Shown here: positions 1 through 40,070 of the stretch, piece after piece | How the letters are laid out: every line of letters begins with the position of its first letter | Position numbering within the stretch: position 1 is the stretch's first letter | Assembly: GCA_020720045.1 (NCBI GenBank) | Contig: DYPH01000047.1 | Location: 1-40,070 of the forward strand | DNA: 40,070 bases | Direction: 5' to 3' | From: Sorangium cellulosum | GTDB lineage: Bacteria > Myxococcota_A > Polyangia > Polyangiales > Polyangiaceae | Made by a program: the position numbers and the translations under genes | Notes under the pieces: generated by a model | The model's database searches: none | Told to the model about the DNA's origin: nothing | What the model saw: the letters and a program-made list of their open reading frames with translations, nothing else

Positions 1-1
1 G

Positions 2-2014
2 TTGGATCCGCCGTCAACGCGGCGGATCGATGCAACCCACGGGCGGTCTAGCTCGTCGGCCTACGGGCCTGATGAGGCCTTCCGGGCCCTCGGCGAGCAC
101 ACCGGCCTCGCCTTCTTCCTCGCCCTCGCAACGGCCGCTACCGTCACCGTCCTAAGCGACAATTATACGCGTATTATTGAGCAGTTCCCCTCCGGTGGTG
201 GCGGCTACGTCGTCGCCTCCAAGCTCCTCCACGAGCGGGTTGGGGTCGTGTCGGGGTCGGCGCTCCTCGTCGACTACGTGCTCACGATCACCATCTCGAT
301 CGCGAGCGGCGCCGACGCCATCTTCAGCTTCCTGCCGCCAAGCTTCCTCCCCTGGAAGCTCCCGGTCGCCTTCACCGGCATCGCCCTCCTGACGCTGCTC
401 AACATTCGAGGCGCGAAGGAGTCGGTCTCTTCGCTCGTTCCGATCTTCGTCATCTTCTTGATTACCCACGTGATTGCGCTCGCTGTCGCCATCGGCGGCC
501 ACGCGGGGGACGTCGGCGCGGTGACCGCAGAAGTGAAGTCGAACGTCGCCCACAGCGCAGCGACCCTCGGCGCCGTCGGCCTCATGAGCCGATTTATCCA
601 CGCGTATTCGATGGGAGGCGGCACCTATACCGGCATTGAGGCGGTCTCCAACGGCGTCGCGATGATGCGGGAGCCGCGCGTGCGGACGGCGAAGCGGACG
701 ATGGTCCTCATGGCGGTCTCCCTCGCGCTCACCGCTGGCGGAATTCTCCTTTCTTACCTCCTCGTGCACGCCCATCCCGAAGAAGGGAAAACGATGAACG
801 CGGTCCTCTTTGAGCGGATTGCCGGTCATTGGAGTATCGGCGGCCTTCACGTCGGAAATGCGTTTGTGATCGCCGCCTTGGTCGCCGAAGGGACGCTCCT
901 CTTCGTCGCCGCGCAAGCCGGCTTTCTCGACGGCCCGCGCGTCATGGCGAACATGGCGACCGACTCCTGGCTCCCGCACCGCTTCGCAGCGCTCTCCGAC
1001 CGCCTTTCGATGCGCAACGGCGTCATGATCATGGCGGGGGCGGCATTTCTCGCGCTCGCCTACACCCGCGGCGACGTCTCGAAGCTCGTCGTCATGTACT
1101 CGATCAATGTATTCCTCACGTTTTCGCTCTCAAACCTGGCGATGGTCCGCTTCTGGATTCGCCACCGGAAAGAGCACAAAAACTGGGGGCGCTCGCTCTT
1201 CTCCCACAGCATCGGCCTGTTGCTCTGTTTGACGATTCTCGTCATTACCATTCGCGAAAAATTCACCGAAGGTGGCTGGATCACCATCGTTCTTACGACG
1301 GCGCTTGTCGTCGCCTACATGCTCATCAAACGCCACTATACGAAGGTGGTCCGCGCGCTTCGTCAGCTCGATCAGGACCTCCCCTCGCCGCCGGAAGTCG
1401 AAGGTTCGCCGACCGAAGAGCTCCTTGCAGGGTCGACGAGCGAGCATGAGGTCTTCCAGGACGGACCGACAAAGGGGCTCGCCGAGCACCATGCCGCGAC
1501 CGACCCCGACCCAACGAAGCCGGTCGCCATCCTGCTTGTGGGCGGCTACAGCGGGCTCGGGCGTCACGCGCTTCTCACGCTACTTCGGATGTTCCCGAAT
1601 CACTTCTCCGGCGTTGTTTTTGTCAGCGTGGCGGTCGTTGATTCTGAGTCCTTCAAAGGGCAAGATCAGTTGGCCGCGCTTGAACGACGGACGCGCCAGC
1701 ACCTGCTTCGCTACGAATGTTACGCAAAAACGCTTGGCTTGAGTGCGGCGAGCGCGTTCTCCGTGGGGACCGAAGTCGCCGTGGAGGTGGAGAAAATCGC
1801 CGACGACCTCGCCAAGCGCTACCGAAAAGCCCTCTTTGTTGCCGGGCAGCTTCTCTTTGAAGAAGACACGCTGTGGAACCGCATTCTGCACAATGAAACG
1901 GCATTGATGGTCCAGCGTCGTCTCCAGCGACTTGGCATCCCGATGATCGTCGTTCCGGTGCGGCTCGACCTCTCGCGCCCGGGCGCGGCAGTTGCCCTTG
2001 CGGCGACTATTTGA
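2..2014 (+). CDS. APC-superfamily permease with C-terminal cytosolic domain (5' truncated by window edge)
   Basis: This is an amino-acid/polyamine/cation (APC) permease whose frame is open to the left edge, so the true start is off-window; position 2 is only the first possible TTG. The segment SSSAYGPDEAF near residue 17 matches the conserved unwound TM1 region of the family. About ten further hydrophobic segments follow up to residue ~445. A soluble C-terminal domain of ~200 residues (KPVAILLVGGYSGLG onward) is the cytosolic domain seen in ~650-residue members, which include the KimA-type potassium importers. Substrate cannot be read from sequence; potassium or an amino acid are both possible. 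The residues before SSSAYGP are polar and do not look like the expected TM1, so the extreme 5' end may be affected by a frameshift or contig-edge error. The gene converges on the DUF4340 gene, overlapping its 3' end by 8 bp. Confidence 0.82.
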   Translation: MDPPSTRRIDATHGRSSSSAYGPDEAFRALGEHTGLAFFLALATAATVTVLSDNYTRIIEQFPSGGGGYVVASKLLHERVGVVSGSALLVDYVLTITISIASGADAIFSFLPPSFLPWKLPVAFTGIALLTLLNIRGAKESVSSLVPIFVIFLITHVIALAVAIGGHAGDVGAVTAEVKSNVAHSAATLGAVGLMSRFIHAYSMGGGTYTGIEAVSNGVAMMREPRVRTAKRTMVLMAVSLALTAGGILLSYLLVHAHPEEGKTMNAVLFERIAGHWSIGGLHVGNAFVIAALVAEGTLLFVAAQAGFLDGPRVMANMATDSWLPHRFAALSDRLSMRNGVMIMAGAAFLALAYTRGDVSKLVVMYSINVFLTFSLSNLAMVRFWIRHRKEHKNWGRSLFSHSIGLLLCLTILVITIREKFTEGGWITIVLTTALVVAYMLIKRHYTKVVRALRQLDQDLPSPPEVEGSPTEELLAGSTSEHEVFQDGPTKGLAEHHAATDPDPTKPVAILLVGGYSGLGRHALLTLLRMFPNHFSGVVFVSVAVVDSESFKGQDQLAALERRTRQHLLRYECYAKTLGLSAASAFSVGTEVAVEVEKIADDLAKRYRKALFVAGQLLFEEDTLWNRILHNETALMVQRRLQRLGIPMIVVPVRLDLSRPGAAVALAATI

Positions 2015-4073
2015 GCGGACGATCGGGGCCGAGGAGGTCGAGCAGCTGCTTGCTCTCCTCGGCGCCGAGCACCAAGCGCTTCCCAACGGCCGCTTCGCCA
2101 AGCGCGAGGCGGCCATTGTCCGTTCGGCTCACCCAGTAACGCGCATCACGGGTCCCCTCGGCGACGCGCATCGTAAGCGTGAGGATGCCAAGCGGAGAAA
2201 GCTTTGATATTCCTGGAAGATCTTCCGCGACGACCGGTACGAGCAGCTCGGCGATCGGCGCCGCCTCCCGGGGCCCTTCTGCGCCCCCATCCGGCTTCCA
2301 GCGGACGGCGACAACCGCATTCGGCGACAGGACAGGAACGAGGTGGTGATCGGCGACGCCCCGCTGGAGACGAGTGAGAAAGGCGGCGTCAAGCAGGCAC
2401 GTCCGCCCATCGGGAAGTGCCGCGACGCCCCCAGGGAAGAGGGAAAGCCGGAGGGCCCCGTCGACGGATAGCGTGCACAATACAGGGACAGCGGGCGGTG
2501 GATCCGGCAGCCAGGCATCGGCATGAAGCCTTGAAAATTCCTCTACAATTCCGGCTACCGCCGCAGCATCAACGCGACGCCCGTCTGCCGGGACGAAGGC
2601 AAACGCCGCGCTGGAAGAGGCGCCGTTGGTGGCGACCGCCGGACGACGAACCCCCTCGGTAGGGCGCCCCTGGCAGGCGATGGCGAGGTCGCGAAGGTCG
2701 GCGACCGTCGGCGGTTTGCTGGCAAGCGCCGCTGGCGCGAACATGCCGGCGAAGGGGACGATGCCGCGCAGCGCCGAACCGGTCGGAAAATGGATCCAAC
2801 CGCCGTCGCCCCGTTCGGCGACCCACCCGGTACCGGACCGCTCGAGGTCGAAGGTGAACGGGCGCTCGGAGCTGCCCGGGAGCGCCCCCTCCAGCGAAAC
2901 GGTGATTGTTGATGGGCCGTGGTCGAGACGGTCGAGGGTCGGCGTGCCGGAGACGGCAAGGACCCCCGAGAGCCAACGCTGAATCAAAGCGACTTGATCG
3001 GCAGGGAGTGCGACGGCGGCCCCCGAGGAGAAGTCGCTCCAGCCGGCGGCTACGCGTGCAACATGCACGAGGGTGGTCCCGCCCTCGCCCCCCTGGCGAA
3101 TGCGGATCGTATGCACTTCATCGCTGCGAACGGGGGCGAGCTTGTCGTCGACGCGCGCCTCGTAGGCGCTCTCAAACACCCTATATATTTCGCCAGATAC
3201 GCAGGCAACCGTCCGCTTCCCGCTGCGGACAACACTGGCGAGTGCATCGTGTTCCGGGCAGGCGGGCCCTTCCCGCCCGAGGAGGAGCGTGGCCGCCTCA
3301 GCCCCTTTGTCGTCAAGGATACGCACCGATATTCGCTGATTGATGGGCGGATCTTCCGTATTTGATAACAGCGGCTGATCGGCGAGGAGATCGGCGAAGA
3401 TCCCGCGAAGGGCGTCGCTCGCGACACGCGCCACCGGCGCGGAGCCGACGTACATGCGCCCGTCTCGGGTTTCGTAGAGCGTCGTGCGCCCGCGCTCAGT
3501 GACCTCCAGGCGGGCGAGGGCCGGCAACCCGAGGGGGAGCAGCCTTCGATCCCGGAGGAGGGCTGGTGAGGGGGTCAAGTCGGCGGCGACGTCGGCAGTC
3601 ACGACGACGACCGGGCCGCCATCGACCTGCACGTAGCGGGCGCCAGCCGGCGTAGGGGCTACGGCCCCGACGGTCACCGTGTGCTTGTAGGATGCACCAT
3701 TTTCGTCGGCGGACGAGAAGACAAGCGTCCCGGCGACCGTGCCGACGCTCCCGGCGCCGACGACACGCGTCGGCGTGGCACGCTCCAGTGCCGCAAAAAG
3801 GCGTGCAAGCTTAGCCACTTCGACGTCATCGCCCGCCTGCGTTCGAAAGAGATTCGCCTCCCCGGCGGCACGCACCAGGGAAATTTCCTCGCCGCGCCCG
3901 TCGCGGATCGTCAGGTCAGAGACGCGCGAGGCGACGAAGGCCGGCAGGAGACGGTCCGCCCGCTCGGGATCGACCGCCTCGTGCTTGGCCCGATCGACGA
4001 CGAGAGCGACGCCGAGCCCGAGGGCGACCACCGCGAGAAGCCCCGGCACCACGAAGGTGCTCCGGCCGCTCAT
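2007..4073 (-). CDS. DUF4340 domain protein, last gene of GldAFG-like transporter operon
   Basis: A 688-residue protein with one N-terminal membrane anchor (about residues 8-27, FVVPGLLAVVALGLGVALVV) followed by a large extracytoplasmic region. Segments such as ASRVSDLTIRDGRGEEISLV and the repeated beta-rich units are typical of the DUF4340 family, which is usually encoded directly after a GldG-like gene in ABC-transporter operons. Its start ATG overlaps the stop of the GldG-like gene by 4 bp, so translation is probably coupled. It probably works with the ABC transporter on the outer face of the inner membrane, but its biochemical role is unknown. Family assignment is fairly secure; function is inferred from context. 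Confidence 0.85.
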   Translation of the reverse strand: MSGRSTFVVPGLLAVVALGLGVALVVDRAKHEAVDPERADRLLPAFVASRVSDLTIRDGRGEEISLVRAAGEANLFRTQAGDDVEVAKLARLFAALERATPTRVVGAGSVGTVAGTLVFSSADENGASYKHTVTVGAVAPTPAGARYVQVDGGPVVVVTADVAADLTPSPALLRDRRLLPLGLPALARLEVTERGRTTLYETRDGRMYVGSAPVARVASDALRGIFADLLADQPLLSNTEDPPINQRISVRILDDKGAEAATLLLGREGPACPEHDALASVVRSGKRTVACVSGEIYRVFESAYEARVDDKLAPVRSDEVHTIRIRQGGEGGTTLVHVARVAAGWSDFSSGAAVALPADQVALIQRWLSGVLAVSGTPTLDRLDHGPSTITVSLEGALPGSSERPFTFDLERSGTGWVAERGDGGWIHFPTGSALRGIVPFAGMFAPAALASKPPTVADLRDLAIACQGRPTEGVRRPAVATNGASSSAAFAFVPADGRRVDAAAVAGIVEEFSRLHADAWLPDPPPAVPVLCTLSVDGALRLSLFPGGVAALPDGRTCLLDAAFLTRLQRGVADHHLVPVLSPNAVVAVRWKPDGGAEGPREAAPIAELLVPVVAEDLPGISKLSPLGILTLTMRVAEGTRDARYWVSRTDNGRLALGEAAVGKRLVLGAEESKQLLDLLGPDRPLK

Positions 4074-5719
4074 CGCTTTTCCTTGGAAGACACACGCTTC
4101 TTCGATGAGCGTTTTTTTGTAGTTGTTTCTGGCACTTGTGCCGTGAGGTGGCGGTCGCCGCTCCGACGAAAGAAGAAGACGGCCGCGAACAGGACGAGCA
4201 CGGAAGCGGGCAAGTAGAAGACGACGGTGCGGAAGGTGGTGGCGACCTCTTCCTCGCGCATGCGCACGCCGGCGGCGACCGGTGGTTTGTCAGGAATATC
4301 GAGGAGTACCGGGCGCTCGGCGAGCCAGGAAACGGCGCCCCCCAGCAGGAATGCAAAGCCGCGCCCCTTCGAATCGCTGCGGAAGGTTTCGGGGGCGAAG
4401 CCGCTCGCCGTCCCGAGGACGACCATGCGCGCCGCGCGGGCGGGTCGGTTGGCGTTCCCCGGGGCGCTGGTCGGTTGAAGAGGGCCTTCGGCCGCGTAGG
4501 CGACGACGAGAGGACCGCTCCGATCCCCTGCTTTTTTGCCCGGGGGACCGCTCCAGGTTGCCGCACCGACGAGATCGAAGGCGCCGTAGCTCGCCGGGGA
4601 ACTCTGAAGGAGCGGCGTCGCGACGAAGCCGGGGCTCCCGCCGATCGTCCGGAAGCTCCGTGTACTGTGCACTAAGATTTCAGGAACAAAGACACCCGGC
4701 TTGGCGCCGACGAGCCCCTTCGTGATCGGATGCAGGAGCGGCTCGGCGACGAAGCCGACGGCACCGGTATCGGGGAGCGTCCGCTCCGGATCCCCTTCGA
4801 AGACCATCGTCTCATCGGCGACGATCCCGAAAGGGGCAAGGACGGCATCGAGGCCGGCCGGCATCAATCCCGTTTTTGACGAAGGCTCAAACGAGGGAAT
4901 CGGCGGAATCGCGAGGAGCGTGCGCCCGCCATCCGCCGCCCAGGTCGCGAGCACTTTCGCCTCGTCGGCCTCAAAAGGGGCCCGTAAACCGGGGACGACG
5001 AAAACAGTGCATGCTGCAAGTTTCTCGAGACGAGAAGCGGCCGGCGCCCCAGGAAGGTCGAGAGAGATGACCGAGTAATTGTCTTTGATAAGCAGGTCGC
5101 GCAGGAAGCCGATGCCGTCGGGACCGTCGTTCTCGATCGAAGGCTCGCCATGCCCCGCCGAAAAGCAGAGGGTCGCTTTTTCGCCGGAGAGCACATTCCG
5201 AAGGGCGGCAGTGATGGCGCGCTCTTCACGCGGGCGGGCCGTCACCCCTTCGGCGCCCCGCTCGATGGCGACGAGCTCGGAGGCTCCGATAAACCAGTGG
5301 CGCGTCTTCGTCGCTACAACAAGGGCGGCGTCGGCGACGACAAGCCCCCCCTCACTCCGTGCATCATCCATGGAAAAGCGACGACGCAAATCCGCATAGG
5401 CGATGCCGTCACGATCGGGATCGATGTAGGTTACCTGCAGTTTTTCGCCCGCCTTCGCCCGGTAGGCGGTGAGCACTTCTTTGACGCTCGTCGCCGCCGG
5501 ATCGCCCGGCGAAAGGAGCACCCACACCTCGACCGGCTCGGGGAGGTCTCGAAGGGTCGCCTCGGTGGCGGGGGCGAGCGACCAGCGGCGATCGCTCGTC
5601 GCATCCCACCGGGTGAAATGGCGGGCGGCGAGGACGTTCCCAAAGACGGCGATCGCGACCGCCGACGCGATGCCGAGGCTGCGTGCAAATTGCACCTTTC
5701 GAAACGGGAACCGGCTCAT
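4070..5719 (-). CDS. GldG-family auxiliary protein of ABC transporter
   Basis: A 549-residue protein from the ATG at 5719, chosen because it overlaps the permease stop by 4 bp (ATGA); a GTG at 5731 is an alternative. It has an N-terminal transmembrane segment (about residues 15-32), a long periplasmic domain with the GldG-type pattern (DATSDRRWSLAPATEATLRDL, then FSAGHGEPS), and a C-terminal transmembrane segment (VVFYLPASVLVLFAAVFFF). It ends in a strongly basic lysine/arginine-rich cytoplasmic tail. In Bacteroidetes, GldG partners GldA and GldF in an ABC transporter needed for gliding; homologues are widespread in bacteria without gliding. Here it lies between a GldF-like permease and a DUF4340 gene, so it is probably a transporter subunit. 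The transported substrate is unknown. Confidence 0.85.
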   Translation of the reverse strand: MSRFPFRKVQFARSLGIASAVAIAVFGNVLAARHFTRWDATSDRRWSLAPATEATLRDLPEPVEVWVLLSPGDPAATSVKEVLTAYRAKAGEKLQVTYIDPDRDGIAYADLRRRFSMDDARSEGGLVVADAALVVATKTRHWFIGASELVAIERGAEGVTARPREERAITAALRNVLSGEKATLCFSAGHGEPSIENDGPDGIGFLRDLLIKDNYSVISLDLPGAPAASRLEKLAACTVFVVPGLRAPFEADEAKVLATWAADGGRTLLAIPPIPSFEPSSKTGLMPAGLDAVLAPFGIVADETMVFEGDPERTLPDTGAVGFVAEPLLHPITKGLVGAKPGVFVPEILVHSTRSFRTIGGSPGFVATPLLQSSPASYGAFDLVGAATWSGPPGKKAGDRSGPLVVAYAAEGPLQPTSAPGNANRPARAARMVVLGTASGFAPETFRSDSKGRGFAFLLGGAVSWLAERPVLLDIPDKPPVAAGVRMREEEVATTFRTVVFYLPASVLVLFAAVFFFRRSGDRHLTAQVPETTTKKRSSKKRVSSKEKR

Positions 5720-6468
5720 GCCCAGCGCCACCCGTCAACGATGCGCGTCGTCACGTAGAGGGGGACGATCGTCGCCGAGCTGTAAAAAACCACGTGGCGC
5801 GAGTCGATGATGCCGCTCGAGAAGTCCATCATGTGGGTCCAGAGCGAGAGGTGCGTCGCGACTGCATGGGCGACCGTGCCGTCCTTCGTGAGGAACGTGA
5901 AGAGCCCTCCAACAAAGAAGAGAAGAATCACGAAAGCGGTCAAGATCAATGCCAAAAACTGGCTACGCACGAGCGCCGAGCAGAGGGTGCCGACAGCGAG
6001 GAGCGCTGCCCCCGCCAGGAAGACGCCAAGGTAGCTCGTCGCCACGACGGCAGGGTCGACGTAGCCGGTACGGGCGATCACGAAGACGTAAAAGAGCGTC
6101 GGAAACCAGAGAAGCACGTAGGTGAGGAGCGCCGCCAGGTACTTGGAGAGGACGAGCGCAAGCGGCGTGATCGGCGCCGAGAGGAGGAGTTCGATGGTGC
6201 CGCGCCCACGCTCTTCCGCAAAGAGACGCATGGTGAGCGGTGGGATCACCAGCATGAATTGGACGAAATAGAGAATGACCGTCTCGCCAAAAAACGCCTG
6301 AAGGGGGGATTGATCGCTCACTTCTGGGCTCGAAGCGATACTCGCAAGCAACGCGTAGAAGTGGAGCCCCTGGACGGTGAGGAAGGCGAACGCGAGCACC
6401 CACGCGAGAGGAGTCGCGTAAAAGACAAGCAATTCGCGCTTAAAGAGGGGCCAGAACCCGCGCATCAC
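5716..6468 (-). CDS. ABC-2 type transporter permease (GldF-like)
   Basis: A 250-residue integral membrane protein with about six hydrophobic segments. It begins with the ABC-2 permease pattern (FWPLFKRELLVFYATPLAWVL) and carries FAEERGRGTIELLLSAPI, a conserved cytoplasmic loop motif of GldF/NosY-type permeases that contacts the ATPase. The first codon is GTG at 6468, directly followed by an ATG at 6465; both overlap the stop of the upstream ATPase gene, so coupling is likely with either. Length and topology fit a single-domain permease working with the ATPase at 6465-7403 and the GldG-like protein. Confidence 0.88.
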   Translation of the reverse strand: MMRGFWPLFKRELLVFYATPLAWVLAFAFLTVQGLHFYALLASIASSPEVSDQSPLQAFFGETVILYFVQFMLVIPPLTMRLFAEERGRGTIELLLSAPITPLALVLSKYLAALLTYVLLWFPTLFYVFVIARTGYVDPAVVATSYLGVFLAGAALLAVGTLCSALVRSQFLALILTAFVILLFFVGGLFTFLTKDGTVAHAVATHLSLWTHMMDFSSGIIDSRHVVFYSSATIVPLYVTTRIVDGWRWA

Positions 6469-7403
6469 GGCTGCTCCGCGCGGGATCGGGTGAGGGCGAG
6501 GAAGACCTCCTCAAGGCGCGGCCGCTCGGGGACCACGCTGCGTACGCCGACCCCGCCGCCCACGAAGGCGGCAACGACCTCCTCGGCGACGCCGTCCCGC
6601 CCTTCGGCGGACCCGGCAACGAGCGCCACGCGGACCGCTCCCCCTTCGGCAACCGTCGCGACCACACGCCCCGCAAAGGGCTTGAGCAGCGCCAGCGCCA
6701 CATCCGTGGAAGAGACACCGATCAGGAACGCTGGGTCTGCGGCGCGCAGCTCGGTGACGGCGGCGGCGGCAACGACCTTCCCGTGATCGATCACGATGGC
6801 GCGATCGGCAACTGCTTCTACTTCCGAAAGAATATGCGTCGACAAGAGCACGCCATGCTCGGGACCAAGCCCCCGGAGGACCTCACGGACCTCCACGATC
6901 TGCGCCGGGTCGAGACCGGCCGTCGGCTCGTCGAGGAGAAGCAACTTCGGCTTGGCGACGAGGGCATCGGCGAGGCCAACCCGCTGGCGATACCCCTTGG
7001 AGAGGGTCCCGATCGGCGCGTAGGCGACGTCGGTCACGCGCGCCTTCTGCATCGCCTCTTCAATGTATGATACACGGTATTTGCGGAGCACCCCTTTGAG
7101 TTCGGCGCGGAAGGCGAGGTACTCGACGACGCGGAGCTCGGGATAAAGGGGGACCGCCTCTGGCAAATACCCGAGAGCCGCTTTTGCGGCGATCGGGTCG
7201 TCGGCGAGATCGTGGCCGTCGATGACCACGCGGCCGCCATCGGCGCCGATCACGCCGGACAAAATGCGCATGGTGGTCGACTTCCCGGCGCCGTTTGGCC
7301 CAAGAAATCCAAGCACTTCCCCGGCAGCGACCTGCACATCGATGCCAGCGAGCGCCACCTTGGCGCCGTACCGCTTTTCGAGCTTTTCCGCGGTGAGCAG
7401 CAT
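6465..7403 (-). CDS. ABC transporter ATP-binding protein (GldA-like)
   Basis: A 312-residue nucleotide-binding subunit. All ABC motifs are present: Walker A (GPNGAGKST), the Q-loop region (GYLPEAVPLYPEL), a signature LSKGYRQR, Walker B (LLLLDEPTAGLDP) and the switch histidine (LLSTHIL). A C-terminal ~90-residue accessory domain follows, as in CcmA/GldA-type exporters. The ATG at 7403 was chosen because homology starts at MLLTAEKLEKRYG right after it; the reading frame continues upstream only through the tail of the FGE-like gene. It follows that gene by 5 bp and overlaps the permease. It powers the membrane complex encoded by the next genes. Confidence 0.92.
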   Translation of the reverse strand: MLLTAEKLEKRYGAKVALAGIDVQVAAGEVLGFLGPNGAGKSTTMRILSGVIGADGGRVVIDGHDLADDPIAAKAALGYLPEAVPLYPELRVVEYLAFRAELKGVLRKYRVSYIEEAMQKARVTDVAYAPIGTLSKGYRQRVGLADALVAKPKLLLLDEPTAGLDPAQIVEVREVLRGLGPEHGVLLSTHILSEVEAVADRAIVIDHGKVVAAAAVTELRAADPAFLIGVSSTDVALALLKPFAGRVVATVAEGGAVRVALVAGSAEGRDGVAEEVVAAFVGGGVGVRSVVPERPRLEEVFLALTRSRAEQP

Positions 7404-7408
7404 GCGCG

Positions 7409-8419
7409 TTACGGGGTCGCCCCGAGGCTCTTCGCGCAGCGGAAGCCGGTCATCAAGAGGCGGAAGCCGGCCGGGTGATGGATCCGGTTCGACGAGCGGA
7501 GCCCCTCGGCGCCATAGTTGTAAGCGCCCCCGCGGATGTTCCGCTCGCATTCCGTCGGGATCGGATTGGAGCCGGTATATTCTTTGATTCCCTTGGCGCG
7601 GAGCTCATTCTGGAATTTGAGAATTTCCGCGCACGTCCCCGGGATCCCTTTGTCGGCGGTCGCCCGTTTGTAGGCGTAGGGGTCGTAATCGTCGGCCAAC
7701 CACTCCCAGATATTGCCATTGAGGTCGTTGTGGCCGTAGGGACCGCGACCGGCCGGCTTGGAGCCGACTTCCGAGGTCGTCTTCGTCTGGTAGACGCTTT
7801 TCTCCTGGGATGGCGCATCGTTGCCCCAGGGATATTTGCGTGCATCATCCCCGCGAACGGCGCGCTCATACTCGGCTTCGCGGGGGAGTCTCTTCCCCTT
7901 GGAAGCGCAGTACTTCTCCGCATCAAAGGCGCTAACACCATCGACGGGCTTCTTCGGCGCGTGAAACAATCCGCCGAACTTCGCCAAGATCGCTGAAGAT
8001 TGAGCCGGGCAAACCTTCGCGGCGACGCATTCCTCGTACTCGGCGTGCGTCACTTCGTTGATGTCGAGAAAGAAGCTCTCGACGGTGACCGTGTGGGCCG
8101 GGTGCTCGTCTTCTTCACCGCCACGATCGGCCCCCATGGTGAACGCGCCGCCGGGGACGAGCGCCATGCCGGCGGGGGCTGCGGGGGCGACCGGCGCATT
8201 CGCTGCTGGCGCAGCGCCGTCGGCTACGATGGCTGCGTCGGTGGCGGTGGCGGCGTCTGAATCGCCCGAATTTACGTCCAAATTCGACGCAACCGGCGGA
8301 GGTCCGCTGTCGATCGGGGTCGCCGAGGAGGAGGCGGTGGCGGTTGTGTGCGACTGACCACAAGCGATGAATGCGACGACGGGGAGCGGCGCGAAGGCGA
8401 GGAGGGCGCGACGGGGCAC
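7409..8419 (-). CDS. FGE/SUMF1-fold lipoprotein without the catalytic cysteine
   Basis: A 336-residue predicted lipoprotein. A hydrophobic signal ends in the lipobox FIAC (Cys20), followed by an Ala/Ser/Asp-rich linker to about residue 100. The rest is an FGE-sulfatase (formylglycine-generating enzyme fold) domain: GMALVPGGAFTMGADRG, then FFLDINEVTHAEYEEC, then GKRLPREAEYERAVRG, then NDLNGNIWEWLADDYDPYA, and finally GFRCA near the C terminus. The catalytic cysteine of true FGE should fall in the region that here reads RGGAYNYGAEGLRSSN, which has none, so it is probably a structural or binding protein, not an oxidase. Start is GTG at 8419, 2 bp after the DUF3293 gene. GldJ and GldK of gliding Bacteroidetes are also FGE-fold lipoproteins, which makes the neighbouring GldAFG-like genes notable. 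Confidence 0.85.
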   Translation of the reverse strand: MPRRALLAFAPLPVVAFIACGQSHTTATASSSATPIDSGPPPVASNLDVNSGDSDAATATDAAIVADGAAPAANAPVAPAAPAGMALVPGGAFTMGADRGGEEDEHPAHTVTVESFFLDINEVTHAEYEECVAAKVCPAQSSAILAKFGGLFHAPKKPVDGVSAFDAEKYCASKGKRLPREAEYERAVRGDDARKYPWGNDAPSQEKSVYQTKTTSEVGSKPAGRGPYGHNDLNGNIWEWLADDYDPYAYKRATADKGIPGTCAEILKFQNELRAKGIKEYTGSNPIPTECERNIRGGAYNYGAEGLRSSNRIHHPAGFRLLMTGFRCAKSLGATP

Positions 8420-8421
8420 GG

Positions 8422-8889
8422 TTACGTCCGGATGCGCCAGTTGGCGACGATGGTCTTGCCGACGTCGTCGCAGGTCGGGTCGGTCACGACGAGTTCGGGG
8501 CGGCCGTTACGGCCGAGGAGGATGGTGTTCTGGCGGAAGACGCGCCCAAACGCGAGCGCCTCATCGCGATCCATGCCGTGAACGAGCCAGGCCGGCTCCC
8601 GCCAGGTGCTGTCGGGCTCGTCTTCGAAACCGACGCACTGCTCCACCCGGTAGCAGCCAAGAATCAGCAGGTCACGCAGGACAACATGCCTAGATTCATT
8701 AACCTTTCGCGGCAGGAGCATGCTGCGCGGATTGTAGGCGGTGAGCACCGCGAAGGGGCGCAGGAGGAACTCGGGGAGCGCCGACGGATCGGCCACGACG
8801 TCGCCATCGAGGGAGACGCGGAGCGGCCCGAGGGCGGTCGGGAATTCGTAAACGGTCGCGAGGTAGTTACGGAGGAGTACTTGGTCCAT
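8422..8889 (-). CDS. DUF3293 family protein
   Basis: A 155-residue cytoplasmic protein without signal or membrane segment. It shows the DUF3293 pattern: AVLTAYNPRS (residues ~47-56), N-E-S-R shortly after, WREPAWLVHGMDRDEALAFGR, and FRQNTILL. The family is small, widespread and of unknown function. It lies between the response regulator (66 bp upstream) and the FGE-like lipoprotein (2 bp downstream), so it may belong to either transcription unit. The ATG at 8889 has no strong ribosome binding site. Confidence 0.75.
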   Translation of the reverse strand: MDQVLLRNYLATVYEFPTALGPLRVSLDGDVVADPSALPEFLLRPFAVLTAYNPRSMLLPRKVNESRHVVLRDLLILGCYRVEQCVGFEDEPDSTWREPAWLVHGMDRDEALAFGRVFRQNTILLGRNGRPELVVTDPTCDDVGKTIVANWRIRT

Positions 8890-8955
8890 GGCGGTCTCTG
8901 CCGGTCGCAGGTCCGCAGCTACTACTCCACTCGGGGCGGGCCGCGCGAATCTCCT

Positions 8956-9663
8956 TCAGCTGAAGCGGTAGCCGACGCCGCGAACCGTGAGAAAAAACTT
9001 CGGTTCTTGCGGATCGTCCTCGAGCTTCTGGCGCAGCTGTTGGAGGAAATTGTCGACGGTGCGGGCGGTGCCGTGGTGGTTCTCCCCCCAGACCGCCTTG
9101 AAGATTTTCTCTCGGGAGAGCGCCTTTCCCCGCTCGCCGACGAGGCACAAGAGCACGTCGAACTCGGTTGCCGTGAGGTCGACGAGGCCGCCGCGCTTCT
9201 GGACGATCCGCGCGTCGACGTCGACAACGACATCGCCGAAGGCAAGGCGCGAGGCGCGTGCCCGGGGGCGCCCGCGACGAAGGGCGGCGCGGACGCGCGC
9301 GAGCAGCTCGGCCAGGGAAAATGGCTTTGCGATGTAGTCCTCAGCACCGAGCTCAAGGCCGGTCACCTTGTCCATTTCGGCGCTACGCGCAGAGAGGATG
9401 ACGATCGGCATGTCGATGCCTTCGCGCCGGAGCGTGTCGAGCACTTCAAGGCCGTTCATTTTCGGCAGCATCACATCGAGGACGACAAGGTCCGGTTGGG
9501 CGCTGCGGCCCAGCTCGAGGCCGCGCTCGCCGTCTTCGGCGATGAGGACTTCGTACCCCTCTTTTTCGAGGTTAATTCGAAGACCTAGTGAAATGCTCTT
9601 GTCGTCTTCAACAACGAGAACACGGGGGCGATCCGAGCGGGACTGCGTCTCACGATCATTCAC
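8956..9663 (-). CDS. OmpR/PhoB-family response regulator
   Basis: A 235-residue two-component regulator. The receiver domain has the acidic pair D20/D21 (VVEDDKS), the phospho-acceptor D63 (VVLDVMLPK) and the conserved K113 (IAKPFS). The C-terminal winged-helix domain shows the OmpR type: DLTATEFDVLLCLVGERGK and RTVDNFLQQLRQKLEDDP, ending VRGVGYRFS. The start is taken as GTG at 9663, 13 bp after the kinase stop; the frame upstream of it lies inside the kinase gene. It is almost certainly the partner of the kinase encoded just before it. The target genes are not evident; the FGE-lipoprotein/ABC operon downstream is an obvious candidate. Confidence 0.93.
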   Translation of the reverse strand: MNDRETQSRSDRPRVLVVEDDKSISLGLRINLEKEGYEVLIAEDGERGLELGRSAQPDLVVLDVMLPKMNGLEVLDTLRREGIDMPIVILSARSAEMDKVTGLELGAEDYIAKPFSLAELLARVRAALRRGRPRARASRLAFGDVVVDVDARIVQKRGGLVDLTATEFDVLLCLVGERGKALSREKIFKAVWGENHHGTARTVDNFLQQLRQKLEDDPQEPKFFLTVRGVGYRFS

Positions 9664-9676
9664 GGCCGCTGGTGTA

Positions 9677-10711
9677 TCATTTTGCGCGCGGGGCGATCGG
9701 CAGCAGGATGCGGAAGAGGGAACCGTCCCCGGAACCGTCGGGCGGCTCCGACTTCCCACTCGCGAACTTCCCGGTCGCCGCCGCCCCGCCGGCGCGAAGG
9801 AGCGATCGCTTTCGGGCGCGCTCGACGGTCACCACGCCGTCGTGGGCCTTCACCGCGTGCTTCACGATGGCGAGACCGAGGCCACTCCCCTCACGGACCC
9901 GGCTGAGCCGATCGTCAACGCGATAGAATTTTTCAAAAATTCTGCGTTCTTCGCCGAGGGGGACCCCGTTTCCGTCGTCCTGCACTTCGATCGCAATTCG
10001 GTCACCGATGCGTTTTCCGCGGAGCGTGACTTCCGGATGACCGCCGTATTTGCGTGCATTGCTCAATAGGTTCGCCACCGCCTCGACCATCGCAGCGCGG
10101 TCGGCGAGCACCGGGGGGAGATCACTTTCGAGGGTCATCGAAAAGCGCATATCGGGCCAACGATCGGGGGCAAACGCGGCGACGGCGTCGGTGAGAATCC
10201 CTTCTACGGTGTCCGGTTGAAGGTCGTAGTACTTTCGCCCGGCCTCCATGCGGCCCCAGTCGAGGAGGCGGTCGATCAATCGGGTGAGTCGGTCGGACTC
10301 TTTGACGAGACCGTCGATGCACTGCGCCTGAACATCGGGATCGTCTTTGGAACGCTCAAGCGTCTCGAGAAAGAGGCGAATCGCCGTGAGCGGCGTCTTG
10401 AGTTCGTGGCTGACCTTCGAGACAAAATCGGCCTGTAATTCTGACAAGTTCGCCTCGCGACGAAGGAACACAAGGACCAGGATAATTCCGGTCACCGAGA
10501 TCGCGACGAAGGAGAGCAGGAGCAGCCCGTAAAGGACGTTTGCTTGGACCTCCTTTAGAACAAGAAGGACAATTCCTAGTGCGAGGCTTAGCCCGGTAGG
10601 AACAATGACAAGTCCAACGAGGAGCTGGACGATCCGTCGATAGCCGAGTCGCTGCGGCTTGCCCAACGTCCGCCCGATTCGTGCATTATCCCGTTGGTTG
10701 CTCGCGCTCAT
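9677..10711 (-). CDS. Two-component sensor histidine kinase
   Basis: A 344-residue membrane kinase from the ATG at 10711 (17 bp after the aroE stop). Two transmembrane segments lie at about residues 27-52 and 59-83 with almost no periplasmic loop between them, so sensing is probably in the membrane or cytoplasm. The dimerisation/phospho-acceptor region follows with H102 (SHELKTPLTA). The ATPase has an N box (NLLSNARKYG), G1 (DDGNGVP) and G2 (GSGLGLAIVKHAVKAHDG). An unusual Gly/Ser/Lys-rich stretch of about 30 residues (after VTVERARKRS up to GDGSLF) interrupts the final part of the ATPase domain. It is encoded directly before its likely regulator. Confidence 0.92.
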   Translation of the reverse strand: MSASNQRDNARIGRTLGKPQRLGYRRIVQLLVGLVIVPTGLSLALGIVLLVLKEVQANVLYGLLLLSFVAISVTGIILVLVFLRREANLSELQADFVSKVSHELKTPLTAIRLFLETLERSKDDPDVQAQCIDGLVKESDRLTRLIDRLLDWGRMEAGRKYYDLQPDTVEGILTDAVAAFAPDRWPDMRFSMTLESDLPPVLADRAAMVEAVANLLSNARKYGGHPEVTLRGKRIGDRIAIEVQDDGNGVPLGEERRIFEKFYRVDDRLSRVREGSGLGLAIVKHAVKAHDGVVTVERARKRSLLRAGGAAATGKFASGKSEPPDGSGDGSLFRILLPIAPRAK

Positions 10712-10727
10712 GGGCGCCGTTGTACCC

Positions 10728-11630
10728 TTAGAGCAGCGCGGTGAGCATCGCGTTGTAGGGGGCCGGCATGGCGAGCCAGTGCTCGAAGGCGAGCGCCCCT
10801 TGCCGAGCGAGCATGCCGAGGCCATTCGTGGCGCGGAGGCCGTTCCCCTGGGCGGCGACGAGGAAAGGGGTCTCCGGCGGCGCGTAGACGACGTCGAGCG
10901 CGATGGCACGCGGATCGACGGAACTCCATGCGACCGCATCGGCGACGGCGTTTCCGTCTTCAGCGCCGCTCATCCCGGCGCTCGTCGCCTGCACGAAGAT
11001 CGTTGCCTCGGCGTCAAGGCTGGGCTCCGCGCGGAGCGGCGCTGCCTCCAAGGCGATCGAAGGGGCCGCATCCTTCAGCATGGCGCGGACCTCGGCGACG
11101 AAGGCGGCGCGCGCCGACGGCTCGTCAAACGCGCGCCCCCGGACGACAATTCGTCCGACGCCGACGTCGACCGCGAGGGCGGCAATCGACGAACGCGCTG
11201 CGCCGCCGGTCCCGAGAACAATCGCTGTTTCTGCGCCACGAGCCGCGCGATTTCCTGCACTCCCCGACAGGCCCAAGAGTTCCGCAGAGAGGGCTGCGAT
11301 ATCGGTATTGTGCGCAACGATCGTGCCGTCGGGTTCGCGAACGAGCGTATTGGCGACCCCAACGAGCGCCGCACTCGGGGCGAGGCGGTCGACAAAATCG
11401 AGGACCCGCCGTTTGTGGGGAACCGTCACGTTAAAACCAGAAAATTCGCCACTTCGCAGGCGTTCCATGGCGGCATTCAGCTCGCCGGGGGCTACGCGAA
11501 GCGCCGTATACGTGTGCGGAAGGCGGAGGACGCGGTAGGCCGCTGCGTGCATGGCAGGGCTCTTTGAATGCGCGACGGGGTCTCCTAACAACGCAAACTG
11601 ACGAGGCAAAGATTCGACGGGAGCAGTCAT
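10728..11630 (-). CDS. aroE: Shikimate dehydrogenase
   Basis: A 300-residue enzyme catalysing NADPH-dependent reduction of 3-dehydroshikimate to shikimate in aromatic amino-acid synthesis (cytoplasm). It carries the substrate motif SKSPAMH near the N terminus, NVTVPHK with the catalytic lysine, VANTL and HNTD, and the NADP-binding loop VLGTGGAARSS. The C terminus has the usual NGLGMLARQGALAFEHW helix, whose glutamine contacts substrate. It is slightly longer than the common ~275 residues. Its ATG overlaps the xseA stop by 4 bp (ATGA), so it is translated as part of the same operon. Confidence 0.92.
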   Translation of the reverse strand: MTAPVESLPRQFALLGDPVAHSKSPAMHAAAYRVLRLPHTYTALRVAPGELNAAMERLRSGEFSGFNVTVPHKRRVLDFVDRLAPSAALVGVANTLVREPDGTIVAHNTDIAALSAELLGLSGSAGNRAARGAETAIVLGTGGAARSSIAALAVDVGVGRIVVRGRAFDEPSARAAFVAEVRAMLKDAAPSIALEAAPLRAEPSLDAEATIFVQATSAGMSGAEDGNAVADAVAWSSVDPRAIALDVVYAPPETPFLVAAQGNGLRATNGLGMLARQGALAFEHWLAMPAPYNAMLTALL

Positions 11631-13357
11631 TGATTGTGCGCTTTGGCAGACGCCGAATCCTCTCTCGGCGTTAGGCCCGGCTCGGTCGTCGCATCGTCCG
11701 ATTCCGAAGTTGTGGAAGTGACGGTGGCGTCGAGCGCCCCCGAAGCAAGGCGAATGCGCAGGGCGGTCCCCGGCGGCGCCTGGGAGGGGCCACGGACGAG
11801 GCTACCGTCGTCGATGCGCTGGGCGAGGGCGTAGCCGCGACCGAGCACACGGAGCGGCGAGAGGGCATCGAGGCGCCCGGCTAGGCCGCTAAGGCGACTC
11901 CCGCTTCGGGCTACTAGGCGGTCGCCAGCGTGACGCAAACGCCCGTCAAGTTTCGACAATTGCTGGCTCGCCGCCGCGACACGCCGCTTCGGATCGGCCT
12001 GATGAAGCCTCCGTTCGAGGGGGGCGAGGCGGAGAGCATCCTGGCGGACGGCGCGGGTGGCGGAACGTTCGAGGCGCTCGGCGAGGTCGTCGAGGCGCTG
12101 GGCGGCCTGGGCGATGCGCAGCCGCGGATCTTGCACCTTTTTTTCCAACGCCGCTACCCGGAGAGCCGCCCGCGTGAGCCGCGCCGACGCTGCCCGTCGA
12201 AGCCGTGCAAAACGCTCGCGGAGCACCTCCGCCTGGGCGGCACGATCGGGCACGACGAGCTCGGCCGCCTGGGACGGGGTCGCCGCCCGCGCATCGGCGA
12301 CAAAATCGACGAGGGTGAAGTCGACCTCGTGGCCGACCGCAGCCACGACCGGGACCGGCGACGCGGCGATCGCGCGAACGAGCGCCTCGTCGTTGAAGGC
12401 GGCAAGGTCGTCGCTGGAGCCGCCACCGCGACCGAGAATGATGACGTCGACGGCGTCTACCCGCCCCAGCGCCGTAAGCGCCCGCACAAGCGCTTCGCTC
12501 GCGCCAGCCCCTTGGACAACGGCCGGGGCAAGGAGGATGTGCGCGCCGCCGCGCCGAAACGCAACGTTTCGTATGTCGTGGATCACCGCCCCCGAACGGC
12601 TCGTCACGACGCCGACGATCCGCGGCTCTTTCGGAAGGGGACGCTTGTTCTCGGGATCAAAGAGCCCCTCGGCCGCGAGTTTCTTCTTCAACGCTTCGAG
12701 TGCTTCAAGGTGCGCCCCGGCGCCAGCCGCTTCGATGCGATCGCAGACAAACTGCAGGCGACCACGCGGTGCCCAGAAGACGGGGCGCCCGAAGAGGCGA
12801 ACCCGCGCGCCGTCGCGCACAAGGGCGCGCCCCTTCGCGGAGACTCCGTTTTTGTAGGCGACGACGTCGAGGGTCGCCTCCGGCTCACCGGCGGCCGATT
12901 TTAATGCAAAATACACATGACCGCTCGCCGCCGCTTTGGCAGAGACCACCTCCCCCTCGACAAGGAGAGCCAGCGGGAAGGCCTGATCGAGCCCTCGCTT
13001 CACGAGATTCGCCAGCTCAGAGACCGAGAAGACCTTAGGTTCCGCCACAGGAGCCGCACCTGTGCGCGCCGTTTCCTCACCGCCTCCGGCGGTTCCGGGC
13101 GGACGTGCAGCTGCCGGGACCGTCGTTGGCTTTGCACCTCCCACGGGGATGCCGTCGTCGTCCCACTCAAAGGGGACGAACGGGCGCCCCCCTTTCGGTG
13201 CATCCTGCACCGGCTCACTCCGCCACCCCTTCGGGCGGGGCGGTACACCTTCCCCGAAATCAAAGGGGAGCGACCGGGTCCCTCGTACTTCGGGGGCCGG
13301 CAGCCGCTGGACGGGGGTTGTCCCGGCGGTGCGCGGTCGTTTTGGCGGGGTGGGCAC
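11627..13357 (-). CDS. xseA: Exodeoxyribonuclease VII large subunit
   Basis: A 576-residue protein. After a Pro/Gly-rich, probably disordered N-terminal extension of about 105 residues comes the OB-fold single-strand DNA binding domain (FSVSELANLVKRGL, then LLVEGEVVSAKAAASGHVYF). The catalytic core follows (VGVVTSRSGAVIHDI, VIILGRGGGSSDDLAAFNDE, AVGHEVDFTLVDFVADARA). A long Arg/Ala-rich coiled coil and a C-terminal segment with LRVLGRGYALAQ complete the family layout. It degrades single-stranded DNA together with the small subunit XseB, which is not in this window. The GTG at 13357 is the only clear start in the open frame; the extension is longer than the ~450-residue family norm, so an internal start is possible. 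Confidence 0.92.
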   Translation of the reverse strand: MPTPPKRPRTAGTTPVQRLPAPEVRGTRSLPFDFGEGVPPRPKGWRSEPVQDAPKGGRPFVPFEWDDDGIPVGGAKPTTVPAAARPPGTAGGGEETARTGAAPVAEPKVFSVSELANLVKRGLDQAFPLALLVEGEVVSAKAAASGHVYFALKSAAGEPEATLDVVAYKNGVSAKGRALVRDGARVRLFGRPVFWAPRGRLQFVCDRIEAAGAGAHLEALEALKKKLAAEGLFDPENKRPLPKEPRIVGVVTSRSGAVIHDIRNVAFRRGGAHILLAPAVVQGAGASEALVRALTALGRVDAVDVIILGRGGGSSDDLAAFNDEALVRAIAASPVPVVAAVGHEVDFTLVDFVADARAATPSQAAELVVPDRAAQAEVLRERFARLRRAASARLTRAALRVAALEKKVQDPRLRIAQAAQRLDDLAERLERSATRAVRQDALRLAPLERRLHQADPKRRVAAASQQLSKLDGRLRHAGDRLVARSGSRLSGLAGRLDALSPLRVLGRGYALAQRIDDGSLVRGPSQAPPGTALRIRLASGALDATVTSTTSESDDATTEPGLTPREDSASAKAHNQ

Positions 13358-13584
13358 GCGGCGAGCCTAGTGGCTTTTGCGCGAACGAACACCCCTGAAA
13401 CGGCAGAGTTTCGTGCATTTTTCCCGATGATTCGTCCATTTCGGTCCGACGATGCGGGAGGCGTGAGCGACTGCGAGCGTTCCCTTGCGGGCCCTGTACA
13501 AAGGGGCCCGCGGTCTCGCGCGGCGCCGTCCCCCTTCTGCATCGCCCAACCACGGCCCCGACGACTCATGGTAAGCACCCGCGC
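13358..13584. promoter_or_regulatory. Divergent intergenic region between xseA and accC
   Basis: This 227-bp gap separates the minus-strand xseA-aroE group from the plus-strand accC group, so it must hold promoters for both. No convincing -35/-10 pair was identified by eye. The only clear structure is the inverted repeat at 13487-13511, listed separately. Confidence 0.45.
13487..13511. repeat. GC-rich inverted repeat upstream of accC
   Basis: Perfect 8-bp arms GCGGGCCC (13487-13494) and GGGCCCGC (13504-13511) flank a 9-nt loop, about 74 bp before the accC start. There is no T-tract, so it is unlikely to be an intrinsic terminator. It could be an mRNA leader hairpin or an operator; nothing distinguishes these. 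Confidence 0.5.
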
Positions 13585-15105
13585 ATGGCACGCGCGTTCC
13601 GCAAGGTCCTCATCGCAAACCGCGGCGAAATCGCCGTTCGCGTCATCCGCACCCTCCACGAGATGGGGATCGCCGCCGTCGCTTTGTACAGCGACGCCGA
13701 CCGCTCCGCGCTGCATGTGCGCATGGCCGACGAGGCCTATCCGATCGGCCCGGCACCCGCGAGCGAGAGCTACCTGCGCATCGACAAGGTGCTCGATGTC
13801 GCCAAGAAGGCGGGTTGCGACGCGATCCATCCCGGCTACGGATTTCTCTCGGAAAACGCGGAGTTCGCCGACGCTTGCGAGCGTGCCGGCGTGACGTTCA
13901 TCGGGCCGCCCGGCTCGGCGATGCGGCAGCTCGGTTCGAAGACGGCAGCGCGCCTCAAGATGCAGGAGGCGGGTGTTCCCGTCGTCCCCGGGGCCATGTG
14001 CGACACCGCCGAAGAGGCGGTCGCTGCCGCGACGAAAATCGGCTTCCCGGTCATGCTCAAGGCCTCTGCGGGCGGCGGCGGGAAGGGAATGCGCCTCGTC
14101 CATGAAGCCTCCGAAATGGCGAATGCCTGGGAGCGCGCGCGGAGCGAGGCAAAGAAGTTCTTCGGCGACGACACCGTCTACATCGAGAAGGCGATCCTGA
14201 CTCCACGCCACGTGGAAATTCAGGTTTTCGGCGATAGAGACGGAAATATGGTGCATATGTTCGAGCGAGATTGCTCGATTCAGCGCCGCAATCAGAAAGT
14301 CGTCGAGGAGACGCCGTCGCCGGCCGCTTCGAAAGAGCTCATCGCGAAGATGGGGGCGATCGCCGTCCAGGGGGCAAAGGCCGTCGGGTACTTCAGCGCA
14401 GGAACTTTTGAGTTTTTGCTCGCACCCGACGGAAATTTCTACTTCCTCGAGATGAATACCCGCCTCCAGGTTGAGCACCCCGTCACCGAACTCGTGACCG
14501 GTCTCGACCTCGTCCGTGAGATGGTCACCGTCGCTCAGGGCTCGCCGCTTCCGTTCCTCCAGCAAGACCTTCAATCGCGCGGCGCCGCGATTCAATGCCG
14601 CATCTACGCGGAGGATCCGTCGACGGGATTTCTCCCCTCCCCTGGCGTGATCAAAGAGCTTTCCGTGCCGGCCGGCCCCGGCATCCGCGACGACGGTGGC
14701 GCCTACCCGGGCTGCACGATCTCAAGCTACTACGATCCGCTCATTTCGAAGCTCTGCGTCTGGGCACCGACCCGCGAGCGCGCCGTCGCCCGCATGCGCC
14801 GCGCCCTCTCCGAGTACGTCGTGACCGGCATCCGCACGAACCTCGCCTTCCATGAGCGGCTCTTCCAACACGCCGGCTTCGTCGCGGGAAACTACGACAC
14901 CGGGTACCTCGAACGTCACCACGAGGAGCTCGTCGGCTACCCGGACGTCCCGGGCGGCAAAGCCGACGCCCTTGCCGTGGCGCTCGCGATCGCCGCTGCG
15001 CGCACGGAGCGGGCCGCCGGAAATGCTTCAAAAGCGGAAGGCGAGGCCGGTTCGGCCCTTGCCCCGTGGGTCGCGCAGCACCGCGCGCGCACCCTTCGCG
15101 GCTAA
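13585..15105 (+). CDS. accC: Biotin carboxylase subunit of acetyl-/acyl-CoA carboxylase
   Basis: A 506-residue ATP-grasp enzyme that carboxylates biotin on its carrier protein, feeding fatty-acid synthesis or acyl-CoA carboxylation. The N-terminal domain starts FRKVLIANRGEIAVRVIRT; the glycine-rich ATP loop reads ASAGGGGKGMR; ECSI-type and active-site segments appear as MFERDCSIQRRNQK and FLEMNTRLQVEHPVTE. The final region (GIRTNLAFHERLFQHAGF...YLERH) and a ~45-residue Ala-rich tail resemble subunits of acyl-CoA carboxylases as much as AccC proper. No biotin carrier gene lies next to it, so the partner is encoded elsewhere. It is followed 19 bp later by the outer-membrane protein gene. Confidence 0.92.
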   Translation: MARAFRKVLIANRGEIAVRVIRTLHEMGIAAVALYSDADRSALHVRMADEAYPIGPAPASESYLRIDKVLDVAKKAGCDAIHPGYGFLSENAEFADACERAGVTFIGPPGSAMRQLGSKTAARLKMQEAGVPVVPGAMCDTAEEAVAAATKIGFPVMLKASAGGGGKGMRLVHEASEMANAWERARSEAKKFFGDDTVYIEKAILTPRHVEIQVFGDRDGNMVHMFERDCSIQRRNQKVVEETPSPAASKELIAKMGAIAVQGAKAVGYFSAGTFEFLLAPDGNFYFLEMNTRLQVEHPVTELVTGLDLVREMVTVAQGSPLPFLQQDLQSRGAAIQCRIYAEDPSTGFLPSPGVIKELSVPAGPGIRDDGGAYPGCTISSYYDPLISKLCVWAPTRERAVARMRRALSEYVVTGIRTNLAFHERLFQHAGFVAGNYDTGYLERHHEELVGYPDVPGGKADALAVALAIAAARTERAAGNASKAEGEAGSALAPWVAQHRARTLRG

Positions 15106-15124
15106 CTCCCTTCAGAAGGTCCCT

Positions 15125-15949
15125 ATGTCCCGTCTCCTCCGCTCGCTCCTCGCTGCCTTTGCCGTTACGGCGGGCATCGCCACTGCGCGGGGGGCCGCGG
15201 CCCAGGTTCCGACCCGCGTCGTCGATCGGAACGTCGTACTCCCGGCAAATGCCGCTGAGCTACGAGTCGACGTTAGACTCGGACTTTCGCGAAGTGCCGC
15301 CGGGGATATCGCGATTGTCGCCCCCAGCCTCTCCTACGGATTCAGCGACAAGTTCACGCTGAGTATCCTCCACACTCGAGAGAACTACGTCGGCGACGGA
15401 GGCAGCTTCTGCGTGGGGAGCGACTGTGGGTCCCACCACTACGGGCAGGTGGCCATCGACGGAAAATATCTCATCTATTCAAAAGACAAGGCGTCGATCG
15501 CCATCAACGGCGCCGTCGAAGGATACGCCTTCGACCCGTTCGTCTTCGGAATTCGCGGCGGCATCGCTGGGAAGGTGCGCGTCTCTGATGACTTGGCACT
15601 CCTCTTCAATCCGACGCTTTTCCTTGGAATTACCAATCGCAGCTCCCTTGCGGACTCTTTGGTGCTTCCGTTGCGCCTTCAATTCAAGGTCGACGACCAT
15701 TTCGCACCATTTGTAGACACCGGGCTCTACTTCGACGGCTTCGAGGGGAGCCGAAACGGCCGCATCGACTTTTACGGGCGGCCGCGCGGCGCGTGGCGAC
15801 TCCCGGTCGGCGCCGGCTTCGTGTACGCGGCGAACACCACCGTCGACCTTGGGCTCCGGTTCGCGTTCCTCGGGGTGCTGAACGGCTACAACGGCTACGG
15901 CTCCTTCGATGGCCGCGAACTCGTCGGCAGCCTCGCTCTCCACTTTTGA
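15125..15949 (+). CDS. Predicted outer-membrane beta-barrel protein, unknown function
   Basis: A 274-residue exported protein. The ATG at 15125 is preceded by AGAAGG and begins a clean signal peptide (MSRLLRSLLAAFAVTAGIA, cleavage likely after ARGAAA). The mature part consists of alternating hydrophobic/aromatic strands with turns (ELRVDVRLGLS, LSYGFSDKFTLSIL, VDLGLRFAFLG) and ends in the hydrophobic pattern VGSLALHF with a terminal phenylalanine, the usual signal for BAM-mediated barrel assembly. One cysteine pair (CVGSDC) may form a disulfide. No specific family was recognised; a small porin-like or structural barrel is likely. Confidence 0.72.
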   Translation: MSRLLRSLLAAFAVTAGIATARGAAAQVPTRVVDRNVVLPANAAELRVDVRLGLSRSAAGDIAIVAPSLSYGFSDKFTLSILHTRENYVGDGGSFCVGSDCGSHHYGQVAIDGKYLIYSKDKASIAINGAVEGYAFDPFVFGIRGGIAGKVRVSDDLALLFNPTLFLGITNRSSLADSLVLPLRLQFKVDDHFAPFVDTGLYFDGFEGSRNGRIDFYGRPRGAWRLPVGAGFVYAANTTVDLGLRFAFLGVLNGYNGYGSFDGRELVGSLALHF

Positions 15950-15992
15950 ACCCCCTTGGCCCGCCTCGGAAAGGGCGTAGCCTCGCGAGAGC

Positions 15993-17063
15993 GTGACGGC
16001 TCACGACCTCTTCCTGCTCGGCCCTCGGCCCGCCCTTCCGCGGGCGGGACGGGCGCTCGTCGGCACGATCGTCTGCGGCATAATCGCGTGGAAGATCGTC
16101 TTTTTAGCCCCTTTCGCCTTGGCCGTCGCTCTCGTGATCGCCGGGAGCACGGCGGCCAGATGGGTGCATTATGCACGTCATTCAGGCAACTCAAAATCGC
16201 TCCGTCTCGATCGGGACGGGCTTTCGTTTGAGGAGCGGCAATGGCCCCTCCCCGCGGCGAATACCGAGGGGGAATCGGCACTTGGAGCGCTTGCTCTGGT
16301 CGCCTTCGACGAGAGCTGCGCCCAACTCGTCCTCGCGACCGCCAACGCCGTCGCCTATTTTCCGGTGTCGCTCGCCGGTGCTACTCCGTCGGTCCGCGCC
16401 GCATTCTTGACGCGGGCCCATCCGGTGCCGCGTTCGGACGCCGCCAATGGCGCGAACCTGCCCCCGCTCGATGCGGAGGTGGCGCTGGACCTTCTCGCGG
16501 CCCTGGAGGCGCGGGTGCCGGGTGCCGGGTCGACGGTCGTCGGAACGACGGTCCGCGGCGATCGCCTGGTCGTCGTCCCCGAGGCGCTCACCCTGCACCG
16601 ACGCGACGGATCACATGCATTTTGCATTGATCTGGAGCGCCCCTTTCGGATGGATGCCTTCACCTTTCGGGAACGGTTCGGCGAAGGATCACTCGTTTCT
16701 CAAGCGATTTCGGTGACTCAAGCAGGGACGTCGCTCCTCTTTGTAGCGCCGCTCCCTCCGGAGTTTCTCGGTGCGCGTACCCGGAGCACGCCACCGCCGC
16801 CGCTTGGTCCTCGCGCAGAAGCGAGCGTGCGCGCGCTCGTCGCCGCGAAGGACGCGCCGCCGCCGACGAGCGAGCGCCATGCCCTCGACCGGCCGCTGCT
16901 CACGCCGCTCCGCGCCCTTCTCGCAGCGGCGTGTGCCCGTACGGAAGACGCGACCGAACCCCATGAAGTCCCGGAAAACGCGCGGCAGCCGATCGCCGAG
17001 CCGCCCCCACGAACGGGCGCGACGGTCAGCGCGCGCCGAAAAGGGCGCGAGCTGCTTTCTTAG
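15993..17063 (+). CDS. Membrane-anchored protein of unknown function
   Basis: A 356-residue protein from a GTG at 15993, 43 bp after the barrel gene. A hydrophobic hairpin at about residues 20-52 (GTIVCGIIAWKIVFLAPFALA) suggests one or two membrane passes. It is followed by a beta-rich cytoplasmic-type region (SLRLDRDGLSFEERQWPL) that resembles PH-like membrane-associated domains only in general pattern. The last ~90 residues are Pro/Arg-rich and look disordered. No family was recognised. It precedes metG by 23 bp and may be co-transcribed. Confidence 0.65.
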   Translation: MTAHDLFLLGPRPALPRAGRALVGTIVCGIIAWKIVFLAPFALAVALVIAGSTAARWVHYARHSGNSKSLRLDRDGLSFEERQWPLPAANTEGESALGALALVAFDESCAQLVLATANAVAYFPVSLAGATPSVRAAFLTRAHPVPRSDAANGANLPPLDAEVALDLLAALEARVPGAGSTVVGTTVRGDRLVVVPEALTLHRRDGSHAFCIDLERPFRMDAFTFRERFGEGSLVSQAISVTQAGTSLLFVAPLPPEFLGARTRSTPPPPLGPRAEASVRALVAAKDAPPPTSERHALDRPLLTPLRALLAAACARTEDATEPHEVPENARQPIAEPPPRTGATVSARRKGRELLS

Positions 17064-17086
17064 GGCGCATCTGGTAGAGCGCCGCC

Positions 17087-19141
17087 ATGCGCCGCTTCTA
17101 CGTCACGACGCCGATTTACTACGTCAACGACGTCCCCCACCTCGGTACCGCCTACACGACCGTCGTGGCCGATGCACTCCGCCGCTTCCACGCCCTCGAC
17201 GGCGCCGATGCGCGAATGCTCACCGGCACCGATGAGCATGGCCTCAAGCTGGAACGGGTCGCCAAAGAGCGGGGGATCGCCCCAAAAGAGTTCGTCGACG
17301 AGATGAGCGCCCCCTTCCGGGAAGCGTGGCCCAAGCTCGACGTAGCGGCCGATGATTTCATCCGCACGACGGAGAGCCGCCACCAGACGTGGGTCCAAGA
17401 TCTGTGGAAGAAGGTCGCGGCGAATGGCTATTTGACGCTCGGAAACTACGAGGACTGGTATTGCGTCGGCTGCGAGAGCTTCAAGACGGAGAAGGAGCTT
17501 GAGCCCGGGAATATTTGCCCACTTCACAAGAAGCCGGTCGAGCGCGTCAAAGAGGAAACCTTCTTCTTTCAGCTCTCAAAATTCCAGCAGCCATTGCTTG
17601 ACTTCTACGCGTCCCACCCGGATTTCATTCAGCCGGAAGGGCGCCGAAATGAGGTCCTTTCTTTCGTAGAAGCGGGCCTCAAAGATTTGAGTGTATCCCG
17701 CACGAGTTTCTCCTGGGGCATCCCGGTCCCCGGCCATCCGAACCACGTGATGTACGTCTGGTTCGACGCGCTCGCGAACTACCGCTCCGCCCTTCAAGGG
17801 GCCGATAGTTACGGGGATCTTGCACGCTTCTGGCCCCCGTACGCGGGGGGCGAGCCGGTGACGGCGGGGCGCGTGCTCCACCTCGTAGGCAAGGATATCC
17901 TTCGCTTTCACGCGATCTTCTGGCCGGCGTTCCTCCTGGCAGCCGGCTACACGACCGACCAGCTCCCGACGCAGGTCTTCGCCCACGGCTTCCTCACCGT
18001 CGACGGCCAGAAGATGTCGAAGAGCCTCCGGAATGCGGTCAACCCGGTGCGCCTCGCCGAAAAGCTCGGCGCCGACGCCGTTCGCTACCAGCTGCTCCGC
18101 GCGATCGCGTTCGGCCAGGACGGGGACTTCGATCACGGCGCGCTCTTGGAGCGGTACAACGCCGATTTGGGCAAGAATCTAGGGAACTTGCTCAATCGCG
18201 TCATCGGGCTGACGGTGAAAAACTTTGACGGCAAGGTACCGGCCCGGGGGGAGACCACGCCGCTTGAGAACGAGCTCTCCAGCGAGGTCTCCAAGCTGAT
18301 CGAGGCGGCAAAGGCAGCGTGGTTCGCCGTCGAGCCCCACCGGGCCCTCGAGCATACGTTTGCCATCGCCGCCCTCGGAAACCAGTACATCGATCGCACG
18401 GCCCCGTGGGCGCTCGCCAAGCGCACGGCGCCGGAGGACCGCGCCCGCTTCGGCACCGTGCTCGCGACCCTCTTTGGCCTCCTGGAAACACTCTCGCGGC
18501 TCATCGGGCCGGCGATGCCGACGAAAGCGGCGGCAATGCGCCACCAATTGGGCCTCGACGCGGTCGTACCGACCCATGGCGAATCTCAGGTGCCGAGCGG
18601 CCTTGGCAGCATCGCCGAAGGGACCGTCCTCCGGCCGGAAGGGGCCCTCTTCCCGACCTACGACAAAGACCAAATCAAAGCGCTCCTCGACGAGCTCGTC
18701 CCCCCGAAAGAGGCCCCAGTGACTGAAGAAAAGCCGGCGCCGAGCGCCTCGGAAGCGACCCCATCGGTCGCCCCGATTACCGCCGCCGTACCGACCCTCG
18801 ACGAGAGCCTTCCGGCCGTCGACTACGACACCTTTGCGAAGACCGACTTGCGGGTCGGCCTCATTTCTCACGCGGAGAAGGTCCCCCGGAAGGACAAGCT
18901 CCTTCGCCTGGAGGTCGACCTCGGCGAAGGGAAGCCGCGGCAAATCGTCGCCGGTCTGGCGCTTACCTTCAAACCGGAAGACCTCGTCGGCCGCCGGGTG
19001 CTCGTCGTCGCAAACCTCGCGCCGAGGGATTTCGGCAAGGGGCTCATCTCCCACGGAATGATCCTCGCAAGCGGCCCGTCGGAGGCGCTTATTCTCCCGA
19101 CGATCGACGCGAGCGTCGCCCCGGGTTCACGACTCAAGTAA
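17087..19141 (+). CDS. metG: Methionyl-tRNA synthetase
   Basis: A 684-residue class I synthetase charging tRNA-Met. The HIGH-type motif appears as HLGT (residues 18-21) after FYVTTPIYYVNDVP; a zinc-binding knuckle includes CVGC and CPLH; the KMSKS loop is at residues 309-313. The anticodon-binding helical domain follows, then a Pro/Ala-rich linker, and a C-terminal tRNA-binding OB domain (FAKTDLRVGLI through GLISHGMILAS) of the Trbp111/EMAP-II type that helps dimerise and bind tRNA. Length is normal for the form with the fused domain. It is the last gene of the plus-strand group and is followed by a strong terminator. Confidence 0.96.
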   Translation: MRRFYVTTPIYYVNDVPHLGTAYTTVVADALRRFHALDGADARMLTGTDEHGLKLERVAKERGIAPKEFVDEMSAPFREAWPKLDVAADDFIRTTESRHQTWVQDLWKKVAANGYLTLGNYEDWYCVGCESFKTEKELEPGNICPLHKKPVERVKEETFFFQLSKFQQPLLDFYASHPDFIQPEGRRNEVLSFVEAGLKDLSVSRTSFSWGIPVPGHPNHVMYVWFDALANYRSALQGADSYGDLARFWPPYAGGEPVTAGRVLHLVGKDILRFHAIFWPAFLLAAGYTTDQLPTQVFAHGFLTVDGQKMSKSLRNAVNPVRLAEKLGADAVRYQLLRAIAFGQDGDFDHGALLERYNADLGKNLGNLLNRVIGLTVKNFDGKVPARGETTPLENELSSEVSKLIEAAKAAWFAVEPHRALEHTFAIAALGNQYIDRTAPWALAKRTAPEDRARFGTVLATLFGLLETLSRLIGPAMPTKAAAMRHQLGLDAVVPTHGESQVPSGLGSIAEGTVLRPEGALFPTYDKDQIKALLDELVPPKEAPVTEEKPAPSASEATPSVAPITAAVPTLDESLPAVDYDTFAKTDLRVGLISHAEKVPRKDKLLRLEVDLGEGKPRQIVAGLALTFKPEDLVGRRVLVVANLAPRDFGKGLISHGMILASGPSEALILPTIDASVAPGSRLK

Positions 19142-19162
19142 TCCCACAAGCGGAGGGGATAC

Positions 19163-19196
19163 AAACGGCGTCCTCCCCCGGGGGGCGCCGTTTTTT
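19163..19196 (+). terminator. Intrinsic terminator after metG
   Basis: Arms AAACGGCG (19163-19170) and CGCCGTTT (19186-19193) enclose an inner CCCCC/GGGGG pairing, followed by a run of six T (19191-19196). It lies 22 bp after the metG stop. On the opposite strand the stem is followed only by TTTGTA, so it may also weakly stop transcripts from the rhomboid-like gene ending at 19211. Confidence 0.88.
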
Positions 19197-19210
19197 ATGG
19201 TCGCATGCAA

Positions 19211-19996
19211 TCAGTGGTCGCGGGCGTGGGTGATGCAGAGATCGCGCCGCTCACCGCCGCACTTTTCGCAGGAACAAACACGAATATCGGCCCCTTGAGA
19301 CTGCATGGCTCCGCAAATCGCGCACTGACGCTCCCCGCGACCGACGAGCGGCTCCGCGGAGCGGAGTCCGACGCGACGACGGCGGGCCTCCATAAGGCGG
19401 CGCTCGCCGGCGAAGAAATCACGCCAGTGACCTACGAAGAAAATAAGGTAGTTCAGCGTCGCCGCGCCGACCTGGAGGCGCAGAAGGGCGGGTCCGGCGA
19501 CGATCTCATACAGCAGGTATAGAGCGCTGGCGTAGCCGAGGTATTTGACCTTGACCGGCAGCACCATGAAAAGTCGGATCTCGTAGTTGGGGCTCAGCGT
19601 CGCGAAGGCGAGAAAGAAGCTGGTCGCCAGCAGTTCGGGAGATGCAGGGCCGTGGGCAAGCATGGCCGCTGCCGCCATCGCGGAAAAACCGATGAACCAG
19701 TAGAGAGTGAAGCGGAAGTAGCCCCACTGTTCTTCCAGGTTCCTGTAGACCATGTACATCCAGTAAAGGGCGAACAAGCACCACAGAGGGTCGGCCTGCA
19801 TGACGAACTGGAACGTGAAGAGTCGCCAAAACTCCCCCCCACGGACGGCGGCCGGGTCGAGGACGAGGTAGGCAGGAAAGAGCGGCTTCGCGAAGCCGAG
19901 GAGCGTGACGAGGCCAGACAGGCCTACGAGAAGGAAGGAGAGATCGGGAATCGCGAACCACGAGAACCGGCGCTCGAGACGAGCGAGCAAGCTCAC
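19211..19996 (-). CDS. Rhomboid/derlin-like membrane protein with C-terminal zinc ribbon
   Basis: A 261-residue protein with about five to six transmembrane segments in residues 14-190. The GGEFWRLFTF motif and the WR-x-x-T pattern after the first segment are typical of the rhomboid/derlin superfamily. No GxSG serine motif or matching histidine is visible, so it is probably a proteolytically inactive pseudorhomboid. The soluble C terminus carries a dense cysteine/histidine cluster: C225, C228, C241, C243, C246, C254, H257 and H261, forming one or two zinc sites. The GTG start overlaps the stop of the FHA-like gene (GTGA), so it is the last gene of the Tad operon. The family is not a standard Tad component; its role is unknown, perhaps quality control of membrane partners. 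Confidence 0.72.
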   Translation of the reverse strand: MSLLARLERRFSWFAIPDLSFLLVGLSGLVTLLGFAKPLFPAYLVLDPAAVRGGEFWRLFTFQFVMQADPLWCLFALYWMYMVYRNLEEQWGYFRFTLYWFIGFSAMAAAAMLAHGPASPELLATSFFLAFATLSPNYEIRLFMVLPVKVKYLGYASALYLLYEIVAGPALLRLQVGAATLNYLIFFVGHWRDFFAGERRLMEARRRRVGLRSAEPLVGRGERQCAICGAMQSQGADIRVCSCEKCGGERRDLCITHARDH

Positions 19997-21246
19997 TTGA
20001 TGCCCTTCTCTTCAAGCACCTTCACCGCCGACGAGTAGGTCGGGTCCTTTGGCTTCTGCGCGGCGAGCTGCCGGTAGATCTTCAACGCTTCCGGCAATTT
20101 GCCATCCATCATCGCGTCAACCGCCTGTCGATCCAGCGTCTTGGCGGAGGTGGCCGGCGTTGCGTATTGCTCGCCGTCGTCCTTCTTCTTCTTGTCCTTC
20201 GGGTCGGCGCTCGGTGCCGGCGGCGGGGGCGGCGTCAAAATCTGCGCGCCCAAAATGACGCCGATGACGGGCGCTTTTGGCGCTCCCGAGGCGGCGGCGG
20301 ACGCTGAGGCCAGCGCCGACGCGGACGCTGCGAGCGCCGCCTTTTGCTCGGCGATCAGCTTGTTCTCCGCCTGCTCCCGCTGGAACCGATGTTGGCGAAG
20401 AAGCATGATGATGATGACGCCCGGAAGGGCCACAAAGAGGAATCTCCGGAGCGGAGATCCCTGATTCATGAAATCGTGAAAAGCTCCTTTGGACGGCGCC
20501 GGAGCCGCGGCCATGTTCGGCGGAGGGACTGTATTTGTTCCTGAAGCGCCTGCCTGCGCACCAACGGGCGGGGCGCCGTCCGGTGGGTACCCGGGCGGAA
20601 CAAACGCTTGGGGCCCCTGAGGGACATAGGCTCCTGATGCGCCCGGTCCGGGTTGAACAAACGGTGCACTGCCCGAAGGAATCGCCGGCAGCGCCCGAGT
20701 AGGCCCGGTCTCCGGCGACGCCGGCTGGCCAGGAAAGCGTGTCGCGGGACCGTTTTCGTCGTCGTCGCTCGGGGGCGGCACCCGGGCACCGGCCGCCGGG
20801 CGCACGGCCGCTGCGGAAGGCTGCGCGGCGGGCGCAAACCGGGTCGACTCGTCATCCGGGGGAGAAGCGAACGCGCCGGGAACAAACGGACGCGCCGCAA
20901 CCGGCTGAGGCACGCGCGGCTCGGTGGCGTCGTTCGCGCCAACCTCTTCAAATCGCAACTCAATCGACCCAAATACGACGGTAACCGGCGCGGGAAACGG
21001 CGTCCATGTCGTCGCGACCGGCCGCCCGTTGGCGAGGACCGGCTGCCCTCCGTCGTGGCTTTGGAGGTGAAGCTGCCCTCCGTCAAAAAACAGGTACCCG
21101 ACAACGTCGGCCACCCCCGGATCGGCGATGCGGAGCGCCCCCCGTTGGCCGACGCTCATCGGATCGAGCGGGACCCCTTCGCGAAGGTCGTAGGAGGACG
21201 GGGACGCATTGCCGCGCAAAACGCGCAGTGAAAACGCACGGCTCAT
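19993..21246 (-). CDS. FHA-like / TPR membrane protein of the Tad locus
   Basis: A 417-residue protein in three parts. Residues ~1-105 form a degenerate FHA-like beta sandwich (FSLRVLRGNASPSSYDLREG to VVFGSIELRFEEV), lacking the usual GR and SxxH phosphothreonine residues. Residues ~110-265 are a long Pro/Ala/Gly-rich linker. A transmembrane segment follows (FLFVALPGVIIIMLL), then an Ala/Ser repeat and a C-terminal TPR-like unit (DAMMDGKLPEALKIYRQLAAQKPKDPTY). It probably spans the inner membrane with the FHA-like part in the cytoplasm and the TPR part outside. It is encoded 50 bp after the second cpaF and overlaps the rhomboid-like gene by 4 bp. Function is unknown; a scaffold for the pilus machine is the likely role. 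Confidence 0.68.
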   Translation of the reverse strand: MSRAFSLRVLRGNASPSSYDLREGVPLDPMSVGQRGALRIADPGVADVVGYLFFDGGQLHLQSHDGGQPVLANGRPVATTWTPFPAPVTVVFGSIELRFEEVGANDATEPRVPQPVAARPFVPGAFASPPDDESTRFAPAAQPSAAAVRPAAGARVPPPSDDDENGPATRFPGQPASPETGPTRALPAIPSGSAPFVQPGPGASGAYVPQGPQAFVPPGYPPDGAPPVGAQAGASGTNTVPPPNMAAAPAPSKGAFHDFMNQGSPLRRFLFVALPGVIIIMLLRQHRFQREQAENKLIAEQKAALAASASALASASAAASGAPKAPVIGVILGAQILTPPPPPAPSADPKDKKKKDDGEQYATPATSAKTLDRQAVDAMMDGKLPEALKIYRQLAAQKPKDPTYSSAVKVLEEKGIK

Positions 21247-21296
21247 CGGGGTGGGAGTCTAGCCGAAGGGGTTCGGTGATCGTCAGTTTTCCGCGA

Positions 21297-22439
21297 TCAA
21301 CCGAGCGGCGAGTGGGGCACACGCCCGCCAGCCGCACGAACGGCGTCGTAGAGATTGGAGGGGAAGTCCATCCCGTGCTCGTGCAGCTGCTCGATGCAGC
21401 GAGGGAGGATCCCAGACGGCACAATCTCGCTTTCGATTTTGCCGTCGGGTGTGAAGCCGAGGTACCTGCGGACATAAATGTCCTGCATTTGATACGTCTG
21501 CGTCTGCATGTCGTAGCCGAGCACCTCGCTGATGTGCGTGATCTTTCGAGATCCGTCCTGGAGGCGCCCCACTTGGACAATACAATTCAGGGCGGAAGCG
21601 AGCTGAATACGAAGCGCATGTAGCGGCATGTCGATGTCGCTCATCATCGCCATCGTTTCAAAGCGAGAAATCGTGTCACGCGGATACGTGGCATGGAGCG
21701 TCCCCATGCAACCACCGTGACCGGAGGTCATCGCTTGGATAAGGTCGAGAGCCTCACCTCCTCGAATTTCCCCAAGAACAATCCGGTCGGGACGGAGACG
21801 GAGTGTCGCCTTAAAGAGCTGCCGAATCGTGACCTCTCCGCGACCGCGCGGGTCCGGAGGGCGCGCTTCAAGCTGACAAACGTGTTCCCGTTGGAGCTGA
21901 AGCTCGCGAGAGTCTTCGATAACCACCACGCGCTCGCCGTCCGGAATGTAAGACGACAGCGCGTTAAGCATCGAGGTCTTGCCGGAACCGGTTCCGCCCG
22001 CGATCAGAATGTTAAGCTTCGACGCAACAATGGCCTTTAGTGCGTGGGAGACCTCGTCGTTCATTGCGCCAAAGCGAATGAGTCGCTCGACGTTCAATGT
22101 CTCTTTGAAGAACCGTCGAATCGATACACACGGCCCCTCGGGCGCGGCAGGCGGAAGCACCGCCTCGATGCGGGAGCCGTCGGGGAGTCGCCCTTCGAGG
22201 ATCGGATGCTCCTCGTCGATCATCTTGCCGCAGTACTGGGCGGCATTTCGCAAGGCGGCGGTGAGGTGTTCCCGGGAATCGAATTTCGCCGGGACGAGCT
22301 CCAGAAGGCCCTTCTTCTCGACGAAAATCTGGCCTGGACCATTGATCATGATGTCGCTGACACCAGGATCTTCCAGGTACGGACGAATCGGCGCGAAGAA
22401 CTGGAGGAGCGTCTCCTCAAAAATCTCTTTGGGGATCAT
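21297..22439 (-). CDS. cpaF: CpaF/TadA-type pilus ATPase, short form without FHA domain
   Basis: A 380-residue secretion ATPase of the GspE/CpaF superfamily. It has the short N-terminal domain (EDPGVSDIMINGPGQIFVEK), Walker A GGTGSGKT (148-155), an Asp box (ERVVVIEDSREL), Walker B RPDRIVLGEIRGGEALD and a His box (GCMGTLHATYPRD). All catalytic motifs are intact, so it is probably active. It forms hexamers at the base of the machine and drives pilus extension or retraction. Its ATG overlaps the TadD-like gene by 4 bp. It is the second such ATPase in the locus; the first (25713-27461) carries an FHA domain. Having two in one Tad cluster is uncommon. Confidence 0.92.
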   Translation of the reverse strand: MIPKEIFEETLLQFFAPIRPYLEDPGVSDIMINGPGQIFVEKKGLLELVPAKFDSREHLTAALRNAAQYCGKMIDEEHPILEGRLPDGSRIEAVLPPAAPEGPCVSIRRFFKETLNVERLIRFGAMNDEVSHALKAIVASKLNILIAGGTGSGKTSMLNALSSYIPDGERVVVIEDSRELQLQREHVCQLEARPPDPRGRGEVTIRQLFKATLRLRPDRIVLGEIRGGEALDLIQAMTSGHGGCMGTLHATYPRDTISRFETMAMMSDIDMPLHALRIQLASALNCIVQVGRLQDGSRKITHISEVLGYDMQTQTYQMQDIYVRRYLGFTPDGKIESEIVPSGILPRCIEQLHEHGMDFPSNLYDAVRAAGGRVPHSPLG

Positions 22440-23035
22440 GGTTCTCCGATCCGTTGCGGCATTCCGTCATTGGGGCCACTAAGCGCGGCCCGAGCTTCGG
22501 GGGCGTGGGCGCCGCGCGGAGCGAGGTGGAGGTAGGTCAAAAACTCCGTATTTGCGCCGACGGAATCGTGATGCACGTCGCGAAGTAGCGTCGCCAATGC
22601 GTAGTGGGGATCGGCTTCGTTTGGCACATCGGCAACGACACGACGCAACGTCTTTTCCGCCAGCTCGCTTTCGCCGACCGCCGAATAGAGAGCGCCGAGA
22701 ACAAACCGAGCACCCGTGTCGTTGGGCGACTTCATCAAATACTCTTCCGCGTACTTGATCGCTAGCCGATAGCGGCCATCGGCCGTACACGCGTCGAGGA
22801 GCCACGGCATCACAACCCGCGGACTTGCCCCCTGCTCCATCGCCTGAACGAAGTATTGCTCGGCGCGCGTGTAGTCGCCGACGGACGCAAAGGTCTTGCC
22901 CCGACGGATGAGCTTTTCCGGCTGCTCCTCTTTCGCGATCGCTTCAAGCTTCGCCTCGGTGGCAGGCTTTTTGGGGGTACATGCTCCAAGGCTGAAGCAG
23001 CCAACCACCGCAAGAACGACGAGTGATCTCGTCAC
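22436..23035 (-). CDS. tadD: TadD-like TPR lipoprotein
   Basis: A 199-residue predicted lipoprotein. A hydrophobic signal ends in the lipobox SLGAC (Cys19). The mature part consists of TPR-type helical repeats (GDYTRAEQYFVQAMEQGA, RLAIKYAEEYLMKSPNDT, GESELAEKTLRRVVADVPN). TadD/PilF-type lipoproteins of this size help the secretin reach and assemble in the outer membrane, which fits the cpaC gene in the same operon. The start is GTG at 23035, overlapping the upstream gene (GTGA). Confidence 0.8.
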   Translation of the reverse strand: MTRSLVVLAVVGCFSLGACTPKKPATEAKLEAIAKEEQPEKLIRRGKTFASVGDYTRAEQYFVQAMEQGASPRVVMPWLLDACTADGRYRLAIKYAEEYLMKSPNDTGARFVLGALYSAVGESELAEKTLRRVVADVPNEADPHYALATLLRDVHHDSVGANTEFLTYLHLAPRGAHAPEARAALSGPNDGMPQRIGEP

Positions 23036-23904
23036 TTCTTCCCCGATTTCGTCACCTTCTTCGCGGCATCACGGTCTTGGATTTTCAGCCAATCCGCGTA
23101 GGCGGGATCAACCTTCTCCGTAAAATCGAGGAGGACACGAATGCTCCGACGCACGCTGACCCAATCCTCATTGGTCGTGTGCATCTTCAACCGGAGACGC
23201 TCTTTCCGGTAGCGACGATCGAGGTCGGTGCGGAGCGTTTGAGAGGCGTCGGTGGCGTATTTCGCGCCTTCGCCGTCGTTTCCGGCGGTCAGGCAGGCGG
23301 CGGCGAACTCGTAGCGCTCGACGGCGACGACCCCGTCGCTGACGCTGAATGTCGTCCTCTCGCGATAGGCATCTGCCTCCAGAAGTGCCTGTTCTCCTTG
23401 CGATTTTGCCTGCGGTCCCTGGGCGGGACAGACCACGGCACCAGCACCGCTCTTCCAGAGCTCCGGCGGCTTCGAAACGCCAGAGGAGCTTCCGGAGGTA
23501 TCGGGTTTGAGGACTGCGAAGGCGCCGAGTCCAACGATCGCGACGAGCCCCACCATTGCAAGCGGTGAGGACTTCTTCGGGTCCTTGGTCGCGCCGCCGG
23601 AGCCCGCCTGCTCTGCAAGAACGACGTGGATTTGTGTCGTTCCAATGCCGAGGATCGACTCCGGGGTAATCGGCGATTGAGAGAACGGAATATTATTGAG
23701 GGTCGGCTGCGGATCAAAGGCGAGCGCGGTTGCGTAGAGTCCGCCCGGAACGACGTCAATCCGAACATGCTCGACCTTACCTTGGTCGACAGGGAGTCGA
23801 ATCTCGCAGTGGGCGCCAATGCCGATGAGTGCCCGCTCCCCCTCGACGGTGACCTGATCGAGCTGGCCATTCGACTGACGAATCTGGAACTTAAGGGTCT
23901 TCAC
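23032..23904 (-). CDS. FHA-like single-pass membrane protein of the Tad locus
   Basis: A 290-residue protein starting with GTG at 23904. Residues ~1-95 form an FHA-like sandwich (LKFQIRQSNGQLDQVTVEG, then IGIGAHCEIRLPVDQGKVEHVRI), where the usual GR is replaced by GI and the SxxH serine is absent, so phosphothreonine binding is doubtful. A transmembrane helix follows (PLAMVGLVAIVGLGAFAVL, about residues 112-132), then a ~150-residue C-terminal region with alpha-helical character and two cysteines. It is encoded between tadC and the TadD-like gene. No exact family was recognised; it resembles in layout the FHA/TM protein at 19993-21246. Confidence 0.68.
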   Translation of the reverse strand: MKTLKFQIRQSNGQLDQVTVEGERALIGIGAHCEIRLPVDQGKVEHVRIDVVPGGLYATALAFDPQPTLNNIPFSQSPITPESILGIGTTQIHVVLAEQAGSGGATKDPKKSSPLAMVGLVAIVGLGAFAVLKPDTSGSSSGVSKPPELWKSGAGAVVCPAQGPQAKSQGEQALLEADAYRERTTFSVSDGVVAVERYEFAAACLTAGNDGEGAKYATDASQTLRTDLDRRYRKERLRLKMHTTNEDWVSVRRSIRVLLDFTEKVDPAYADWLKIQDRDAAKKVTKSGKK

Positions 23905-23926
23905 GATGCGGCTCCGATGTGGCGGC

Positions 23927-24847
23927 TCACAGGGCCCCCATGACGCCGAGGAGGTTCGGCCCGAGGATCAGAATCAGGACGACGACAAATACGAGCATGA
24001 GTGGCGCAACAAGCTTCACCGCTGCCTGCGCCGCTAGCTCTTCGGCGCGAACACTTCGCTTGTTTCGAGAGATGGATGCTTGAATGGTGAGGACTTCGGC
24101 GACCGGATTCCCCCGCTCTTCCGCTTGAACGAGCGAGTTCGTAAATTCGATCACCGCTTCGATCGGACAACGCCGCGCAAATTCGAGCATCGCTTCTTTG
24201 CGGGTACGACCGAGATTCAAGGTCTGAAGAATTAGCGTAAATTCTTCAACCATCGGATCTTCGGGATTGGAAGACTTCTCAACGACCTGTCGAATCGCGC
24301 CGGGGAAGTCGAGACCGGCGCTCATCGAAAGTGCCATAAGGTCAACGACGTAGGGGAGTCCTCGACTTACGAGACGCATCCTCTCAATGCCCGAGTCCGA
24401 GACGCGTTGATAGGGGATGGTCACGCCAAGTGTGACGCCTAGAATCCCGATAAGAGAGAGTTCAACTTTGGCGAAGACGTGAACCACGTACGCGAGCAGA
24501 AAGCCGGCAAAGCCGGAAAGGAGCGAAAGTGCGACGAATTCGTCGGCAGTCGCGCCCATCCAATCGCCGGCAAGCCCAAGCATCTTGTCAATCGACGCGC
24601 GCTGCTCCGTCGTCAGGATTGGGCTTAGACGGACGCCGAGCCAACGGACGAAAGGCTCAATGGTGGACCACTGTTCGTTGCGGGAGATTTCCTGCTGACG
24701 CTTGAGCCCGCGAAGGCCGAAGCGCCCGCCCTCGCGCGATTCTGCGCTGGCGAGGATGTAGGTAACGCCAAAGAGGCCGGCGCCGATCATCGCCGCACTG
24801 GCGTAGCGAAATCCGATAGTTGCTGAGGAGAGCTGTGCGGTTTCCAT
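23927..24847 (-). CDS. tadC: TadC-type inner-membrane platform protein
   Basis: A 306-residue polytopic protein of the type II secretion F (T2SSF) family. Hydrophobic segments lie near the N terminus (FRYASAAMIGAGLFGVTYIL), in the middle (LLSGFAGFLLAYVVHVF) and at the C terminus (KLVAPLMLVFVVVLILIL). The cytoplasmic T2SSF domain carries GLPYVVDLMALSMSAGLDFPGAIRQV and EERGNPVAEVLTIQA. With TadB it forms the inner-membrane platform that the CpaF hexamer turns. Its ATG overlaps the tadB stop by one base (TGATG). Confidence 0.9.
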   Translation of the reverse strand: METAQLSSATIGFRYASAAMIGAGLFGVTYILASAESREGGRFGLRGLKRQQEISRNEQWSTIEPFVRWLGVRLSPILTTEQRASIDKMLGLAGDWMGATADEFVALSLLSGFAGFLLAYVVHVFAKVELSLIGILGVTLGVTIPYQRVSDSGIERMRLVSRGLPYVVDLMALSMSAGLDFPGAIRQVVEKSSNPEDPMVEEFTLILQTLNLGRTRKEAMLEFARRCPIEAVIEFTNSLVQAEERGNPVAEVLTIQASISRNKRSVRAEELAAQAAVKLVAPLMLVFVVVLILILGPNLLGVMGAL

Positions 24848-25716
24848 CAGATATCAATCGTGAGGACTTTGCGGGCAATGACGATTGCGCTCACCCACGC
24901 CACCGCTGCGACGAAGAGGAGCGTATAGCCGACAAACGACGCCGTCATCGGGGCAAGGTAGCCGGGCTGCCAGACGCTCATGCCGACCGCAATGACGATT
25001 GGCAACGCACCAACGACCCATAGCTGCATCTTGCCTTCAGCGGTCTTGGTTCGGATGACGCCGTCCAAACGACGCATCTCTCGCAAGGAGTTCGCTGTGG
25101 TTTCGAGGACGCGGGGTAGATTACCGCCGACCTGACGGCCGATCAGAATCGCGCTCAATCCGGAGTCAACCGAACGACTTCCGATGCGCGATGCCATGTG
25201 GATCAAGGATTGATCGAGGGTCGAACCTACCTTCATTTCCTTGAGCGCGAGGTCGATCTCCTGACGAATCGGGTCGACGATAACCGTCACGACGGAGCTA
25301 AGTGCGGCGCCAATACTCGGCGTGCTCTTCATGCCGTTCGCGAGCGCAATCAAGAATCCGTCGAGCTGATCTTCAATTTTCTCGAGACGTTTGATGCGCT
25401 CGTTTTCAATGTGTGCAATCGGGCCGACGCAGATGACCAGCACAAGCGCCCACCAATACTCAAACCCTGCCGCGGCGGATCCGGCGAGGGCCAGAAAGAT
25501 CCCGACGGCCTGGGCGAGGACAATGCGCTCGCCTGGTACAAAGATAAATTGAAGACGGAGCTTCCGCTCGAGCATTGATACGTAACGCGCGTACCAGCGA
25601 AGTACCGGGCCGCCGGTATCGGTTGCCGCGACATACGTGCCGACAAAGAGGCCGATTGTAACGAGGGCAGTCCCCCCCCACCGTAGCGCCGGCAGGCCAA
25701 ATTCGTTCGGTGTCAC
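24847..25716 (-). CDS. tadB: TadB-type inner-membrane platform protein
   Basis: A 289-residue T2SSF-family protein. Transmembrane segments occur near the N terminus, in the middle (VGIFLALAGSAAAGFEYWWALVLVICVG) and as a final pair (VVGALPIVIAVGMSVW and FVGYTLLFVAAVAWVSAIV). The cytoplasmic domain contains QLDGFLIALANGMKSTPSI and ILIGRQVGGNLPRVLETTA, typical of TadB. It pairs with TadC as the platform of the pilus machine. The GTG start overlaps the stop of the FHA-cpaF gene (GTGA), and its own stop overlaps the tadC start. Confidence 0.92.
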   Translation of the reverse strand: MTPNEFGLPALRWGGTALVTIGLFVGTYVAATDTGGPVLRWYARYVSMLERKLRLQFIFVPGERIVLAQAVGIFLALAGSAAAGFEYWWALVLVICVGPIAHIENERIKRLEKIEDQLDGFLIALANGMKSTPSIGAALSSVVTVIVDPIRQEIDLALKEMKVGSTLDQSLIHMASRIGSRSVDSGLSAILIGRQVGGNLPRVLETTANSLREMRRLDGVIRTKTAEGKMQLWVVGALPIVIAVGMSVWQPGYLAPMTASFVGYTLLFVAAVAWVSAIVIARKVLTIDI

Positions 25717-27461
25717 AGGTATGCTTCCCCGCGTTTTACGAGGCCCATGATGATGAAATCATTGAGGTAGGAAGGTAGGTAACCCATCGCCCGAAACTCA
25801 CCGAGGACCTTGTTCTTCTCGCCAGTCCCAGTTCGAACGAACTTGAAGATCGGGCGAATCTCGACTTCGTGAGTATCGGGATCAATGCCGATTACCTCCG
25901 AAATATCGGTAACTTTTCGGGTACCGTCGGACATTCGGGACTGTTGAACAATCACATGAACGCTCGACGCGATCTGGTCACGGATAGCTCGAATCGGCAA
26001 ATCGAGACCGGACATGAGCACGAGCGTTTCCAAGCGGCCGATCGCCTCGCGGGGCGAGTTGGCGTGGGTGGTTGTGAGCGAACCATCGTGGCCCGTGTTC
26101 ATCGCCTGGAGCATGTCGAGCGCTTCGCCGCCACGGCACTCGCCAACGACGATTCGGTCGGGACGCATTCGGAGAGCGTTCTTTACGAGGTCGCGAATCG
26201 TGTACTCGCCGCGCCCTTCAAGATTGGCGGGGCGTGTTTCAAGCGAAACAACGTGGGGCTGCTTCAATTGAAGTTCTGCGGCGTCCTCAATGGTAACGAC
26301 GCGCTCATCTTCGGGAATCGCGCCGGAGAGAACGTTGAGGAGGGTCGTCTTCCCGGACCCCGTACCACCTGAAATAACGATATTTTTCTTCGCTACAACG
26401 GAGCGCGTCAAGAAGCGCCCCATCTGCTCGGTGATGGAACCGAAGCGGATGAAGTCGTCCATCTTCAGCGGCGTTTTGGCGAACTTTCGAATCGTGATGC
26501 ACGATCCGCGAAGCGCGAGCGGCTTGATCACGGCATTGACGCGGGACCCGTCTTTGAGTCGCGCGTCGACCAACGGCGAAGACTCGTCAATACGGCGGCC
26601 AAGCGGTGTCACGATGCGCTCGATAACGGCGCGCACGCGCTCGTCGTCGGTGAAGCGCGCGCTCGAGAGCGTCAGCTTTCCCGCGTGCTCCACATAGATG
26701 GTGTCGGGGTCGACGACCATGATTTCGCTGCACTTTGGGTCGGCGAGGAACCGCTCGAGGGGACCAAGGCCGAGCGCTTCGTCGGCCAACTCGCCGATGA
26801 GGACATCGCGCTCGATTTCGCGCGGAATGCGGGCGTCCATCGTCGCCACGATCCGGCGTAGCGCCGTCAGCACCTTGGGACGCATCGACGGGTCATCGAG
26901 CTTCTTGGCGTCGATGGTCGCGAGGTCGAGGTGTTCGAGGAGCTGCTTATGGATTTCGCGGCGCATCGCGACTTCCGCTTTGCGCGCTTCCCGCTCAGCA
27001 TCGTTCGTGAATCCGGCGGGGGCGCCCCCCGCAGCCGGTCGAGCGGCAGGTGCTGCCGGTGGGGCTGGCGCGGCGACCGGTGGAGCCGGAGGAGGAGGTG
27101 CTGCGTAGGCGGGGGGCGGAGCGACCGCCGGCATGGACGGCGCGGCGGGCGCCGCAACAGCCGTCTGTGCAGGATACACATAAAGTGTAAACTCGCCGAC
27201 GACGACCGGAGTCCCGTAAGGCACCTCGATCGCACGCTTTTGGAGGAGTAAATCGCCCGCTATCGTTCCATTTCGGGACACGTCTTCGACGCGCAAGCCT
27301 TGGCGTCCGACGTCAAAAACGACGTGTGCCCGCGAGACCAGGTCGCTGTCGAGGCGGAGCGTCGACGTCGGTGCGCGGCCAACCGTGATTGGCGTCCCCA
27401 CAGGGAACGTCTCGGTGCGCTGGCGACCGTCTTCGGACTGGATGACCACGGATAGAAACAT
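25713..27461 (-). CDS. cpaF: FHA-domain-fused CpaF/TadA pilus ATPase
   Basis: A 582-residue fusion. Residues 1-~100 are a canonical FHA domain with GR (28-29), SRAH (43-46) and NGT (64-66), the residues that bind phosphothreonine. A Pro/Ala-rich linker covers about 103-155. The rest is a full CpaF ATPase: N-terminal domain ([39 protein letters not shown]), Walker A GGTGSGKT (365-372), [12 protein letters not shown], Walker [18 protein letters not shown] and the His box [10 protein letters not shown]. It powers pilus assembly at the TadB/TadC platform. The FHA domain suggests control or recruitment by a Ser/Thr protein kinase, which is inference; no such kinase lies in the window. The ATG at 27461 starts directly at the FHA fold. 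Confidence 0.94.
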
Positions 27462-27510
27462 CGGCCCGCCTTTTGTCGCTTCCGGGGAGCCCGGAACCGC
27501 ACTGCCAATT

Positions 27511-28815
27511 TCAGTTCGCCGAAGGGGGCGTGACCGGGAACGTGTCGAGATTCTGCATCGATCCCGAGAAGTTCTTGTAGGTCGTTAGCGCATTGCGGAC
27601 GACTTCGAGGGAAGACTTCGGCACGGTCTCTACAACGCTCGGAATAATGAAGATGGCCCCTTCGGATTCCGATTCTTCCTTCCTGTGACTCCCGAAGAAG
27701 ACACCGAGGACCGGGATTTCACTAAGAAGCGGGAGACCTTGGATATCGTTCCGCCGGCTCATGGTCTTGAAGCCGGAGAGGACGAGCGCCTGACCGAGCT
27801 TGAGATTGACGGTCGTTTCGAGGCGCGTCGCTGTGCGGCCGGGGAGTTCCCCGCCATTGTTTGGGGCGAGCTCAGAAACGTCCGAGGCGATTTTGACCTC
27901 GATGTCTTTCGTGCTCGAGTCGTAACGCGGCAGCATTTTGACGTGAGAGCCGTACTCGATTTTCGCCACGGAAGCAGAGACGGCCGTCGAGACTTTAAAG
28001 TTGAGTTCTCCGCCATCGAAGAACGTCGCTTCAACGCCATTTCCGGTGATGAGCGTCGACTGCTTGAGCACCTTTGCCCAGCCGTTTCGGGCACCAATGT
28101 CGAGCCGCGGGAGCGGCTGACCGACGATGGAGGCCTGTGCGGAGGTCATCGTCCCGGTGATGAAATCGAAGTCGAGCTGGGATTGAATGATCTGTGTCGC
28201 TCCACTCGACGTGCCACCGATCGACGTCGGATACCCGATCCCGACCGCCCAGCTCGAAGAGCGTTCGTACCGCACGAAAAAGAGGTCGAGGCGGACGAGA
28301 ACCTTGCGATCACCGGGCATCGGGCCAGCCACGACAACAAGGCTTTCGGCCTGATCCTTGTACTGCTTGGCGATCGCGTCGATGCGCTTGGCCTCGCTGT
28401 CGGTGCTCACGCTGCCGTCGATAAACAACTTGCCACCGACGCGCCGGAGGCGGACGCCAGGCGAGTCGCCGAGGAGTTGCTGGAGCTCGCGCTCTACCTG
28501 CGCGATATTGCGCGTAGAAACGTTGATGTCGTAGGTGGTCTGAGCGCCGTCGTTCTTGATGAGAAGGAGCGATCCGGATCCGGGACGGCGACCCGTGATG
28601 ATGAACTGCGTGCCGTCGGGGGTCGGCTTCACGTCGAAGCAATCGCCGGTCGGCGCGTAGTTCTTCACATTTGCTGCGGCTACGAGTTTCGTTTCGCCCA
28701 CGGAGAGCGTCACGTCTGTGCTGTGGGCGGCCGGCTGCTGGGCATGGGCATGCGGCGCGGCAAACAAGCCGGTAGTGGCGAGGGCAGCGCAGAGAACAAG
28801 CGGGCGGAGCTTCAT
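27511..28815 (-). CDS. cpaC: CpaC/RcpA-type secretin
   Basis: A 434-residue outer-membrane secretin. The ATG at 28815 is preceded by AAGGAC and begins a signal peptide (MKLRPLVLCAALATTGLF, cleavage after AHA). The N-terminal part has the CpaC-type domain (DVTLSVGETKLVAAANVKNY) and a BON-like unit (GDSPGVRLRRVGGKLFIDGS). The C-terminal secretin domain includes GELPGRTATRLETTVNLKLG, ALVLSGF and LPLLSEIPVLGVFFGS, the hallmark secretin motif. It forms the outer-membrane channel for the pilus. It lies between cpaB and the FHA-cpaF gene. Confidence 0.93.
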   Translation of the reverse strand: MKLRPLVLCAALATTGLFAAPHAHAQQPAAHSTDVTLSVGETKLVAAANVKNYAPTGDCFDVKPTPDGTQFIITGRRPGSGSLLLIKNDGAQTTYDINVSTRNIAQVERELQQLLGDSPGVRLRRVGGKLFIDGSVSTDSEAKRIDAIAKQYKDQAESLVVVAGPMPGDRKVLVRLDLFFVRYERSSSWAVGIGYPTSIGGTSSGATQIIQSQLDFDFITGTMTSAQASIVGQPLPRLDIGARNGWAKVLKQSTLITGNGVEATFFDGGELNFKVSTAVSASVAKIEYGSHVKMLPRYDSSTKDIEVKIASDVSELAPNNGGELPGRTATRLETTVNLKLGQALVLSGFKTMSRRNDIQGLPLLSEIPVLGVFFGSHRKEESESEGAIFIIPSVVETVPKSSLEVVRNALTTYKNFSGSMQNLDTFPVTPPSAN

Positions 28816-28866
28816 AGGTGTCCTTGAGGGGCGTCGTAGTAGCGACAAGCGTGGGTGGCGGCGCAA

Positions 28867-29643
28867 TCAGCGCGGCGCGGTAATCAGCTGGGGCACGGTC
28901 GAGGTCGGGCGTGCAACACTGCGCTGCCCGGTAATCCCCTCGAACTGGTTCTGCCCCATTTCCGCGCTCTTGATGCGGGTTTGGTCGCGCACCGAACGGA
29001 CTGCAACCGTGAGACGTCCCGACTCGCTCGCGAGCGACATGATGTTGACCTCCTGCGGGCCGAGGCTCAACGTGAGGATGTCTTCGCGGACTTTCTTCGT
29101 CTCGTCCCGGTCCCGCGACGTGTCGTTCCCGGTAGCCAGCACAAGCACCTTCTCGAGCAAAAGCTTTGAGAATCGCTCACCTTTATCGTCAGCCCCCTTG
29201 ATGAAGGTGCCGAAGACGTCGACGTAGTCGCCGGGCCGGATGAGGGTCACCGCGGAATCGGAGCGGTCGACGTGGATCGTAACGGCTCGGTAGCCCGGCT
29301 CGACACGGTCGCTGAGATTGACCTGCTCATCCTGAGCGTTGACCATGTCTGTCCACATCACGGTTTGCTGAGCGAGGACGGTATTTGCCGCAGGAAGTCC
29401 AAGGATTTTCGAACGTTCCGACTCTTTGATGGCGCGGTCCTCGACCCAAGCGATCGGGACTTTGCGGGTCCCGATCATGTCGTCGGTGAGGATGACGCCT
29501 CGGTCGATTTTCTTCGCCGCGACCAGCACCGTCACGCGCTCGCCACCGGAGGCATCGAGCTCGAAACGACGTTGATAAAGCACGAGAAGAATCACTCCGA
29601 GAGCGGCGACGATGGCGGCGATTGCAAGGGCCCGGCGATTCAT
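28867..29643 (-). CDS. cpaB: CpaB/RcpC-type pilus assembly protein
   Basis: A 258-residue protein with an N-terminal membrane segment (LAIAAIVAALGVILLVLYQ), a SAF domain (VTVLVAAKKIDRGVILTDDM) and the RcpC/CpaB domain (GYRAVTIHVDRSDSAVTLIRPGDYVDVFGTF). CpaB sits in the periplasm and works with the secretin. It is the first gene after an internal terminator and so needs a promoter of its own in 29644-29726; none was identified with confidence. Confidence 0.92.
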   Translation of the reverse strand: MNRRALAIAAIVAALGVILLVLYQRRFELDASGGERVTVLVAAKKIDRGVILTDDMIGTRKVPIAWVEDRAIKESERSKILGLPAANTVLAQQTVMWTDMVNAQDEQVNLSDRVEPGYRAVTIHVDRSDSAVTLIRPGDYVDVFGTFIKGADDKGERFSKLLLEKVLVLATGNDTSRDRDETKKVREDILTLSLGPQEVNIMSLASESGRLTVAVRSVRDQTRIKSAEMGQNQFEGITGQRSVARPTSTVPQLITAPR

Positions 29644-29726
29644 GGATGGGGGACTCTATCTCAGGGGGGAACCGCGTGAAAAGAACCGAAAGTACAAGCG
29701 TGTCGGACGCCGCACTGCGTAGAACG

Positions 29727-29763
29727 AAAAAACGCGTCGGGACCCCTAACAGAGTCCCGACGC
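29727..29763 (-). terminator. Intrinsic terminator inside the Tad locus
   Basis: Perfect 10-bp arms GCGTCGGGAC (29734-29743) and GTCCCGACGC (29754-29763) with a 10-nt loop. Read on the minus strand, the stem is followed by G and six T (29732-29727). It lies 22 bp after the stop of the 321-residue gene and 83 bp before the cpaB start, so it ends transcripts from the pilin/peptidase half and separates them from the assembly-machine half. Confidence 0.9.
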
Positions 29764-29785
29764 TAGGAGGCCGACGGCACAAGCC

Positions 29786-30751
29786 TCAGGGGGCCGAAGG
29801 ACGAGCGCGGGCGGCGCGCTGGTCTGCGCCAAGTTCCGCGATCGTGACGACGGTACGCTTGGTCTCGCTGTCGATGCCGGTGCTGAGAATGAGCTCAACG
29901 CCGTCCTTTTCGAAACCGCGTCCGCGATTCCCGTCACGGTCGTATTTCAAACCAACCCAGCCGTCGTCACGAAGCTTGTTGTCATAGCTCGCAGCGACGT
30001 CCTCAGCGGAACGGGCGGTCGAATAGATCCAAACGCCGTACGGCGTGCCATCAAACTGCGCGGAGAGGTAGCGCTGGGAATCGGCGGGGCGCGGAACGAG
30101 CGTCGGGTCGGAGCCGGGTGCATCTTTCCCGTCTTCAATGGCGAAGGAGGAGAGCTTGAAATGATCCTCCGTCCAGACGGTGAGGGCGCGCGTCTTGCCG
30201 TCCTTCGTGGCGGTCATGTACGAATAGCGAAGCTTCCCAAGATCGCCCAGATCGGCGGATTGTTGGAAGGTCTTCATGGTGTCGACGAGGTTTGTGGCGC
30301 TCCCGTTCGGCTTCGAAATGCATGCGACGACGCCGCGCGTCCCCTCCTCCCGTCGGAGCACACCATTCGGAAGAATCCCGAGAGCGGCGACCTCGGTCGG
30401 CGCGGACTTGTAAGCCTCTTTGAACACGGCAGTGTCCTGAGCACTGCAGGCGCGCTCAACGAGATCGAGACTCTGTTTGAGGGGCAGATTCCCGACCCCC
30501 GAGGCGGCGTAGATCGGCTCCCCATTAAGGGTGATTTTTTGCGGACGGTCAAGGAGTTCGACGAAGGGAAGAAGGTCCTGCCCAAAGGCGACCGCCTGGT
30601 TCCCAACTTCTGCTTTTGCCTTCGACCACGAAAACATCCCCAGCCCGAGCGCAATCGCGCCGGCATACGCGGACACGCGCATCCGACCGGCCCTGCGCGG
30701 ATCGGTGTTCTTGCTTCGCAGCGAAGTGAGGAAAGATACCAGCTGGATCAT
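29786..30751 (-). CDS. Membrane-anchored protein of unknown function in the Tad locus
   Basis: A 321-residue protein with an N-terminal hydrophobic segment after a basic stretch (RMRVSAYAGAIALGLGMFSW), so it is probably anchored in or exported across the inner membrane. The remainder is soluble, with two cysteines (ERACSAQ and GVVACIS) and a C-terminal module FDGTPYGVWIYSTARSAEDV and GRGFEKDGVELILST. No family was recognised. It is encoded 21 bp after the TadE-like gene and just before the internal terminator, so it is expressed with the pilins. A periplasmic partner of the pseudopilins is possible. Confidence 0.7.
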   Translation of the reverse strand: MIQLVSFLTSLRSKNTDPRRAGRMRVSAYAGAIALGLGMFSWSKAKAEVGNQAVAFGQDLLPFVELLDRPQKITLNGEPIYAASGVGNLPLKQSLDLVERACSAQDTAVFKEAYKSAPTEVAALGILPNGVLRREEGTRGVVACISKPNGSATNLVDTMKTFQQSADLGDLGKLRYSYMTATKDGKTRALTVWTEDHFKLSSFAIEDGKDAPGSDPTLVPRPADSQRYLSAQFDGTPYGVWIYSTARSAEDVAASYDNKLRDDGWVGLKYDRDGNRGRGFEKDGVELILSTGIDSETKRTVVTIAELGADQRAARARPSAP

Positions 30752-30772
30752 GACTCGGCTCCGATCTACGGC

Positions 30773-31249
30773 CTAAAAGAACGACTTGGCGAAACTGAAG
30801 ATCGACGAGATGCCGCCGCCATTGTGCTTCTCGTTGCACATCATGTGCGACGAATTACGGACGGGGCGACTGTAACCGAACTTATTGACTTCTTTGTCGG
30901 TCGTCTCGTGGGCAATGCGCGTTTTGGTGTTGAGGGACTTCCCCATTTCACCGGGGGGGGCGACATCTTGACCGCCCTTCCCCTTTGCGCCGCCCACACC
31001 ACCGACATCCATGTCGTCCCCCTCGCCGGCAGCTGCATTGCCGGAGGGGGCAGTCTCGTCGCAGGAATGAGCGGCGTAGTAGGCGACGTCGTAGCGGGCC
31101 GTCTGCATCTGGTTCAACTTCTCATAATAAGAAGACATCATCCAGATACTGAGACCGAAGAAGAGAGAGATAACCGGGAGGATCATGGCGGCTTCCACCA
31201 TCGCCGCCCCTCGCTCGCCACGCTTATTGTGTCGTCGCATGGATCTCAT
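30773..31249 (-). CDS. tadE: TadE-like pseudopilin
   Basis: A 158-residue protein with a basic N terminus and the prepilin-like motif GAAMVEAAM directly before the hydrophobic helix (MILPVISLFFGLSIWMM), as in TadE proteins. The cleavage glycine is at the expected -1 position. The C-terminal periplasmic part is Gly-rich (GEGDDMDVGGVGGAKGKGG) and has two cysteines (SCDET and MCNEKH). The ATG at 31249 lies 3 bp after the stop of the tadG-like gene; a second ATG at 31240 is an alternative. It probably primes or caps the pilus. Confidence 0.82.
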   Translation of the reverse strand: MRSMRRHNKRGERGAAMVEAAMILPVISLFFGLSIWMMSSYYEKLNQMQTARYDVAYYAAHSCDETAPSGNAAAGEGDDMDVGGVGGAKGKGGQDVAPPGEMGKSLNTKTRIAHETTDKEVNKFGYSRPVRNSSHMMCNEKHNGGGISSIFSFAKSFF

Positions 31250-31251
31250 CC

Positions 31252-32766
31252 TCAGTGATAGTTTTCGGTGGCCGGGAGCGCATTCGCGCCACCCCAGAGG
31301 TCTTCCGCTTGCCCCTCTACGTAGTCGACACCCTTGTCGATTCCGCTGCCGACGATCTTCTCGAGAATGTCGGCGTTTAGGCCGACCTTTTCTCCGACCT
31401 TCGCCGCTGCCCCGATCGCGTTTTCAAGCGCCTTCGAGTTCGAGATCTTCTCGCCGATGCTATCGAAAACACCGCCGTTGAGGACCTTCGAGAGGAAGAA
31501 GTCTCCGAGGACGCCGAGAATGTTCATGGTGCGGACACGCACGAGCCGCGTTCGCCAGTTCATCGCGTAGAGCGCTAGGTCGACGTCGTCCTTGCCATCG
31601 CCATTGCAATCGTCGCCGTCCCAGGCATCTTTGCAGTCGAAGAACATCTCCGCCTGCGCCGTGTAGAAGTGCATTCCCGCTTGGGAGTTCTTCGTAAAGT
31701 CGTAGCCAGCCATCCCGACCTGACGAACGCTCTTGTCATCAAAGTTGGTGACGACGAAGCTGTAGGTCTGCATCCAGTCGGTGCCGTTCTCGGCCGGCTT
31801 GTACATCTTCTTCGGCCCGGTCTTCTTCTCCCACCAATCGCTGTCGAAGGTGCTGTTGTTGAAGCCGAGAAGACCGAAGGCCCAGCCGCCGGAACCGTAG
31901 GTGCCGTTGTTGCTGCAATAGCGACCAACGCCGGCCCATTTCAAGAGCCTTTCGATGTAGCCGCCGCCGCCGAACTTCGAGCCGATCATTTGCCCGATCT
32001 CCACGAAGAGCGCGGAGCAGAGCGAAGCATTTTCCGCCTTCGAAACCGGAAGTCCGAGCTTGCCCGAGGCTTCAGCAAACGTGACCCCGGAACTCGCCGC
32101 TTTCGCACCGTCGAGCTTCTCAGCAGCAGCGCCCGCAGCACCACCACCACCGCCACCAGCATCGCCGTTCCCGGTGCCGGGAATCATCGACGAACTCACG
32201 CTTAGGGCCAAGAACCCTTTTTCGTCGTAGACGTGTTTGTTTCCGACGTTGACGCCGGCTACTTGGCCGAGATGAGGCGCGACATAGGCAGTCACTGTTT
32301 GGACGGTTCCGAGTGCCTCGACGCCGACCTTAAAGATCTTCGAGTAGCCGACCCAAATCTGGTTGACTGCTGACGCTGCTTGCTGGGCAGCCGGGCAGCC
32401 CACCGCGGTAATCGGAATGAGGCAGAGGGCGACGGCAGCGATGTATGCGACGTCGCGGACGATGCCCAACGCGATGTAAATCGCGGTCATTACGAGCATC
32501 AAGAGATTGAGTGCTGCGATGAGGTTCATCCCCTTCGCGTGCACGACCGTCACGGAGAATGCCGCGGCGTCGGCAGCTTCTTGCGCTTTGTCGCGGAACA
32601 CCAGCATGTCGCCGATGCCGATCAGGAACCAAAGGGCTCCAATCAGGAACATGGCGAGAAAAACTCCGAGGACCATGATCGCACCGCGATCATCGGTCTT
32701 CAATTTCCGGAGCGCCGTGGCCGTATCGATGGGCTCAAACGGTGAGAGGATTGCTGCAGTGCTCAC
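31252..32766 (-). CDS. tadG: TadG-like pseudopilin with dockerin-type calcium loop
   Basis: A 504-residue protein beginning with GTG at 32766, immediately after the stop of the preceding tadE-like gene. It has the TadG N-terminal pattern (DDRGAIMVLGVFLAMFLIGALWFLIGIGDM, continuing AQEAADAAAFSV), then an unusual second hydrophobic block (LIAALNLLMLVMTAIYIALGIV, then AYIAAVALCLIPITAV). The exposed region contains a Gly/Ala stretch (GDAGGGGGGAAGAAAEK) and, at residues 383-396, an Asp/Asn-rich loop (DGDDCNGDGKDDVD) that fits a dockerin/thrombospondin-type calcium site. TadG proteins are thought to be minor pilins or tip/secreted components. It contains several cysteines but no von Willebrand A MIDAS pattern that I could see. 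Confidence 0.78.
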   Translation of the reverse strand: MSTAAILSPFEPIDTATALRKLKTDDRGAIMVLGVFLAMFLIGALWFLIGIGDMLVFRDKAQEAADAAAFSVTVVHAKGMNLIAALNLLMLVMTAIYIALGIVRDVAYIAAVALCLIPITAVGCPAAQQAASAVNQIWVGYSKIFKVGVEALGTVQTVTAYVAPHLGQVAGVNVGNKHVYDEKGFLALSVSSSMIPGTGNGDAGGGGGGAAGAAAEKLDGAKAASSGVTFAEASGKLGLPVSKAENASLCSALFVEIGQMIGSKFGGGGYIERLLKWAGVGRYCSNNGTYGSGGWAFGLLGFNNSTFDSDWWEKKTGPKKMYKPAENGTDWMQTYSFVVTNFDDKSVRQVGMAGYDFTKNSQAGMHFYTAQAEMFFDCKDAWDGDDCNGDGKDDVDLALYAMNWRTRLVRVRTMNILGVLGDFFLSKVLNGGVFDSIGEKISNSKALENAIGAAAKVGEKVGLNADILEKIVGSGIDKGVDYVEGQAEDLWGGANALPATENYH

Positions 32767-33273
32767 TCAGTCCTCCGTCTTGTAGCGGGCACCTTGGTGC
32801 GGGTAGTTCGCGGTCTCTTCCCAGTCAATCGAGGCTCCACCGCCACAAACCATGTACTTTGCCATCGGAACGTCGCACTTGAAGGTCGCCTTCACTTTGA
32901 CGGTTACGAGGCCGAACGGGCCATCGTATTCGTCGCGATTGGACGAATCGTCAATCGTGACTTCGACATTGCGGATGGCTGTATTTTGCCAGGGCCCGAG
33001 CGCCTTCCCAACGGCATTTTCGACGGCTTTTTGGCCATCTTCCTGATCGTCTTTGGCATTCTTTGGCTTGGGCAAGTTCTGATTGTCGTGCGTAACCGCG
33101 GCGGCGCGAACGCCAATGGTCGCCGCATGCTTAAGCATGAGACGACCAGTGTACACACGGGAGAGCTGCCAACAGACCGTCCAGATCATGAGCACTGGAA
33201 CGATGGCGATCATGAACTCGACCATCGCTGCGCCGCGCCGTCTTCGCGCTCGATAGGGGGGTGTTCGTTTCAT
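32767..33273 (-). CDS. tadE: TadE-like pseudopilin
   Basis: A 168-residue protein from the ATG at 33273, which overlaps the peptidase stop (ATGA) and has GGAG upstream; longer in-frame starts lie inside the peptidase gene. The motif RRRRGAAMVEFMIAIVPVLMI is a class III prepilin/TadE cleavage region with glycine at -1 and glutamate at +5. The mature domain has a long charged stretch (KPKNAKDDQEDGQKAVENA) and two cysteines (FKCDVP and VCGGG). It is one of two TadE-like proteins in the locus. Confidence 0.84.
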   Translation of the reverse strand: MKRTPPYRARRRRGAAMVEFMIAIVPVLMIWTVCWQLSRVYTGRLMLKHAATIGVRAAAVTHDNQNLPKPKNAKDDQEDGQKAVENAVGKALGPWQNTAIRNVEVTIDDSSNRDEYDGPFGLVTVKVKATFKCDVPMAKYMVCGGGASIDWEETANYPHQGARYKTED

Positions 33274-33812
33274 TCCGATCTCCATTCGAGAAACGCGGTA
33301 ACTGCAGTGCCTACGAACATGCACGGGCCGAGGCGAAACCAGGTGAGAGCTTCCGGCTCAATCGTCGCTTGCTTGTCCTTCGGACGTGCGGCGTTGAGGG
33401 CAATGGATAGACTCGTCTTCAACGTTTGAAGGAGCTTGCCATCGTAAATGAGCTTCACCGGTGCGAACACGGCTGCGGCGACGAAGGTGATGAAGGTCGC
33501 CTCGAGCCCGATTTGGGGCATCAAGAGGGCGCCAAGTGCCAGAAAAAACTTAAGATCTCCGCCGCCGATCGCATTGTAACGATAGAGGAGGAAGGGGACG
33601 AGACCGCAGACGAGCGCGCCAAGGAGGGAGACTCCGGCGCTCTGTAACGCGGCCTTCTCCGCCATCCCCTGCGACACCGCGTAGACTACGTGGGCGATGG
33701 GGGCGCCGAGAAGGAGGCCGAGCGAAAATCTTCCAGGGATTTCCCCTTTTTTCCAGTCGTAGCCGGCTGCGATGGCCGTCGCCAGAACCGCGACGACGAG
33801 GAAGATCTTCAT
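33270..33812 (-). CDS. cpaA: Prepilin peptidase (TadV/CpaA type)
   Basis: A 180-residue polytopic aspartyl protease that removes the leader of Flp, TadE and similar prepilins at the inner membrane. The catalytic aspartates are D19 (GYDWKKGEIP) and D86 in the GGGD motif (AIGGGDLKFF). The usual IPN after the first aspartate reads IPG. There is no N-terminal methylase domain, as expected for TadV. It follows the flp genes by 100 bp and overlaps the tadE-like gene. Confidence 0.92.
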   Translation of the reverse strand: MKIFLVVAVLATAIAAGYDWKKGEIPGRFSLGLLLGAPIAHVVYAVSQGMAEKAALQSAGVSLLGALVCGLVPFLLYRYNAIGGGDLKFFLALGALLMPQIGLEATFITFVAAAVFAPVKLIYDGKLLQTLKTSLSIALNAARPKDKQATIEPEALTWFRLGPCMFVGTAVTAFLEWRSE

Positions 33813-33912
33813 GCTTCAAATCATACTTCGGGACGAAAAAGCGACGCCCAAATTCTTGAGCGCCGCTCGTTGGATTCGTAAGCCCGGCAACAGTCGCCAG
33901 GCCGACGCGCGT

Positions 33913-34089
33913 TCAGCCGAAGGCGCTCTTCGCTTCCGTTGCCGTCGACTTGACGGTGGTGCCGAGTTCCTTGAAGGCCATGTACGCGATGAGGAGGATG
34001 AGTGCGAGCATGATGCCGTACTCGACCATCGTGGCAGCGCGCTGGGACTTCTTTTCGATGAGGCGGGCGCGGAGGATCTGAAGATTCAT
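33913..34089 (-). CDS. flp: Flp-type major pilin (copy 1)
   Basis: A 58-residue prepilin. The ATG at 34089 is chosen because AGGAG lies 8 nt before it; an ATG at 34095 is too close to that site. The leader is basic (LRARLIEKKSQR) and the core AATMVEYGIMLALILLIAYM is the Flp pattern with the E-Y pair at residues 23-24. The -1 cleavage residue is alanine (A18) instead of the usual glycine. The short tail ends KSAFG. It is almost identical in its core to the copy at 34153-34314, with 63 bp between them. Confidence 0.9.
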   Translation of the reverse strand: MNLQILRARLIEKKSQRAATMVEYGIMLALILLIAYMAFKELGTTVKSTATEAKSAFG

Positions 34090-34152
34090 GGTCATGGCTC
34101 CTGGATGTAACGCTGGGGTGAAAAAGACAGAGAACTTGGTTTGATCCCTCTA

Positions 34153-34314
34153 CTACTGGAAGGCAGCGGAGGTGTCTACGGCGGCTTGCCCGGTCTTGTT
34201 ACCGAGCTCTTGGAACGCCATGTAGGCAATCAAGAGGACGAGGGCGAGCATGATCCCGTATTCGACCATCGTTGCAGCTCGTTGCGGGATTCGGCGGAGG
34301 GTCTTCGGGGTCAT
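34153..34314 (-). CDS. flp: Flp-type major pilin (copy 2)
   Basis: A 53-residue prepilin from the ATG at 34314, preceded by GAGG. The leader is short and basic (MTPKTLRRIPQR). The hydrophobic core AATMVEYGIMLALVLLIAYM differs from copy 1 by a single conservative change, and the mature tail (FQELGNKTGQAAVDTSAAFQ) diverges. Alanine (A13) again replaces the -1 glycine, with E18 at +5. The frame extends upstream to 34356 but has no support there. The two copies probably arose by tandem duplication. Confidence 0.9.
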   Translation of the reverse strand: MTPKTLRRIPQRAATMVEYGIMLALVLLIAYMAFQELGNKTGQAAVDTSAAFQ

Positions 34315-34356
34315 GGCGTACCTCTTGATGAACAAGGCGGACGTTGGTCGTCTCAA

Positions 34357-34536
34357 TCAAGGTTTCGAGCTGAGAATGGCTACCTGGGCGGCCCGGTAGT
34401 CTTTGAACATCTGCTTCCCGACTAAGACGAACGCGGAGATCATCGGAAGCGCGACGAGGAGAAGAAGAAGCGCGTATTCCACCATGACTGCGCCGCGAAG
34501 GCCGGTCTTTTTTGCGGTGGAGTGTTTGAGCTTCAT
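34357..34536 (-). CDS. Flp/TadE-like small prepilin (divergent third copy)
   Basis: A 59-residue prepilin from the ATG at 34536, with GAGGAC upstream. It has a basic leader (KLKHSTAKKTGLR), the canonical cleavage motif G15-AVMV-E20-Y21, and a hydrophobic core with proline (LLLLLVALPMISAFVLVG) unlike the two Flp copies. The tail is KQMFKDYRAAQVAILSSKP. It is the first gene of the pilin group. It could be a minor pilin or the true major subunit. Confidence 0.85.
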   Translation of the reverse strand: MKLKHSTAKKTGLRGAVMVEYALLLLLVALPMISAFVLVGKQMFKDYRAAQVAILSSKP

Positions 34537-34702
34537 CGTTGCGTCCTCGGGGAACTCTACTTCACGTGCCGTGCCAAGGGGGGCTTCGAGGGACGATTTC
34601 GTGAATTTCTGCGTTTTGTGAGGTGGGATACCGTAAGCAAGGGCGTTTTCGGGCCGCTGGATGGGGGGCAATGGACCCAGGCATGAGCCCTAAAAGATCC
34701 AG
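34537..34702 (-). promoter_or_regulatory. Leader/promoter region of the Tad pilin operon
   Basis: This 166-bp gene-free stretch lies upstream of the first prepilin gene and downstream of the lipoprotein gene, so the main Tad promoter should be here. On the minus strand it includes a sigma-54-like half site (34561-34577). No clear sigma-70 promoter and no strong terminator for the lipoprotein gene were seen. Confidence 0.45.
34561..34577 (-). promoter_or_regulatory. Possible sigma-54 promoter for the pilin operon
   Basis: On the minus strand the sequence TTGGCACGGCACGTGAA contains a perfect -24 element (TGGCACG) followed at the right distance by GTGAA in place of the -12 consensus TTGCA, a 3/5 match that lacks the key GC. 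Predicted start would be near 34550, giving a very short leader just including the ribosome site. The pilA pilin of Myxococcus is sigma-54 dependent, which makes the idea reasonable, but the weak -12 box leaves it uncertain. Confidence 0.28.
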
Positions 34703-35467
34703 TCAGTGGATCCGGGTCGGCCCTTTGGGGGCCGCATAGACCGCCGCCTTCGCCTTCTTTTCGACGGCGAAGCGCGTCTCGAGGGCCGTGACGGTATCGG
34801 TGTCGGCGACGCGGAAGTGGAGTTCCGGGCTTGCCGGCTTGAGCATCGGTGCCTCGGACGTATCGACGACGAGACGGACGTCATCCCCCGGAGCAGCTAC
34901 GAGCGCGAAATGGGCAGCGCCGGCGGCGTCGGTCCGGGCGACGACCTTGTCGAGGTATTTGATCGGGAGGTTGGCGCCATTCTCCACACGCATTCCCAAC
35001 ACGACGACCCGGTGGGCGGGGCGACAAAACGTTGGATATTCGGTCGCTTTTCCGCCCTCAAGGCGACGAATCACGAGCTTGGTGGCGTTGGACGGGTCGC
35101 TACGCGTCCCCGGGGGGCACTCGACTTTGAGGTCGATGGCGTCTCCGTCGGCGCCACCGAGCTTCATCTTGAAGCTCCCATCCGGGCCAGTCACCCCGCG
35201 CTGCTTCCCGCCCCCAAAAACGGGGACGTTCGGGAGCGCCTTGTTTACGTCGGATTCGACGCGAACAACGACCTCGAAGGGCGGCGGCGGCGGGTCTTCG
35301 CACCCGGAAAGCGCCAATGCTCCATACGCAAACGCAGCCGCCACCGTAAAGCGACGCGCCTCTCTCGATGCAAAAACCCAGTGCACCGCGGCAGCATACG
35401 GAGCGCGGCGCAATTCGGTCAATGATTCGAGCGCCAACCGTCCAAGACTCCCTGGGAACGCGGCCAT
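34703..35467 (-). CDS. Predicted lipoprotein with Ig/CarboxypepD-like repeats
   Basis: A protein of about 254 residues from the ATG at 35467, which overlaps the kamA stop by one base (TGATG). A lipobox LSGC follows a hydrophobic stretch (FTVAAAFAYGALA), but from this ATG the cysteine is at residue 57, too far for a normal signal peptide. A GTG at 35386 would place it at residue 29, a better fit, so the true start is uncertain. The mature part begins EDPPPPPFEVVV and has beta-sandwich-like units (GVTGPDGSFKMKLGGADGD, ARTDAAGAAHFALVAAPGD) typical of carboxypeptidase-regulatory-like or Ig-type folds. Function unknown. Confidence 0.7.
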   Translation of the reverse strand: MAAFPGSLGRLALESLTELRRAPYAAAVHWVFASREARRFTVAAAFAYGALALSGCEDPPPPPFEVVVRVESDVNKALPNVPVFGGGKQRGVTGPDGSFKMKLGGADGDAIDLKVECPPGTRSDPSNATKLVIRRLEGGKATEYPTFCRPAHRVVVLGMRVENGANLPIKYLDKVVARTDAAGAAHFALVAAPGDDVRLVVDTSEAPMLKPASPELHFRVADTDTVTALETRFAVEKKAKAAVYAAPKGPTRIH

Positions 35468-36894
35468 CAACGAATGTGCTGCTTGGCTTTGGCGATCGCG
35501 TCGCTGATCATTCGCTCACGCTCACCCTCGTCGTGCCAGCGGCGCTGGGCAAACGTCGAAAGCTGGTGGAGCGGATCAAAGTAGAGGAAGTGCTGCCCCG
35601 GCTTCACGCTCGGTGCAGTGTACACGGAAATGCCGGTCTCGCGGTCGTAGTACTCGTAGGAGTGGGCGTCGCGCTTGCCTCCGCCGCCTGGAGCGTCGAC
35701 GACGAACATCGGCGTATTGAACCCGGCGGTCGTCCCACGCACGTGCTTCTCGAGCATCAGCGCAGTGTCGACGGACGTCCTGAGGTCTTCAACCCCCTTC
35801 ACGAGGTCGTGAACGTACACGTAGTAGGGGTGCACGTTGATGTGTGCGAGTCGCTTGACGAGCTTCGTCATGGTGGCGACATCGTCATTGACACGCCGCT
35901 GGAGTACCGTTTGATTCCGAACGTAGATGCCTCGTTCGAAGAGGCGGTTCATCGCCGCCTGCGTAATTTCGGTAATTTCGTTCGGATGATTGAAGTGCGT
36001 GTGAAGGACGACGTCCTTGTGGAGCTTGCGGCCGCGCTCGACGACGCGCGTGAACGCGTCGAACCATGCGTTATCCGTAAGAATTTTCTGCGGCATAACC
36101 GCAAGCCCCTTCGTCGCGAAGCGCATGCGACGGACGTTGGGCATGTCGAGAAGTGTGTTCCCGATCTCCTCGATCTGCGCGGCGCGAAGTTGATACGCGT
36201 CGCCGCCGGAGATCACGATGTCTTCAAGTTCCGGGCGCTCGGCGATGTATTGATAGGCGCGCTTCCAGCGGTCGTCGTTCGCCTTCAGACTGATTTTCTC
36301 GACCTCTTCCGTGTCGACACCAACCGCGTAGCTGCGGGTGCAGAAGCGGCAGTAGACCGGGCAGGTGTCGAGCGGAAGAAAGAGCGCTTTGTCCGTGTAG
36401 CGGTGGGTCAATCCGGCGACCGGCGCATCCTCTTGCTCGTGGAGCGTGTCGAGGTGGAGCATCGGATGGTCGCCAAGGACCTGGGACGCGAGCGGCAAAA
36501 ACTGAATGCGCGTCGGGTCTTCGTAGGGGTTCGACCAGTCGATCAGCGAGAGCATGTAGGGGCTCACGCGGACCGACATCGGCGCGCGCTTGAAGCCCTC
36601 TTCGGCGTCCCGAAGGAACTCGGGCGAGACCAAATCCTGGACGGCACCAAGCAGCTTATCGACCCGTGTAATCGAGTGCTTGGCCTGCCAATTGTGGTCG
36701 AGGAAGGTCGTCTCGTCGACGTCCTTGTAGGCGGGGATCGCCTGCCAAAACGGGCCGCTCTGGAGGTTCTTGTAAGCGAGGGCCTCGGCGGTAACCGGCG
36801 CCTTTTTGTGGACGATCGCCTCGGCGGCAGCCGGAGCGCCACCAAGAACGGGGAGAGAGACCGGGGACGGGGAAACGATCGACGAAGTCGCCAT
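35467..36894 (-). CDS. kamA: Lysine 2,3-aminomutase family radical SAM enzyme
   Basis: A 475-residue enzyme converting L-alpha-lysine to beta-lysine. The radical SAM cluster motif CxxxCxxC is C178, C182, C185 (TCPVYCRFCTR). The PLP-binding lysine is K407 in the APGGGGK motif, and D363 (VHDLVKG) and D400 (FVVDAP) match the two aspartates that bind the lysine substrate in characterised enzymes. It therefore looks like a catalytically complete family member. It could make free beta-lysine (osmolyte or metabolite) or act on EF-P like EpmB; no epmA or efp gene is nearby. Start is ATG at 36894; an earlier in-frame ATG at 36948 is possible but lacks homology. Confidence 0.9.
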   Translation of the reverse strand: MATSSIVSPSPVSLPVLGGAPAAAEAIVHKKAPVTAEALAYKNLQSGPFWQAIPAYKDVDETTFLDHNWQAKHSITRVDKLLGAVQDLVSPEFLRDAEEGFKRAPMSVRVSPYMLSLIDWSNPYEDPTRIQFLPLASQVLGDHPMLHLDTLHEQEDAPVAGLTHRYTDKALFLPLDTCPVYCRFCTRSYAVGVDTEEVEKISLKANDDRWKRAYQYIAERPELEDIVISGGDAYQLRAAQIEEIGNTLLDMPNVRRMRFATKGLAVMPQKILTDNAWFDAFTRVVERGRKLHKDVVLHTHFNHPNEITEITQAAMNRLFERGIYVRNQTVLQRRVNDDVATMTKLVKRLAHINVHPYYVYVHDLVKGVEDLRTSVDTALMLEKHVRGTTAGFNTPMFVVDAPGGGGKRDAHSYEYYDRETGISVYTAPSVKPGQHFLYFDPLHQLSTFAQRRWHDEGERERMISDAIAKAKQHIR

Positions 36895-36979
36895 GCCTCG
36901 CCTTCTGCCACGCCGACGGCGTTCCGGAAAGGGGGGCGAGCGCTTCAAACCGCACAGAGAATGCGACGCGACGCAGCAA

Positions 36980-38068
36980 TTACCGATATTTCGCCAGCGT
37001 CGCTGTCAGCGTTGCGCGGATCGATACGACAAGCTCGGGCGGCTCGATCACACGGACGCCGTCGCCAAACGAGAGCACCCATCGGGCAACCGCTTCCAGA
37101 TCACCAGCGGGGAATCCCAAACGAAATCGACCATCTGCCGCCGATGCAACGCGCTGATCAGGGTGCACGCGTCGGCGCCGTGCGAGCTCGGCGCTCCGCG
37201 CGTCGAACTCAAGGACCACGGTAAACTTCTCGGGCGCGAAGGCGGCGCCGAAGCGACCGCGCGCGAACATTTCCGCGGGGAGCGGCTCGCCGGCCGCCAA
37301 GCCCTTCGCGCCGTCGACGACCTGAGCCTCGGTGATCCGGTCGACGCGGAGTAGCCGCTGCGGTTCGCCGGTCGAACTCGATGCAGCATACACCAAGTAG
37401 AGGGTCCCCCCTTCCGCGAAGAGCCCTTCGGGGACGAAGCGAAGACGGCTCGTTCCCGGCGTGCCGGGGGCGCGCACAGGCTTTTCCTCATCAAATTCAG
37501 GCTTTACGCGAACGACAAGAAAGCGGCGCTCGGCGAGCGCGCGGAAGATCTCGTCGAGAATTTCCCCCTGAGTCGCGTAGTTTCCCGTCGCTGGCGCGAC
37601 GAACGCAAAACGGTCGTCGAGATCGGCACGAAGGGCGATTTCCGTGGAGCCTCGGCCACCGGGGCGTCGGGCAATTTGCTGGATTTGGCGAAAGGCGAGG
37701 TCGATTTCCTCGAAGAGCGCCGAGCCCCGAAAGACCTCAAAAAGCCGCCGTGTCGCGAGGAGCGCGTACGCCTGGGTGCGGCGCAACGGCACCGCGCGAC
37801 GCTGCTCGCTCGGCGGAATGCGTACGATGTGCGGCTCGTTCGGTGCACGTTGCACCGATTCGACGTCGGTGTCCCATTTGAGCTCCTGGATATACCGGCG
37901 CACACTCCGCGAAGTGACGCCGAGGACGGTTGCCAGTTCGTCGAGGGTGAGGCCGGCGGGGCGCGCTTCCAGCGCCTCGCGGAGGCGCTCAAGGCGTCGC
38001 GTTTGCGTAAATTTCCCGGCGGGGCGTCCAGGGACCGCCTGCGCCGACGGGGAGCGTCGCTTCGTCAT
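36980..38068 (-). CDS. WYL-domain helix-turn-helix transcriptional regulator
   Basis: A 362-residue regulator. The N-terminal winged helix-turn-helix reads TLDELATVLGVTSRSVRRYIQEL (about residues 40-62). The middle and C-terminal parts match the YafY/WYL-type ligand domain (ALFEEIDLAFRQIQQIA, RRFLVVRV, RLRFVPEGLFAEGGTLYLVYA, RLLRVDRITEAQV), although the exact W-Y-L triad is altered to L-Y-L. The C-terminal WCX-like part ends with EAVARWVLSFGDGVRVIEPPEL. Its ATG overlaps the heme-lipoprotein stop by 4 bp. It may control the kamA gene 85 bp downstream or its own operon. Confidence 0.85.
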   Translation of the reverse strand: MTKRRSPSAQAVPGRPAGKFTQTRRLERLREALEARPAGLTLDELATVLGVTSRSVRRYIQELKWDTDVESVQRAPNEPHIVRIPPSEQRRAVPLRRTQAYALLATRRLFEVFRGSALFEEIDLAFRQIQQIARRPGGRGSTEIALRADLDDRFAFVAPATGNYATQGEILDEIFRALAERRFLVVRVKPEFDEEKPVRAPGTPGTSRLRFVPEGLFAEGGTLYLVYAASSSTGEPQRLLRVDRITEAQVVDGAKGLAAGEPLPAEMFARGRFGAAFAPEKFTVVLEFDARSAELARRRRVHPDQRVASAADGRFRLGFPAGDLEAVARWVLSFGDGVRVIEPPELVVSIRATLTATLAKYR

Positions 38069-38610
38069 CGCGGAAGGCCGCGGGCGGAGGGTGCCGCGCC
38101 GTCGACGCCGGCGTCTTCGAGAGGCGCGCTCGGCGGGTCGTCAGCGGTGCCACGCATGCGTTGCCCCCAAAGGTCCTTGTACTGTTCGTGGCAGCTCCGG
38201 CAGCCGGCACGGACGCCGTCGACTTCCGCCGATCGCGCCGCATCCCGGGTGTCGCGAGCGATCGAGACCCAGTTCGCAAAGGCGGCGGTACCCGATTTTT
38301 TTGAAAGAAGATCAAGCTGTTCTGCGAGGAGAATCCACTCCTTCTTTTCGAGAGCGGCGGTCATCGTCGCCATTTCCCGCTGGAGGGCGCAGCGCGGTTC
38401 GTCCGCCGACGCGCCACACTTCGCACGGGCAGCCGCCGAAGCGGACGGTCCGGGCAACACGGCGGCTGGACGATCGGATGCACTCTGCATGCGTGCATCT
38501 TGCACGCGGCTGGAAGACGCTGGAACCGCATTCTCGCTCGGGTTCGCGCCGTCGCCGGCTTTCGAACAGCCGAAGAATACGAAGAGGACGACAGACAAGA
38601 CGCGACTCAT
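38065..38610 (-). CDS. Predicted c-type heme lipoprotein
   Basis: A 181-residue exported protein. A short hydrophobic signal leads to the lipobox FFGC (Cys15), then a Ser/Ala-rich linker to about residue 60. A helical region follows and contains one heme c attachment motif CRSCH (C137-H141) near the end of a four-helix-like stretch (ANWVSIARDTRDAARSAEVDGVRAG), in the manner of cytochrome c' or class II cytochromes. The tail is Asp/Ala/Pro-rich. It would carry a single covalently bound heme in the periplasm or on the outer membrane. Start is ATG at 38610, divergent from the phosphorylase gene 72 bp away. Confidence 0.72.
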   Translation of the reverse strand: MSRVLSVVLFVFFGCSKAGDGANPSENAVPASSSRVQDARMQSASDRPAAVLPGPSASAAARAKCGASADEPRCALQREMATMTAALEKKEWILLAEQLDLLSKKSGTAAFANWVSIARDTRDAARSAEVDGVRAGCRSCHEQYKDLWGQRMRGTADDPPSAPLEDAGVDGAAPSARGLPR

Positions 38611-38682
38611 GCCTGTCTTTTACCGGAAAGCGGGCGGCGTTTTGTGGCGGACGAACCGCAAAGAGCCGACTACGAAGCGCCC

Positions 38683-39996
38683 ATGGCGAAGACGCTGGTC
38701 GAACTTCTCTCCCACAAACGTGATGGTGGAACCTTTACCGGAGACGCAATCTCCCGTTTGATTCAGGCATTTACCTCTGGTGAATTTGCCGACTATCAAG
38801 CATCTGCGCTCCTGATGGCGATCTTTCTGCGCGGTTTGGACGACGCGGAAACCGTCGCCCTTACCGAGGCGATGCTCCATTCGGGGAAGGTTCTCGCGCT
38901 GCCTGATGTCCACGGCATCAAGGTCGACAAACACTCGACGGGCGGCGTCGGAGACAAGGTCTCGATCTGCCTCGCGCCGCTTGTTGCAGCGTGCGGGGTG
39001 CCGGTTCCGATGGTCAGCGGCCGTGGCCTCGGCCACACCGGCGGTACCCTCGATAAGCTCGAAGCGATCCCCGGTTTCAATGTGAATCTCTCCGCGGAAG
39101 ACTTCGCAAAGGCCGTCGCTGAAATCGGGACGTCGATGATCGGTCAAACGGCAGAGATCGCCCCGGCTGACAAGCGTCTCTATGCGCTTCGCGATGTCAC
39201 TGCGACTGTCGAATGCATCCCTCTCATTGTCGCAAGCATCCTTTCCAAGAAGCTCGCGGAGGGGATCGACGGCCTCGTGCTCGACGTGAAAGTCGGCCAG
39301 GGGGCCTTCATGAAGAGCGAAGCGAAGGCCCGCGAGCTTGCCGAGGCGCTCGTACGCGTCGGGACGCGGGCGGGGAAGAAGGTCGTCGCGCTCCTCACGC
39401 GGATGGACGCGCCCCTCGGGCTCGCCATTGGAAACGCGAACGAAACGCGCGAAGCGATTGAACTTTTACACGGTCGAGGCCCCGCCGATCTCCTCGAGTG
39501 CACCCTCGTCCTCGGCGCGGAAATGCTCGTGATTGGCGGCAAGGCGGCGACGGTGGAGGAGGCGCGCGTGAAGCTACTCGCGGCGATCGCCGACGGCTCC
39601 GCGCGCCGGACGATGGAGAAGATGATCGTCGCCCACCACGGCGATCCGCGGGTCGTCGAGCACCCCGAGTTGCTGACCATGGCGCCGGCGAAGTACGAAA
39701 TTCACGCGGCCGCCGATGGCTTCGTCACCGGCATCAACGCCCTCGAACTCGGCCTCGTCGGCGTATCGATCGGCGCTGGCCGCACCCGCGCCGACCAGGC
39801 CGTGGACCACGCCGTCGGCATCGATCTCGTCAAAAAACCGGGCGATTCCGTGAAGTTGGGCGAAGTCGTCGCCGTCCTTTCCCTCCAAATGGGGCAGGCC
39901 TCTGAGGCGGCGGTTGCGCGTATCGCTGCGGCATACACCTACGGGGCGACGGCCCCCGAGGCGCTCCCCCTCGTCGCCGGTCGGATCACTGCCTAG
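38683..39996 (+). CDS. deoA: Pyrimidine-nucleoside / thymidine phosphorylase
   Basis: A 437-residue enzyme of nucleoside salvage that cleaves (deoxy)uridine or thymidine with phosphate to the base and sugar 1-phosphate. The ATG at 38683 is chosen because family homology begins at MAKTLVELLSHKRDGG; the frame upstream has no support. The phosphate-binding KHSTGG motif is at residues 83-88, followed by SGRGLGHTGGTLDKLEAI and the catalytic DVTATVECIPLIVASILSKK region. The C-terminal domain has the usual biotinyl-like fold segments (YEIHAAADGFVTGINALELG, and GDSVKLGEVVAVL). The sequence fits both Pdp and DeoA; substrate range is not resolved. Confidence 0.92.
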   Translation: MAKTLVELLSHKRDGGTFTGDAISRLIQAFTSGEFADYQASALLMAIFLRGLDDAETVALTEAMLHSGKVLALPDVHGIKVDKHSTGGVGDKVSICLAPLVAACGVPVPMVSGRGLGHTGGTLDKLEAIPGFNVNLSAEDFAKAVAEIGTSMIGQTAEIAPADKRLYALRDVTATVECIPLIVASILSKKLAEGIDGLVLDVKVGQGAFMKSEAKARELAEALVRVGTRAGKKVVALLTRMDAPLGLAIGNANETREAIELLHGRGPADLLECTLVLGAEMLVIGGKAATVEEARVKLLAAIADGSARRTMEKMIVAHHGDPRVVEHPELLTMAPAKYEIHAAADGFVTGINALELGLVGVSIGAGRTRADQAVDHAVGIDLVKKPGDSVKLGEVVAVLSLQMGQASEAAVARIAAAYTYGATAPEALPLVAGRITA

Positions 39997-40048
39997 GTCG
40001 CTGCCAAGGAAAAGTTCTGGAAGGCCCCTTTGAGGCAACAAGAAACCC

Positions 40049-40070
40049 GGTCTCCTCGAAAGAGGGAACC
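40049..40070 (+). terminator. Probable terminator stem after the phosphorylase gene, cut by window edge
   Basis: A 9-nt arm GGTCTCCTC (40049-40057), a GAAA tetraloop (40058-40061) and an arm GAGGGAACC (40062-40070) pair with one mismatch and one G-U. It lies 53 bp after the stop. The expected T-tract would fall beyond the window end, so it cannot be confirmed. Confidence 0.45.

Follow-up and report, generated by a model that had tools for sequence, protein, structure and literature searches.

The window analyzed here, a 40,070-nt stretch that constitutes an entire contig, contains one complete Tad operon on the minus strand (34536-19211), in which two intact CpaF-type ATPases are encoded. All genes named below lie on that strand. 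The run begins with three small genes recognized from sequence: a Flp-like pilin or pseudopilin of 59 aa (34357-34536) and two Flp pilins of 53 aa (34153-34314) and 60 aa (33913-34095). A CpaA/TadV prepilin peptidase (33270-33812; PF01478, 6.6e-13) and TadE (32767-33273; PF07811, 1.5e-6; start codon of our choosing) follow. Next come a weakly TadG-like protein (31252-32766), which has homologs in relatives and matches TIGR03816, a TadE-like model, at E 3.4e-4, under cut-off; a candidate TadE-like minor pilin (30773-31249), proposed from its sequence and a PF07811 match at E 0.077, likewise under cut-off; and a conserved protein (29786-30751) with no Pfam match at E 0.1 and with homologs in several relatives. 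CpaB/RcpC (28867-29643; PF16976, 3.1e-24) and the CpaC/RcpA secretin (27511-28815; PF00263, 2.7e-26) precede the first ATPase, CpaF1 (25713-27461). The N-terminal region of the secretin, inspected for the short Kil-type form that lacks N0, matches PF13629 no better than E 0.0048, under cut-off.

Downstream of CpaF1 lie the platform proteins TadB/CpaG (24847-25716; PF00482, 2.9e-11) and TadC/CpaH (23927-24847; PF00482, 2.3e-15). The second ATPase, CpaF2 (21297-22439), is flanked by two FHA-like membrane proteins. FHA1 (23032-23904) possesses an FHA-like domain, a presumed membrane segment, and a helical C-terminal domain, as judged from alignment and an AlphaFold model (pLDDT 82.7) whose top PDB matches are FHA domains; by sequence it matches PF16697 alone, at E 0.014, under cut-off. 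FHA2 (19993-21246) appears from its sequence to combine a weak FHA/YscD-like N-terminus (PF16697, E 0.055, under cut-off), a proline-rich linker, and a presumed membrane segment, and its homologs adjoin CpaF2 in several relatives. Between FHA1 and CpaF2 is a TPR protein (22436-23035; TPR_14, 1.8e-10) whose sequence carries an apparent lipobox, making it a TadD/pilotin candidate. Successive genes overlap by 4 bases (CpaF1/TadB, FHA1/TPR, TPR/CpaF2) or by 1 base (TadB/TadC). The run's last gene specifies a Der1/rhomboid-like membrane protein (19211-19996; PF04511, 1.1e-4, under cut-off) that is present in few relatives. The entire Tad (type IVc) core is present: a CpaF-type ATPase, a TadB and TadC pair, a secretin, CpaB, a prepilin peptidase, and Flp pilins. 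The other Tad genes listed in an initial annotation hold up for cpaB, cpaC, tadB, tadC, TadE, the peptidase, and Flp; its TadD is a candidate, and its TadG-like gene is a weak call.

The initial annotation had proposed two CpaF ATPases at these positions, each with intact Walker A, Asp box, Walker B, and His box, and our analysis confirms both points. Specifically, both proteins match PF00437 (CpaF1, 6.7e-63; CpaF2, 5.2e-54) and solved CpaF structures (PDB 9e24, 8rkd) at 2e-87 or better. They are about 46 percent identical to one another and thus share a common descent. Their architectures, however, require correction of the earlier reading. CpaF1 is an FHA-CpaF fusion of 582 aa, composed of an FHA domain (PF00498, 1.5e-7), a proline-rich linker, a three-helix NTD1, NTD2, and the ATPase domain. 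CpaF2, at 380 aa, consists of NTD2 and the ATPase domain, and it possesses neither an FHA domain nor the N-terminal three-helix domain. A longer CpaF2 frame containing the missing helices was considered and rejected, as only 9 in-frame codons lie upstream of its ATG. The median fraction of NTD1 columns filled is 1.0 in CpaF1 and canonical CpaF proteins and 0.18 in CpaF2 (maximum 0.30), and the three-helix bundle is absent from 32 of 32 CpaF2 rows that can be judged (33 rows, of which L073 is called too short). Among 50 long CpaF1-type rows, some of which are the same gene fetched twice, 33 carry the strict FHA signature; 3 of the other 17 have starts called too late, and in the remainder the FHA residues are altered or, for Rhizobium, an FHA domain is not clearly recognizable.

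Residues that matter in the Caulobacter motor have changed in CpaF2. According to the mutant data available from PMC11300603, G147A/G149A, D208K, and a four-residue Central Loop change with E331K each abolish piliation in Caulobacter CpaF, with expression caveats for some, and deletion of the N-terminal 78 residues reduces retraction. At the hinge, glycine occupies position 147 in none of the 33 CpaF2 rows and position 149 in 2 of 33, the short and hence unreadable L073 row being counted among the 33. Position 331 is acidic in all 39 CpaF1 and canonical rows; it is R or K in 16/33 CpaF2 rows, and in 15/19 of those from Myxococcota. D208 is retained in 16/33 CpaF2 rows (14/19 among Myxococcota), while the catalytic E357 and H382 are retained in 33/33. 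As read from these alignments, features required for pilus extension in Caulobacter are missing from CpaF2 or altered in it. CpaF2 does not belong to the PilT family: it scores 50.6 bits against TIGR01420, for which the cut-off is 319.1.

The divergence of the two motors appears old. We built a tree of 77 rows, comprising 28 CpaF1-type, 33 CpaF2-type, 11 canonical, and 5 orphan sequences, with the CpaF1- and CpaF2-type rows hand-selected from those found to ensure spread. All 33 CpaF2 rows form a single clade (support 100/100), and the 28 CpaF1 rows fall on one side of a branch (support 89/80). Each clade includes Myxococcota, Planctomycetota, and plasmid-borne Rhizobium loci. By this tree, CpaF1 and CpaF2 are two ancient clades and not recent duplicates. 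The outcome that the initial annotation had set against its own proposal, namely recent duplicates with no conserved pairing, is contradicted by these separate clades and by the frequent co-occurrence described below. The distances of CpaF1 and CpaF2 are correlated across 39 loci, with 4 near-duplicates dropped (r 0.918; 0 of 2000 permutations as high), a correlation equally expected from plain vertical descent.

Myxococcota genomes in our tallies mostly possess both motors or none. With classes assigned on the basis of sequence identity, the start of the match, and the length of the frame, and with genomes carrying other CpaF types included under "neither," the hand counts for both, CpaF1 only, CpaF2 only, and neither are 25/0/2/12 in 39 Myxococcota genomes, 24/1/2/32 in 59 Myxococcota genomes (a set sharing at least 5 with the 39), and 17/1/2/6 in a set of 26 genomes; G142 and G145 are scored CpaF1-positive from fragments. 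These tallies leave out the phylum and class samples, among which G093 has a CpaF1-type match and no CpaF2-type match. The synteny search suggested for the ATPase pair returned a conserved arrangement: in 10 of 10 loci (9 genomes) from relatives of the same order, selected because their two ATPases are near each other, the order CpaB-CpaC-CpaF1-TadB-TadC-TPR-CpaF2 is kept. FHA1 is located between TadC and the TPR gene in 9 of these 10 loci, and each of the 10 has a single TadB and a single TadC.

TadZ/CpaE has been called ubiquitous in Tad systems (PMC13170226). The initial annotation found no TadZ in the window, and a motif search agrees: no called protein of the contig carries a MinD-like deviant Walker A. 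The same expression, which did recover CpaE2 of Sinorhizobium pSymA, gave nothing in 96 related loci either, many of which are incomplete. With this positive control working and no sign in the window or the 96 loci, an overlooked TadZ seems unlikely within the sequence covered, which for this genome ends with the 40,070 bases of the contig. A stricter expression recovered only ParA-like proteins, in five loci without Tad genes. A genome-wide TadZ_N search is uninformative: it gave no match in the host genome, nor in any of its 14 control genomes.

We propose, with moderate confidence, that the locus encodes one Tad machine in which two different CpaF-family motors act on a single TadB/TadC platform, CpaF1 extending the pilus and CpaF2 most likely retracting it. 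We infer the direction of each motor, on which the sequence itself is silent. In this scheme, phospho-threonine signaling through the FHA domain would gate CpaF1, a Ser/Thr kinase encoded within the Planctomycetota clusters being a first candidate for the kinase involved. CpaF2, without the three-helix domain and hinge and with an altered platform-facing loop, would share the platform of CpaF1. The FHA-type membrane proteins beside CpaF2 may take over the docking performed elsewhere by TadZ/CpaE. Divided roles for the two ATPases had been suggested before; the ancient clades, the co-occurrence, and the extension parts lost from or altered in CpaF2 strengthen that suggestion as a hypothesis. 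Loss of 78 N-terminal residues lowers retraction in Caulobacter, so the short CpaF2 could be a poor retractor too. Alternatively, the missing hinge and changed Central Loop could leave CpaF2 unable to dock on TadB/TadC; a counterpoint is the D208 kept in most Myxococcota rows. Also counting against the proposal are the exceptions to pairing and the loci, tallied below, in which no CpaF1 is linked to CpaF2.

In type IVa pili, one platform is served by two ATPases of the same superfamily, the longer PilB and the shorter PilT. CpaF1 and CpaF2 would be comparable in function, a long motor paired with a short one, with the difference that CpaF2 descends from CpaF and not from PilT. The locus also resembles the Cpa system of Caulobacter crescentus in its CpaA, CpaB, CpaC, CpaF, TadB/TadC, and Flp pilins. 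CpaF1 aligns with Caulobacter CpaF across NTD1, NTD2, and the ATPase domain, and the CpaF2 fold corresponds to NTD2 and the ATPase domain (TM 0.81 to 9e24). In contrast to Caulobacter, there are two motors here rather than one, an FHA domain on CpaF1, FHA-type membrane proteins, and no CpaE/TadZ found.

Recent structural work, in the portions of PMC12019362 and PMC11300603 bearing on this issue, treats Tad as a single-motor system. Here, two intact motors occupy one gene run. A single motor has been shown to be bifunctional in Caulobacter only; thus, two motors mark a variant and do not exclude the locus from the Tad family. CpaF1 has the FHA-fused architecture of class III as outlined by Yen et al. 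(2025, PMC12019362). That outline gives the minimum CpaF architecture as a three-helix bundle, NTD, and ATPase domain, and CpaF2, lacking the bundle, fits none of its classes I-III. CpaF2 adds a class below the published minimum, and we found no earlier report of a second, short CpaF motor class in the Tad literature searched. More tentatively, and with somewhat less confidence than in the division of labor, we speculate that Tad pili evolved a two-motor form of their own independently of PilB/PilT: extension by a long FHA-CpaF1 switched by threonine phosphorylation, retraction by a short CpaF2, and FHA-type membrane proteins substituting for TadZ. Such a form would be ancient in Myxococcota and Planctomycetota, and Rhizobium plasmids would have acquired it as a whole. 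If so, some Tad systems do not rely on a single motor. The question of how a single CpaF can power both extension and retraction is still open, and a natural two-CpaF system, in which one motor lacks parts required for extension in Caulobacter, would allow genetic separation of the two directions. Strains with the Rhizobium plasmid locus, Minicystis rosea, and Bradymonas sediminis are possible test beds.

Two other roles for CpaF2 strike us as rather unlikely, each to a similar degree. CpaF2 could be an accessory of CpaF1 that adjusts speed or force, acting as a PilU-like helper or joining CpaF1 in mixed hexamers. Helper motors such as PilU exist in type IVa pili, and this precedent, together with the co-occurrence and co-variation of CpaF1 and CpaF2, fits an accessory. 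However, CpaF2 retains its catalytic residues in every row, forms a clade of its own, and is unlinked in some genomes.

Alternatively, CpaF2 could power another process, such as substrate secretion or a separate short pseudopilus, via a platform encoded elsewhere. The changed Central Loop and missing hinge are compatible with this role. So is the arrangement in the presumed Bradymonas sediminis FA350 (G098), where CpaF2 lies more than 2 Mb from the Tad cluster and adjoins a weakly kinase-like gene. Linkage is looser among Planctomycetota and Sumerlaeota: of the 18 loci there that offer enough sequence, 8 have CpaF1 within about 10 kb of CpaF2, and the other 10 have none in reach. Against this stand the general co-occurrence of the motors and the Myxococcota loci that extend 6 kb or more upstream, in which a linked CpaF1 is present in 25 of 32 and absent from 7. 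Moreover, no second TadB/TadC adjoins CpaF2, and where CpaF2 is sited apart (L151, L154), it has no adjoining TadB or TadC. Counts for L071, L092, and L104 come from tblastn, since one of their two ATPases escaped the gene caller; L108, brought in by a CpaF2 search yet containing only a CpaF1-type match, is excluded; and one set of relative loci is the best 80 of 146 matches, not a census.

The initial annotation raised the possibility of a predation-type machine, and a Kil-type contact-killing apparatus, with CpaF2 for firing or resetting, is a still more doubtful reading. The locus shares with Kil an ATPase with an N-terminal FHA fusion, as in KilF, encoded by MXAN_3107, along with further FHA proteins, a secretin, a prepilin peptidase, and a platform pair. 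Its gene order also resembles the Tad cluster of the presumed B. sediminis (CpaB-CpaC-FHA.CpaF1-TadB-TadC-FHA-TPR-pilin), a predator reported to possess Kil-like genes (Seef 2021); we liken this cluster by gene order and do not equate it with those genes. Yet Kil of Myxococcus xanthus is described as having a single ATPase, no TadG or TadD, and two separate clusters (Seef 2021), whereas here there are two ATPases, a weakly TadG-like gene and a TPR lipoprotein-like gene, and one gene run. Furthermore, loci of this layout, with two motors, FHA proteins, and no sign of TadZ, are likewise carried by plasmids of Rhizobium leguminosarum and R. etli and by Planctomycetota. The layout is thus no mark of predators, and a predation-type machine is not supported as such. 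One may also ask whether B. sediminis fits the account of Kil-like systems as having a single ATPase.

Recent duplication with one copy redundant or decaying, for which the CpaF1/CpaF2 identity offers only common descent, is ruled out by the deep separate clades spanning phyla and by the 59 synonymous to 1 non-synonymous codon changes between CpaF2 and its nearest relative (L039), with motifs intact.

Finally, the host genome encodes a third FHA-CpaF type of 721 aa (G000:C183; L129 11342-13507), around which we recognized no Tad gene. Initially a KilF candidate, it is the outgroup in the 77-row tree.

The window, an entire contig of 40070 bases in a genome of 6.34 Mb and 357 contigs, carries a single Tad pilus gene run, from 34536 to 19211 on the minus strand. 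The order is three Flp-type pilins, prepilin peptidase, TadE, a TadG-like protein, a second TadE-like protein, and a conserved unknown, then CpaB, secretin, CpaF1 (25713 to 27461), TadB, TadC, FHA1 (23032 to 23904), a TPR protein, CpaF2 (21297 to 22439), FHA2 (19993 to 21246), and a Der1/rhomboid-like protein. From the prepilin peptidase onward, no intergenic gap exceeds 142 bases, and several neighbors overlap; the TPR gene stop encloses the CpaF2 start. The operon has one platform pair, TadB/TadC. The initial annotation proposed two CpaF ATPases in one Tad locus, and this proposal holds: both are intact, and the top PDB sequence-search match of each is a solved CpaF, ahead of all other structures. 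The Der1/rhomboid-like membrane protein (19211 to 19996) overlaps FHA2 by 4 bases, and few relatives have it.

The two ATPases differ in architecture. In CpaF1 (582 aa), a proline-rich linker joins an FHA domain to the Caulobacter CpaF architecture, which is present from the three-helix region onward. CpaF2 (380 aa) begins shortly ahead of NTD2; its AlphaFold model (mean pLDDT 79.9, built from 11 sequences) has CpaF 9e24 as its nearest structure (TM 0.81 by query length). When 28 CpaF1, 33 CpaF2, and 11 canonical CpaF rows are aligned, median column filling over Caulobacter residues 80–139 is 1.0 for CpaF1 and canonical CpaF and 0.18 for CpaF2. CpaF2 is below the minimum CpaF architecture of three-helix bundle, NTD, and ATPase domain that Yen et al. 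2025 (PMC12019362) name for a tree of 292 orthologues; there, deleting the bundle left no detectable CpaF protein. Glycine is absent at position 147 in 33 of 33 CpaF2 rows and present at position 149 in two of 33, one row (locus L073) coming from a gene call too short for a verdict. Position 331, in the Central Loop, carries E/D in all 39 CpaF1 and canonical rows and R/K in 16 of 33 CpaF2 rows (15 of 19 in Myxococcota). Of the 33 CpaF2 rows, 30 have R at Central Loop position 333 and 16 retain D208 of Loop 8; all 33 keep E357 of Walker B and H382 of the His box. In Caulobacter CpaF, G147A/G149A, D208K, and a Central Loop change with E331K each abolish piliation, some with lowered expression; deletion of residues 1–146 abolishes it too, but that protein is not readily detected (Hohl et al. 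2024, PMC11300603).

A maximum-likelihood tree with 77 rows separates the two ATPases: CpaF2 is a single clade (100/100), CpaF1 forms one side of a branch (89/80), canonical CpaF groups on the CpaF2 side (92/84), and an orphan third FHA-CpaF type is an outgroup (100/100). The CpaF2 rows represent Myxococcota, Planctomycetota, Hydrogenedentes, Sumerlaeota, and Rhizobium. Because Rhizobium sits with Planctomycetota both among CpaF1 (100/100) and, more weakly and with Hydrogenedentes included, among CpaF2 (89/93), the tree suggests that the pair may have reached Rhizobium as a unit. Counted as both, CpaF1 only, CpaF2 only, and neither, hand tallies give 25/0/2/12 among 39 relatives, 24/1/2/32 among 59 genomes of the class, and 17/1/2/6 among 26 genomes of the order of G103 (a relative with an unlinked CpaF2); "neither" takes in genomes with other CpaF types. 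At least five genomes are common to the first two sets and the counts ignore kinship, so that Fisher tests on them make the genomes look more independent than they are. CpaF1 and CpaF2 pairwise distances correlate over 39 loci (r 0.918; 0 of 2000 permutations as high), a correlation that vertical descent alone would equally produce. Against the same-genus locus L039, CpaF2 has 59 synonymous and one non-synonymous codon changes, and CpaF1 has 99 and three (gapped alignment).

Gene order was compared in ten loci from nine genomes of order relatives, selected for having both ATPases close together. In all ten, the order CpaB-CpaC-CpaF1-TadB-TadC-TPR-CpaF2 is conserved; FHA1 was detected in nine. 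In a wider set, the best 80 of 146 matches from a named genome collection, CpaF1 lies inside the fetched stretch in 25 of 32 Myxococcota loci that extend 6 kb or more upstream of CpaF2 (in one of them, L065, 9.4 kb away on the opposite strand) and is absent from it in seven. Among Planctomycetota and Sumerlaeota, 18 loci extend about 9.7 kb or farther downstream, and eight of these contain CpaF1, as do all four Rhizobium loci. CpaF2 lies about 14.5 kb from the Tad cluster on the other strand in G103, and 2.8 Mb away on the contig, or 2.2 Mb in the opposite direction should it be circular, in G098, presumably Bradymonas sediminis FA350. The genome G020 has the two-motor arrangement twice: two Tad clusters (L029 and L030), separated by about 100 kb, each encode a CpaF1 and a CpaF2 of their own. 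Plasmid-borne two-motor clusters occur in Rhizobium leguminosarum (L166, 6928–19101) and R. etli (L178, 5036–17113); the Rhizobium loci examined encode a long CpaF1 with no clear FHA signature and an FHA protein within the cluster. The 14.6 kb plasmid pCL1 of Chlorobium limicola has a CpaF gene and a platform-type gene (L169, 491–1783).

Two intact CpaF motors, anciently separate, are mostly co-inherited in the sampled Myxococcota. To this extent the divided roles that the initial annotation envisaged gain support; the split into extension and retraction is what we infer. The notion is that CpaF1 would be the extension motor and that CpaF2, without the parts Caulobacter needs for extension, would work on the same platform, most likely in retraction. 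Long PilB and short PilT are the model for this analogy, and the direction given to each motor is a guess from that likeness. Speaking partly against retraction by CpaF2, Caulobacter CpaF without residues 1–78 shows lowered retraction (Hohl et al. 2024, PMC11300603). Searches of open-licence PMC papers on Tad motors and Kil brought up no mention of a second CpaF class or a two-motor Tad system; the trees in these papers may include CpaF2 proteins, unlabeled.

As in the initial annotation, no TadZ was seen in the window: a deviant Walker A expression that picks up CpaE2 in Sinorhizobium pSymA matched nothing in the proteins called there or in 96 related loci, of which many are partial. No TadZ or secretin is annotated in the L166 and L178 stretches, whose gene table is incomplete according to its makers. 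CpaE is ubiquitous in Tad systems according to a 2026 paper (PMC13170226). In the FHA1 model, a stretch of low confidence separates an FHA domain from a helical domain, and the model's best matches in the PDB are FHA domains; FHA proteins could conceivably stand in for TadZ. In two Planctomycetota clusters, a Ser/Thr kinase with TPR repeats lies between prepilin peptidase and CpaB (Pkinase matches 4e-49 in L115, 12577–15219, and 3.5e-51 in L085, 8781–11321). Kinase-like genes also adjoin the unlinked CpaF2 of G103 (L151, 5504–7474; 9.4e-10) and G098 (L154, 10957–12876; 4.9e-5, below cut-off). No kinase was seen in the Tad gene run of the window. Together, the cluster kinases and the FHA domain of CpaF1 suggest a phosphorylation switch, with kinase-FHA control of the CpaF1 motor. 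In both L151 and L154, the gene after the kinase-like one is related to 34703–35470 of the window.

Finally, the locus had been proposed as a predation-type machine, a reading that the published description of Myxococcus xanthus Kil does not support in that form. As described in Seef et al. 2021 (PMC8460266), Kil has an FHA-fused ATPase, KilF, as does the window; its single ATPase, its lack of TadG and TadD, and its division into two clusters are not traits of the window. The B. sediminis Tad cluster resembles that of the window, and this species is one of the predators with Kil-like genes in the same paper, perhaps those of this cluster. The Rhizobium and Planctomycetota clusters likewise resemble it. 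Given this resemblance and one Kil trait of several, we do not class the locus as Kil. The window's own genome also encodes, on contig C183, the orphan FHA-CpaF ATPase (L129, 11342–13507), around which no Tad gene was recognized. This protein of 721 aa shares about 26 percent identity with CpaF2. Its relatives occur in many genomes of the phylum, in some of which they adjoin a second FHA protein, and it could bear on KilF.
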